Part shown: positions 1-64,000 of the stretch, piece after piece
Position numbering within the stretch: position 1 is the stretch's first letter
Layout: each line of letters begins with the position of its first letter
Assembly: GCA_030998225.1 (NCBI GenBank)
Contig: JAPYXD010000684.1
Span: forward strand, 1,614,501-1,678,500
Direction: 5' to 3'
Length of the DNA stretch: 64,000 nucleotides
Origin: Diplolepis rosae
Lineage: Eukaryota; Arthropoda; Insecta; Hymenoptera; Diplolepididae
Notes under the pieces: generated by a model
The model's input: the letters and a program-made list of their open reading frames with translations, nothing else
Databases searched by the model: none
Told to the model about the DNA's origin: nothing
Translations under genes and position numbers: made by a program

Positions 1-1422
1 AAAATGTCACGTAAAGAATTTCTTTGAAATATTTTTCTTGAAAAAATGTTTTTAGGATTGTTTTATATTCAAGCCTTTCGTTTTCAAATATATAATATAT
101 TTACCATGTAAAAAAGCTACGTCTTTTCAAATCTAAAATATTTCATTCCAAGAAAATCTCAATTCAGCTTCCCACTTTTTCTGTGTATTTTTAGGTTTTA
201 ACAGGTTTTAATAAAAAATCACTAATAAGGGCTCCCATCTGAGCCAAAATGTCAGATTCATATTAACTTCATCATTTTCGACCAGAAAGTCAATCTTTTC
301 CAACAATAAACCAGTATTTAAGACCAAAGGTCAATACAACTTGCACTTTCAATTAATAGTATAGTACACAAAAAAACTTTTTATATCAATTTTTACTAAA
401 GTATTTTTCAATTTAGTGAAAAACGTATCACTCTAAGACTTTTTGTCAAAAAAAAATACGTTTTTCCCTAAATTGAAAAATACTATAGTAGAAGTTGATA
501 TAAAGAGTTTCTCCGTGTACCTAAAGAAAATAGTATGTATAATGATAAAAATTGAATTAAAATATTATGAATTTTAAATAAAATTGAAATTATATTTAAA
601 AATGTTATACTTAATTTTGTTCTGAATATTTTTAATAAACAAAAAATTTAACAATTTTAATTAAGAATTTCAAAGTGACATGTTTGATAACATGTCTACT
701 ATTATATTGACCCAAATTCATTTAAACTTATAGGTATGAATCATTATTATTTCAGTACAGGATTTTTTTCACGTACTCCTGTATTCTGTTCCGGATATAT
801 TTCTATGTACATAATACGAAAAAATGTAAATAATGAACACTAAATCCAATTCAATTTGAAGAAACATTATTACAAGTACTTATTTGCTGAGGAAATTAAT
901 TCTGATTGTAAATTAGAGTCAACATACAAACTTGTTATTTTTATTTTTTATAATTCCGAAATTCAGCTTTGTAGAAAGGGAGTCTAATGTGGATATATGA
1001 TTAAATATTATTTATATTCATTTATTAAAATGATTGATTAAAATTAAAATTTATTCATTCATTAAAATTTAATACTTGATTTTTAAATTTATTCATTTAT
1101 TAATTAAAATTTAATAATTTATTATTAAATTATATTTAATTATAATATAATTATAATATAATATTTAATAATTAATTATAATTTAGTATTATATTTAATT
1201 AATTAATGTTTAATGACTACCAATAAGCTTCTGATATTAAAATCAATAAAAAAATTCAAAATCAAACTCATCATATTATACGCCCAAATGTTCAACATCA
1301 TATATTGCGTTTTATCGCTGGACTTGAATATTTTCAATTTATACAGCTTAAGCAAATGTAAGCTTGTGTGTATTCGAGAGGATTGAGGGGTACGGGGAGA
1401 GTTATGGACAGCGCTCCTAAGG
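1..1422. repeat. Interspersed repeat A, copy 1 (left end outside window)
   Basis: This stretch is nearly identical to 40946-42507. The match runs through the motif CTCCTAAG near 1415-1422 and then stops abruptly: this copy passes into P-element-like DNA, the other into unrelated sequence. It begins with the right part of a palindromic MITE (compare 40715-41219). At about 366-520 it holds a MITE ending in TTTCTCCGTG whose centre is deleted relative to the copy at 41308-41597. The rest is very AT-rich, including runs of TTAATTAA-like sequence at 1070-1210. No coding potential was seen. Confidence 0.85.
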
Positions 1423-1547
1423 TTTAGTTGGCGAACTACTTTGATCGGTCAAATCGCCGCCAGAGGTGTACGGGGGGACCTGAACATTTTCGCCGGACGC
1501 GCCGTCTACAATCTTCGCGGGGAAATAGGCCTGCACCGCATCTAGGT

Positions 1548-1640
1548 GGGGGGCGTTCACATTTCGAGGCCAAAACGTGAGCTTCCATAAACCGCCGCAC
1601 CGAGCGCTGCAATCTAGAAGTAAGGTTGGAGCACGGCGCT
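1548..1640. repeat. Subterminal inverted repeat, left arm of P-like element 1
   Basis: The reverse complement of this segment aligns with 6931-7022, including a shared 17-base block around CTGCAATCTAGAAGTAA. It is much richer in G and C than its surroundings. Subterminal inverted repeats of this sort are known as transposase-binding regions in P elements; that role here is inferred. Confidence 0.65.
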
Positions 1641-1747
1641 CAAATTTGAAAATCAAGACTTTAATTTTTCGCTTCTATAAAATTTTTTATTTGATTAAAC
1701 ATCACAAGACTATACTTTGTTTGAATAAGCATTATATGTATTGACAA

Positions 1748-4700
1748 TTAACAAGTCAAAGATAAAAAAAACTTTGATTTACGGGGATAAAAGTGTAAAC
1801 ATTGGGCTGGATGTTCTAAGCAAGGAAAAGTGAATTTATAAGATGAAAAAACTTCTTCCATAACAAAGTCAAACACATGTACAGATGTGACGTGCTTAGC
1901 AAAGCAATGTTCTATGAAACTAATAAGATCAAAAAATTTGAAATTACTATACACTAGTCCTCCTTTTGATTTAATATTGACCAATTTAGCGATGGATTTC
2001 GTTGAACTCGTAGTCGTTAATGCGTTGCGACATGTTTCACAGCCACTGTATTTTTTCAAAATCTGTCTACATAAATATCCTATAAAACAATAGATATAAA
2101 AGCATTAATATTGAAAATTACAATTTGGGATATATCCTCAATTGTATTGGCGGACATAAAAATGTTTATACATTGTAAACATTAACATAAACTACATAAC
2201 AAATTTTACCTCAAATGTTCGTGGAAGATGATGAATAGGCTATACTTTACTGAAACATTTAATTTGCTATAAATTAACTACTGTTGCAGGGCAGACTTAA
2301 CAAAAAGCTTAATATGTACATAAACAATATTTATGTAAGAGCTAGGTTATTTTAGTTATAGTTCCGTTCATGTTAGTCACATTTGACTCTAAATATTAGT
2401 AATTACATTATTTTCAAAGCGTTAAATTTTCGAAGCATAATAATACTTTTGTGACACATAACAGTTTAAGCATGATAAAAATGTTCATTGTTTAAAAAAA
2501 TTAGACCTGTTGCATAATATACTACGCAATCGATGGTTTCAGGTTTTGAGTAGTCGTGATCTTCCAAAATATCGTCAATGTCCCAATCTTCTTTAATTAT
2601 AACTTCATCTAATTTTCTTTTTATAGATTCAACTTGAGCTGTATAATCAAGTGAGTCTTTATCACGTAACGCTTTCAAAAGAGCCAAGGTAATTAGATTT
2701 TTTGGACTGTTTTCGTTTGTCACCGAGCAATTTCCATACATAGGAGGTTTTAAAATACTGTATACTGATAGTATCTTATATAGCGATAGGAAAGTAGAAC
2801 ACGATGGATGATCATTACAACCAGCAGCTTGCCGTGCAGTTCCAAAGAATTTCTGTAGATATTAGTATAAATGATGGGATCAATTAAAAATAATTGATCA
2901 CGTAAAAAGTTCGTAGTGAACTTAATAAAATCTAATCGTAACGAATTATTATTTTATGTGTTGACAAGTTACCCACTTCCAAATTGTCCTGATTTACTCT
3001 GCCAGTCAATAAATACTTGAAGTCATAATTTTCTATCATGTAATCACAAAGACCTAAGGTAGAATGGAGAGAAAGTCTTAAATTTTCAGCTGTGGCCTCT
3101 GTTAGAAACTCATCTTCAGATATTTTCTTTTCTCGAAAATTCTTTTCCCATTCATTTAACCAGTCTATAGAAGTCTGTATAACCTGCCATAATAATCAAA
3201 GTAAGTTCAGCAAATGTTTTACACCAAGAAAATTGAAAAAAGTTTCAAACAATTTTTTTTCATTGCAAGACCGAATACTATACCTTATAGTCTTTGTTAT
3301 TTGGAGTGAGTCCTTGATTGGGAGTTTTCCTATTCATAGCGTCAAACATACTATCAATTTTTAAGGTAAAATTTACAGTTGCTTCGCAGCCTTCAAAGTC
3401 AGGAATATTTTGAGAGTTGTAAAAAGTAAGTGCATCTGCAACAGATTTACTAAAAACCTAAAAAAAATTTATTCATATAAGATTTTGTTTACGTCAATGT
3501 TATGTTTAATTATTTTTTAAGGTCAATTTACAATGTTGCAAGAAATATTATTTAAAAATTTTTTTTAACAATATATGAATTATGAAATAAAAAATTATTC
3601 GACTCTTTGCCATATCTTATCAAAAACTCACTTGTGTAGCTAAAAATACGCGCATTTTAGTCGCCGAATCAAGCTGCACATGTCTTTTAGTTATCTTCGG
3701 AGCTACTCTATCAAAAGCTGGTAGCTTTATATCAGTCATATATAGGTGCTCTATAAATTTCCAATCAACGTAATCTTCATTCGGACCAAGCTGCAAGTTA
3801 TTAAATAATTTCAATCGTGAATGATTACTTAAAATTTCGTATACTTATACTTGGAAGAATTGCATTTTAAGACTTACTTTCAATCTACGTTTATCATGTA
3901 AACGATTTCTTATATTTTTTATGATATGCGGGACGTCAGAAAAAACAAATACTTTTCTAGTGTTATCATTGGGATGTACAAACCAGTTTTTAGTATTTTT
4001 TAGTTTTCCATTTACGCCAAGCTTCGTATTCATTTTTTTGTTGGTCGAAGCTCCATCCGAAATTATGGCATGAATTTTGGCTCCACAATCTTCAAGAAAA
4101 ATAATTCCTTTGACTACAATTTTAGCTAATTCTTCACCTTTTACTGGCCCATTAGAAGCAAAAACTGCCACGGTTTGTGTATACGACGATGCCAATGGCT
4201 GGAACATTAATAATAAGCCGTGGGTAGCTTGATCGTTTATATTTTCTGCTTTGGGACCATCATCACCAAAATCAGTTAAACCACTGAACGTAAGATTTTT
4301 TGAGGAAACTGTAACTGACTTACGCAAATTTATTTCATCAAGAACAAGTACTCCGTATTTCTCGATAGGCTTTTTCGATTGCAAATGTTTTTTAAACAAA
4401 GTTTGAAATTTTTTATCAAAACCACACTTTGTATCTATTAAAGAGAAATATCGTCTAACAGTTCTCATACATGGTAAAGGTATGATATTATTCCTCCGTA
4501 AAAACTCATAAGTAGAAGGAGACCTTATGTTCAATAGCATACACATCATCAACCATTCTTCAGAGTATCTTTGACCTTTGGGCTTTCTCTTAGAACAATT
4601 AAGAATTTCTTTCATTGTCATCTTCTGCGTGTCGTTAATTTTATGCAATTTACAAATCCTATCAAAAGTTTCCTCTTTCATTGCAGAAATTCTATCGTGA

Positions 4701-6783
4701 CATTTCTGAAGTGCTGCATTCAAAACTTTGACTTCTTTTTGTGCTCTTCTTCTTAATCTTTTTTCTCGTGCTAACTGTTTCTTCATAATAAAAACACCAT
4801 TTCTATCAGCAAATTTGGATTTAATATTAATTTTCTGTTTTTTACTATTTTCTGTCGAGTAAAATTTATTCTTGATTGATTTTCTAGATCTCTGACAAGA
4901 AGTGCATCGTTTACTTTTACTTAGTAAAGTACATTTTTTGTCTCGCCACACTCCACATGTATTTTTCAACGATTCGGAACTGAATAAAAATGTTTTGTCA
5001 AGAGCACCGATACCCTCACATACGCGCATTTTTTGAAAACTTATCAATGTAGGAATTAAAATTGATCCTTTATTAATTTGAGATGGCATCTCAGGCAAAT
5101 CGACTTCAGTGCCATGAACATAGTACGTTAAGTTATGGCTAAAACGATCTATTTTAATGTTCTTTTGTAAAATGTCAACTTTTTTATTGTTTATGGTTTG
5201 CGAAATCACATAAGTGAATATGATGTGATTGTCAGTGTTAGCTGAAACTCCCCATTGCAGAAGTACGATCAATGCTTCATCTGAGCCAAAAACTAGAAAA
5301 TAGTATATACTGTTGATATAAAACAAATTCTTTAAAATGCTACAAAATATTTATTTGATATACTTGTTCTAATGTTTGTTTTAAATAGATAAATCGTTAA
5401 AAAACTATATGACAAATTTATAATCATTGTAAATAATACATTAAGCGTCAAGAACATCATAATAAATAGTGTAATAAATTGACTCACAGATTTCACTGTT
5501 ATATTTTATTTCCTTGGTTAAAATAGCTTCTGCATAGTTATGATCCACATTCATTCTTTTACCTTCGAATAAAAATGTATTGAACTTATCTCCACAATTT
5601 TTTGGTTCCTCAATGTCTAATGTATCTTTTTGTTTTGCTGCAGTACATAATAAATAAATGTAGTAATACGCTTGAAAGTACACATAATGAAAGAAGTAGA
5701 AATAATAATGAATAATATTTTGGATACATTAACGGAACAATTTTTTATGAACAATGGAGATGAATGAGAAACTAAGCCAATGGTAGTCGAAACATTATAT
5801 TGATTACCAGAATGATTTGAATATTTCATTGATGCACAAACATTACCAGTAGTCTCAATGCAAATTTGACTAGGTATGGCAGAACTGATATCACATTGAT
5901 CACTATTTGCCTCATTGAAACTATTTGTACGCTCTGCACCTGTAATAATTTCTGCAATAAATCAGTTTGCTCGTATGAAGTATATTTACATTTATTCAAA
6001 TTGTAGAGCAGTTCCCCTGTTGCCCATTATACTGTGATATACATTATTAATAGACGTCTGTACCATTAATATGCACACTAGAATCATTAGAGCTCACCAA
6101 TTCCAAATCAATGGCAACATTATTTATATCAATATCCATCTCTACTAAAATAAATAAAACACCAGTATATCTGATTTATCCTTTCATTCAAAACTGATTT
6201 TGAAAATCAATATTAATTTACCAGACTCTTCTTGATAAAAGTTTCTACTAATATTATTTAAGAAAATTTTCCCTCCAGCGCATTTGTCCATTTTTTCATC
6301 TTTTTTACAATCAATGGTAGAGCATTGAATACCATTTACTTCCAAATCTCTTGATAAATGTACTTTGCCTTCAATGAAAATTGATGGAACAACAGTTTCA
6401 TCTTTCAAATAATGTCTCTTAAATGGTACCTTGAAAAAAATATATGAAATAATTTCAAAGATCGAATATCCCTCAAGTTCTTAAAAATATTTGTTTATAC
6501 ATGATATATCAAGTAAGTGTTCTATACTCACATTCAATATTTCATTCCCAAATTTGTCATACTTCTTTAGACTGCTTTTTATGACACATTTTTTGAAATG
6601 TTTTTCACAAACTACCTGCCCAGGTTTTAATTCTGATAACGTAGGTATCACACTACGAATAGCTTCTTCCCATTCTTTTCTGCGCTTTTCATCCTTTGGA
6701 ACTTTGAATATAGAAACTGAATTGTTGTCTAATTTGTGGAGTTTGCGCGATTCACAATTAGGAATAATACACGCTGAGGGCAT
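1748..6783 (-). CDS. P-element/THAP9-like transposase, multi-exon
   Basis: This gene encodes a cut-and-paste transposase of the P-element superfamily. The first exon (about 6783-6534) holds a C2CH THAP zinc finger: it starts MPSAC with C-x4-C, later CEKH, and ends at a GTGAGT donor. Exon 2 (about 6429-6222) supplies the THAP-typical VPSIF motif. Small exons follow around 6140-5440. The main exon (about 5292-3878) carries a basic/coiled stretch and the RNase H-like catalytic region, with LDEINLR and ISDGASTN as probable acidic active-site segments and a GTAAGT donor. Further exons lie near 3790-3632, 3457-3284, 3183-2975, 2852-2466 and 2081-1748, the last ending in the cysteine-containing C-terminal module. 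Most joins have consensus splice sites and no stop breaks an exon I examined. Exon limits are approximate and unverified. Confidence 0.8.
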
Positions 6784-6930
6784 TTTTAATAAAAAAAAAC
6801 AGCACATCAATTCATAAATACAATGAATATCATTTTCACAAAAGTTTTATCTAAACGTGATCTAAACAGTATGATTACAGTAAAGAGCTTTGCCGCGCCG
6901 GTAGTAGCAGTGCTCGGATCTCGGAATAGG

Positions 6931-7022
6931 CTAGATTTACTTCTAGATTGCAGCGCCCCAAGCAGCCGACTCGGGAACTACACGGTTTGGCCACAAAATC
7001 GTGACACCCACGGCCACGGCCA
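6931..7022. repeat. Subterminal inverted repeat, right arm of P-like element 1
   Basis: Inverted partner of 1548-1640. The GCAGCGCCCC block resembles the CAGCGCCCCTAGCGGCC block near the right ends of the P-like MITE copies at about 10516 and 20360, suggesting related element families. Confidence 0.6.
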
Positions 7023-7171
7023 ATGCTATAGCCCTAGAGTGTCCAGACCTGTGTATACGACCGTGATAAAAACAGAAAGTGTTAAACGTCGTAAACAGAG
7101 GTTAGAAAAGCGGATATTGCAAAAGGAAGCGCAAGAATCTTTGAAATTCTGAGGATACGATTCACGAGAAA

Positions 7172-8304
7172 ATGGAATTTGAAATTTTCGAAAATGAGGC
7201 TGAATCACAACAAACTTCTGATATCGAAAAATACTTAAATGTCGACGGGAAAATGTACATGTACCTAGGTCTCACAACTGATAAAAATGAGAGAAAGTTT
7301 GCTGACGTTGGCGTACAAGTAGCTAACGATCTGCTAGAAAATTATTTTAAAGATGTATGCGTCGAAGTGAAAAGCGGGGACCTGAAATCTAGTTTCGTAG
7401 ATTGCATCAAAACCGATGCGAACTTAAGCACAGTGACAGGTATCGAATCTTTCTCGATTCTCGCGTGTATTTTACAATTGCTTCTTGCTTTCATGTGGAC
7501 CTAGATAACGGAACGGTCAAAATGAGTTTGCGTGATAAAATTGTCATGACGTATTTGAAACTGAAGCACAATGTATCGTATGCTTTGTTGGCAGTTTCAT
7601 TCGATTGTTGTAGTGAAAGTCACTGCGCTCGAATTTTTGAGCAAACAATTTGTTTATTAAATGCAAGTTTGAAACCAGCTATTCCATGGCCTTCACGAGA
7701 TGAAATTTCAAAAAACATTCCACTATGCTTCAAAGATTTCCGTAGTGTTAGAATTGTGTTGGACTGTACTGAAACTTGTATTCAAAATCCGAAAAATCTC
7801 TGTTGTAAAATATTAACTTACTCACACCACAAAAAAGGTGAAACCATCAAATTTCTAACAGGAGTTACTCCAGCGGGAAATATTTCGTTTGTTAGTCAGC
7901 CGTACGGCGGAAGGGCTTCTGATAAAGCTATATTTGAGCAGAGCGAACTCATTAATTTACTGGAATCTGGAGATGAAATAATGGTAGACAAGGGATTCTT
8001 GATTGACAATGTTTGCGACTTACATGGATTTAAATGTATAAGGCCACCATTTCTGAGAAATAAATAACAGTTTTCCAAAGCAGAATCACTTTTGACGCAA
8101 AACATTGCTAGTGCGAGAGTACACATTGAGAGATCTAATCAGCGAATAAAAAATTTCAAAGTTGACGGTGGCGTTATAACAAGTCATCTTGTAAGATTTG
8201 TCTCTGAAATTTTCACAGTAATATGTGCTACTGTTAATTTATCAGCTCCAATTTTGAGCGACGACAAATTCATGCCTTCAAATGAAAACCCCTGAAAAAG
8301 AAAT
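7172..8304 (+). pseudogene. DDE_Tnp_4 (HARBI1/ISL2EU-type) transposase, broken
   Basis: The frame beginning MEFEIFENEAES runs to about 7490. From about 7500 the homologous protein continues in another frame (LRDKIVMTYLKLKHN) through the catalytic core: VLDCTETCIQNPKN, then KFLTGVTPAGNISFVSQPYG, then GDEIMVDKGF. These are the three acidic segments of the DDE_Tnp_4 family. A TAA at 8065-8067 interrupts this frame, which continues with the C-terminal region (ARVHIERSNQRIKNFK) to a stop near 8295. One frameshift plus one nonsense codon make it a pseudogene. Related proteins often carry an N-terminal THAP domain; none is present upstream, where the P-like element ends. Terminal repeats were not identified. 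Confidence 0.75.
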
Positions 8305-9094
8305 ATATCTAGCAATATGACCCGAACCGCTGGGGTCAAATTTGTATGTTGCTTTCGCACGTAATATGATGTAACTTTTGTAGTTGCTTTTGACAAGAAG
8401 ACAATAGAACTGTAAATAAAGTGAATTAACTTACACATATTAATATATGTAATTGAGTAAATAGACCACAGAGAAACCTTACTTTTATAAATTTATTCAA
8501 GAACAACGTAGTTTTATACGAAATTTGTTATCATTGCACGACCTTAAAATCCTTTAATTTATACATTATTGATGTAATATTACCGTACAAATGTCACAAA
8601 TCAATATGATTATGGAATCAATTGAAAAAAGGTAAATGAATATAAAATAATCAATAATCAAATTAATAATATGATCAATATCTTCAAATCAATGTAAAAA
8701 AATTCAATAGTGTTTCATCGGCAGTACAGTTTCTGGGAAAAGTATGCAGTAATGTACAGAAAGCGAGATAATGAACGTAAACATTTTATTCATAGATCAA
8801 CACAAATATGTAACATATGTAGCTTTACAATAAAAATATGATCCTTTTCAACTGACACAGGTTTTTCTTTAAATACATATTCCTATAATTGAATAACAGT
8901 GTTATAGTTTCTACTACTTTAGCATGTGATCCCACTTACATATCTCACTGATTGTCACAATCATATTTTAACTTTTCGCTTAATTTTCAACAAAAAAAAA
9001 CGATTTTTCCCATTGCTGTCAATGTTGAAGTGTACTTTACGTCGGCCATATTTGAACACCTGATATTTTGGCCACGCCCCCATGTCAGATCCCA
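8305..9094. other. AT-rich stretch with no recognisable feature
   Basis: Non-coding sequence between the DDE pseudogene and a MITE. No open frame of note, RNA gene or repeat was recognised. Confidence 0.5.
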
Positions 9095-9104
9095 ATTATA
9101 GATA

Positions 9105-9813
9105 GGGATGGGCGATCTTCAAAAAAAAGAATCGATTCTGAAATTATTGATTCAATTTTTTCGATTAATCGGTTAAAAAGATCGACTTTTGAATCGATCT
9201 TCAAAAATCGATACCTTTTTCTGAAAATGATAAATTTCTGTAAAATAACCTTTTTTTAAAATGTTTTATAACAATTGGAGATATAATTGTTACTTGCATA
9301 TTTTGTGAATTCAAATTATCAAAATAAAAAAGTGTTTATACCAATAAGAAAGGAAATTAGGCTTAAAAAACAAACTATATTTGCGAATCAGGAACGTTTT
9401 TTATTTTTTAAAATTGCACAATTTCTAAAGCAATGCGTATTATAAGTGATAAAGTTTCTAACATAAATATGAAGTATTACTATAAAGTTTATAATATTAA
9501 TATACTTTGAACTTTGCATATCACTTAAAGTATTATTTATGATAAAATTTCTGGCATAAATATGAAGTATTATTATAAAGTTTATAATATTAATATACTT
9601 TGTATATCACATTAAGGATATTCTCGTGGTTGACCCCTTGATCTCACTTTTGAACTAAAAAACAGTTCATAGGAACAGTTCATAGAAATAGGAAACAGGA
9701 AAAAAAGAAAGGAGAATCGTTCGTAAAGACCGAAAAAAAAATATCAATCCAACCGATTAATCGAGTAAAAAAGATCGATCTCCGTAGAATCGAATCGAGA
9801 TTGCCCATCCCTG
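9105..9813. mobile_element. MITE with GGGATGGGC/GCCCATCCC ends, copy 1
   Basis: Terminal inverted repeats start GGGATGGGC and end GCCCATCCC, followed inward by ATCGATT-rich inverted sequence. The 10-bp word ATTATAGATA flanks both sides (9095-9104 and 9814-9823), a likely target duplication with one or two ambiguous bases. The interior carries two tandem units of about 92 bp (from about 9450). The ends resemble hAT-type MITEs; that assignment is tentative. Confidence 0.75.
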
Positions 9814-10599
9814 ATTATAGATAAAATACACATAATAAATTATGTGCATATGAGATCTAAATATCCATTATATTATTATGAAATATAGTATATTATGTTG
9901 ATTATTATTTATTACAAACATCTTTGTTCTTAGTGTTTTCAAATACTTTTATAAAGGAATTTTATAAATTCTTTATATTTGTTACTTTTTCAAATGTACG
10001 TTCATTCCTTATGTGAAGGTTTTGTTCATAAAAATGTAATGTTTTCAATTACTGAGAAGTTTTAAAATATAAAATACAAAATGTCCTATAATAAAATCTA
10101 ATTTTTCTAACAAAATCAAGATGATATAATTAATACCCGTATTATAATTCAATTTGATGGAATTTCAATAGCCAATTTTTCTATTATAATATGTAAGACT
10201 GATATAATATCAATAATATTGATAATATAAATAAATATTGTATTTTTATTTAATAATCACAATGTAAATATTAATGTTAAAACGAAGATAACAGAACTTT
10301 GATTTCAATTTCCAGCCAGAATTATAAAGACAATTTTCGCCCAAATTCCAAGCATATTACCCTTTATATCAGTAAAAATTGCTTTAAATAATATTTAAAA
10401 CTTTGCAGTTTAATGTGTTGTAAAAAAAATATGATCAAGTAGTTTTTATCCCCAAAAATTTAATTTTTATGCATTTTTCCCATGCATTAAAATGAATTCA
10501 GGCCTCATGAACAATCAGCGCCCCTAGCGGCCACGGTCAATTCTTGTGACATTTTCGTTTCGCGGATTACGGGCATTCTGGCTAAGATGCAGGGGGCTG
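9814..10599. mobile_element. Right half of P-like MITE (partial copy)
   Basis: Nearly identical to 19661-20444, ending in the same CAGCGCCCCTAGCGGCC block and GGGGGCTG terminus. The left half present in the other copy (18454-18847) is missing: homology starts exactly at the nested MITE at 9105. No matching duplication was found next to this copy. Confidence 0.75.
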
Positions 10600-12080
10600 G
10601 CAAAAACGGAGGAGTTGGATAGGGCTGCGACTGTACATACATATTTAAGATCTTAATAAGTTGAAATATAATTGGTTATAATAATTCTCCAATTTTTCGA
10701 AGTTAAATTGTAATTAAAATTTATAGTTTAAATATAATCATTAATTAAATTAATATTTCATTTTAAATATTCATTGAAAAAAAAATTACTAAGACTTTTT
10801 ACAAAAATATGAGGACCCTCCAAAGACGGTGTTCAAGACGGCCCTGACCATGCACATTTCTCGACTAATAATGTGAAGCGTCAGAGTGGGATGTTCGTTA
10901 GGAGACTGTTGGCTACGATCAGCCCCGTCCGACTCAAAAAAAGATGGCCGGTCCTTATTGCTATGCGTTTCTATCTTACTATTTTCGTCGCACGGCGGCG
11001 CTTTCCGCGTGTAGGCCTACAATAACATGTATTCTAATGGGAGAAATGTTTAAAACATTTTTAATTTAAACATTTACGAAGTTTAAAGACGAATTACTTC
11101 AAAAATTTATTATTTTTGTTAGTATAGATTATTTCTAGAGTGTTAATTATATGTATAAAATAATGGAAGGAGAGAAATAAATTGTGAAATAATTAAATTT
11201 TTTGTGTAAGGATTTTCAAAAGTTAGTTGTCTTATCAACGAATAACACGAATAATGGACGTAAATTATGTTAAATAGGAAAAGAAAATTTGATATATATT
11301 AGAGTTATTAAAAATTTGTTGAATAAGGGAAATGAATAAATATATCAAGTGTGAAAAATACATTTTTGGGTCTGAAAGACTGAACGGTATATATATTTCT
11401 TTTTCACATTTATGAAATACATATATCAATTTCAGTATTAATAAAATACATAATTTATTAATAGAATAAAATGAAGTAGAACATTGATTTATTGCTTTTT
11501 TCAAAAGCATATAAAATTTTAACACAGTAAAACAATAATTTAAATAAAACATAGCTCTGAGTCTCTTTCGCAATAAAAAACTTTAATTTAATAAATAATA
11601 TACGTTAGAAGGCTAACAAACTAAGTATCACACAGCTTTGCTGCTTTTCTTTTCAAGGCGCTTTCTTTCGTAATCTCAGCTTTTTCTTGACGATTCTAAT
11701 TCTAATTTGCAAGTATTATTGCACAATGTTTACTTAAATTCGCAGAAAATCAACTCAAATGCATTTCTGTTACGATGATGCTATTCAAAGAGACATTCTA
11801 CTTTGCATTAACAATAAATTTTGTTTCATGCGATTTGTTTAAAATTAGCTTAGTTATGTATATTTTTCTCTAATTTTACTTTTGTGAAGGAAATTATTCT
11901 TCTGGAAAACAGGCTTACTAATTCAAGGAATAATTGGGAAAAATTTTGGAATTAATTTGAAAATAAATTTTTCTTACAATAAAAGGTAAGCAAATTAGCT
12001 AATGTAACATCTTCATATTTTCATTTATTTATTTGAACTAAAAGCATCCCAAACATAAAGGAACTCAAGAATAATAAGAG

Positions 12081-13905
12081 ATGGAAAAAGAAGTCAGAGG
12101 AACAGCCGGAAAACAAACCTTTAACCACACATCCAGTGAAGTGATCAGGAGAGCTATGATAAGACAAGGAGTGCCCATAGCCGTAGTTGACTGGACCTGC
12201 CATATGCTAGGAAACAGTAACATCACGATTACCAAAGGAAATACTACCCTCCAAGGGATCGTTGACTCAGGATGCCCGCAGGGAGGAGTACTATCTCCCC
12301 TGCTGTGGAGTCTAGTGGTGGATGAACTACTGCATCTACTAACCGACCAAGGATGTCACCCCATTGGATATGCTGACGACATCCTAGTCATAGTACGCGG
12401 AATGCATTTGGATGCACTTATGGGCGTAATGCAACAGTCACTAAAAGCTGTGGATACCTGGTGTAGAACAACAGGACTCTCGGTGAACCCAGGTAAGACT
12501 GACGTAGTCATTTTTACCAAGCGGTACAAATGGAGTACATCTAGAACACTGGAACTGAAAAAGCAGCGTCTAGAAATTTCCAAGAGCGCTAAATATCTAG
12601 GAGTTATCTTGGACAATAAGCTCACTTGGAAAGACCACTTCGATAACAAGTGCAATAAATTTATATCAACCCTCTGGCTCTGCAGAAGAGCTATTGGCAA
12701 TAATTGGGGCTTGAAACCCGACACACTGCTGTGGATCTTCACGGCGATTCTGCGATCCAGACTAACGTATGCGTCATTGGTCTGGTGGAGCAGAGTCAAG
12801 CAGAAGACAGCCATGGCCAGGTTGGAAAGACTTCGAGGGCTGATCCTTAGAGGCATCACTGGCGCCTCGAAGTCCTCACCCACAACAGCGTTGGGAGCAC
12901 TAATGGGGCTAGAGCCTCTGCACCTAACCATCACAGCCGAGGCTAGCAAGGCGGCCTGGAGAATTGGTGTAAACCCTAACACAGTGATTTCGAAAAAACT
13001 AAAAACCACTGTCAACATCGCAAAGAGACCGATCATGAAAATGGTAAGAGACAGGACGTCTCCACGGTACCTCTTTGACAAAAAGTACAAGGTAAGCTTG
13101 TCAACTATGGAAGATTGGAGGGTAGGTCGCGCACACCTCCCAGGGGACGGAGACAACTGGTTTACAGACGGCTCCAAAAACCGAGATTGCGGCCATACTC
13201 CAATGCGCACACGCAGCACAGAATCATGGTCGCAACAGGAACATCCGCATCTGCTCAGATAGTAGAGCGGCCATCACGACACTAGATAAGTCAGTGACTA
13301 CCTCGACGCTGGCCTGGGAATGCTATGAAGCATTGAACAAACTAGCGGAAGACAACCGAGTCACAGTCCTCTGGATTCCTGGACACAGGGGTATCAAGGG
13401 CAACGAGACAGCGGATAGACTAGCCAAGCTAGCGACGAAAAAACAAAACCCATCTGGTCTAGAACCAGTAATAGGTATTTCGAACAGGTCGGCCACAGAA
13501 GACATTAAAAAGTGGCTGGCCGAGAAACACCAGGAAGAGTGGTACTAGGCAACGGCATGCAAACAAGCCAAAGCCCTCGTGGGGGAATATCTAAACCCCA
13601 AACGAGCTGCAGATCTGCGCAGACTTAGTAGAACCGAGGTAAAGACCATAACAGAAGTGCTTATTGGTCACGACAACCTCGCCTACCATAGACATAATAT
13701 AGGGCTTGCTAAAAGTCCACTTTGTCGACTATGTGGGGAAGACAATGAAACTTCCACCCATATACTCTGCCATTGTCCAGCAATTGGGGACAAACGACAG
13801 TCTCTCGCGGGCTGCGTCTCCATAGACGTAGCCGTGATTCAGACCAAAAACGTGGCCCAGGTCCTTGCCCTTTGGCACGGGCTGTGGGGTCGCGCATGAG
13901 GTTTT
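12081..13905 (+). pseudogene. 5'-truncated non-LTR retrotransposon ORF2 (RT, RNase H, zinc-finger tail)
   Basis: The first frame (12081-13262) starts inside reverse transcriptase and holds GCPQGGVLSPLLW and the catalytic YADD, followed by thumb and connection-like sequence. It enters an RNase H domain at WFTDGSK and then jumps frame after an apparent deletion. RNase H resumes in another frame from about 13185 with ICSDSRAAI and WIPGHRGIKGNE. A TAG at 13546 interrupts it, and it resumes to a C-terminal CRLCGEDNETSTHILCHC cysteine/histidine motif. RNase H after RT points to an I/R1/LOA-like group. It lacks the endonuclease and ORF1. A 3' tail of ATA/ATAA repeats follows at about 13963-13990, typical of target-primed insertion. 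Confidence 0.85.
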
Positions 13906-14120
13906 TAGTTGGTGATGCAACGGGATTACCCAAGCATCAGGGGCCCTTCGGGGTCCCAGCCATATTTATAATAATAATAATAATAAAAATAGGTTAGAAT
14001 AGGGACATTACAATTGAAGCAATAAAAATTGAAAATGATATCTATTAAAATTTTTTAAAAATTTATCACATTAAGTTTTACACAGATATTAATTATTATT
14101 TATATATTTATTTATACATA

Positions 14121-14361
14121 CCGATGCTATAACATTTCCAGCAGGATCCTTTACTTCTCTCTTCCAAATAACCTCTCCTTTAAGAAAATGTTTCTCGCAA
14201 ACAAACTGTCCGGCTGTTAAAATAAAATTTTTTCTTTTTATTGCTTTTTGATATTCAGCAACTAAATCTTTAGGCACTTTGAAAAAATGAATTTTCTCGC
14301 TGTTAGCACGAGTTGAACTGTAACCCGATGAACAGTTTGGGGCGATGCACTTATTAACCAT
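14121..14361 (-). pseudogene. Orphan THAP-domain exon of P-like element 2
   Basis: The frame starts MVNKCIAPNC and continues to FVCEKH: the C-x4-C and C-x2-H pattern of a THAP DNA-binding domain. It ends at a GTATGT donor near 14121, as expected for exon 1 of a P-type transposase. No downstream exon remains within the element, so it could at most give a DNA-binding fragment. Confidence 0.75.
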
Positions 14362-14660
14362 TTTATTATCACTGATCCACTATAATACAGCACTAGATTA
14401 TTTTAATTGAATCCACTATTTTTTTATAATTTAATCCACTATTATTTCAATATTATTTAGTTTTTTTAACACATATTTATGTGTATTTATCTCATTTGTT
14501 TACATCGTTTACATACAACTGCATGTCAGAGTAGGCCTACACGCGGGAAGCGCCGCCGTACGGCGAAAATTATAAGATAGAAACCCGTAGCAATAAGGAC
14601 CGAAAGTTTTCTGCTGAAATACTAAGTCGGACGGGGCTGGCTACGATAGGATTTACTGTA

Positions 14661-17222
14661 TTGTGTATCTAGGAGGTAAAGTAGGTCTTTTGGGGCGAGG
14701 ACTGAATACATCGGTCGAGTCCCAAAATGACCAACCTCCATGGTACACACGACATTTTTTGCAAAATACGTCCTAAAGAAGTATTTCGAGTGTATGTAGA
14801 ATGGTATTGAGAGTGTCCAATTACGACTCGCTGGAATAGTAACATGTTATAACAATAATATTGATAAATATAGCACGAAAGGTGGTGGAAAGGGCTGTTG
14901 GGGGAGGGGCCCAGGGGCGGAGCCCCGGTGGGGGTGCAGGGGGCAAAGCCCCTTCCGGGGGGTTCAGGGGGGGGTGTGCCCCCCGAATAGTATGAAACGA
15001 ATTTGATTGAATTTAATAATGTATGGAAAAGTATAAACTTTGGTTAGATTAATTAAATATTTTTCTGGAACGTAAAATATTTTTTCTTCAAGTTTAAAAA
15101 ATTTTAGGTACAATTTTTGGGGTATTCAGTATTTCAAGAAACAAATTTGATTGAATTTAATAACGTATGGAAAAGTTTAAACTTTGGTTAGATTAATTAA
15201 GTATTAGCATTGAGCCCAGAACGTACGAGATGGCTCCCTGGTGAGCAATGAAGGAGTTAGCTTAATCCCTGCTGTCGCCATCTTGCGGCCCGATCAAGTA
15301 TTTACTTGGGGGGAAATATAATCCATTTTTCGCAACTGTGCAGAGGGCGTAAGGAACAAAAGTAGGACAGAAGGAACGAAAGTAGAACTTATGGAAGAAA
15401 ACAGATACAATATGAACATGCTGGTCGTAAATGGACAACTTTACAGCCGCTCTACAGGGGCTCGAAGTACTACTTTAGTGCCTGTTATGCAAAAAAAAAA
15501 TTATATCTTAATATATTTTTAAATTAAAAAAATGATCTGAAATTATTCGCTGTAAACAAACTTATTAATTCATTTATAAATTTGCTTTTCTGTTTAACTA
15601 TTTCAATGAAATTTAGCTTAAGACTTAAGACAAAACGAGAATTTTCATTACACTTGTCTTTAAATTAAACATGAACTACAGTTATTTCATGCAAAAATAA
15701 ACGTACTTAAAAATGATGTATAAAATTGAGGAGAATATTCTATTGTTAATTATAACAAATTTTATAAAAGAACTCGAGGTGAATTTTCGAAACAAATATT
15801 TCACAATTTTCATTTTTTATTTAACAATTGGTTGTAGGGTTTAATGTTTTTCTCTTTCTCTTTAGGTAAAAGTTGCAAGTATCATTTAATCCTAATGCTG
15901 TAGGACTTATTTATTCTTTTAAGGATTTCCTGCAAATTTGTGAGTAGCGTTCTTAAATTCTCGAGAATTTATGTTCAAGTAATATAACTGAGAATATTAC
16001 AGAATTTGTGGAATATAATAGAATATAAAGGGAATTTTGAGAATTTATTGTTTAAATAATTATTTATCAATATTTTCAGTACCTTTTTAGTTAAATAAGA
16101 GGCTTTCATTTATGTAAATATATATAATTAAAGGTTAGGTTCAGTTTGAATTTAATACACTGAATACTAAAAATCTGAAATTAATATTATACTTGAATTT
16201 ATATTTTTTGTATAATTATAGAGTATATATAAAATCCTTTTTTATACAAGAAAATGCATATAATGTGCCTATAATAATTATATTAAATCATATTTTAATT
16301 TATCAAAATTCAAATTTTTATGGAAAAAATCATTTTTTATTTTTTGTGCATTTGTAACGTCCTAGTTACTCACTTTTTATTATGTAATTTATTTTTCCTC
16401 GTTTTTTGTTCAGAAAAGAGACCTGAAAAGATTCCTTAACCGAAACAACGGCAAAGGATAGCCAACAGTAAATCTCAAGAATATCACAATTACTAACCCT
16501 TTTATTAAATATTTCAAATACAAATGTGATAGGAATGCCCCTTAAAAATTCCTTCTGGAAAGCAGCTTGAAAATGAAAGTGGGAGAATATATATATTTAT
16601 TACTTTTCTAAGAGAATTCTGGGGTTGAAGATAGTCTGAAAGTCAATTGTTACGTTTCTGGGAAGAGATGCGATTCTAAAGATGGTTCGACGGTCACTTT
16701 TAAGACGAGTTCCGAGGTTCAAGATGGTCTGACAGTAACTTTTACTTTTCTGAGAAGAGATGCCATTCTGAAGATGGTCCGACGGTCACTGAAGATTTGC
16801 GGATTTGCAGGTGCTTTTATAGACTGTTTTTTCGGTCGATACCTACATGAAATCCGCCATTTTTCGATCGATGCTTACATGACATTGCAAGGTCCTCCCT
16901 ATAAGCTTTTCTTCCATCCAGATGAGAACATAATTGTTTCCATGAAGATTCCAACATTTTCTTCAATTTGTATCCATAGCGACAAGATTCTAATTTTAGT
17001 TCCACTCAGTAACAGGTCTTGTAGATTTTCCTTCATGTTCCTCTAGCTTCCCTATTTCCCTTCGGTGAAGGAATTCCAATTTCAGTACAAAAATGTGAGA
17101 CTTCCACACAATAATTTCCGTTATAATACTTTAAACTAAATGTCTGAAACATAACCTATGATATTTTATACCCTTTTAGTTCTCGTTTTTCACTTTTTTC
17201 CGCACAAATAAAATGCATCACA
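14661..17222. other. Gene-free AT-rich stretch with small internal repeats
   Basis: No gene was recognised. It contains a GC-rich island at 14881-14986. A direct duplication of about 68 bp lies at roughly 14994-15061 and 15138-15205 (sharing TTGATTGAATTTAATAA). Three imperfect units built on AGATGGT(C)CGACGGTCACT lie at about 16670-16795. The rest shows no structure I can name. Confidence 0.5.
14881..14986. other. GC-rich hairpin-forming island
   Basis: About 105 bp of almost pure G/C in otherwise AT-rich DNA. It holds two self-complementary words, GGGGCGGAGCCCC and GGGGCAAAGCCCC, and a GGGGGG/CCCCCC pair, each able to form a short hairpin. No reading frame or known element explains it. Confidence 0.7.
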
Positions 17223-17224
17223 TA

Positions 17225-17373
17225 CTCTCTAAATCTGAATCAGTCAAATTTTCACTGCTTGAATCAGTGATTTACCTTTTCACTGATTCATTAGTGAAAA
17301 AAAATTTTTCACTGTTAAATCAGTTAATTTTCACTGATAATCAGTAGATTTTGACTGATTCAAATGTAGAGAG
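17225..17373. mobile_element. Short MITE with CTCTCTA ends, TA duplication
   Basis: An imperfect palindrome: CTCTCTAAATCTGAATCAGT at the left is mirrored at the right, and both sides carry TA. The interior is built of repeated CACTGATT/AATCAGTG words. About 150 bp; Tc1/mariner-type by its TA target, tentatively. Confidence 0.75.
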
Positions 17374-17465
17374 TACAAAGTTTAAGAGATAATTTCATAT
17401 TGCAGAATTAATTCATTTTTATTTCTTAACGCTTTCAACAAGACAAAATAACAAAATTCTCAATA

Positions 17466-18105
17466 CAGTAAAACCTATCGTAGCAGACACTCTCCTAACG
17501 AACATCCCACTCTGACGCTTCACATTATTGGTCGAGAAATGTGCATGGTCAGGGCCGTCTTAAATACCGTCTTTGGAGGGTCCTCATATTTTTGTAAAAC
17601 GTCTTAGTAATTTTCTTTTTCAATGAATATTTCAAATTATATATTAATTTAATTAATGATTATATTTGAATTATAAAATTTAATTACAATTTAACTTCGA
17701 AAAATTGGAGAATGTTCATAACCAATTATATTTCAACTTATTAAGATCTTAAATATGTATGAACAGTCGTGCAACATAACCTCAACTGTCATCTATACAT
17801 TTTCCACTAAAAGAACTAAGTTTTTTTTATAGTTTTTTATTGACTGAATTTATCCATGAAATTTTTAAATTATCAACAAAAAGAACTGATTATTTTTCAA
17901 ACTAACTTTTACTCACCTATTTGCACAAAAGTAAACACAAAAAATATGTACAAGCCGGTACACGTGTGTTACTAAACACAGGGGCACCTGTTGCCACAGC
18001 ACTGAACCAAGCTAGTAATAAGTCCCTAGCAATCATCGCATGTCATTGGTACCCATCGTAGCCGAACTTGTCTCCCATATGTGTCGGCTACGATAGGTTT
18101 TACTG
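17466..18105. mobile_element. Pogo-like non-autonomous element, intact ends
   Basis: It starts CAGTAAAACCTATCGTAGC and ends with its inverse GCTACGATAGGTTTTACTG, flanked by TA on both sides. Its left 300 bp matches 10625-10919 in inverse orientation. The CAGTAAAACCT-type terminus and TA target are typical of pogo/Tigger relatives. It has no coding sequence. Confidence 0.8.
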
Positions 18106-18445
18106 TAATTCTGAAAGAATTCATCTGCCGGTTATATTCTTGGTAATATTCTCATTTTCCTTACCGTTCTCAAAGTAATATAACCGACTCAGAACTCTAT
18201 TTGCGAGACTATTAATTTATTCGGAGGAAAAGATTTATTTAAAATATCGAATAAAATTTGTTAAAATATTTAATATTTTATATACTAAATACAAATTATC
18301 TAAAAAGGAAAGACTTATATACAAATAATAAGTGGCATAAAAATTTTATAAAAACAATTGTTATTAATATGTTGTTGCAGTGAAAGCATGCATGATTTCT
18401 GTAATTGATTGTTCGTTTTCCGCTTTGTATTTTGTGCCCATATGG
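18106..18445. other. Unassigned AT-rich stretch
   Basis: No feature recognised between the pogo-like element and the P-like MITE. Confidence 0.5.
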
Positions 18446-18453
18446 GACGGCAC

Positions 18454-20444
18454 CAGCCCCCGGAATCTCTGGACTTGAAAATGTCACAGATGTTGACCGT
18501 TGGCCACCGTGGCGCTGGCTGTTCATAAGGCCGACCTTATACAGATTAGCATTATGGAACATTGAAATTTAACGTTTTTTGTGAAAAATTGGTGTCTGAA
18601 GTGCTTTTGTGTGCTTTTTAGGTTAATTGGAAAGGTTTTAACAGTCGGTGATATAAAAATTTAAATGAAAATGCGGAAATTTGTTGCTGTAGGTTGCAAA
18701 ACAGGCTAGACGTAATGCTCTGAAAAAGTGCATTGTTTTGTGGTTTATTTATCATGAGCGCCTTTAACTTATTAAAATTTAATCTATACTAAATTTAAAA
18801 CGCTTTGAATAAAAAAATCAACAAAGCTGACTGACTGAACTTAAGGTATTATAGATAGGGATGGGCTATCTTCAAAAAAAAGAATTGATTCTGAAATTAT
18901 TGATTCAATTTGATCGATTAATCGGTTAAAAAGATCGATTTTTGAATCGATCTTCAAAAATCGATACCTTTTTCTGAAAATGATAAATTTCTGTAAAATA
19001 ACCTTTTTTTAAAATGTTTTATAACAATTGGAGATATAATTGTTACTTGCATATTATGTGAAATTAAATTATCAAAAGGAAAAAGTGTTTATATCAATAA
19101 AAAAGGAAATTAGGCTTAAAAAACAAACTATATTTGCGATCAGGGACGTTTTTTATTTTTTTTAAATTGCACAATTTCTAAAGCAATGCGTATTATTAGT
19201 GATAAAGTTTCTGAAATAAATATGAAGTATTATTATAAAGTTTATAATATTAATATACTTTGAACTTTGCATATCACTTCTAGTATTATTTATGATAAAA
19301 TTTCTGGCATAATTATGAAGTATTATTATAAAGTTTATAATATTAATATACTTTGAACTTTGCATATCACTTAAAGTATTATTTATGATAAAATTTCTGG
19401 CATAAATATGAAGTATTATTATAAAGTTTATAATATTAATATACTTTGTATATCACATTAAGGATATTCTCGTGGTCGACCCCTTGATCTCACTGTTGTA
19501 CTAAAAAACAGTTCATAGGAACAGTTCATAGAAATAGGAATCAGGAAAAAAAGAAAGGAGAATCTGTCGTAAAGTCCGAAAAAAAAAATATCAATCCAAC
19601 CGATTAATCGAGTAAAAAAGATCGATCTCCGTAGAATCGAATCGAGATTGCCCATCCCTAATTATAGATAAAATACACATAATAAATTATGTGCATATGA
19701 GATCTAAATATCCATTATATTATTATGAAATATAGTATATTATGTTGATTATTATTTATTACAAACATCTTTGTTCTTAGTGTTTTCAAATACTTACAAA
19801 GGAATTTTATAAATTCTTTATATTTGTTACTTTTTCAAATGTACGTTCATTCCTTATGTGAAGGTTTTGTTCATAAAAATGTAATGTTTTCAATTACTGA
19901 GAAGTTTTAAAATATAAAATACAAAATGTCCTATAATAAAATCTAATTTTTCTAACAAAATCAAGATGATATAATTAATACCCGTATTATAATTCAATTT
20001 GATGGAATTTCAATAGCCAATTTTTCTATTATAATATGTAAGACTGATATAATATCAGTAATATTGATAATATAAATAAATATTGTATTTTTATTTAATA
20101 ATCACAATGTAAATATTAATGTTAAAACGAAGATAACAGAACTTTGATTTCAATTTTCAGCCAGAATTACAAAGACAATTTTTGCCCAAATTTCAAGCAT
20201 ATTACCCTTTATATCAGTAAAAATTGCTTTAAATAATATTTAAAACTTTCCAGTTTAATGTGTTGTAAAAAAAATATGATCAAGTAGTTTTTATCCCCAA
20301 AAATTTAATTTTTATGCATTTTTCCCATGCATTAAAATGAATTCAGGCTTCATGAACAGTCAGCGCCCCTAGCGGCCACGGTCAATTCTTTTGACATTTT
20401 CGTTTTGCGGATTACGGGCATTCTGGCTAAGATGCAGGGGGCTG
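18454..20444. mobile_element. P-like MITE with 8-bp target duplication, holding a nested MITE
   Basis: It begins CAGCCCCC and ends GGGGGCTG, flanked by perfect 8-bp duplications GACGGCAC (18446-18453 and 20445-20452). About 90 bp at each end is inverted, with GTGACATTTTC-like and GGCC-rich blocks. The CAGCCCC terminus and 8-bp duplication match P-like element 2, so this is probably a non-autonomous relative. A second MITE occupies 18858-19660. No coding remains. Confidence 0.85.
18858..19660. mobile_element. MITE with GGGATGGGC/GCCCATCCC ends, copy 2
   Basis: Same family as 9105-9813, flanked by ATTATAGATA (18848-18857 and 19661-19670). It differs by carrying three instead of two tandem units of about 92-96 bp (starting near 19200, 19292 and 19387). 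Confidence 0.75.
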
Positions 20445-20452
20445 GACGGCAC

Positions 20453-20950
20453 CTTTACACTACTTTGGTTTCCTTATATTCTCCATGTGTAAACCACGAA
20501 GTAAAGGGTTTCCCAATAAGGGTGATATGTTTTGAAATTGAAAAAAAACACTGAATATTCATTCGGAATTGATCGAAATCTTTTTTATTATATTGGATAT
20601 TCTATGCCATTTATGATTTAAACAATATATCGGCCAAATGTCCCCCAAGACTTGAGCCAAGGCAAAGATATTATAAACCTAGATGCGGTGCAGGGCGTCA
20701 GAGGCACCGTGCGTGACTGCAGCGCCATAGCATGAGTGAACTAAAGGAGGCTGTTCGAGAACTTTTACAATGTATTATAATGGGACTTAGTTATAAAAAT
20801 GTTTATTATCAATAAAAAAACAAACAAAAAAACAATTTTATTCACTTTAAAATTCGATTGTTTTTCCTTGTGAAGTATTTGTGTGAAATCAGCAGTAAAA
20901 AGTATGTATTTTCCATAATAAAAATGATATAGAAACCAGTAAATATAAGG
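20453..20950. other. Unassigned stretch
   Basis: No gene seen. A GC-richer patch around 20678-20745 shares a short block, CCTGCACCGCATCTAGGT in inverse, with the left end of P-like element 1 (about 1533-1550). It also shares AACAGCCTCCTTTA in inverse with about 22133. It may be a remnant of another element's ends. Confidence 0.4.
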
Positions 20951-21620
20951 TTAAGGTAGTTGTCGTGCCAAAAATCAGTCTCTGGAAAAAGAAGTTTTTC
21001 TATGATTTCAAGACTGGAAATTATATCATCAGCCGTGTCATATGTAAGGAAAGACACTCTTTTTAATGAAAAAATTTAAAAATTACGAAAAATAATATTT
21101 TAATAAAGTTTTTTATAATAGGATATTTCTTTACTATCGCTTCTTACCAATTTTTTGAAAATGATTGAAGTTTCTTAAATCATAGCTTATTTTTTCGGGG
21201 GAAATATTCTCTACAACTTAACCGTTTCCAATTTTTGAAAATAAATTAATTATTATCATATACAGCAATTTGTTTATAAAAATTTTGCTTTGGAAAATTG
21301 ATTTTTAATTATTTCAGTCATTAAAGAATTTATTTTCAAAAATTGGAAACGGTCAAGTTGTAGAGAATATTTTCCCCGAAAAAATAAGCAATGATTTAAG
21401 AAACTTCAATCATTTTTAAAAAATTGGTAAGAAGCGATAGTAAGGAAAAATCCTATTACAAAAAACTTTATTAAAATATTATTTTTCGTAATTTTTAAAT
21501 TTTTTCATTAAAAATAGTCTTTTCTTACATATGTCACGGCTGATGATATAATTCTCAGTCTTGAAATCATAGAAAAACTTCTTTTTCTAGAGACTGTTTT
21601 TTGCATGACGACTACCTTAA
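20951..21620. mobile_element. Fold-back element with TTAAGGTAGT ends
   Basis: Two arms of about 295 bp (20951-21246 and 21325-21620) are inverted copies around a loop of about 80 bp. The ends read TTAAGGTAGT and ACTACCTTAA. There is no real coding; open frames across the arms are mirror artefacts. Confidence 0.8.
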
Positions 21621-21745
21621 GTTAATGACAGATCAAAACAGACTAGAAAAATAATAAAGAATTAAATTTTAATTTCATGATGACACTTTTAGGTACTTGT
21701 TGAGTAAATAAATATTAATTGTTTATTTTCAGATTCAAATTCATC

Positions 21746-21961
21746 ATGGATATAATTATTAAAACAGGTTTTCAATCAATTAAACATACAATAGAATTTC
21801 AACCACAAACGAAAATTAAAGGTAAAAATCTCGTTCTGGCAGAACACGTACGAGATGTCCAAGAGTTCCGTAGAAATAATGAAAGTTATTTAATAAAATC
21901 TCGTATAATTCGACAAGCATCAGTTCATGCAACACCCTACAGTACCCACTTATTCCTCTGA
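21746..21961 (+). CDS. Possible exon of unknown gene
   Basis: A 71-residue frame from MDIIIKTGF to a TGA, sitting just after a good 3' splice acceptor (TTATTTTCAG ending at 21732). The protein has ordinary amino-acid composition rather than the lysine/phenylalanine bias of random AT-rich frames. Its C-terminal half, with a tyrosine and RQASVHATPY, loosely recalls sequence before SWIM zinc fingers in transposon-derived proteins. I cannot name the family. It could be a terminal exon or chance. Confidence 0.3.
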   Translation: MDIIIKTGFQSIKHTIEFQPQTKIKGKNLVLAEHVRDVQEFRRNNESYLIKSRIIRQASVHATPYSTHLFL

Positions 21962-22616
21962 TTTATTTTCCATTTAGACGTTGGAAATTTATAAAATTTA
22001 CACTCACTTTTCCTGCTTGTATTTTAACAATTCACAACACAACAACTTCGGTGGCTCATTTCAGCTATATTTTTTTAATTAAAACAAAATTTACATTTGC
22101 ACATGTATTTTGATTGCTCGGAAATATAAAACAGCCTCCTTTAACGCCTTAATTATCCACTGCGTGCGCTGGCGTCGATTTAACTCTCCCTACCATGACT
22201 TCGCACGGTGCCTATAGCTAACCACTTTTTCCGCCATATCGAAGTGCTGCCCTCATCGTACTACCAAGCCAAATCAAACCCAGCAAAGAAATGTCGATAA
22301 CGTTTGGATAAAGTAGAGCCAAAAATTCTTTTCAAAGACTTTTAAGGTTAGGAATGTCAAATTTGACAGCTTGACAACATAATGTAAACAGAAGTTATGG
22401 CATGATGATTAATTAAGAATTTCAATTACGAATAAAAAATAATTTCTAAATAAGTGTCGAACTTTTAAATTATATTAAATTAATAATTAAGATCCAAAAT
22501 ATTTTAAAAGTGAATTTTTAAAAGTATTTTAATTGAAGATATGTGTTGTTGTTGATACTTGACTCTAGGTTCCAAAGTAAATAAAAACTTAGATTTACGC
22601 AGTTATAGAAGTTTTT
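21962..22616. other. Unassigned stretch
   Basis: No feature recognised apart from a GC-richer patch near 22150-22270. Confidence 0.4.
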
Positions 22617-23142
22617 GTTCTGATCGAAACCCTCATCAGAGATTTATTTTTAAAATAAAAAATGCATAATAAAAAGTTATTAACTTAAGATTTCTTTGAT
22701 GGAAATTTTTAAAAATCAACATTTGAGAAAGAAAACTTGTAAAAAGCTGCCTAAAATTATCATTAAGTCCTTTCATCGATATGAAACCAAATAATTATAT
22801 CCCACAACATTATTTTCAATTTGAAGAATTTGAATTCTTTGTGTGGAAAAAAGACGCTTTCGACTGCGCTGGGATTTGAGCCCAAGTCTCAGTGGAAAAA
22901 TTTCGAACTCAACCTATTAATTTAAAATTATTTACAATTATTTTATACCAAAGAAATATTTTAAAAATTGTTGAATTCTTTCAACCTCTTCTTTGGAAAC
23001 AATGTCAAGTTTCTTATTGTCTCGCATGTAAAACTATGTTGATTTTTAAAAATTTCCAACAAAGAAATCCTAAGTTAACAACTTTTTATTATGTATTTTT
23101 TATTTGAAAAATAAATCTCTGATGAGGGCTCCGATTAGAACC
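22617..23142. mobile_element. Palindromic MITE with CTGATGAGGG arms
   Basis: Arms 22617-22725 and 23040-23142 are inverted copies. Both carry the CCCTCATCAGAGATTTATTTT block and a GTTCTGATCG-type terminus. The same CCCTCATCAG-type block recurs in the MITE at 40715-41219 and at the window start. Confidence 0.7.
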
Positions 23143-23697
23143 GAAACACATTTTGAAAAACTAAATAATATTTTTCAATTTCATACATATTCAATTATAT
23201 GAATAGGTAATTTACAGATTCGAGATCTTGTACTTCGTTAAAGCATGATTTTTAGGACTTCTTTTAGGTGTGGAAATTTCATAAGTTTTATCCACTTCTT
23301 AATATTTTAGGATGCCTATCTAAATAAATCCTCAGGCTGATCGAGCTCATTCATTGCCCCAAATTTTATTCATGTTCCCAGTTAAGGGGGATTTCTACCT
23401 TGTTGAGTCAAAAATCTATACCATTTTCTCGAATTTTTCGGGAGAAAAGTTAAAAAGATAAACACTTGAAATTTTGTCTAGGTATTAAAGTAATTGTATT
23501 AATGTAGTTCATTCACGAAAATTGGACCTCAGGCAAAAATAGATAATTTTGCTTTCAGGAATAGCAATATTATTATTGAAGGGCTAATTTGAAAGAGAAA
23601 AGATTATTTTTCATGAAAAAAATTTAAAATACAAAAAAATAATTTTATTAATAAATTTTATTTTTGCCCAAACTTATTTTTTTATCGCTTCGAGCCA
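23143..23697. other. Unassigned AT-rich stretch
   Basis: No gene, RNA or repeat recognised. Confidence 0.45.
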
Positions 23698-25533
23698 AAG
23701 GGCATAACCGGGTTTCTATGTGAAATCGGCCTTGAAACCAAATCAAATTTCGCATCAACTATATGGAAGAGGTTGAGCAAGAGATGATTTTGCCAAATTT
23801 TCAGATCATAATTCGCCATTTTGAATGAGTAATGATGGATTTTACCATTTTCGTTTATTGCGTTTTTTAGCTAAACTAATAATAGGAAAATTTTGAAAAA
23901 AATCAGGATTGTTTTTTCCAATAAAAGATACATTTGTGAATTTTTGCAAATTTTTTCATGCATAATTCGTGATGTAAGAAATTGCGAAAATTTTTGCACA
24001 CAATTTTATTCATGTTTGATTTGCGCGACCACTCTTTTGAATTATGCTATTCATTAGTTACCTATCGATAATTAAAACAGAATTTTTGCAGATTTTTGCA
24101 AGGTGTGGATGGGGCTAAAAAAATAAAAACCGTCAAAATACACATTCTTCCAACATCTTATTATTAAAGCACTTTTTAAAATAATAGTAGACTAATGAAA
24201 AAAAATTGTTATTTGCTAATAAACCTCTAACACGGTTTACTGCTGAAATTTTTGCAAAATATTTTGCGAGTTTTGGTTGTTGCGAAAAATCGAAATTTTT
24301 ACATGCATTCTGAACAAATGGATGATTGTGATTATTTGCAAGTCGAAATAGTGTTGCGAAAATGAATGCGATGATGAATAATTTATAATTGAAAAAAATA
24401 TGTATGCTTGGCAAATATTCAGCCACTTATGGAGTATGAAGTGCTATGAAAGTACAATTAACCGTCTATATTTGTAAAAACTCGATGGCAAAAAAATATA
24501 TTTTTGTAGGAAAACCAATTTACATATTATATATCACTTTGATTTAAAACGAACAGTTTTTGAACGGACTAAATTTTTTAACGGGCAAAACTTCATAAAG
24601 AAATGTAACGAAAATGTAAGTAATGTAATGCAAAATAGCTGCTAAAAATTGTTTGTTATCCTGAAATCCAAATTAATTAATTATTTAATTTACGAGCTTT
24701 TTTTATCATTTGTGTTCAATAAAATTTCAAGAAGTAAACTAACTGAAGGACGATTTGAGGGTATTTGTCATGTCTTGTGTGGAAAAATGAGTATGTTATT
24801 TTTAACAAAGAGAAATTAATTTCACCTGTATATTCGAAAAATATTCAAGAATACGAAAAGATATTTTTCGCAACACTATTGCGACTTGCAAATAATCACA
24901 ATTAACCATTTGTTCAGAATGCATGTAAAAATTTCGATTTTTCGCAACAACCAAAACTCGCAAAATATTTTGCAAAAATTTCAGCAGTAAACCGTGTTAG
25001 AGGTTTATTAGGAAATAACATTTTTTTTTTCATTATTCTACTATGATTATAAAAAGTGCTTTAATAATAAGATGTTGGAAGAATGTGTATTTTGACGGTT
25101 TTTATTTATTTTTACCCCCATCCACACCTTGCAAAAATCTGCAAAAATTCTGTTTTAATTATCAATAGGTAGCTAATGAATAGCATAATTCAAAAGAGTG
25201 GTCGCGCAAATCAAACATGAATAAAATTGTGTGCAAAAATTTTCGCAATTTTTTGCATCACGAATTATGCATAAAAAAATCTGCAAAAATTCACAAAAGT
25301 ATCTTTTATTGGAAAAAACAATCCTGATTTTTTTCAAAATTTTCCTATGATTAGTTTAGCTAAAAAACGCAATAAACGAAAATGGTAAAATCCATCATTA
25401 CTCATTCAAAACGGCGAATTATGATCTGAAAATTTGGCAAAATCATCTCTTGCTCAACCTCTTCCATATAGTCGATGCGAAATTTGATTTGGTTTCAAGG
25501 CCGATTTCACATAAAAACCCGGTTATGCCCTTT
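23698..25533. mobile_element. Fold-back element, 666-bp arms
   Basis: Arms 23698-24363 and 24868-25533 are near-perfect inverted copies around a loop of about 500 bp. The outer word is AGGGCATAACCGGG. Open frames inside are arm shadows. A partial third copy of the right arm's outer part lies at 28345-28530. Confidence 0.85.
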
Positions 25534-25584
25534 TTAAGAATGATGCGGTTCTAATAAATCTAAAATAAATCTAAATAAATCTAT

Positions 25585-27873
25585 ATATGGCGTGTTCCAT
25601 GGCAAATCGGACGAGTTCAGGACTCCATGTTTCCGATTTCCTTGAAATTTTAAGGATTGATAAACTAACATAAATAATGAAGAAACCCAAAATTTGAGAT
25701 TATTTCAATCATTATTTAAAAAGTTATGGTATAAACGAACAAAAAAAATATTTTTGTTCTTTTTCAATTATTTACAAACTGAAAGTAGGAAAAATTCTGA
25801 AAAAACGTACACAAACGTATCATTAGATGGCCGATGTAGCAGTATTTTTTGGGAAAATTTTTACTCCAAATTTAATGATAAAAAAAATGTTTTTTTCAAA
25901 CAAATTGATTTTTTGAAAAAACGCTATCTTTGAAAAATCTTAAAAAATTCATAGTAATAGCCGCAAGTATTACGCAAATTTAAGGTATATAATTAAGGTG
26001 CGCACTCAAAAATTGTGCGAAATATGAATGTTTTTGTAAATTGATGCGCGTGGAATCACGATCTTCGATCGACGGCGTCGGGCGCAATTTCCACTAATGT
26101 TCTATTACTATCTGCTTTTTCGAGAACGTTATTATCAAAAAGTGATGGGAAGTGATTATTAATTGTTTAATTACCGCTTTATACTCATAACATATGAATA
26201 ATGTAATTAGTTTTATAATTATACATAAATTATCAAAAAAATAATTTTTTTTATTATCATGAAAATAAATTAGTTGGTAAAAAATCCACGAGAGTTTATT
26301 TTCAAAGAGCAGTTGACATTATTCGACAAAAAAGGAAACATTGTTGTAATACATACAAAAAAAAACCGTAAGTGAATATTACGTGATTTTTCACTCTCGA
26401 TACAAATACACGGAGAAACTTTTTATATCAATTTTTACTATAGTATTTTTCAATTTAGGGAAAAACGTATCACTTTGAGAATTTTTGTTAGTAAAAATAC
26501 TAAACTTTATAATAATGATATCAAACTTCAGCATAGTCCATAGCAAATTTTACTATAGTTCATACTAAAGTTTCATATCATTATTATAAAGTGTAGTATT
26601 TTTTTGTTCATTTCTCGTTATTTTGTTTACTAACAAAAATTCTCAAAGTGATACGTTTTTCCCTAAATTGAAAAATACTCTAGTAAAAATTGATATAAAA
26701 AGTTTCTCCGTGTAGAAATATAGTGAAATCGTCATGTGCTGATCTATAAATAATTTATCAAGCCTCAGCTTAAAAATCATTTTCTTCTTAATAGATTATA
26801 CTGGCAGATTCAAATGAAAGCAGTCTAAGGGCATTCCCAGAGCATTTTCTCAATAAATTCAAAGATGTCAAAAAAATGCTCTCCTTTGCAACACATACAG
26901 GATAAGAGTTATAAAAGATGAAGTTTTAGAAGAAGGATAGAAAATAATAAGATTTGTTACTCCTAGCATTTATGAGTTCTTTCTTAATTGATAAAATTAC
27001 CAGAAATCGGTGAATGACTCGCAAAATCTTCCTTCTCACGGCCTCCAGGTACCATCCGGTTCCAAAAATCTCTCGAAGACAATAATATTGACGAAAAATC
27101 AGAGTCCTTGCGATTTATCACATTCTCATCAACGTACAATTAAAAAAATCACTCTTTATACTTTCTGACGTAAAAAATTTGTTCGTGGTTTTTTTACGAA
27201 CACATTTATTTTCATGATAATAGAAAAAATTATGTTTTTGATAATTTATGAATAATCATAAAACTCATTAAATTATTCATATGTTACGAGTATAAAGCGA
27301 TAATTAAACAATCAACCATCACTTCCCATCACTTTTTGATAATAACGTTTTCGAAAAAGCAGATAGTAATAGAACATTAGTTGAAATTGCGCCCGACGCC
27401 GTCGATCGAAGATCGTGATTCCACGCGCATCACTTTACAAAAAAATTCATATTTTGCACAATTTTTGAGTGCGCACCTTAATTATATACCTAAAATTTGT
27501 GTAATACTTGCAGCTATCACTATGAATTTTTTCAGATTTTTCAAAAATGGCGTTTTTTCAAAAAAACATTTTTTTTATCATTAAATTTGGAGAAAAATTT
27601 TCCCAAAAAATACTGCTACATCGGCCATCTAATGATACGTTTGTGTAATTTTTTTCAGAATTTTTCCTAGTTTCAATTTTAAAGTAATTGAAAAAGAACA
27701 AAAACATTTTTTTGTTTTGTTTATCCCATAACTTTTTAAATAATGCATGAAATAATCTCAAATTTTGAGTTTCTTCATTATTTATGTTAGTCTATCAATC
27801 CTTAAAATTTCAAGTAAATCGGAAACATGGAGTCCTGAACCCGTCCGATTTGCCATGGAACACACCATATATA
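25585..27873. mobile_element. Fold-back element, about 700-bp arms
   Basis: Arms 25585-26295 and 27186-27873 are inverted copies, beginning with the TGTTCCATGGCAAATCGGAC block. The spacer holds a nested MITE (26409-26712). The flanking DNA at 25411-25585 recurs beyond the element at 28350-28530, so this element and its surroundings sit within a local duplication. No coding. Confidence 0.85.
26409..26712. mobile_element. MITE with CACGGAGAAAC ends, TA duplication
   Basis: Both ends read CACGGAGAAACTTTTTATAT in inverse orientation, flanked by TA (26407-26408 and 26713-26714). The interior is a second-order palindrome around TACTATAGTTCATA. The same family is inside both copies of repeat A. Confidence 0.85.
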
Positions 27874-28344
27874 GTATATAGTATATGATTTTGACAATGA
27901 ATTAGTAGACACTTCAGTCGGCAACCAAAGTAGTTAGTAGTTTGCTACTAATTACTATAGCAATAAACAACTTTACGAATTGAATTAGTAGTTTTATTTC
28001 TAATTTAGATCTGAAGAGTAGCCAGCCCGTTTCCTACACCACCCAGGAGGTAGAGCTACAGCGATTTTTTTTCAGTGGTTTCCCATGTATACTATACACA
28101 GGCCTATCCACCCTGCCATTTAGAAAATAAAATGGCAGATTAATTTCATATTAGGTGTATTAGACCTAATACAAATTTTAAACATTCTGAAATAAAATCA
28201 ACGTTTTTTTTGAGATTTGGTCTTAGCAAAAGGCAAAAAAAAAACTTATCTTATTATAAATGTTTATAAATTAATTCATTTGAGTTTTTTTGAAAAACAT
28301 TGATCTATATTTTTTTCAGAAAAGTGTGGAATTATCACTTTTTT

Positions 28345-28530
28345 AATTAAAAATGGCGAATTATGATCTGAAAATTTGGCAAAATCATCTCTTGCTCAAC
28401 CTCTTCCATATAGTCGATGCGAAATTTGATTTGGTTTTAAGGCCGATTTCACATAGAAACCCGGTTATGCCCTTTTTAAAAATGATGCGGTTCTAATAAA
28501 TCTAAAATAAATTTAAATAAATCTATATAT
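28345..28530. repeat. Partial copy of 25400-25590
   Basis: Direct repeat of the fold-back arm end plus flanking TAATAAATCTAAAATAAAT sequence. It shows that the fold-back element at 25585-27873 is bracketed by duplicated DNA. The remaining DNA at 27874-28344 and 28531-28819 has no recognised feature. Confidence 0.75.
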
Positions 28531-28819
28531 ATTCTTGCAATTCATGTATATTTAATAAATTATTTTAAAATAATTATAATTATAATCCAAACCACTTCTA
28601 TACCCTCTTTATTTTATTTTGCAAATTCTTTTCCTCAACTATAAATTTAATAAAGTTTGGTAAAAATTTAAAAATGAAAGTAAGTAAATAAATTCTTTTG
28701 ACAATAATTTTAATCAACTTGGAGTGTCGGGGAAATTAAATTAAAAAATCAAAAAAATTGAGTAAAAAATAGAAGTATTAAATTTCATACGATATTACTG
28801 CATTTTTGTATTTGAATTT

Positions 28820-29504
28820 TGTTTAGAGTATAAGACTAAACATAGGCAATAGCCTTTCTTAGCTCAATGGGGTGCCCGGATATACAGAAGGCGTTGTATA
28901 AAGAGATGCACGCAGTGCACGGCCAGTTTCACCTTTATTAATATTACTGAAAAAGGTTCGAATTTCTTTCCCTCAATAAGGCAATTGATGTGTCATTTCA
29001 GCATATTTCTTTCCTAAGCAATAAAGCTTCTACAATTTTATGATGTTAATCCTCTTTACTTAAAGCACAGAAATTGTCCGTCGAATGTGCAACTCATTTT
29101 TAGGATTAAGAGAATGCGCATAGGCATTAAGTTTAGAGTATAATTTATAAGTTTCAACCATTGTTAATTCAAGGCATAGACATTTTTGGGAATACTGATC
29201 CTTTCAATGTATCTAGATTTTAAGTCACGCCTTAAAATTATTGTAACCAATTAGAATTACTGAATTCTTGTGTCTACCCATAACAGTTTTTGTATCCGTC
29301 AAGAAAAGAAAAAAGGAGTTGAGTTCTGCACCAACATTCTAGTCGCTTAAATCGCAAGGAAAAAATAAATCCAATCCAGAACACTCACGCGTTTCATTTA
29401 TTTCTATAATACTTAATACTTGGTGCGTTTTATGAAGATAAAACGTCCGCTTCATACTCCACTTGGAATAAGGGATCTAGAGTATAAATCATCGATTAAA
29501 AACA
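28820..29504 (+). repeat. BEL/Pao 5' LTR
   Basis: 685 bp, TG...CA boundaries, nearly identical to 35679-36362. It holds the transcription start and polyadenylation region by position; specific signals were not resolved. Confidence 0.9.
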
Positions 29505-29522
29505 TGGTCCTTCGAGCCGGAT
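29505..29522 (+). promoter_or_regulatory. Primer-binding site, tRNA-Tyr
   Basis: TGGTCCTTCGAGCCGGAT directly abuts the LTR. Its complement ends in CCGGCTCGAAGGA-CCA, the 3' end I recognise for animal tRNA-Tyr. Confidence 0.8.
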
Positions 29523-30211
29523 AGTGATAGTGTTCAATGGTGACAGTTTTTCCAAAGACACAAGACAGTATACGATTATTTATACGTAGTGCGACGATAA
29601 AATTGACGACTTAAAACAATTCATACAGACGAAACGAGTGTTTCATACACGCCTTATTTATGATTTCCACGAAAACTCGTTGGTGACTCGATTGTTTAGA
29701 TATGCGTCAACATTCGATTCTATGAACAATTTACGCGAGTGATAGATATAAACATTGAGAAAATTTGTTACAAAAGTATTTATCTGAAGTTCCTTTAATA
29801 AATACTTGACAAACCGTGTCACATATTCTACAACACGGAAAAGGTACAGAAGTTGAAATCGACAAATACGTTATTCAAAGGATTTTCCATTATTCATTTT
29901 TAATAACACGCGGCATTAGTAACAAAAGGTGCACAAAATATTTTCAAGAATTATATGAAGAGGATTCAACAATATGAAGACGCAGGACGATTGCAACCAT
30001 CAGAAATACATACATGACGAAGATAGCTGAGCCATTGGATTTGTTGGAGGTCATCGCTCATTCGAATAATCATCATCAAGGTTTACATCATCAAGTGAGT
30101 TTGTAAGATTTCCGATCTCCTCTATTCTCCTATCTTAATTTAAAATAGCCACAATTTCGGTCGTAGTGAGTGATTTTTACTCCTCGTTATAGAATTTTCA
30201 TTTATTGCACC
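29523..30211 (+). other. BEL/Pao 5' leader
   Basis: About 690 bp of untranslated leader between primer site and gag; no open frame or other feature recognised. Confidence 0.6.
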
Positions 30212-31399
30212 ATGGCGCAAATAACCGAATTAAAAAAGCAGCGAGCCACGGTGAAGGCTAAATTTACGCGGTTTATTAACTTTCTGAAGGACGCGGATAA
30301 TGACACTAATTATAGAGAAATTGAATTAAGATTAAATAAGGTCGAAAACAATTTAGATTTGTTTGAAGGTATCCAAAATGAAATTGATTCTTTAACAGAA
30401 GAAACTTCAGACGATTTCAATGAATTCGAGAAGTTATATTTTTCTACTATGAGTCGCGCTTATGAATTAATTGATACGAAAAAATCTTTCTTGACAGCCT
30501 CAGCGGTAGGTGCGGCTGAAATCGCTACGTTTGCAGATAATACACGGGTGCACGCGGCGCAACGCCATAACCAAGTTAGATTACCGAAAATCGAATTAAC
30601 GACATTTAATGGGTCATATGAAAATTGGCTCGATTTTTACAATTCCTTCAAATCAATGGTCCACGATAATTTAGAACTTACCGGAATTCAAAAACTGCAT
30701 TACCTTCGTTCAAGTTTGAAAGGTGAAGCAAGTTATGTAATAAATGCTTTAGAAACATCCCATGAAAACTATGAAGTTGCCTGGGATTTGATTACAACCC
30801 GTTATAATAATACGCGAGTAATAGCACAAAAGCATATAAAAACATTAATGGAAGTGCCTAGTATTTCTCGAGAATCTGCATACGACTTACGCAAGTTGAT
30901 AGATACGATTCGCACACATTTACGCGCTTTAAAAACACTAGGTCAACCAGTAGATTCATGGGATGGTTTATTAATTTACTCGATTACGAATAAATTAGAT
31001 CGAAACTCACATAGGGAGTGGGAAAAATCAATTACAGGCTCCGAGATGCCACGAATGACGGATTTCATGAGCTTTTTAGAACAAAGATGCCAAGTTTTGC
31101 AAGCAACAATTGTCAACATTAATCCTAACAATATGAGTAATTCGTATACAAGTTTTAAGAGTAACCAGAATAATATGCACAAAAGACAAGTTTTTGCGTT
31201 AACAAAAAATTCAGACGGGTGTATTTTATGTAAAGGCTCTCATCAATTACACAGATGCGAAGTGTTTCAAAAAATGACGGTAAGGGATAGGATTGAAAAA
31301 ATGAAGGCTCTTAAGTTTTGCTTTAATTGTTTACACAATGGCCACCGTAATGATAATTGCAAATGGACGGGATGTAAAAAATGCGGCAAAAAATCATAA
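30212..31399 (+). CDS. gag: BEL/Pao gag
   Basis: Start chosen at the ATG of MAQITELKKQR, in good context (CACCATGG), rather than an upstream in-frame ATG. The N-terminal half is helical. The central DUF1759-like gag core contains VRLPKIELTTFNGSYENWLD. The C-terminus has cysteine knuckles (CILCKGSHQLHRC and CFNCLHNGHRNDNC). The frame stops at 31399 within a second cysteine motif. The natural continuation lies in the next frame, after a run of six A at about 31389, so this is a one-base break in what is normally a single gag-pol polyprotein. Confidence 0.85.
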   Translation: MAQITELKKQRATVKAKFTRFINFLKDADNDTNYREIELRLNKVENNLDLFEGIQNEIDSLTEETSDDFNEFEKLYFSTMSRAYELIDTKKSFLTASAVGAAEIATFADNTRVHAAQRHNQVRLPKIELTTFNGSYENWLDFYNSFKSMVHDNLELTGIQKLHYLRSSLKGEASYVINALETSHENYEVAWDLITTRYNNTRVIAQKHIKTLMEVPSISRESAYDLRKLIDTIRTHLRALKTLGQPVDSWDGLLIYSITNKLDRNSHREWEKSITGSEMPRMTDFMSFLEQRCQVLQATIVNINPNNMSNSYTSFKSNQNNMHKRQVFALTKNSDGCILCKGSHQLHRCEVFQKMTVRDRIEKMKALKFCFNCLHNGHRNDNCKWTGCKKCGKKS

Positions 31400-32528
31400 T
31401 ACCATGCTACATTTAGAAGATAAAGATTATAAACACGCGCAAGATGAAAACGAGAAAAAATTGAGTTTCGAACAACCCCAATCAAGCACAAAAAATTTTA
31501 GTACTTTAATTTCAACCCAAATGCTATTGTCCACAGCGCTTATAAACATGAAGGGTAAAAATGGCAATACCTTTCAAGCACGTGTATTATTAGATAACGG
31601 TTCGCAGTCTCATTTTATAAGACGAAATTTTGCGGAATTTTTGAATTTACCTTTCGAAAATATTGACATTCCCGTAGAAAGTTTGAATCAATTAGAAACA
31701 CGCATAAAGCATAAAATACGCGCTGAAATTCAATCACAAAATTCAAGTTATAAAGAAACTTTAGAATTTCTTGTAGTGCCCAAAATATGCGACCATCTAC
31801 CGAATCAACTTATAAATAGAAAACTATTAAACATTCCGAAAAATATACAACTAGCTGACCCAGGCTTTTACAAACCGGATACAATAGACGCACTGATAGG
31901 CGTGGAAGTCTTTTATGATTTACTATGTGTAGGACAAATAGAAATAGCAGGATATAGAACGAAATTACAGAAAACGAAATTAGGCTGGATAATAGCAGGT
32001 AAATTTGATAATAATGAAAACAAAAAAAAATCAAGCAAATGCATGTTTGTTCAAGATAATTTACATAAATTTATGACAAAATTTTGGGAAATTGAAGAGA
32101 TAGGTGAGAGAAAATTTCTATCAGAGGAAGAATTTCAAGCTGAGGAACATTTTAAAAATAATACAACGCGTGATCCACATACTGGACGTTATACGGTTAA
32201 ATTAGCCTTTAATGAGAAAATTGAAAGGTTAGGAAATTCACAAAAATTAACTGAAAAACAATTTTTATCATTAGAAAGGAGACTTGCAAAATCTCCTGAC
32301 TTAAAGGGTCAATATATTGAGTATATGCGCGAAGCGATAGCATCTAACCATATGATTAAATTAAACGAAGGGGAAATCAGTAGTAAGCATTGTTTCCTTC
32401 CCCATCATCACGTAATTAAGGAGTCTAGCTTAACGACTAAGCTTAGAGTCGTTTACAACGCGACTTCAAAAACTAGCACAGGTATATCTTTGAAAAGTAG
32501 GCCCGGTAGTGCAAAATACAAGTTTTGA
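31390..32528 (+). pseudogene. pol: BEL/Pao protease and start of reverse transcriptase
   Basis: In the frame after gag: an aspartic protease (DUF1758-like) with LLDNGSQSHFIRRNF as the active-site region, then IDALIGVEVFYDLL and KLGWIIAG, then the RT entry region (KLRVVYNATSKTSTG). The frame ends at 32528 because a small deletion after about 32490 removes a few codons and shifts phase. Not functional as a continuous polyprotein. Confidence 0.8.
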
Positions 32529-33486
32529 TATTGTCCTTCGATTTCGTGCACATCAAATAGTATTGTTAGCTGACATTGAAAAAATGTACAAACAAATTTA
32601 TCTTGATAAGAACGACTCACAATACCAATTAAGTTTTTGGCGTGAAAACAAAAATGATAACTTAAATGTATATTATATTCCAGCAGTTTTATTTGGATGT
32701 GCTTCAGCTCCTTACTTAGCGACGCGAACATTAAATCAATTAGCTGAGGATGAAAAATTAAAATTTCCAATGGCGAGTAAAATAGTCCCACGTGATTTTT
32801 ACGTCGACGATTTGATGACAGGGGCGGATAATATAAAGGAAGCTAAGCAGTTACGCGACGAGCTTATAGGTATAACCAAGGCGGGCGGCTTTACTTTACG
32901 TAAGTGGAGCTCAAATAATTCAGAAATTTTAGATTCTTTGCCAATTGATACGAAAATTAATTTATTAAACGATGATAGTTTAGGTACAAAGGCATTAGGT
33001 ATACAGTGGAATACATTAACAGACAAAATCACTTATAATGTGAAAGAAAGGGAATTTAACACGAAAATAACAAAAAGAAGCGTATTGTCGAACATTGCTA
33101 GGATTTATGACCCTATCGGATTATTGGGGCCAGTTATAGTCAATGCTAAGTTACTTATGCAGAGGATATGGCAGAGTAACACAGATTGGGATGAGTCCCT
33201 CCCTCAAGACATACACACAGCATGGTTACACATTAAGGAGCAACTACCTGTTTTGAATAAAATTGAATTCGAAAGAAAAACTGTGATTCATAATGCTATT
33301 CGCACAGAATTTCATGGGTTTTGTGATGCGAGTGAGAAAGCATATGGAGCATGTATTTACATTAAATCAAAAGGTAGCGATGGAACGGTTATGATTAATT
33401 TACTATGCTCGAAAAATCGCGTAGCTCCATTGAAAACTATCTCGCTTCCAAAACTTGAATTATGTGCAGCTTTATTGTTATCATAG
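32509..33486 (+). pseudogene. pol: BEL/Pao reverse transcriptase and RNase H start
   Basis: Continues RT with ADIEKMYKQIYL and the catalytic FYVDDLMTG, then the connection region with a DPIGLLGP motif, and an RNase H beginning (GFCDASEKAYGACIY). A TAG at 33484-33486 ends it. The same frame resumes without shift at the next segment, so this is a single nonsense codon. Confidence 0.8.
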
Positions 33487-35340
33487 TTAATAAAATCGGT
33501 TTTAGATGCATTAACAAAAAACATTGATGACATTTTTTTGTGGTCAGATTCATCGATCACATTACAATGGATTAATACTCAACCAAGTTTATTAAAAACG
33601 TTCGTTGCAAATCGCGTATCGGAGATCAGGGAAGCTACTAGTACGATGCACTGGAGACATACGCCGTCTCAGGGAAACGCGGCTGACATTTTATCACGCG
33701 GTCAACTACCGAGGGAATTTTTAGAAAATAAGAGCTGGAAGGTTGGTCCAGAATGGCTGCGTAGAGAACCAAACCATTGGCCAAGTAATATTATTCAATC
33801 AGTACCTCTTATCGAGTTAAAAGTTACGCGCGTTTTTACGAATATAAAAGGTCCGATAGACTTTTTTAAAAATTGTAATACATTTGTTAAAGCAAAAAGA
33901 GTTATGGCTTACATTTTAAGATTTAAAAACAGACGTAATAATATAAATAAAGTAAGCGGGGAATTGACTTACCATGAATTGGAAAGTGCTGCAAAGGAAA
34001 TTTTAAAAATAATTCAAAAACAAGGATTCTCGGATGATTATAAACAATTAAGTCAACAACAGAGTGTTACCTCGAATAGTAGTTTGCGCGCTCTCAATCC
34101 CTTTTTAGATGATGAAGGTTTAATTAGAGTAGGAGGAAGATTGAAAAACTCTGTTTTGTCTTATGCAGAGAAATATCCTATTGTACTACCTAAAGATAAT
34201 CACTTAACGAATCTCATCATAAAAGAAAAACATATCTTAAACATGCACGGTGGGATACAAACAACTCTTAACGCGGTAAGAGCGAGATATTGGCCAATTG
34301 GTGGAAAAAATGCAACTAAAATAATTATTAAAAAATGCATAAATTGCTTTCGCGCTAAACCGACTAATTATTCATATTTTATGGGAGATTTACCACGTGA
34401 TCGAGTAACCCAAGCACGCCCTTTTTTGAATTCCGGGGTGGATTATTGTGGTCCATTTTACATCAAAGAAAAAAAGCATAGAAATCGAGGAAAAGTAAAG
34501 GTGTACGCGTGCATATTTGTATGTTTTGCAATCAAGGCGATACATATTGAATTGATAAGCGACTTGACTACTGAGACTTTCATAGGCGGCTTACGTAGAT
34601 TTTTTTTTAGACGAGGTAGAGCAGCAAATCTATACTCAGATAATGCTACCTATTTTGTTGGGGCAAGGAATGAATTAGAGTCATTATCTAAGCTCATTCA
34701 GTCAAAGGAGCACAATAAAACGGTGTCAAATTTTCTATCTAACGGCGGAACTCGATGGCATTTTTCACCACCGAACTCACCACACTTCGGCGGTCTCTGG
34801 GAAGCCGCAGTAAAATCATTTAAAAATCATTACTACAGAACAATAGGTGATAAGTTATTTACGTACGAGGAATTATTAACATATACGACTGAAATTGAAG
34901 CTATTTTAAACTCCCGCCCAATCACTCCTATTTCCGAAGACCCAAACGATTTGCGTGCCCTTACTCCCGCCCACTTCCTAATCGGAGACACATTTACAAA
35001 CATACCTGAAGTTAATGTCATGAATGTACCGGTAAATCGCTTGTCTACCTGGAAACATATTCAATACATAAAACAACATTTTTGGAGTAGATGGTATAAG
35101 GAGTATCTAAACCAATTAATTACAAGGTCCAAATGGCAGCGAAAAGGACATAATGATATTAAAATTGGCACATTGGTTTTATTAAAAGAAGACAACACAT
35201 CAAGTCTCCATTGGCCACTAGGCCGCATTACCGAGATACATCCTGGAGATGACGGAATTGTACGCGTCGTTTGTGTTAAAACAAATTCAGGAATCTACAA
35301 AAGAAGTATCACACGGGTAGTTCCATTACCCATTGACTAA
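33487..35340 (+). CDS. pol: BEL/Pao RNase H end, integrase and DUF5641-like tail
   Basis: The first in-frame ATG is at 33538 (MWSDSSITLQWI, RNase H), so this part can only be a fragment of the polyprotein. Then comes an integrase zinc-binding region (HILNMHGGIQTTL ... CINCFRAK). The catalytic core has GVDYCGPFYI, YSDNATYFVG and GLWEAAVKSFK as the three acidic segments. The C-terminal domain ends in the family's typical TRVVPLP. The stop at 35338-35340 is the natural end. Confidence 0.85.
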   Translation, partial: LIKSVLDALTKNIDDIFLWSDSSITLQWINTQPSLLKTFVANRVSEIREATSTMHWRHTPSQGNAADILSRGQLPREFLENKSWKVGPEWLRREPNHWPSNIIQSVPLIELKVTRVFTNIKGPIDFFKNCNTFVKAKRVMAYILRFKNRRNNINKVSGELTYHELESAAKEILKIIQKQGFSDDYKQLSQQQSVTSNSSLRALNPFLDDEGLIRVGGRLKNSVLSYAEKYPIVLPKDNHLTNLIIKEKHILNMHGGIQTTLNAVRARYWPIGGKNATKIIIKKCINCFRAKPTNYSYFMGDLPRDRVTQARPFLNSGVDYCGPFYIKEKKHRNRGKVKVYACIFVCFAIKAIHIELISDLTTETFIGGLRRFFFRRGRAANLYSDNATYFVGARNELESLSKLIQSKEHNKTVSNFLSNGGTRWHFSPPNSPHFGGLWEAAVKSFKNHYYRTIGDKLFTYEELLTYTTEIEAILNSRPITPISEDPNDLRALTPAHFLIGDTFTNIPEVNVMNVPVNRLSTWKHIQYIKQHFWSRWYKEYLNQLITRSKWQRKGHNDIKIGTLVLLKEDNTSSLHWPLGRITEIHPGDDGIVRVVCVKTNSGIYKRSITRVVPLPID

Positions 35341-35678
35341 CTGATAATTTGTGTTAAATCTAGGCTAATCGTTTCATATTAATTAATATTAGGAAGACTT
35401 ATCTAGATATATATACCTATTACAGCCACACGATTAAAATTTCATGTATGTACGCAAAATGTTGAAGGAATTTTCTTATATTCACGTGTTATGTACTAAT
35501 TTATAAGATTTATTCGTATTTATGTATTAATTATCCAACTAATTCACAAACTTAGAGATAGTATGAATGTATAACTGAAATTAAGAAATTGTTGCAATTA
35601 TTAGATATTTTGAGATAAAGGCTCAACTTCTTAGAGCGAAGATTTATATTGAACGAAGATCGTTCAAGGCGGGCGGAA
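35341..35678 (+). other. BEL/Pao 3' untranslated region
   Basis: Non-coding AT-rich stretch ending in the purine-rich GGGCGGAA that serves as polypurine tract directly before the 3' LTR. Confidence 0.6.
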
Positions 35679-36362
35679 TGTTTAGAGTATAAGACTAAAC
35701 ATAGGCAATAGCCTTTCTTAGCTCAATGGGGTGCCCGGATATACAGAAGGCGTTGTATAAAGAGATGCACGCAGTGCACGGCCAGTTTCACCTTTATTAA
35801 TATTACTGAAAAAGGTTCGAATTTCTTTCCCTCAATAAGGCAATTGATGTGTCATTTCAGCATATTTCTTTCCTAAGCAATAAAGCTTCTACAATTTTAT
35901 GATGTTAATCCTCTTTACTTAAAGCACAGAAATTGTCCGTCGAATGTGCAACTCATTTTTAGGATTAAGAGAATGCGCATAGGCATTAAGTTTAGAGTAT
36001 AATTTATAAGTTTCAACCATTGTTAATTCAAGGCATAGACATTTTTGGGAATACTGATCCTTTCAATGTATCTAGATTTTAAGTCACGCCTTAAAATTAT
36101 TGTAACCAATTAGAATTACTGAATTCTTGTGTCTACCCATAACAGTTTTTGTATCCGTCAAGAAAAGAAAAAAGGAGTTTAGTTCTGCACCAACATTCTA
36201 GTCGCTTAAATCGCAAGGAAAAATAAATCCAATCCAGAACACTCACGCGTTTCATTTATTTCTATAATACTTAATACTTGGTGCGTTTTATGAAGATAAA
36301 ACGTCCGCTTCATACTCCACTTGGAATAAGGGATCTAGAGTATAAAGCATCGATTAAAAACA
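35679..36362 (+). repeat. BEL/Pao 3' LTR
   Basis: 684 bp. It differs from the 5' LTR by one A in a homopolymer and about two substitutions (in GGAGTTTAG and ATAAAGCAT). Confidence 0.9.
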
Positions 36363-36827
36363 AAAGTATAAATATGGTTTATAAATAACAATGCTTATAT
36401 TTATTCCATCGTAACTCAAAATATTTTCATTATTCAATAAAACAACTCGCGATATCTTTCAATATCAAAATATCAGAACTTCCAATTTCGAGAACATATT
36501 TTCTATGTCTCAAATTGACATGTTTGATAACATGTCTATTATTGTATTGACCCAAATTCATATAATGTTTGTTCATTTCTTTGGCATAGGGTCAGTTTCT
36601 TCTTATTTTCTTTGATTAAAATTATTATTACATTTAAAAATGCGCAAAAAGAAAGAAAGGCAAACGTTTCGGCCACATATGGGGGCCCTCTAGAGTGCCA
36701 TAAATTCAGAGACTAATTCAAAATTTCTGTAAAAAATTATAATATAGAAGATAATTAAAAAATAATTATCATAAAAATTAAAAACTTATCTCATAGCTTG
36801 CAATTCAAAATGAAGTAGTCCAGTATC

Positions 36828-38745
36828 CCGTGCAGAAATTTCATTTAAGATATAGTAGGGCCCTGACTACTTTTCCCTACTTCTAGTCGGGATCTAGTAG
36901 GGAAAAGTAGTCAGGCCCCATCTACTTCTGTAACGCTGTTTTAGGCAGGCCCTATTTTAGACATCTAGTTGGGCCCTGATTAGAATACATATCTATTGCC
37001 TAACCGTACAATGGGGCCCCAGCTATACACGGAGAAAATTAGTTGAAGTAATTTTACTCAACTCTGTCGATTAAACTTGGGACATAAGGACATTTGAACA
37101 TCTATTAAATCCTAGTCGGGTAAAATCAATTTGATATATACCTAATTCACCCAAATTGAATAACAATAAGCGTTACATAGGGAATAGTAAGGAGTTGAGT
37201 AAAACCTTATCGACGACAGGGCACCAACATGCGTCAGTGGGTTAACATGAAATGTATAAACATATCACCGACGCTTGAGGTGCTTCAAACCGTAGTTGGG
37301 TAAAATGAGCATCGGGCGTATTATTTCAACTGGCAATGGTATGGTTCTCTCAAATAAAAAAAATTCTTACCTCGAGCCTGACAATAGTCATCCGGTATAT
37401 ACATAAACAATTTACAAATACATTCACACCATTACGGACGTAGCCAATCATATTTCAAATTACAAATACACTTAAACATATAAACCTTACATATATAAAC
37501 CTAATAACAACACTTATAATATAGTACGATACGCTTTCGTCGAATCACGCACACGCTCGCTTACAATGCTGAGATATAAAATTTGGAACTTTCTTATATA
37601 GTGACTGCATGAGTTATTCAGAGCTTGTGAGAGTAAGTGCCGTCAATAAAATTTTTTAGCCTTACTCAAGTAAAAATAAATCAACTTTTTTCATAAATGA
37701 TTAATAACATATGTTTAAAAATTAATATAATTACACAATTATTATAACTATGATTATTGATATATATAATATAATTATTAAATTACATTTAGTATACATT
37801 TTTATTATAACAACGTATGAAGTTTAGTGAAACTAAAGTTTCAAATGTACATTAAAAAATTGCATTATTATTAAGAAGTATCTTGTATAAAAACATTTAA
37901 AAGAAGGTTCTTTTATTTTCTGTGTTTTATATTTTCAAAATATGGATTTTACATTTGCGAATTCCAAATTATTATTCTGCCTGAGTAATTTATGTGATAT
38001 TTCATATTTTATGTAATACACTTATCGATTTTGTTTTGTTTAAATTTTCATAAGATCAATTTAATTTTAAGAATTTAAGTTTTTGAAATTAAAAATTTTT
38101 CATGTGTGCCCAAGGCGCAGATTACTTTGATTCGTTCCTGCGTGAATAGATGTAGCTGTTAGAATAAATCTTGCGATTCACGGTTTACTCAACTCTCGAT
38201 TGAAGCGTAGAGTAGAATGAACGGAAAGCTCTACTATTTTTGTGATTTAATAAAAGATTGGTTTTTTATAGTTATACTACGAGTAATAATATATATATTT
38301 AAAAATTTTTAATGCACGCTTTCATACTTCACCCTACACTTCTGAATTTTACTCAACTTTGATTAATTTTCGAACATTTAATATATCACAAATAAATACA
38401 GTGATACTAAATAACTTCTAACTTGTCCTTATGTCCCAAATTTGATCGGAAGTTGAGTAAAATTACTTTAACTATTTTTCTCCGTGTATGTAAAGGCCTT
38501 TTGCATGAGCATGCGCAGCAAAGAATATCTAAACTTTTTATTAAAATAAGGAACTACCTAGGGCCTGACTAAAATCCAAAAATAGGGCCCGACTAGAAGG
38601 AACTAGTTTTTCTAGAAACCAAACAGGGTGAACCTTATCAACGCCTCGCCGGGGCCCGCCTAGAACTTCCTAGTCTACTTTTTCTAGCGAGGGCCTAACC
38701 GTAGCCCTACCTTAAATGAGGACAAATCGGGCGATTTCTGCACGG
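36828..38745. mobile_element. Element with CCCGTGCAGAAAT ends and GGGCCC-rich subterminal repeats
   Basis: The ends are CCCGTGCAGAAAT and ATTTCTGCACGGG. The subterminal 190-250 bp on each side carry about ten degenerate words built on TAGTNGGGCCCTGACTA and its inverse. A further element is inserted at 37028-38486. Confidence 0.75.
37028..38486. mobile_element. Element with CACGGAGAAAATTAG ends, TA duplication
   Basis: 1459 bp, ends inverted, TA at 37026-37027 and 38487-38488. The inverted region continues about 60 bp inward (TTTTACTCAACT and TCCTTATGTCCCAA). No coding potential. Confidence 0.8.
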
Positions 38746-38746
38746 G

Positions 38747-39848
38747 ATGCAGCATCACGAATTGAAAAATTACTTGAAGTTCACTATGAATAAAAACCGG
38801 ATAAAATGAAAAAATATAAAAGATTTTGCACACGAACCGACCGGAATTTTTTTTTCATTCAAAAAATGTTTATTATTAAAGAATGATGCCAAATTGGTTC
38901 ACAATGGCAAAACGAGAACAGGTTTTACATTCATGAAAACTTCTCGTGAAGACTTTAATACCGGCGTCTCTCACAGAATGATCTGAACTGTTTTAAAAAC
39001 CGACTCGGGACATGTGGCTTTGCTGACCGAAAATTTTTTTCTATAAGCAATCCTGAGAGGTTCTTTTCCTCCTTGAAGAAGACTATTGTCCTGTACTTAG
39101 TTAAGAAATTCGAGACGTTTATGATGATTTTCACGAGTGGACGAAGGCGTTTATTTTTCAAGAAAACGATTTTGTATATTGCTTGCAAATTCAGTGTGAA
39201 ATGGATTGTCCGTGAAGCTTTTATACAAAATCGTTTTCTTGAAAAATAAACGCCTTCGTCCACTCGTGAAAATCATCATAAACGTCTCGAATTTCTTAAC
39301 TAGGTACAGGACACTAATCTTCTTCAACACGGAGAAAAATGGAGATCAGAGAAATATGGGTGATTACTGGAAAATAGGAAAAATTATTAGATGACAGAAG
39401 AGAGTGTTACACTGTTTGGGAATCAGTCTTGTGCTGTTAAATACTCTCTTCTCTTTTATAGTAATCATTCTTAATTCTCAGTAATCGTCCGTATTCTCAC
39501 GATCTCCATTTTTCTCCGTGAAGGAGGAAAAAAACCTCTCAGGATTGCTTATAGAAAAAAATTTTCGGTCAGCAAAGCCACATGTCCCGAGTCGGTTTTT
39601 AAAACAGTTCAGATCATTCTGTGAGAGACGCCGGTATTAAAGTCTTCACGAGAAGTTTTCATGAATGTAAAACCTGTTCTCGTTTTGCCATTGTGAACCA
39701 ATTTGGCATCATTCTTTAATAATAAACATTTTTTGAATGAAAAAAAAATTCCGGTCGGTTCGTGTGCAAAATCTTTTATATTTTTTCATTTTATCCGGTT
39801 TTTATTCATAGTGAACTTCAAGTAATTTTTCAATTCGTGATGCTGCAT
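38747..39848. mobile_element. Fold-back element, about 430-bp arms
   Basis: Arms 38747-39177 and 39223-39848 are near-identical inverted copies starting ATGCAGCATCACGAATT. The right arm is longer only because a 193-bp MITE is inserted. Open frames here are arm shadows. Confidence 0.85.
39328..39520. mobile_element. MITE with CACGGAGAAAAATGG ends inside a fold-back arm
   Basis: 193 bp, ends CACGGAGAAAAATGGAGATC in inverse. The intact left arm shows the pre-insertion sequence CTTCTTCAAGGAGG, so the insertion duplicated AA. Confidence 0.85.
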
Positions 39849-39930
39849 ACTATTAAATGTAATAATAATTTTAATCAAAGAAAATAAGAAGAAACTGACC
39901 CTATGCCAAAGAAATGAACAAACATTATAT

Positions 39931-40714
39931 TTTCTATGGTTTGAATAATTTTCTTTTTGGTTAGAGTCTTTCTTTGCGAATACATAATATATATTTCTTT
40001 CTTTCCATTAAAATAATGAAAAAAGTTCATGAAAATATTGCTGGTTTATTATTCAGTACATTAATAGTCTTAAATATAAATTTAACTTAATTTATTCCTA
40101 TTGTTTTAATTTCAATCAAGTAATGTTAAGTGTAGAATATTTAAAGAGAGATATTCTGACGAACTTTTTTCATTGATTATTTCATCGAGAATTTCTCTAT
40201 AATGAAATTTGTCACATAGATGCTATTTGTTGCATTTTTGATCTAATAATTTTAAGTTCTGTTCTATACTCTATATATAATTTTGTTGTAAAAAAGGAAG
40301 TCTAAGAGCTATAAAGAGGAGCTATAAAGTCATAAACTTTCCAACTTCGGAAAATAAAATTGATATGCCTCGACTTCTTTGCTTAAATAATTTTATTTGA
40401 AGTTCAACAATTTTTACATTTAAATAATAAAAAAAGACATTTTATGCGAAAATTTTAAGTTGAAAGTATATCTGAATCTTGTTTTTTACAAAGGTAAAAA
40501 AAGTCTATAATTTCTAAGATTATCGTCTTATTTCAATATTTTGATATCTCTTCTTAAATGCTGTTTTGAAATTGTCTGTAAAAGGGTTTAAAAAATATTT
40601 TTCTGTTATTGTATTTTTTTAATAATTAATCGAATAATTTGAATACCATATTGAGATATAAGTAGAAATTAATAGTAGTATATTTTTGGAAAAGATTTGC
40701 TTTGAGGTCCATAA
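39931..40714. other. Unassigned AT-rich stretch
   Basis: No gene, RNA or repeat recognised. Confidence 0.45.
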
Positions 40715-41219
40715 ATGATAAAATTAATATCAATCTGACATATCAGCTTAGATCGGAACCCTCATCAGGGTTTTTTTTATTAAATTATGAAAATATACAG
40801 AAAAAGTCGGTTGTTAAATTGACGTAACTTTTTTATATGACAATTGTAATAGTTTGGTTTTTGGGGTTTACTAAGTATACTTATTCCAAGAAATATAAAT
40901 CATGTATTTTACACCCATACAATACATACTCAATTTGCCGTGCAAAAAATGTCACGTAAAGAATTTCTTTGAAATATTTTTCTTGAAAAAAATGTTTTTA
41001 GGATTGTTTTATATTCAAGCCTTTCGTTTCAAATATATAATATATTTACCATGTAAAAAAGCTACGTCTTTTCAAATCTAAAATATTTCATTCCAAGAAA
41101 ATCTCAATTCAGCTTCCCACTTTTTCTGTGTATTTTTAGGTTTTAACAGGTTTTAATAAAAATCACTAATAAGGGCTCCGATCTGAGCCAAAATGTCAGA
41201 TTCATATTAAGTTCATCAT
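40715..41219. mobile_element. Palindromic MITE (ATGATAAAATTAATAT ends)
   Basis: Left 40715-40790 and right 41155-41219 are inverted copies containing TGACAT...GATCGGA(A/G)CCC. The right part is also the start of the window, so the MITE extends into repeat A. Confidence 0.65.
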
Positions 41220-42507
41220 TTTCGACCAGAAAGTCAATCTTTTCCAACAATAAACCAGTATTTAAGACCAAAGGTCAATAGAACTTGCACTTTCAATTAA
41301 TAATATAGTACACAAAAAAAATGTTTATATCAATTTTTACTAAAGTATTTTTGAATTTAGTGAAAAACGTATCCCTCTAAGACTTTTTGTCAAAAAAAAA
41401 ATGATAAACTTTAGAAGAATGATATGAAACTTTAGTCTGAATTATATTAAAATTTGTTATGAACTATGCTATAGTTTCATATCATTCTCCTAAAGTTTAG
41501 TATTTTTTTTGAGAAAAGGTCTTAGAGTGATACGTTTTTCCCTAAATTGAAAAATACTACAGTAGAAGTTGATATAAAAACGTTTCTCCGTGTACCTAAA
41601 GAAAATAGTATGTATAATGATAAAAATTGAATTAAAATATTATGAATTTTAAATAAAATTGAAATTATATTTAAAAATGTTATACTTAATTTTATTCTGA
41701 ATATTTTTAATAAACAAAAAATTTAACAATTTTAATTAAGAATTTCAAAGTGACATGTTTGATAACATGTCTACTATTATATTGACCCAAATTCATTTAA
41801 ACTTATAGGTATGAATCATTATTATTTCAGTACAGGATTTTTTTCACGTACTCCTGTATTCTGTTCCGGATATATTTCTATGTACATAATACGAAAAAAT
41901 GTAAATAATGAACACTAAATCGAATTCAATTTGAAGAAACATTATTACAAGTACTTATTTGCTGAGGAAATTGATTCTGATTGTAAATTAGAGTCAACAT
42001 ACAAACTAGACAATCCTTGTTATTTTTATTTTTTATAATTCCGAAATTCAGCTTTGTAGAAAGGGAGTCTAATGTGGATATATGTTTAAATATTATTTAT
42101 ATTCATTTATTAAAATGATTGATTAAAATTAAAATTTATTTACTCATTAAAATTTAATACTTGATTTTAAAATTTATTCATTTATTAATTGAAATTCAAT
42201 AATTTATTATTAAATTATATTTAATCATAATATAATTATAATATAATATTTAATAATTAATTATAATTTAATATTATAATTAATTAATTAATGTTTAATG
42301 ACTACCAATAAGCTTCTGATATTAAAATCAATAAGAAATTCAAAATCAAACTCATCATATTATACGCCCAAATGTTCAACATCATATCTTGCGTTTTATC
42401 GCTGGACTTGAATATTTTCAATTTATACAGCTTAAGCAAATGTAAGCTTGTGTGTTTTCGAGAGGATTAAAGGGTACGGGGAGAGTTGTCGACAGCCCTC
42501 CTAAGCA
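40946..42507. repeat. Interspersed repeat A, copy 2
   Basis: Matches 1-1422 with few differences and ends at the same CTCCTAAG point. Its internal CACGGAGAAA-type MITE (about 41308-41597) keeps the central palindrome that copy 1 has lost. Confidence 0.85.
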
Positions 42508-43030
42508 GTGTGCAGCAGTGTGTCCAGATTTGACACGCGAACGTTACGCACACAACGCACACAGCAGTACGTAGTTGAGAATGGTTGCGTGCGCAGCGTA
42601 GTGTGTCTGCTGTTCGCAGTGGTTCTCTGAGTTTTCTCTGGCTAAAGGCTCCTTGTACCTACAGCTGATATTGCGTGCGCGAGGAATCACATGTAAGCAC
42701 TGTTAGCTAAAGTTGTGTAAGTTAGATTGCTATATGAAACTCAACAGTGTGTAGGAGCACTGCTTACAAAATACAAATCGACAGCTTGCTCGGTTTTTAT
42801 GTTTCTTTCGACTCTGCTGGATTCCGTGCAAAAGAGGCGCGAAAGAGTTGCCGAATTCGAAATGACGGAAGATATAATTTGAAAACTTAACCCTAAAATC
42901 AAAATTTTATAATGTGTAAAATCTTTTACATGATAGTTTTAATAAACAAGTGTTAATTAAGGGGTTCAATATTTAAGCAATTTAATAATTTATATTCTAA
43001 TTCACATACGAAATTACAATTACTAAACAA
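42508..43030. other. Non-coding flank of the large fold-back element
   Basis: 42508-42650 is rich in GTGTGC/GCAG words. 42663-42850 is a diverged direct copy of 61852-62030 (shared ATTGCGTGCGCGAGG, CTATATGAAA and GCGCGAAAGAG). No gene. Confidence 0.55.
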
Positions 43031-43993
43031 TTTTTTTGTATGAACTTGATTCGACAAACCTTTACTATGGAGTAAAATACTTTAAATACCATATTTTGAA
43101 ATACATAACATCTTTTACGTGACAATTTCAATATATAAGTGCAAACAAAAGGTTTCTTTTCTTTTTTGATGAATAAATTATATTTACATTTTCATACGAA
43201 ATTACTCATTGTGATTCTTTGTTATTAAGTAAAAGTGACCAATATTATAAAAATAAAATACTTTAAAAAAAGTTTTAGAATACTTAAAAATTTGTATATG
43301 ACAATTTCAATGTATAAATGTAAATGAAAGGTTTGATTATTAAAAAAAGCCAATTAATTATATCTGAATTCGCATGCGAAACTACAAATTGAGATTTCTT
43401 TGGTATGAAGATAATTCGACAAACTTTTATAGTAAACTAAAATACTTTAAATAATTTTTTTGGAATACGTAAGATCTTTTAAAAGATAATTTTAGTATAT
43501 GCACTGCCATCAGAAATTACAGGTTCACTTGTACTTTTATCTACTGTTAAAGCATCTTCATTTTTATAATAACACGTGATGTAAAAGATTTTAACTATTC
43601 CACAAATTTTTAATGATATTTTATTCCAAATAAATTTTTTCCACTTCATATCAGAGAAATCTCAACATGTAATTTAGTATTCAAATTTAAATATAATATA
43701 TTTGATATTTAAAGAATCAAACTATTTATTCACACTTCGATAGTCTCTAAATCATTTATATCCAAATACAATATAATTTATTTTTGAATAATCAAATATT
43801 TTATTTACATTTATTTGATGAAATTTTCATGTGAAAGGTTTTAAGTATTCTAAAAACTTTTTTAGGTACTTTATTCTAAAGGAAATTTTTTGAAATTTAT
43901 TTCTATCTAGACAAATTTCAAAGTTAAATTTCTTATTCTAAATTAAACATGTTTTTCAATTTTTTAAATAATCAAAGCTCTTATTCACACTTG

Positions 43994-44987
43994 TGTTACG
44001 TCACAAGTACGTAAATACTTACTTTGATCGAAGATTCCTCGTTTTAAGTTAGGATCGAATGATCCTCTCTTAGGGATGAGGATAAGTCAATGAAAAGTAC
44101 ACAATGATTAGTAAAGTAATACAAATTGAATTTATTTAAATTAACACTGATATAAACAAGGTTAAAATTTTACAATGATTCAAACAATGGCACAGGGAAT
44201 AGGTAAAGAATAGAGAGAATTTTCGGTACCTTTGTTGAGTTGTGAATAGTCCCTTTTTTATGAATGATCCTCACAGGTGTGAGGGAGAGAGAAAGATTCT
44301 TCCACTGGTGCGACGAAGACAGCAATAGGTATCCCACTGGTGTGAGGAAGACAGAAACAAATATCCCACTGGTGTGAGGAGGACAAGAATAGTTATCTCA
44401 CTCTACACTGACTCTAAGATCCTTTCAAAGATTGAAAGTACAATCAGAGAATTTACGACACGTTTCTTCGGAAAACTGAACTAAACACGTATCTCACGCT
44501 GTGAATCCTTTTAAGATTTTAGAAATTTCCCGCACTTAATTTTGCTCACAAGACTAGTTTTCCCTTGGCGGCGTGTCCTTTTTATATTATATTTTTTGGT
44601 GACGTCACGCGTTGCGCAGTCTCCCGCTGCGTGTGACGTAGTTATACCTCTCTTTTCAATAGGTGGTTTTCTCTCTCTTTTAGTAATTTCCCCAGATTTC
44701 TCTCTAGACCTAGCCTATGCCTATAGTACATTCAGAGATGAGGGGGGAGATTGCTCAACCTGTGGAAAAAGAGATTGAGTAAAAATTGGGCTGATAAACG
44801 CGCCATCAGGCGAGTGGAACTGTGAGTTACTTTGTGAATTCAGATTTTCAGACCTTGCGCGTCGGTAAATGATGAAAATGAGAGAAATTAGAAACGAGTT
44901 ACCACCGGAGTTGCTATTGAAAGAATTATCACGCCAGATCACGAGTACCAGAGATGAGTACATTCTAATGCGTCGCGGGACGTGACA
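43994..44987 (-). repeat. Errantivirus-like 3' LTR (994 bp)
   Basis: TG...CA boundaries, matching 60957-61718 except for an extra 232 bp near 44730-44965. It contains four imperfect tandem units around CCCACTGGTGTGAGGA (44265-44400), a palindromic TGACGTCA (44600-44607) and a minus-strand TATAAAAAGG (44577-44586). Confidence 0.9.
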
Positions 44988-44997
44988 CCTCCCCCCT
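44988..44997 (-). promoter_or_regulatory. Polypurine tract
   Basis: On the minus strand AGGGGGGAGG directly precedes the 3' LTR, the position and composition expected for the plus-strand DNA primer. Confidence 0.75.
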
Positions 44998-45402
44998 AGT
45001 TCGAGCGCGGGGGTGAAGCATCCGCGATCGAATCTTCGGAAGAAGAATACATTCGTTAATGTTTTTGAAGATACATTGAATTTCTATTTCTGACGTAATA
45101 ACCAACATTCATTTCGGGGTCTCTTTTACAATTTGTATTTTTTGCATTTGACTATTTGATTCCAATATCGATTTTTTTTTTTGATGTCATAAAAATTTAT
45201 ATTATCTAAATATTATAATTTTTTTTGTTATAAATAATTACATAGTTTTTTTTGAAATAGTATGAACTTAACATAAGGTTACATATGATTTTTTCTTATA
45301 TAACTAAATACATCAATAATTTTTATTTCATATTCGTAAATTATAAATATCATGTAATATAATAATATATAAAACTGTAACGTAATTTCATAATGTAGAT
45401 TT
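44998..45402 (-). other. Errantivirus-like 3' untranslated region
   Basis: About 400 bp, GC-rich next to the polypurine tract, then strongly AT-rich; no open frame. Confidence 0.5.
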
Positions 45403-45852
45403 TTAAGAATTATTTTTATATTTTCTATTACTTAAAGGATTGCGGCAGTTATGAGCTAAATGCCCTCTTTGAAAACACCTTTCACAAGAGTTGGTCCATT
45501 TTTGTAAGGTTTCTTTACTGATTTCATCAGTTATTTTGAAAATTCTCGTTTCTGGGATTAAGCTTTTTTCTTTCATTTCTTCTAAAAATACATATCTTGT
45601 GGAAAGCATTTCCAAGAGTTTAGATGCTGCATTTTGCTTTGCAGACTTTTTTTGAGGGGCTGGTTCCCCAATACAAGAGAAAGTTATTTTATTTTTAAAG
45701 ATTTCGCAAGTTGCTTGGAATGGTGGCAGTTCTTGGTGTTTTCCAAGCGATTTTACAATATATGAAGGTTCGGAGAAATCATACTCAATGCTTATCTCGT
45801 TTAAAACTTGTACAGCAGTGCCTTTCGATAGGTCTCTTGTCTGCAAGGCCAT
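45403..45852 (-). CDS. dsRNA-binding-like domain plus CCHC zinc knuckle protein
   Basis: 149 residues. Residues 12-84 fit a double-stranded RNA-binding domain: an N-terminal helix, a three-strand region, then the diagnostic second helix APQKKSAKQNAASKLLEML. Residues 123-136 form a CX2CX4HX4C knuckle (C123, C126, H131, C136; CERCFQRGHLAHNC). The start is supported by a strong splice acceptor, TAATTCTTTTGCAG, 10 nt upstream of ATG. It is the most 3' gene of the cassette and a paralogue of the genes at 49372 and 49994. Such proteins could bind viral or transposon dsRNA and shield it from Dicer; this is inference. The domain call is the best of the three. Confidence 0.8.
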   Translation of the reverse strand: MALQTRDLSKGTAVQVLNEISIEYDFSEPSYIVKSLGKHQELPPFQATCEIFKNKITFSCIGEPAPQKKSAKQNAASKLLEMLSTRYVFLEEMKEKSLIPETRIFKITDEISKETLQKWTNSCERCFQRGHLAHNCRNPLSNRKYKNNS

Positions 45853-46215
45853 TGTTTTTGATCTGCAAAAGAATTACCTGTTTGAGTTGATGATTGAATT
45901 TATTGAAATTCTAAAGTTAGTTAGTTTTTTTTTTGTAATAATTTTGTGTTTGTTGATATATTCACTTTCCGCGTTTCCTATCTCAAAGAGATATTTCATG
46001 CAGAGAAAACAGTGGTCCGTTTTTTAGAATATTTTAATTTATTAAGGTTTGTCGTTACATTATAGCGGTTAAGGAAGAAGTAGTGGTGTATATGAAATAT
46101 GATTTTAAACAACGAATAAAAATTAAAAGGGAAAATTTTTTAACAAAAGTTACTAATAGATATTGTTTATATTTAGAAAAAAGAATAATAAAAAATATGT
46201 TTTGATTTATTATTT

Positions 46216-46518
46216 TTATTCGTCGTTGTTATAAATAATAGTCGATGCTTCGGAATCGACGTCGTTATACAGTGCTTCTTGTTGGTATAAATGAATTACA
46301 CGTTCGGCACAAGTTACACATAAATCTGCTCTTTGCCGCATGTAAAAAATTTGTGTATTGCAAATGGAGCAGTCGAGGCTAGATAGTTTTAATGTACAAT
46401 ATAAGTCTTTAGTAACTATGTGGTCTATTCGGACGGGTAATGTTACTTCGGTTTCGAAAAAGCTGAGTTCTGCCATCCAACAATCCTCGCAAACATGTTT
46501 TTTTTCGAGAACATTCAT
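46216..46518 (-). CDS. Cysteine-rich zinc-binding-like protein (intact paralogue)
   Basis: 100 residues of unknown family. Cysteine pairs CEDC near the N-terminus, then C-x8-C-x2-C (LDCSICNT) and ADLCVTC, suggest two zinc sites. The C-terminus is acidic. The spacing and the R-x-R-A-D-x-C-x2-C pattern are shared with the frames at 46787-47195, so the two are tandem duplicates. No signal peptide or membrane segment. It may be a RING/zinc-ribbon-like adaptor, but I do not recognise it. Confidence 0.6.
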   Translation of the reverse strand: MNVLEKKHVCEDCWMAELSFFETEVTLPVRIDHIVTKDLYCTLKLSSLDCSICNTQIFYMRQRADLCVTCAERVIHLYQQEALYNDVDSEASTIIYNNDE

Positions 46519-46786
46519 GTAAAAATTATCGACCAGTGTTGTGAATCAGTATTCTGAACTTAATTGATTTTCAAATTAGGGATTAATATCCTGCTCGCTT
46601 GCTCGAACTTATTCTTATTCGATTGTTTCGATTTCTTGGGGCAGCATTTTTCTGTTGAGGAAATTTACAATATTTAAGGAATTTGAAATATTTGTAAAAT
46701 TTACAATTTTTTAGTATTAAGGATTTTATTAAATTTAACAAAATTTTTCATGCGTGATTACATGCGTGGAAGGTAGATATGTATAA
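46519..46786 (-). other. Spacer between cysteine-rich genes
   Basis: AT-rich, no frame recognised. Confidence 0.4.
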
Positions 46787-47195
46787 TCATGCAGGGGTAT
46801 TTTCTACTAGAACTTCGTTTCCTTGACTAATTTCGAATTTATAATTTAAATATTGTTCGATACATTCTCTACAATCAGCTGCTCTTTTTCGCGGAGTAAT
46901 TAATAGTTCTTGACAACCGTAACAATTCATATATATGCATTCCAATTTACAAATGGAATTGCCATGATGTAAAAAATTCACAGTTATTTTGAGTTTCCTG
47001 ATCTAATTTCTCGAAACAGAATTGGCAATATCTTTTTGTGGTTTGGTGATTATAATATAAAAACAATGTTGAGGGTTCTAATTCGAAGCAATAACTCTGT
47101 AATAAGTGCGCGTATGCTATCGGATAGTCTTGCGGACATACACCGTCTACTGGTCCAAGATGGTTAACAATAGGTTCACTTGGAGTTGGTATCAT
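46787..47195 (-). pseudogene. Cysteine-rich zinc-binding-like gene, split by a frameshift
   Basis: The first part (47195-46947) begins MIPTPSEPIVNHLG and ends with a CQFC pair. A shifted frame (down to 46787) continues with C-x8-C-x2-C (MNCYGCQE) and AADCREC. The second frame has no ATG and opens just after a TAG, whereas the two parts together parallel the single frame at 46216-46518. I therefore read this as one gene broken by a one-base shift near 46990. TTGTAG three bases before the ATG is a plausible acceptor. Programmed shifting or two separate genes cannot be excluded. Confidence 0.5.
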
Positions 47196-47530
47196 TTTCT
47201 ACAAATTGTAGAATAGATTTATTTTATTAAGGTCTGATAAGGAGAATGAAAAATAACTTTTTGAATATATTTTCTAATCATGCAAGGTAAAAGATTTTGC
47301 TAAAGGTATTTTACTTTCCGTCAGAAAAACAACTTTTATATTACAGTTTGTTTTTCCTTTAGTAAGAAACATTAAAGACGTGGGTACAAAAACTGTCCTT
47401 CTGACGGTATAGGACGTTCATGCACGTGGTTTTGAGAAAGGTAAGGACGGAATGTACCTGTATCTGAAAATTTTGTGAATTGACTTTAAGTCTATTAAAG
47501 AAAAGGGTGAAAGATGGAATAAAGGAAAGG
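47196..47530 (-). other. Spacer downstream of the F-like envelope gene
   Basis: 335 bp without a frame; contains pyrimidine-rich stretches ending in AG on the minus strand that could serve as splice acceptors. Confidence 0.4.
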
Positions 47531-49312
47531 TCAAAAGTTAAACGTCAAGTCGGTCAGTAAAGGTTTTGTCACTGAGCTTAAAGGAGTTTTTTGTATAAGT
47601 TCTATACGTGTTGGCGTTTTGTTTATTTTTTTAGATATTTTTTGAATTTTCAATAGTAATAATCCTAAAATTGTAATCATAAGTAAAGTGATAAAGATTA
47701 GTGCTAATGTTAATTTATGTGCACTAGAAATAAAAATTGATGGAATGATTTTTTGAATGTTTGCATATTTTGTAAGGATAAAGACATGGTTTTCGAAGAT
47801 TGATAATGGCATGTCTTCTTTTTGCTGAAGAAGAAGTAATACCTTTTTTAGTAAGTGAGGCTCTTGAATGGAAATATTATATAAAAATGGTGAAATTATA
47901 GCAAGGGAAGTAGTTGATTTGCTGACTGGAATTGAATTATCCATTATATTCAAATGGTTTTGAAGATGGTAATATGGAGTTGATGAATCTAGATTGCAAC
48001 CTGATTTTGTTTGCAAAATTCCTATTCCTTGGAGTGTGATTATGGTCTTAGAGTTTTTTCGACATGATAAGAAAATTTGTCGGGGGAAAATTGTTGAGTA
48101 TAGCCATCCATGATGAAATTGCAATGGTGTTAGAAAGGGATATTCACTAAAACTGATGAATATTTTACACTTGTATGGTTGAGAATTTAGAAACATTGAT
48201 GTTTCACAAATAGGATTGTTATCGATGTTAGATATAGATCTTGGTGGGTGACAAAATGGTTGGAATCCATTTTGATAACATGCATTGAGGAAATTTTCAT
48301 TTGTTATAAAGTATGATTGCTTATTTGAAGAAATAGCGAGATAAGAATTTTGAGGTTTTATGTAAATAGAGGAAATTACGTCAGTATTAAAATCGAGATG
48401 TATTGGAATTGGATGTGGTTTAAATAATTGAAATTCTTCAGCAGATGGGATTGGTATAGTCATAATAAAAATCAAGTACTTATCGAATAAGAAGTATTGT
48501 ATTTTAGAAAATGGAAGGACCATAGAAAAAAGGGATGTTGAAGGGTGTGGGTCTTCTTTGTTGGATTTGAAGTCTAAGAAGGTATCAGGAAGTAGCATAG
48601 GGTGCCATAAATTAGTTGCGGCATGAGTAATAGCTTCTGTAAGTTGGTCAAGGAGTAAAAGAAAAGATTGAGAAATTTCATGCAGGTCTTTAAGCCAATT
48701 TGCTGCTAATATTCGATATAGGTGAATATTTGGATCTTTTTGAGAATTATGCCATTTTTTGTAGGTCATAATGTTCTCAAGTTTTGAAGAAAGATTTGTA
48801 ACTTTTTGGAAAAATGGATTAGGAAGTAGAAATAAATTTTCTTTGGGCCAGTAAAGGGAGGTTTCATTTCTCATTCTTAATTCTAAAAGTACTTTTTGTA
48901 TCTGTTGCAAGAATGGATCATTAGTGTTAGAAATATTCGTGATATTACGAGCTTGTCTAGATATAAATGATATTTCTTCAAGAAAACAGTTGATGCGTTG
49001 TTCTATAAAATCAAGTTGTGTCTGATGATCGTATAAATTACAATTATTGGCAATATTTGAGAGTATGTAATATTCATATAATTTATGTGAGAAATCTATT
49101 ATTTTGTATTTAAGTACGTCTGGCTGAAAGATATCGATATAAGATATAAAATGATATTTTTCAGAAAAAAGACGAACTTTTGAAATTGGTTCAAAATAAA
49201 TCCCTGAAGAATGAGAAAATTGTGAGTCTATGAAGTATTTTTCTGCTTTGGAGAAAAGGAGTGGAATTAAAATTAAATACACTCTGGATGCTAGTTGATT
49301 AAGGAAATTCAT
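47531..49312 (-). CDS. env: F-like/gypsy-type envelope glycoprotein
   Basis: 593 residues, type I membrane protein layout: a hydrophobic N-terminal signal (residues about 5-22), a long ectodomain with N-glycosylation sites (for example NITNISN), a transmembrane helix at about 534-554 and a 39-residue basic tail. The ectodomain pattern is helical in the first 300 residues. Then come spaced cysteines and the GWLYSTIFPRQIFLSC ... GIGILQTKSGC stretch, which recalls the Env of gypsy-type errantiviruses, related to baculovirus F proteins. I found no clear furin site. The ATG lies 18 nt after an excellent acceptor (TACTTTTCTTTTTCAG), consistent with a spliced env message. Family call by eye. Confidence 0.7.
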   Translation of the reverse strand: MNFLNQLASRVYLILIPLLFSKAEKYFIDSQFSHSSGIYFEPISKVRLFSEKYHFISYIDIFQPDVLKYKIIDFSHKLYEYYILSNIANNCNLYDHQTQLDFIEQRINCFLEEISFISRQARNITNISNTNDPFLQQIQKVLLELRMRNETSLYWPKENLFLLPNPFFQKVTNLSSKLENIMTYKKWHNSQKDPNIHLYRILAANWLKDLHEISQSFLLLLDQLTEAITHAATNLWHPMLLPDTFLDFKSNKEDPHPSTSLFSMVLPFSKIQYFLFDKYLIFIMTIPIPSAEEFQLFKPHPIPIHLDFNTDVISSIYIKPQNSYLAISSNKQSYFITNENFLNACYQNGFQPFCHPPRSISNIDNNPICETSMFLNSQPYKCKIFISFSEYPFLTPLQFHHGWLYSTIFPRQIFLSCRKNSKTIITLQGIGILQTKSGCNLDSSTPYYHLQNHLNIMDNSIPVSKSTTSLAIISPFLYNISIQEPHLLKKVLLLLQQKEDMPLSIFENHVFILTKYANIQKIIPSIFISSAHKLTLALIFITLLMITILGLLLLKIQKISKKINKTPTRIELIQKTPLSSVTKPLLTDLTFNF

Positions 49313-49371
49313 TAGGCTTCTCGGAAGGCTGAAAAAGAAAAGTAGGATTAATATTGGATAAAATAGGATGT

Positions 49372-49956
49372 TTACATATGGTTGGATTTAGGTCTAGAAG
49401 TTTTTTGGAGAAAAGGGGAAAAAAGTCTACTAAATGTTGAGGAGTTTCTTGGTGGAACTGGAGGGGGAAATTGGGTTGATTTGTCTACCTTAAAAATATT
49501 TCGTCTACGGCACTCTTTTGTAGCATGCATTTGAGTGTTACAAAATCTACAGGAATTTTCCCAAGGTATTAATTTTGGTCTTGGATCGGTTTGAATACTT
49601 TGATTTTTGGTTTTTTGCCTTTTTTTATCATCATTATTATAAAATTTTTCGTCGCAGAGATCATATGATCTTATTAGTAGTAATAATAATTTTAAAGCTG
49701 CTCTATTTTCTGCTAATTCACTAGTAGGGCCGGCTTGTATAACGAAATGTTCATTTATATTAATTTGTGCGAGAAAAAATGAGTTTGTTTTCGAATTCCT
49801 ATCAGGATAGACTGTACATTGCGGTAACGGCAGTCCATATTTTATCGTGAAGTTTCTTAAAATTTCTACATGATTTAAAAATCCCATGGAGTCTGTTCTG
49901 TATTTCTTTTTTGGGTAACTTGGTACGTGTGTAGGCTCGTCGTAGTAATGCTCCAT
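49372..49956 (-). CDS. dsRNA-binding-like domain plus CX2CX4HX4C finger protein
   Basis: 194 residues. Residues 28-96 resemble a dsRNA-binding domain, ending in the helix SELAENRAALKLLLLL. Residues 136-149 form a zinc knuckle (C136, C139, H144, C149). A proline/arginine-rich tail follows with PPPVPPR, a possible SH3-binding stretch. The architecture matches the gene at 45403. GATTCAG 15 nt before ATG is a possible acceptor. The basic lysines usual at the start of the second dsRBD helix are poorly kept, so RNA binding is less certain here. Confidence 0.65.
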   Translation of the reverse strand: MEHYYDEPTHVPSYPKKKYRTDSMGFLNHVEILRNFTIKYGLPLPQCTVYPDRNSKTNSFFLAQININEHFVIQAGPTSELAENRAALKLLLLLIRSYDLCDEKFYNNDDKKRQKTKNQSIQTDPRPKLIPWENSCRFCNTQMHATKECRRRNIFKVDKSTQFPPPVPPRNSSTFSRLFSPFLQKTSRPKSNHM

Positions 49957-49993
49957 TGCAGTTGATTTCCTGAATCGGTATGGAATGTTTATA

Positions 49994-50731
49994 TTAGAAT
50001 TTATTGTACTGGTTGGGAGGTCTATATCCGCATTTAAAACATTTTTTAAAGCTTTTCGTAGAGAAAGATGATGCAGTATGATTATTATTTGTTTTCATTT
50101 TATATGAATTTGTATTTTTATCACGATTGTTATTTGAAGTAATAGGTTTTGTTATTTGGCTACTCGTTGAAGGTTTTGGATCGTTTATAGATGATTCTTG
50201 AATTGTTACATGCAAATGTTCTAGTGAGTTTATCAAACGTAGTTCACATTTCTCGTCTTTATGCGAAAGAGAATTAATAACTTTTATGGCAGCAAAATCC
50301 TTAGCTGTTTTTATTGAGTTTGCTATTCCTATTTGTTTAATGTTATTAATGAAACAAATTGCTATGTATGTTGAGTCTTTTGATGAGGTTTTTATTCGTA
50401 ATACTGTATATTTTGGATACTCAAATTTATTTTCAGTGCAAATTTCGTTTAATTTTTTGCAATTTTTACTAATAGAGTTTGGTTGGACGTTTTGATTTGT
50501 TTCCTTTGATTCATTAATTAAGGCATTATATAAATTTTGTGCTACCTTTTGCTTTACATTTTCTTTATCTTTGCCACTATTCATTATTATATAATTTTTA
50601 TATTGTAAATTAACGTGAAATAGACATTCATTATTATTGGTTTGTTCAATGAGTATCTCATAAATCAGGAGTGGATCTCCTCTTTGTTGAATAATTTTGT
50701 TTAGTAAGGTTGTAAAAGGAACATGCGACAT
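49994..50731 (-). CDS. Tandem dsRNA-binding-like domains protein with degenerate knuckle
   Basis: 245 residues. Two dsRBD-like folds: residues about 5-73 (ending KENVKQKVAQNLYNALI) and about 90-156 (ending KTAKDFAAIKVINSL). A serine/asparagine/threonine-rich linker follows, then a C-terminal CFKC pair at 231-234 where the other family members have a full knuckle; here the histidine and last cysteine are missing. The ATG sits one base after CATCTTCAG, a likely splice acceptor. It is only 10 nt downstream of the glycoprotein stop, implying tightly packed genes each with its own acceptor. Confidence 0.65.
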   Translation of the reverse strand: MSHVPFTTLLNKIIQQRGDPLLIYEILIEQTNNNECLFHVNLQYKNYIIMNSGKDKENVKQKVAQNLYNALINESKETNQNVQPNSISKNCKKLNEICTENKFEYPKYTVLRIKTSSKDSTYIAICFINNIKQIGIANSIKTAKDFAAIKVINSLSHKDEKCELRLINSLEHLHVTIQESSINDPKPSTSSQITKPITSNNNRDKNTNSYKMKTNNNHTASSFSTKSFKKCFKCGYRPPNQYNKF

Positions 50732-50741
50732 TCTGAAGATG

Positions 50742-52772
50742 TTAGATTTGGATAGAGTAGTGGGTTCTATTAAGTTCTTCTTTTAATTCAGAGTGAGGAT
50801 AAAGAGTTGTGTTTGTATTATTGTGATCTTTACCTGAAGTAGTGTTTGCGTAATACGATGGACTTTTAGGTGCCTCTTTCGAGCTTTGTGGTGCTGAAGC
50901 TGTTAGCAGTTCTTGATGACTCTCAGCAGGAGGTCCAGAAGGTCGATGGGTACCTAAGTGTAATAAGAGGTTAGTGACCGAATCCCAGAAGGCGCCTAGT
51001 AGATGGAGAGACCATCCAAATAATCTGTGTAGCGCATATCCATGAATAATGGTATCAGCTATCAATTTAATCCCTCTAATTATTATTATTAATCCAATTA
51101 GGCCTGCACTAGTAGTTCCAAAACTTGTAAAAATTGTCCAAAATCTACCCCATGCGGATTCAGCAATTTTATCAATTACATCTTCATTAAATAAATTCGT
51201 TAATGATATTCCTTGATTAATAGTTGGATGTCCTGTTATTTCTCTAGCTAAAGAATTTAGAATCATTGGTTTTTCTGCTGGAAACATAATATGATCTCGC
51301 AGTTTATCAAGATCAGATTGAGAATAAATGCCACTTGTTGCTAAGGATGAAGGATTTGTGTATTTCCAGGTTGCTTTTGTGAGAGGTTTAACTATAGTTG
51401 GTGCTATGGATTCGACAGGATTTGGAAGTAATTTGTACCAGGTTTCTCCAAAAAGGTACATTGGTGGAAGGAAAGAATTGCAATTTGTTTGGATACCTGA
51501 TTTTGTTAATATATGAGTTCGTGGAGAAAGGAAAAAGGATTGATTTCCTCTAAATATTGGTAGTTGTAGATAACATTCTTCAGTTTTGCGATATTTTACT
51601 TCAACCGGTATACATTTTACGATATGTACTACTTCTCCTGCAATTACTGACATATATCCTGGGCCTTTCATTAAATGATATGCAAATTCGTCTGGTGATT
51701 GGGTTGCTAAGGTTAATGTATTTCTAAAAACTTGCTGTTCAAGAATGCATCGTTGAGTAAGAACATCGTGATAAAGTCTATTTACTTCAGTGCGTATGTG
51801 TCGTTCTACATATATAAATTTAGAATTGACGTATGTGAAAATGTCCATATATTGAACTTCTAAATGTTTATTTTCTAAAAATGAATTCCCGGGTCTGGTT
51901 TCAAAAATTAATAATTTTGGATGTTCGGTTTGTATTAAAACGTAACTGCAAACTGGTTTTCTTGTTTTTTCAGCTAGTACGAAAGTTATATCCTCAGTCG
52001 TTAAAGAATAAAAGGTTTCAGAATTGTCTGTCGTGTTGTCATAGGTCTTATTTGCTGGTCCTTCATAAATAATTTCATATTTGTTAAAATTACATACGTC
52101 ATTAGGTAATGTATCCCAGAATGTTTGTCCATATTCTACGTCAGTACAGAATGTGTCTGAAAGTGTGCATATTATTCCAGATCCTAATTGAATTTTATTT
52201 GAATTTAAATGAATAGTCGCGTAATGTTCTTGTAAAGTTATTTTGAATATTGCTTGGACTACGACATTATTCCATGTTCCGTATGGGTCAGAAAATTGTG
52301 TACCAGTACAGTCTCCATTAGGTGTTACAGAACCTGCTAAAGTAACGCTATGAAATGAAGTTTCATTTACTTTTAACTTTGATATCTGAAGAGAAGGGGT
52401 TACTAAAAATGTTCCTATTGTGTGCATTTGATTACATTGATCTCGTGTAACATCATGTATATATTCACTGTGGCCATTTGCTACTATGGAACTGTGAGAA
52501 TGCATACCACAATGAGAGATGGCGCGTCGAATTTCTATTTTGCATTGTATTACTTTTGTATTTGAAAATCCAGTTAATTGTAAAAGTTGTATATAAGTTC
52601 TTTCAACATGTACTTGAGATCGAGGTAGATCACATTCTCCTACCTCTAGTAAAGATAATGTCGTAATATTTGATTGATTTGAACCGCAATCGAATCCTAT
52701 GATGGCGTAGACTGTTGTTATATAGTTGAAGTTGCAAGTGAGCAGTGCCAAAAGGAAGCCTCGTAATCCCAT
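50742..52772 (-). CDS. Large glycoprotein resembling those of negative-strand arthropod viruses
   Basis: The open frame extends to 53042, but I choose the ATG at 52772 (676 residues). It starts a signal peptide (MGLRGFLLALLTCNF...) and lies two bases after an acceptor, TCCTTTTTCCAG; the upstream frame is basic and overlaps the CARD-like gene. The ectodomain begins IIGFDCGSNQSNITTLSLL with VGEC soon after, carries about 20 cysteines and several N-glycosylation sites. A transmembrane segment (TTSAGLIGLIIIIRG) is followed by a roughly 100-residue tail. The N-terminal DCG/NIT/SLL/GEC pattern resembles glycoproteins of chuvirus-like viruses as I know them; a database search is needed. It is unrelated to the F-like envelope at 47531. 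Confidence 0.65.
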   Translation of the reverse strand: MGLRGFLLALLTCNFNYITTVYAIIGFDCGSNQSNITTLSLLEVGECDLPRSQVHVERTYIQLLQLTGFSNTKVIQCKIEIRRAISHCGMHSHSSIVANGHSEYIHDVTRDQCNQMHTIGTFLVTPSLQISKLKVNETSFHSVTLAGSVTPNGDCTGTQFSDPYGTWNNVVVQAIFKITLQEHYATIHLNSNKIQLGSGIICTLSDTFCTDVEYGQTFWDTLPNDVCNFNKYEIIYEGPANKTYDNTTDNSETFYSLTTEDITFVLAEKTRKPVCSYVLIQTEHPKLLIFETRPGNSFLENKHLEVQYMDIFTYVNSKFIYVERHIRTEVNRLYHDVLTQRCILEQQVFRNTLTLATQSPDEFAYHLMKGPGYMSVIAGEVVHIVKCIPVEVKYRKTEECYLQLPIFRGNQSFFLSPRTHILTKSGIQTNCNSFLPPMYLFGETWYKLLPNPVESIAPTIVKPLTKATWKYTNPSSLATSGIYSQSDLDKLRDHIMFPAEKPMILNSLAREITGHPTINQGISLTNLFNEDVIDKIAESAWGRFWTIFTSFGTTSAGLIGLIIIIRGIKLIADTIIHGYALHRLFGWSLHLLGAFWDSVTNLLLHLGTHRPSGPPAESHQELLTASAPQSSKEAPKSPSYYANTTSGKDHNNTNTTLYPHSELKEELNRTHYSIQI

Positions 52773-52891
52773 CTCTGGAAAAAGGAGGTTCCAATTAGCA
52801 GCTTGCTTTGTAATATAAGAATAGGAAAATGTTTTATCATTAAATATGTATATTTTTGAAGTTATTGATTTACTTTTTGTATTTTGCGTTC

Positions 52892-53173
52892 CTAGTTCAT
52901 TATATCCAACATGTCGGCTATGACAATGTGATTTGATAGCCGTAAACTGAGAATTAAATTTTTGTATGCGTACGGTCCTCTTGTTTTGATTGTTGAAAAA
53001 ATGTCTTTTATTATTTCTGGATTGTTTAGATTTCTGTTCCATGTGGGGATATTGCAGTCGTCTTTCTTAAAAATTCCAGTTTGAATTAAGTATGGCCAGA
53101 GAGCTACCATGTCGATAAAACAGGGAACTATTTCAATGAGATCATCTATGCGTTTGCGATGAATTTGTTCCAT
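52892..53173 (-). CDS. CARD-like death-fold protein (CARD only)
   Basis: 93 residues, all predicted helical. The order fits the six helices of a caspase recruitment domain: RKRIDDLIEIVP (H1), a tryptophan-containing second helix ending LIQTGIF, a short third, IIKDIFSTIKTRG (H4), PYAYKNLILSLRL (H5) and IVIADMLD (H6). The RG-P-x-A-Y junction between helices 4 and 5 is characteristic of CARDs of the caspase-9/Dronc type. There is no caspase or other domain. TTATTCCAG lies 6 nt before the ATG. A free-standing CARD could compete with Dronc-Dark contacts and delay apoptosis; this is inference. Confidence 0.7.
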   Translation of the reverse strand: MEQIHRKRIDDLIEIVPCFIDMVALWPYLIQTGIFKKDDCNIPTWNRNLNNPEIIKDIFSTIKTRGPYAYKNLILSLRLSNHIVIADMLDIMN

Positions 53174-53422
53174 TATATCTGGAATAATGTGTTATGTCTG
53201 AAAATTCATTTTTATTTTGTTTTATATATATTTTTTATTTTATATATAAAACATATATTTTCATAACAAAAAAAAAAATTTATTTTTTTTATATTTTTAC
53301 TATTTATCGACAAAATAAAATTTCTATATCTTATTTAAGTTGTATATGTATATATATAAATATATATATATATTTTTTTTTTATAATTAAGGTACAGATA
53401 TTTTGTTTCTATTTTTATTTAT
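53174..53422 (-). other. AT-rich spacer between integrase and CARD-like gene
   Basis: Low-complexity TA/T runs including a (TA)n stretch at about 53342-53370; no gene. Confidence 0.5.
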
Positions 53423-54556
53423 TTACTTTTGTACTTGCACATGTGAGCGTTTTAGTCTATTAATGTGGACAACAGTAGGTTTGCCTTTATAGCTTATTTT
53501 GACATTCCCTTTTCCTAACACTTCCAATATTTCATAAGGCCCTGTATAATGGCTGTCAAGTTTTTTAATTTTTCCTCCTTTTAATAAAAACACGTAATCT
53601 CCAATTTTTACTTCTAAAGGACTTATTTTTTTGTCATAATATAATTTCGATTTTTCTTTTGCTGAAATAAGATTTTCTTTTGCTTGTGTTCGCATTTCAT
53701 GTAGTTGTGTTACGAAATTAATTAAATAATCGTCATATGTTTGTAATTTTTCTTGTTGTGATAAAGGTTCACTGGAAGGTTCACGAGCTAGTTTACCAAA
53801 AACCAATTCATAGGGTGTGCATTTTGTGCCTTCATGTACACTAGTATTATATGAGAACATTGCTAGTTCAAGCCAATCATCCCATTCTGAATTTTTTGCA
53901 ACAAATTGTTTGAGATATTCTCCTAAAACATGATGTGAACGTTCTAATGACCCGTTTGATTGAGGGTGAAATGCTGTGGTACGAAATTGTTTAATTCTAA
54001 AACGTTTTGCCAATCTTTTTAATAAATTACTTAAAAAATCTCTGCCTTGGTCAGTAAGTACTCCTTTCGGTGATCCAAATATGCAAATAAATTTTTTCAC
54101 GAAAGCATCTGCTATCGTACTAGCTTGGTGATTAGGAAGAGGTATTGCTAAAGAATATTTGGTAAAATTGTCTTGTATCGTCAGAATATATAAGTTACCA
54201 GATTTTGTTTCAGGTAGTGGACCAACAATGTCCATTGATATTTTTTCAAAAGCAGTAGTGGGTGTGTCAGTGATTACCATAGGGTTTTTTGTTTTGACTC
54301 TGATTAATTTTTTCAGTTGACATTGTAAACAGCCTTGAATATATTTTTGAATGTCTACTTTCATATTTTCCCAAAAAAATTTTTGGCGAATTCGGCTATA
54401 AGTTTTTGTAACGCCTTTATGGCCTCCTAATGCTGAGGAATGAGCTTCTTCAATTAAATGAGTTCGTTGTTCCTTTGTTGGATATTGCGTTATTCCATTG
54501 CAAACTATAATTTTTGTAGTTGAATTTGAAAAAATTGAATCGAAAATTGATTTCAC
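53423..54556 (-). CDS. pol: Errantivirus-type integrase (C-terminal part of pol)
   Basis: 377 residues from the first ATG, but the frame is open upstream to about 54767 and that part continues the RNase H-integrase linker, so this is the end of Pol in another frame. Zinc-binding H39, H46, C76, C79. The catalytic triad is D109 (MDIVGPLP), D169 (TDQGRDF) and E205 (SLERSHH), with the canonical D,D35E spacing. The C-terminal part has the GPY module (HYTGPYEILE). All key residues are present. The pol frame ends at 54702, a one-base shift away, next to a run of five T. Confidence 0.85.
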   Translation of the reverse strand: MKSIFDSIFSNSTTKIIVCNGITQYPTKEQRTHLIEEAHSSALGGHKGVTKTYSRIRQKFFWENMKVDIQKYIQGCLQCQLKKLIRVKTKNPMVITDTPTTAFEKISMDIVGPLPETKSGNLYILTIQDNFTKYSLAIPLPNHQASTIADAFVKKFICIFGSPKGVLTDQGRDFLSNLLKRLAKRFRIKQFRTTAFHPQSNGSLERSHHVLGEYLKQFVAKNSEWDDWLELAMFSYNTSVHEGTKCTPYELVFGKLAREPSSEPLSQQEKLQTYDDYLINFVTQLHEMRTQAKENLISAKEKSKLYYDKKISPLEVKIGDYVFLLKGGKIKKLDSHYTGPYEILEVLGKGNVKISYKGKPTVVHINRLKRSHVQVQK

Positions 54557-54701
54557 TTCTTCCCAAGGTATGTGATTAATTCTGGAAGTTTTTGATATAC
54601 TAATAGATCGTAATTTAAATTTTTGAGATAATTCATGTAATGAATGAATTGATAATTTTATATTATTTAAAGTTTCAGATAAATTATCTTTAGTTTCTTC
54701 T

Positions 54702-57700
54702 TCAATTGGAAGTGCAAAAATGGTAGTAGTTTCCTTTTTTAATCTCTTTTGCTATCCCCTTTTGTAAATTTTTAAATTTTGGTAAAGTTTCACGTTTTTC
54801 TAAAATTTTTGATCCGTTGTCGCGAGGAGTTCCATTTGTTGTAACAAAATATGCATAATTATCTTTTCGCATAGTTAATTGATCGCGACATTCAACTAAA
54901 TTTTTCTTTGTTATAATTTTTTCTGTTTGAGAGTTTATAGGAGGAGGTTCTGGGGGTGGACGATTATAATTATCATGATCTTTATCGATTTTTTCACAAT
55001 TTATTTGAGATCTTCGGTTTAATCTCAAATTTTCTTCAAAATAAGGCTCTTCAAATTCTTCTTCCAATTTTTCTTCTTGGTTTTCTTCAAACTTCTCATC
55101 AAAATTTCCTTCGTGTGAGGTTTCAATGTCGTTGATTTCATCTTCTGAGGTTAAAAAATAATTCTCACTTTCTTCACTTTCAAATTCATTAATATTTTTT
55201 GGCTTCTTGGCATTCTTCTTCTTTTTATTTTTGGCTTGAGTTTGTTTCAAATAATCTAAATAATCAGGATCAGAGTCGGAATCTGATTCTACTTTTGTTC
55301 GGCTTCCCTTTTGCACATTTATTTCTGGTAATTCGTTTTCAAACATTTGTTTTCTTGGCCTACCTCTCTTTCTTTTTGTTTGAGAGGGAATATTTTTCAA
55401 ATTTGTAAGTAGATTTTTTCTTGGCCTACCTCGTGGTTTTTTCATAAGAGGTTTAGAAGAAAAATTTTCGTCTAATTTTTCTTGAGTTTCGTTTCGATTC
55501 AAATTTTTTGCTTTTTCTTGCTCTATTCTCTTTTGAGCTCTCGTAGTAATAGTTTTCCATGATAAATTTTCGTATTTTTTGGAAAACACTGGACTTAATA
55601 AAAATATTGTCATAAAAATAAGTCTTGAAGCCATATTTTTGAATAAATTTGTGTATTTTAAAATATTCTTACCAATCTCACTAAATAATTCTTCACTAAG
55701 AAATTCCTGGAAATATTCTGGGATTTTTGAGTCGATATTTAATATTTGGGCTTCCGAAATTTCGCTAAAACGATCTACGTCGTCTGGTACGATTTCTGGA
55801 TTCAAGTTTCTTCGTTTTGAAGGTCTTACCTCATTTTTAGAGTTTTCTTGTTTTTTTCTTGTAAAAGTTTTCTTTGAAAACATTTTTTCTTGGGAAGTCA
55901 TAAAAGTATCATTGGCGTCAACTTGTAAATATCTTGATTTCTCTTTGTTATCATCAATAGGGTTTCTTGAGAGAGCGTCTGCATTTACATTCATTTTTCC
56001 TGCTTTGTAAATTACATCAAAATCATATTCTGCGAGTTTCAGTCTCCAACGTGAAACTCGTGAACAAGGGTCTTTAGAATTTTGAAACCAAACTAGAGGT
56101 TTGTGATCAGTCACTAAAGTAAATTTTCTCCCATACAAATAATGACGAAAATGAGTTACACAAAATATTATAGCAAGAGCTTCTTTCTCATATGTATCAT
56201 ATTTTTTCTCAGTATCACTTAGACTACGTGAAGCATATGCTATTGGCTTATCTTTACCTATTTTACCTTGTGATAAAATACCTCCTATTGCAAATCCTGA
56301 GGCATCTGTTGTGAGTATAAAAGGTTGAGAAAAATCAGGTCGTTGTAAAAGTGGTTCTTCACATAATTTTGCTTTTAAAATTTCGAAAGCTGCTTGTTGT
56401 TTTTCTGTCCAATTAAAAGGTGTATCTTTTTTCAGAAGTTGATTTAAAGGCCTTGCAATTTTTGAAAATCCATCAATAAATCGTCTATAATATCCTGCTA
56501 AGCCTAAAAATTGTTTAACATTTTTCTGTGTTTTTGGGACTGGAAAGTTTTTTACAGCTATTATCTTTTTTGGATCTGGACGTACTCCATTTTTATCAAT
56601 TATATGACCTAAATATCCTACTTCAGGTCGTAAAAATTCGCATTTGTCTGGTTGTAAGTGAAGATTTGCTTTTCTAAGTCTTTCTGCTAAATTGTTAAAT
56701 TTAATTTCGTGCTCTTCTAGAGTATTTGCATATATAACTATGTCATCGAGATATACAAAAAGTTCCGTTCCTATTAATCCAGTTAATGTTAAATCCACTA
56801 ATCTTTGAAATGTGGCAGGTGCAGTTTTTAAACCGAAAGGCATTCTATCGAATTCGTAATGACCGTGAGGTGTAGAAAACGCGGTTTTATGCGAGTCTTT
56901 TGGATCCATTTTTATATGGTGAAAACCGGTAGCTAAATCAAACACTGAAAAATATTTTGCTGATCCTAGAAAATCAAGTATATTGTTCATATTAGTTAGA
57001 GGATACGAATCGCCAATTGTTTTTTCATTTAATTTACGAAAATCAAGAACCATTCTCCATTTTATTTTTCCTTGAGAATCAGGTTTTTTAGGAACTATCC
57101 ACACTGGAGTGTTATATGGTGATTGTGAGGGCTTGATTATTTTATTTTTTAATAATTCATCGACTTGTCTTGTAATTTCTTCCTTGTGAACTGGGGGAAA
57201 TCTATATTGTCTTGAAAAAATTGGAGCGTCATCTACAGTTGGAATTGAATGTTGTAATACATTAGTAGCTTCAAGTGGTTCTCCTGGGATTTGAAATCTG
57301 TCTGCATTATTTTTAATTAATTTTCCTACATGTTCATATTCATCTTGATTTAAATGGTCTAATCGAAGAAGTTTTTTAATACATTCTACTCTGTCTTCGT
57401 CTGTTACATTATAAAATTTGCATGAGTTAATTAGAGAATTGTCAGTTTTTAAAAAGTTATTTAATATTTTACTTGATAAATCTTCGTTATTTGTTTGTTT
57501 GAAATTAATTAAATTTTCAATTTGTTTATAGCATTCTTGTTCTTCAAAGTCTTCTAAATTAACTAATGGGACGGATAATGTAATTGGGATTTCATTTGTG
57601 TTTGCAAATTTTAAATAAGCTTTTCCTCTGTGATTTTTTACAACTGCGTCACCTACGTAGACGCCATCTTGGATATGTAATCGAGGTACATACCCTTCAC

Positions 57701-58187
57701 TCTTTTCTGTATTTTTTATATTAACATAAAATGTTGTAACTGTTCGAGCTGGAATAGTAAATGTATTGGTAGATTTAAAAGGGTAACAGTGGTTCTCAAT
57801 TTCTAAGCATTTTGAAGTATAGTTTATATTCACACTATTATCTTGAAAAAATTCTGATCCTAATACTCCATCTTCTTCTACTGGGACTTCATTCGGAATA
57901 ATGTTAAATATCGTTGGATAACCAAAAATGTTTATTTTTGCCTGTCCTAACGTGTAAAGTGGTAAATCATTAATTCCTGTAAGTTTCAATACGTTATGCC
58001 TATTTATTGGTACTTCAGGGTTGAGAACCTTTTGTTTAATTAAATTTCGAGCTGCACCAGTATCAATCATCATGTGTGTTGGATTTTTTAAACCTTCCGT
58101 TGATATTATAATTGATGGAATTGAAGTGGACTTTGAAATATTTATTGTTGTTGTTGTATGATCGTTAGAAGTGGATGCCAGTGGTTC
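54702..58187 (-). CDS. pol: Errantivirus-type Pol: protease, reverse transcriptase, RNase H, AT-hook linker
   Basis: The first ATG is at 58073 (1123 residues), but the frame opens at 58187 just after a TGA and the extra 38 codons complete the protease. Numbering from the ATG: protease active site DTGA at 4-7; RT about 285-530 with VLDFRKLN, FDLATGFHHI and catalytic YLDD at 441-444; RNase H about 588-703 (TTDASG, YEKEALA, NADALSR). An unusually long linker then holds a short hydrophobic stretch (816-831), two AT-hooks (PRGRPRK near 880 and RGRPRK near 903) and a strongly acidic region, before typical pre-integrase sequence. The frame ends one base-shift before integrase. Confidence 0.85.
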   Translation of the reverse strand, partial: EPLASTSNDHTTTTINISKSTSIPSIIISTEGLKNPTHMMIDTGAARNLIKQKVLNPEVPINRHNVLKLTGINDLPLYTLGQAKINIFGYPTIFNIIPNEVPVEEDGVLGSEFFQDNSVNINYTSKCLEIENHCYPFKSTNTFTIPARTVTTFYVNIKNTEKSEGYVPRLHIQDGVYVGDAVVKNHRGKAYLKFANTNEIPITLSVPLVNLEDFEEQECYKQIENLINFKQTNNEDLSSKILNNFLKTDNSLINSCKFYNVTDEDRVECIKKLLRLDHLNQDEYEHVGKLIKNNADRFQIPGEPLEATNVLQHSIPTVDDAPIFSRQYRFPPVHKEEITRQVDELLKNKIIKPSQSPYNTPVWIVPKKPDSQGKIKWRMVLDFRKLNEKTIGDSYPLTNMNNILDFLGSAKYFSVFDLATGFHHIKMDPKDSHKTAFSTPHGHYEFDRMPFGLKTAPATFQRLVDLTLTGLIGTELFVYLDDIVIYANTLEEHEIKFNNLAERLRKANLHLQPDKCEFLRPEVGYLGHIIDKNGVRPDPKKIIAVKNFPVPKTQKNVKQFLGLAGYYRRFIDGFSKIARPLNQLLKKDTPFNWTEKQQAAFEILKAKLCEEPLLQRPDFSQPFILTTDASGFAIGGILSQGKIGKDKPIAYASRSLSDTEKKYDTYEKEALAIIFCVTHFRHYLYGRKFTLVTDHKPLVWFQNSKDPCSRVSRWRLKLAEYDFDVIYKAGKMNVNADALSRNPIDDNKEKSRYLQVDANDTFMTSQEKMFSKKTFTRKKQENSKNEVRPSKRRNLNPEIVPDDVDRFSEISEAQILNIDSKIPEYFQEFLSEELFSEIGKNILKYTNLFKNMASRLIFMTIFLLSPVFSKKYENLSWKTITTRAQKRIEQEKAKNLNRNETQEKLDENFSSKPLMKKPRGRPRKNLLTNLKNIPSQTKRKRGRPRKQMFENELPEINVQKGSRTKVESDSDSDPDYLDYLKQTQAKNKKKKNAKKPKNINEFESEESENYFLTSEDEINDIETSHEGNFDEKFEENQEEKLEEEFEEPYFEENLRLNRRSQINCEKIDKDHDNYNRPPPEPPPINSQTEKIITKKNLVECRDQLTMRKDNYAYFVTTNGTPRDNGSKILEKRETLPKFKNLQKGIAKEIKKGNYYHFCTSN

Positions 58188-58192
58188 TCAAT

Positions 58193-60055
58193 TTATGCTT
58201 TCCTCAGTGCACCCGTGCTGGGGAGAGCTTTGGAGTTTTCCTGATGAGCTGTTTGTGATTGCCTATTTGGTCGTATCTTGCAGTCTCGTACTAAATGACC
58301 GGGTTTTTTACAATAATTGCAAACTACTTCGGTATAATTTGAATTTTGTTGATTATTATTATTTTGTAAAAACCTATATTCATATGGTTTTTTTCGATTT
58401 TGAGACTGTCCTAAGTTAAAGTTTTGATACTGTCCTGGATTCCATTGTCTATTATTATTATTAACATTATTGTTATTATTGTAAAAATTTCTAGGAAAAT
58501 TATTATTATTGTTGTATCTTTGTTGTAAAACATTATTATTATTGTTTTTATAATTATTATTTCTATTTTGCAAATTATTATTGTTATTGTTATTAAAATT
58601 ATAATTTTTATTTCTTAAAAAATTGTTATTCGGAAAATTATTGTAATTGTTTCTTGCAAAATTATTATTATTATTACTTCTTTGACCATTGAAATTACTA
58701 TATCCTTGTTGGTTAGGACGCAAAAAATTTTTTTGTTTATTATTAAAAACTGCATCTTGAGCTTTACTTAAATGAAAACATTTTTCAGTTGTGTGACCTG
58801 GTTTTTTACAAATTAAACAAATAGTTTTGTTTTCAAGTGCTACGTTAAATCGTGTTGTTTTATTATTTTTATTACTAGATGATTCGTCACTTTTTGAATA
58901 GTCCATATTTTTATTTCTTCGTAGTGCGGAATTTGCAGCTAATCTTCGTTCTATATCAATACTGTCGCTAATAACTTCTTTAAAAGTATCCTTTTCTTCA
59001 ACACGAATTTCCAACTCAGGACGCAAACCGCGTATAAAACATTGAATTACGTCTTTTTCAAGGTTTACTTTAAAATTATTATCTACCTGACCATTATTAT
59101 TGAGCCTGTGAGCATCTTCGATTTTGTCGGCAATTTCTTTTATCCTAGCAGCATAGGAAAGTACATTTTCTCTTTCCCACATAAATGTATTACCTAATTC
59201 TCCCTGTAACTGGTACACGCTTTTCGCAGGGGCATATACTCTTTTCAATTTTTCTATCAATTCTTCTATTGTTGTATAAGTAGAACCAAAAATGCATTTT
59301 CTGGCTTCTCCAGTTAATTTACCTCTTAATAGCCTTGCGAGGTTTTCTTGAGCTGCAGGTGTCGGTAGCATTGCCTTTGCCTCCATGCAACCCTCAATAA
59401 AATGTGACAATGGGAGGTTACTTCCGTCAAACAATGGGACCACCTCTAGCGCGTCGCGTAAGGATACCTGCTGGCTGTTGGGTATGACCACGGCCATCTC
59501 TTCGTTATTTACTCTTACGGGATTATCCTGATTTATGGCTTCTGTGTCGCTTTTGTCGTCGTCGCTATCGTTGTTACTAATTATAGATTCGCGTGCCAAT
59601 GAGGTTTCCAATCTTTCTTTCAACGTTTTATTATCTACTGTTATTACTGTTGAGCTTAGCAAATTGAATTCGTCAAAATAAGATAATTCATTCGTTAGAG
59701 TTTGATCTTGATTACTGGATCCTGTTACAATGCTTAAATCTGGACAGAAACTTGAATGAAACCCGCTAGTTTTTTCTGAATTTTCACGTGATATATTTTG
59801 ATTATTAATTAGAGTCTTGTCTAAACTTGAATCATCTAACTTAAGAGTGTTATCTAATTCTTGTTCTGTAGGGATTGGATCAGGGATATTTTGGCATTTA
59901 TTATCAGTTGAATATTCTCTATTTCTAATTGGTTTTATTTTTAAATTACCCTTTTGATTCAAATCTACTATTTTTGAAAGCTGACTATCGTGTTTAGCTT
60001 GACTACGTGTTATAACTTTCGGGGTAGATTCTAAAGGGATATTTGGTTTTGACAT
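58193..60055 (-). CDS. gag: Errantivirus-type Gag with two zinc knuckles and an asparagine-rich insert
   Basis: 620 residues. A charged N-terminal region is followed by a retrotransposon gag/capsid core at about 195-385 (VVPLFDGSNLPLSHF, LLRGKLTGEARKCI, FIRGLRPELE). CCHC knuckles lie at 413-426 (CLICKKPGHTTEKC) and 579-592 (CNYCKKPGHLVRDC). Between them residues about 452-573 are dominated by asparagine runs encoded by AAT/AAC repeats. The stop (TAA) lies two bases before the TGA that bounds the pol frame, so gag and pol do not overlap. Start ATG in the context TCAATGTC. Confidence 0.9.
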   Translation of the reverse strand: MSKPNIPLESTPKVITRSQAKHDSQLSKIVDLNQKGNLKIKPIRNREYSTDNKCQNIPDPIPTEQELDNTLKLDDSSLDKTLINNQNISRENSEKTSGFHSSFCPDLSIVTGSSNQDQTLTNELSYFDEFNLLSSTVITVDNKTLKERLETSLARESIISNNDSDDDKSDTEAINQDNPVRVNNEEMAVVIPNSQQVSLRDALEVVPLFDGSNLPLSHFIEGCMEAKAMLPTPAAQENLARLLRGKLTGEARKCIFGSTYTTIEELIEKLKRVYAPAKSVYQLQGELGNTFMWERENVLSYAARIKEIADKIEDAHRLNNNGQVDNNFKVNLEKDVIQCFIRGLRPELEIRVEEKDTFKEVISDSIDIERRLAANSALRRNKNMDYSKSDESSSNKNNKTTRFNVALENKTICLICKKPGHTTEKCFHLSKAQDAVFNNKQKNFLRPNQQGYSNFNGQRSNNNNNFARNNYNNFPNNNFLRNKNYNFNNNNNNNLQNRNNNYKNNNNNVLQQRYNNNNNFPRNFYNNNNNVNNNNRQWNPGQYQNFNLGQSQNRKKPYEYRFLQNNNNQQNSNYTEVVCNYCKKPGHLVRDCKIRPNRQSQTAHQENSKALPSTGALRKA

Positions 60056-60924
60056 TGAGTCATTATAAATTTACAATATTTTGTATTGAGCGTTGATTGT
60101 TTATTGTTATTTTAAATTTGTTTATAACAATAAAAAAAACTATATATAAAATTTGTTTTTTAAGAAAAATAAAATGAGATTAGTAAAATTTATTTTTAAT
60201 TTGTTTATTTATTTTTAATAACAATATAATTTGAAATGAAATTTGTATTTCGTCATTTGAAAATAAAATAATGATATAAAAATATAATTATTTCAAATAT
60301 TCAAATTAAATAAATAATCGCTCAATTGTTTGTAAATTTATAATTTTTAATAATAAATTTCTTAAAATAATAAAATATTTTTCTTTACCAACTGCATGTG
60401 CCCTTTATGTAAAATTAAAATAATTTATTTTATTTATTTATAAATTGTTTATAACAATTAAACAAATTTGTTTATAATAATGATCATTCGAAATATTCAT
60501 AAATTATTTTTATTATATTGGAAAAGTTAACTTAAGTGCAAATCTTTGGACAAAAATTTTTTTTTTGCAAATAAAAATATTCTGTTTTTTATGTTTGTTT
60601 TAACTTAAATAAAAACTTGGTTAACAAATTAGAATATCTTTTTAAATAAGATAAGTTACTTAATCACTTAGGTTAGCCTCAAGGTCAGATCCCTGCGTGA
60701 TTTTTCAAACTTATTTTATTTTTAAACAATTTATATAAATTATAAAATTTCAAAGAAATGATCTGATTATTAAATCATTAAGGTTAGCCTCAAGGTCAAA
60801 TCCCTTTGTGATCTAACAAATCTATTTTATTGAAATTTTAAGTTTTAAAGTTGAAATAATATTTCATAATCATTTATTTATTTATTATTAAGAACCAATG
60901 TGTTCAATTTCAATTGACTTGTGT
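60056..60924 (-). promoter_or_regulatory. Errantivirus-like 5' leader with a duplicated block
   Basis: Very AT-rich untranslated leader. A block of about 41 bp is present twice, at 60661-60701 and 60771-60812, sharing GGTTAGCCTCAAGGTCA. In other elements this region holds packaging signals, splice donors or insulators; a GTAAAG at about 60396 (minus strand) is a weak donor candidate. Confidence 0.55.
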
Positions 60925-60942
60925 TTCCCGGCCGATGCACCA
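60925..60942 (-). promoter_or_regulatory. Primer-binding site, tRNA-Gly
   Basis: The plus strand reads TTCCCGGCCGATGCACCA, the 3' end of tRNA-Gly(GCC) plus CCA, so the minus-strand element carries an 18-base primer site. It is unusually separated from the LTR by 14 bases. Confidence 0.85.
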
Positions 60943-60956
60943 GAAAAAAGGAAGTA

Positions 60957-61718
60957 TGTTACGTCACAAGTACGTAAATACTTACTTTGATCGAAGATTC
61001 CTCGTTTTAAGTTAGGATCGAATGATCCTCTCTTAGGGATGAGGATAAGTCAATGAAAAGTACACAATGATTAGTAAAGTAATACAAATTGAATTTATTT
61101 AAATTAACACTGATATAAACAAGGTTAAAATTTTACAATGATTCAAACAATGGCACAGGGAATAGGTAAAGAATAGAGAGAATTTTCGGTACATTTGTTG
61201 ATTTGTGAATAGTCCCTTTTTTATGAATGATCCTCACAGGTGTGAGGGAGAGAGAAAGATTCTTCCACTGGTGCGACGAAGACAGCAATAGGTATCCCAC
61301 TGGTGTGAGGAAGACAGAAACAAATATCCCACTGGTGTGAGGAGGACAAGAATAGTTATCTCACTCTACACTGACTCTAAGATCCTTTCAAAGATTGAAA
61401 GTACAATCAGAGAATTTACGACACGTTTCTTCGGAAAACTGAACTAAACACGTATCTCACGCTGTGAATCCTTTTAAGATTTTAGAAATTTCCCGCACTT
61501 AATTTTGCTCACAAGACTAGTTTTCCCTTGGCGGCGTGTCCTTTTTATATTATATTTTTTGGTGACGTCACGCGTTGCGCAGTCTCCCGCTGCGTGTGAC
61601 GTAGTTATACCTCTCTTTTCAATAGGTGGTTTTCTCTCTCTTTTAGTAATTTCCCCAGATTTCTCTCTAGACCTAGCCTATGCCTATAGTACATTCTAAT
61701 GCGTCGCGGGACGTGACA
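60957..61718 (-). repeat. Errantivirus-like 5' LTR (762 bp)
   Basis: Matches the other LTR but lacks 232 bp: the junction is at AGTACATTC (61689-61697), a word present at both ends of the extra segment in the 994-bp LTR. The tandem CACTGGTGTGAGG units, TGACGTCA (61563-61570) and minus-strand TATAAAAAGG (61540-61549) are kept, so the core promoter is intact. Confidence 0.9.
61540..61570 (-). promoter_or_regulatory. Predicted LTR core promoter (CRE plus TATA box)
   Basis: On the minus strand a palindromic CRE, TGACGTCA, precedes a TATAAAAAGG box by about 13 bp. Half-CRE words (TACGTCAC) occur nearby and at the LTR edge. This is the 5' LTR, so the site could drive the genomic RNA; strength and factors are inferred. 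Confidence 0.55.
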
Positions 61719-64000
61719 CTTGTATACTAGAATTTTCTAAAAATAATTTTAGTTAATTAAGAAATTTTGTTCCCAAATATTTGATTATTAAATTTGTAAA
61801 ATTTATTTTATATTATAAAACTCTTCAGATGCAATTTCATATGAACTTTCAGCAGATATTGCGTGCGCGAGGATTCACACATACGCACTGACATTTAAAG
61901 TTGTGTAAGTTTGATCGCTATATGAAATCAAAGCGTGTATTAAAGAACTTCTTAAAAATTGACAGCATGCTCAGATTTTATGTTTTTCTCGATTCCATAC
62001 AAAAAGGGCGCGAAAGAGACGCCAAATTCAAAATATATTATTTAAAAAATTACCCTTCTTACTTAAATATTTTTAAAAGCATTCACCTGAAATAAATATA
62101 TGAAAGATTTTATATATATTTTGAGGTGTTTTAAACACTCAAAAAAATGTTTCAGTAAAAATTAATATCAATAAATATTTATGGTTACAAGACGAGATAT
62201 AAAAAAATGTTTAGCTTCATGAATTAAAGCTTCAATTACAAATTTTAAATACTTAAAAAGATTTAAAAAATGTTTGAACAATCATAAAAATTTCAATTAC
62301 AAAATTAGGAGCAAAATTTTTCTTAGTGAAAAAAGATAAACAAGTCAAGGAAGTTAATTTGAAGCGATATTAAGAAAATATTTTTCAATAGAACTTTTAC
62401 TTATGACGTAAAATGTTTTCTATGTAGGCAAATACAATTTGTTTGATTATGGTGGGGATTTGACGAATGAGAACTTTTTTTTTTGGGGAAAAATATTCTC
62501 CAAAATTTTACCACATCCAATTGGTAACCAAATAAGTGTTTTACTTTCTTAAAGTAATGAAAAAATTAATTAAAAAAATATGATATAATTACTACTGGAA
62601 AGGTACACTGTCTTCTGTGCTTAAATTTTGTTTCAAATCTTTTTTCATAAAATCGCTTTTTCACCAAAATAGCATTATTCTCTCAATTTAAGGAGGTTCG
62701 ACCGTGACTAGGAAGCCCTTGGAAAACGTGACTAATTCCCAGTTTAAAAAATCTGAATGCTGTTATCCTATGCATAATATTTCATAGTTTAATTAGTAGT
62801 TTCTTTTACTGTTCTTTAATACACGCTTTGATTTCATATAGCGATCAAACTTACACAACTTTAAATGTCAGTGCGTATGTGTGAATCCTCGCGCACGCAA
62901 TATCTGCTGAAAGTTCATATGAAATTGCATCTGAAGAGTTTTATAATATAAAATAAATTTTACAAATTTAATAATCAAATATTTGGGAACAAAATTTCTT
63001 AATTAACTAAAATTATTTTTAGAAAATTCTAGTATACAAGTGTGAATAAGAGATTTGATTATTTAAAAAATTGAAAAACATGTTTAATTTAGCATAAGAA
63101 ATTTAACTTTGAAATTTGTCTAGTAAGAAATAAATTTCAAAAAATTTCCTTTAGAATAAAGTACCTCAAAAAAGTTTTTAGAATACTTAAAACCTTTTAC
63201 ATGAAAATTTCATCAAATAAATGTAAATAAAATATTTGATTATTCAAAAATAAATTATATTGTATTTGGATATAAATGATTTAGAGACTATCGAAGTGTG
63301 AACAAATAGTTTGATTCTTTAAATATCAAATATATTATATTTAAATTTGAATACTAAATTACATGTTGAGATTACTCTGATATGAAGTGGAAAATATTTA
63401 TTTGGAATAAAATATCATTAAAAATTTGTGGAATAGTTAAAATCTTTTACATCACGTGTTATTATAAAAATGAAGATGCTTTAATAGTAGATAAAAGTAC
63501 AAGTGAACCTGTAATTTCTGATGGCAGTGCATATACTAAAATTATCTTTTAAAAGATCTTACGTATTCCAAAAAAATTATTTAAAGTATTTTAGTTTACT
63601 ATAAAAGTTTGTCGAATTATCTTCATACCAAAGAAATCTCAATTTGTAGTTTCGCATGCGAATTCAGATATAATTAATTGGCTTTTTTCAATAATCAAAC
63701 CATTCATTTACATTTATACATTAAAATTGTCATATACAAATTTTTAAGTATTCTAAAACTTTTTTTTAAAGTATTTTATTTTTATAATATTGGTCACGTT
63801 TACTTAATAACAAAGAATCACAATGAGTCATTTCGTATGAAAATGTAAATATAATGTATTCATCAAAAAAGAAAAGAAACCTTTTGTTTACACTTATATA
63901 TTGAAACTGTCACGTAAAAGATGTTATGTATTTCAAAATATGGTATTTAAAGTATTTTACTCCATAGTAAAGGTTTGTCGAATCAAGTTCATACAAAAAA

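What the first reader, a model, noticed from the sequence alone, without database searches (positions are those of the whole stretch)
43994..61718. A 17.7-kb errantivirus-like element with a complex-retrovirus-like accessory cassette
Directly seen: LTRs, CTTG duplication, gag-pol-integrase and a downstream block of about 9.4 kb with seven or more long frames. Known errantiviruses have gag, pol and one env in about 7-9 kb. A cassette with two envelope-type proteins, three dsRNA-binding/zinc-knuckle genes, a CARD-like gene and cysteine-rich genes is, as far as I know, undescribed. It would be an insect analogue of complex retroviruses with host-antagonist genes.
Basis: partly seen in the sequence, partly recalled or inferred. 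Interest (0 to 1): 0.95.

Follow-up and report, generated by a model that had tools for sequence, protein, structure and literature searches.

The report
Insect retrovirus with borrowed host-defence genes
A 17.7-kb virus-like element in insect-like DNA carries, besides the usual retrovirus genes, two unrelated entry-type proteins, a small protein shaped like the docking domain of cell-death enzymes and three proteins with RNA-binding domains, an arrangement that decayed copies elsewhere largely share and that suggests insects have complex retroviruses too.

Summary
A Ty3/Gypsy-type provirus lies on the minus strand at 43994-61718: LTRs identical at 738 of 740 positions of their main shared block, CTTG duplication, primer-like site, polypurine tract, gag, RT-RNaseH and integrase. 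Downstream, 8.4 kb holds in order a stand-alone CARD, a full-length chuvirus-type glycoprotein, a double-dsRBD protein, a dsRBD-knuckle protein, a baculovirus-F-like envelope, two zinc-ribbon-like genes and another dsRBD-knuckle protein. Three of these have 36, 55 and 32 database relatives; 14 of those 123 bridge neighbouring genes, always in the window's order, integrase-to-CARD included; two junctions (F to zinc gene, zinc to zinc) are unseen. The CARD is the surprise: model pLDDT 92.7, top structural matches Apaf-1/caspase-9 CARDs, best profile match Dronc at E 0.0054. I read it as a complex insect endogenous retrovirus with anti-apoptotic and probably anti-RNAi genes. Anatomy is shown; functions are inferred. 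Errantivirus membership, host species, transcripts and DNA-level selection could not be tested; the own-genome search did not complete (20 calls).

The parts
61719..61722 (.). Target-site duplication CTTG, 5' side (partner at 43990-43993)
   Evidence: read directly
60957..61718 (-). 5' LTR, 762 bp, TGTCACGT...ACGTAACA ends; holds tandem ~32-bp repeats
60925..60942 (-). Primer-binding-like site TGGTGCATCGGCCGGGAA, 14 nt inside the LTR; looks like the complement of an insect tRNA-Gly 3' end (recalled, not tested)
   Evidence: sequence; tRNA identity recalled
58193..60055 (-). gag, 620 aa, two CCHC knuckles
54702..58073 (-). Protease motif (DTGA, read by eye), reverse transcriptase, RNase H, then a charged tail of about 390-440 aa with two GRPRK motifs
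   Evidence: RVT_1 2.9e-33, RNase H 3.9e-39; nearest solved RT Ty3
53423..54556 (-). Integrase (H2C2, core, GPYE-type C-terminus); open frame differs from that of RT in this copy
52892..53173 (-). Stand-alone CARD protein, 93 aa
50742..52772 (-). Chuvirus-type fusion glycoprotein (PF24664), 676 aa from the Met that precedes a hydrophobic signal-like stretch (start inferred); the open frame itself begins at 53042
   Evidence: E 2e-246, profile 6-649 of 653; membrane segment
49994..50731 (-). dsRBD-a: 245 aa, two dsRBD stretches, C-terminal CxxC
   Evidence: (8.1e-10, two stretches)
49372..49956 (-). dsRBD-b: 194 aa, one weak dsRBD plus CCHC knuckle; lacks the usual lysines of the RNA-binding helix
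   Evidence: (0.0017, below cut-off)
47531..49312 (-). Baculovirus-F-like envelope protein, 593 aa, RQAR at residue 119, membrane segment from residue 536
   Evidence: (4.5e-22)
46790..47198 (-). Probable second zinc-ribbon-like gene, split over two frames in this copy
   Evidence: 45% hit of P0121
46216..46518 (-). Zinc-ribbon-like protein, 100 aa; 8 of 32 relatives have a 141-143 aa form whose N-terminal part is interrupted by stops here (region to 46647)
   Evidence: (DZR_2 0.0016, below cut-off)
45403..45852 (-). dsRBD-c: 149 aa, one dsRBD plus CCHC knuckle
   Evidence: (8.6e-7)
44988..44997 (-). Polypurine tract AGGGGGGAGG
43994..44987 (-). 3' LTR, 994 bp, with a 232-bp extra stretch flanked by a 9-bp repeat
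43990..43993 (.). Target-site duplication CTTG, 3' side

Best explanation
It is a complex endogenous retrovirus of the Ty3/Gypsy (Metaviridae) kind. SHOWN: one provirus with LTRs, target duplication, primer-like site and polypurine tract encloses gag-pol and a 3' block of eight genes (one split), and relatives elsewhere keep the order at six of the eight junctions from integrase to the last gene. INFERRED: the full-length RNA makes Gag and Pol; shorter messages make the 3' genes. The chuvirus-derived glycoprotein and the F-like protein mediate entry, perhaps into different cells. The free CARD imitates an initiator-caspase CARD of the Dronc type and caps the Dark/Apaf-1 CARD, so that the infected cell does not enter apoptosis. 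dsRBD-a and dsRBD-c bind double-stranded RNA and shield it from Dicer-2/RISC, while dsRBD-b, which lacks the RNA-contact lysines, acts through protein contacts. The element would thus do with CARD and dsRBD genes what complex vertebrate retroviruses do with their accessory genes.
Confidence: 0.55

Rival explanations
1. Same provirus, but the dsRBD/knuckle and zinc proteins are regulators of its own RNA (export of unspliced RNA, packaging, chaperoning) rather than RNAi suppressors, and the CARD has another role.
For: dsRBD-b and dsRBD-c each carry a CCHC knuckle like Gag's; dsRBD-b lacks the RNA-contact lysines, also in P0032 and P0036; the sense strand of the 3' block has no GTRAG donor-like motif against 16 antisense, which would suit an element that manages its own splicing. 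That sign is weak: over the whole internal region 5 against 10.4 expected, 10 of 200 simulations as low, and another donor-like pattern, AGGTRA, is not short (8 against 5.5 expected).
Against: The CARD's likeness to death-fold signalling domains has no obvious RNA role; a dsRBD protein of an insect virus is a shown RNAi suppressor (PMC4231766, abstract).
Confidence: 0.3
2. Only one envelope works: the F-like gene is the ancestral env and the chuvirus glycoprotein a later replacement (or the reverse), so the double envelope is transitional.
For: Class III glycoproteins are known as the env of BEL/Pao elements and reported for mosquito gypsy elements (PMC7642597, PMC13172572, passages); the best Pfam stretch of the F-like protein is residues 268-555 only and it has no PDB relative to E 1.
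Against: Both frames are long and uninterrupted (766 and 593 codons), F keeps a membrane segment and an RQAR site, and P0012 shows F sequence downstream of dsRBD-a in another copy.
Confidence: 0.35
3. A block of a larger DNA virus that inserted into, or was trapped by, an ordinary gypsy element.
For: CARD, dsRBD and F genes are known from large DNA viruses; the four best matches to the CARD model in the viral library are iridovirus and equine herpesvirus CARD proteins, though only at E 0.44-1.5.
Against: All genes lie on the element's strand between integrase and polypurine tract; the same order recurs in decayed relatives, mostly at about 60-95% identity, integrase-CARD bridges included, so the block moves with the element; no relative was found in 7 scans of viral contigs.
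Confidence: 0.07
4. Assembly join or chance stacking of unrelated insertions.
For: The window also holds other transposons.
Against: Matching LTRs and target duplication at both ends; bridging relatives from other contigs.
Confidence: 0.03

Closest known systems
Errantiviruses / env-bearing insect gypsy elements (Metaviridae)
   Same: Ty3-type pol, F-like envelope downstream of integrase, 4-bp target duplication (family traits recalled)
   Different: Known ones have gag, pol and one env (recalled); this one adds a second, unrelated envelope-type gene and six further genes and is about twice as long
Anakin, mosquito BEL/Pao element with chuvirus glycoprotein (PMC7642597, passages seen)
   Same: Chuvirus glycoprotein inside an LTR element
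   Different: BEL/Pao, not Gypsy; no CARD, dsRBD or second envelope is described in the passages seen
Gypsy elements with type III fusion glycoproteins in mosquitoes (PMC13172572, passages seen)
   Same: Gypsy element with a class III glycoprotein
   Different: No accessory block mentioned in the passages seen; the underlying survey (Chary and Hayashi 2025) was not held
Iridovirus CARD-only proteins (GIV-CARD, PMC4457926, abstract)
   Same: Free CARD of about 91-95 aa; anti-apoptotic in the published case; iridovirus CARDs are among the matches
   Different: Iridoviruses of cold-blooded vertebrates; 11% identity; here the nearest sequence match is the insect caspase Dronc
IIV-6 340R, dsRBD suppressor of RNAi (PMC4231766, abstract)
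   Same: dsRBD protein of an insect virus
   Different: Here three dsRBD genes, two with a CCHC knuckle, in a retroelement; activity untested
Complex vertebrate retroviruses (recalled)
   Same: Extra genes beside gag, pol, env
   Different: Different family and unrelated accessory proteins; the likeness is of plan only

Membership tests
Metaviridae (Ty3/Gypsy) | LTRs, short target duplication, primer site, polypurine tract | tested here: met
   (primer tRNA identity recalled)
Metaviridae (Ty3/Gypsy) | RT-RNaseH upstream of INT, with RT nearest to Ty3 | tested here: met
   (Ty3 2.7e-97; next 8r0s 'Enzymatic polyprotein' 1.9e-64, then 'Pr125Pol' 2.4e-38; best 60 of 205 rows seen)
Errantivirus | F-like env downstream of integrase | tested here: met
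   Baculo_F 4.5e-22
Errantivirus | RT/INT falls inside the gypsy/17.6/297 clade | not testable with these tools
   no reference set of named insect elements was at hand
Errantivirus | gag, pol, one env in about 7-9 kb (typical plan, from the finding and recall) | tested here: not met
   17.7 kb with two envelope-type genes and further genes
Errantivirus | env made from a spliced message | not tested
   no RNA data
Jingchuvirales-type fusion glycoprotein (PF24664) | Full-length match to the family profile | tested here: met
   profile 6-649 of 653, E 2e-246
CARD (death-fold) proteins | Sequence match to CARD | tested here: met
   26 of 38 aligned members at E up to 0.1, best 1.3e-5; the window's own protein is below cut-off (0.025)
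CARD (death-fold) proteins | Six-helix bundle with broken first helix | tested here: met
CARD-only apoptosis inhibitors | Binds or blocks an initiator-caspase or Apaf-1/Dark CARD | not tested
   needs an experiment
dsRBD suppressors of RNAi | dsRBD present | tested here: met
   two genes above cut-off, dsRBD-b below it (0.0017)
dsRBD suppressors of RNAi | Lysines of the RNA-binding helix | tested here: inconclusive
   present in dsRBD-c, partly in both dsRBDs of dsRBD-a, absent in dsRBD-b (motif recalled)
dsRBD suppressors of RNAi | Suppresses RNAi | not tested
   needs an experiment

The most novel reading that the evidence does not exclude
A lineage of complex insect retroviruses exists in the Ty3/Gypsy family. 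It joins two entry systems of different structural class with a caspase-mimicking CARD and a small family of dsRBD-knuckle proteins that disarm apoptosis and RNAi, and its env gene is the source of many of the glycoprotein-only 'chuvirus fossils' that have been counted in insect genomes.
Probability: 0.4. Interest if true: 0.92.

Novelty: new variant of a known kind. Interest (0 to 1): 0.82.

Why it matters
If the functions hold, complex retroviruses with host-antagonist genes arose in insects independently of vertebrate ones, aimed at two main insect defences (apoptosis and RNAi). It also bears on an open question. A 2023 survey calls chuvirus fossils in insects mostly glycoproteins, found gypsy fragments beside them, and saw no clear capture by gypsy or copia apart from the mosquito Pao element Anakin (plus one unclassified complete element in Bemisia) (PMC10084718, Results and Discussion). 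A 2019 ant survey built a tree of 227 ant Mono-Chu glycoprotein hits and places 224 in ant-only clades (PMC6540820, passages). Here is a bounded, young gypsy provirus with such a gene as an env, which makes a retroviral origin of those fossils directly testable.

Tried and rejected
Own-genome search for further copies: 20 identical requests, none answered; so no DNA-level copies, no dN/dS, no species. Viral contigs: 7 scans (dsRBD-a, gB, CARD alignment, integrase, RT piece, zinc alignment, dsRBD-a alignment), none with a relative; bacterial/archaeal contigs with gB: none; phage records with gB DNA, near mode: none. Zinc-ribbon structure: pLDDT 49.9, unusable; PDB matches of its profile only at E 0.21 and 0.72; Pfam labels of its 23 aligned members are mixed and weak (DZR_2 11, FtrD-like 5, FYVE 4). 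R2D2 as parent of dsRBD-a: E 0.025 for one sequence, nothing to 0.1 with the profile; kept only as a lead. F protein and the single CARD sequence against PDB: no match; P0080 alone: no match. dsRBD-c's best PDB match is Dicer homolog 1, E 0.0013. Rfam families in 43900-61800: none at gathering threshold; no tRNA gene in the window, so the tRNA-Gly reading stays recalled. Splice-donor counts: suggestive only. Neutral-drift simulation: chance of no stop at 58% identity 0.04 for the CARD, substitutions only; weak, because a protein database favours open frames. NCBIfam: two weak, far-below-cut-off matches among 5 proteins. Troyka (PMC12440569, abstract) rejected: CG...CG ends and 3-bp duplications, here TG...CA and 4 bp.

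Print: eight text searches for a like element (listings seen, capped at 20 or fewer rows) showed none; two more looked for precedents. Chary and Hayashi 2025 is not held, so an earlier description is not excluded.
Full report
What is there. The element lies on the minus strand. Its LTRs are 60957-61718 and 43994-44987, identical at 738 of 740 positions in the main block and throughout a further 31-bp end block; a CTTG duplication flanks both ends. Fourteen bases inside the 5' LTR is TGGTGCATCGGCCGGGAA, which I recall as the complement of an insect tRNA-Gly end (not tested), and next to the 3' LTR is AGGGGGGAGG. The small LTR divergence implies a recent insertion, under half a million years at an assumed 3e-9 changes per site and year (inference; rate recalled). 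Gag has two CCHC knuckles. The pol frame has a DTGA motif (read by eye), RT and RNase H; the nearest solved RT is Ty3, E 2.7e-97 (best 60 of 205 rows seen). Integrase is open in another frame, which may be a frameshift device or damage.

The 3' block. Between integrase and polypurine tract lie 8.4 kb. In order: CARD 53173-52892; chuvirus-type glycoprotein from about 52772 to 50742 (the open frame starts at 53042, but the Met before a hydrophobic stretch clears the CARD gene; inference); dsRBD-a 50731-49994; dsRBD-b 49956-49372; F-like envelope 49312-47531; a probable zinc-ribbon gene split over two frames, 47198-46790; a second zinc-ribbon-like gene 46518-46216; dsRBD-c 45852-45403. Family scores: glycoprotein 2e-246 over nearly the whole profile; F 4.5e-22; dsRBDs 8.1e-10, 0.0017 and 8.6e-7; CARD only 0.025; zinc ribbon 0.0016, below cut-off.

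Is it more than chance? By length the four longest frames are; the 93- and 100-codon frames are not. For these I searched 5.8 billion proteins. The CARD has 55 relatives at E 0.01 or better, 26 of them exactly 93 aa, down to about half identity; the zinc ribbon has 32; dsRBD-a has 36. Both doubtful genes thus recur as open frames. A simulation of neutral drift gives 4% for a stop-free CARD frame at 58% identity, counting substitutions only, but the database is biased to open frames, so I do not claim proven selection.

Do other copies share the order? I compared all 123 relatives with eleven gene pieces. Fifteen hit two or more pieces; one of these (P0121) reflects likeness of the two zinc genes. 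The other 14 are predicted proteins, apparently from decayed copies, that run from one gene region into the next: integrase to CARD (P0082, P0086, P0091), CARD to glycoprotein (P0046, P0085, P0088), CARD to dsRBD-b (P0074, weak, E 2e-4), glycoprotein to dsRBD-a (P0035), dsRBD-a to dsRBD-b (P0026, P0032, P0033, P0036), dsRBD-a to the start of dsRBD-b to F (P0012), zinc ribbon to dsRBD-c (P0105). All follow the window's order. Of the eight junctions from integrase to dsRBD-c two are unseen: F to the first zinc gene, and zinc to zinc. The other 108 relatives hit one piece only and say nothing on context. Sources are unnamed, so these copies may be from one species or several. I conclude that the block moves as part of the element.

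The dsRBD genes. The helix that contacts RNA reads KKSAK in dsRBD-c, partly lysine-bearing in dsRBD-a, and SELAE in dsRBD-b, also without the lysines in P0032 and P0036 (the canonical motif is recalled). dsRBD-b and -c carry a full CCHC knuckle. I infer duplication of a dsRBD-knuckle gene and different tasks. RNAi suppression is the favoured role by analogy with 340R (PMC4231766, abstract); RNA handling for the element itself is a serious rival.

Known or new. Class III glycoproteins as env of LTR elements are known: Anakin in BEL/Pao (PMC7642597, passages) and mosquito gypsy elements (PMC13172572, passages). F-like env is the hallmark of insect gypsy retroviruses (recalled). I found no report of both together, nor of CARD or dsRBD genes in such an element, in the listings of eight text searches of an open-access library; the main survey of env-bearing gypsy elements was not held. 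I class it as a new variant of a known kind.

Limits. No second copy was seen at DNA level; no host name; no RNA; this copy has broken genes. The verdict on anatomy is firm, that on function is a hypothesis with good precedents.

Noticed in passing
44734-44965: 232 extra bases in the 3' LTR only, flanked by a 9-bp AGTACATTC repeat: either a small transposon with 9-bp duplication that landed after integration or a deletion between repeats in the 5' LTR.
   Followed up: partly
46519-46647: The upstream 43 codons of the zinc-ribbon gene differ much more from the closest relative P0092 (four stops and several changes) than the following 100 codons (98% identical): a sharp boundary that looks like recombination between a decayed and a young copy.
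   Followed up: partly
54702-56000: Long charged tail after RNase H with two GRPRK (AT-hook-like, name recalled) motifs, before integrase; could be a targeting module.
   Followed up: no
44988-53422: The sense strand of the 3' block has no GTRAG motif while the antisense strand has 16; over the whole internal region the shortfall is weak.
   Followed up: partly
44302-44402 and 61265-61365: About three tandem 32-bp repeats in each LTR, possible binding sites.
   Followed up: no
60656-60831: Two 65-nt direct repeats, 111 nt apart, in the 5' leader.
   Followed up: no
30170-35340: A BEL/Pao-type element on the plus strand (DUF1759, Peptidase_A17, RT, integrase zinc domain); LTRs not looked for.
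   Followed up: partly
3845-8067 and 12081-13262: P-element-like transposase and THAP domain, a DDE_Tnp_4 transposase, and a reverse transcriptase fragment: transposon-rich DNA of 31% GC.
   Followed up: partly
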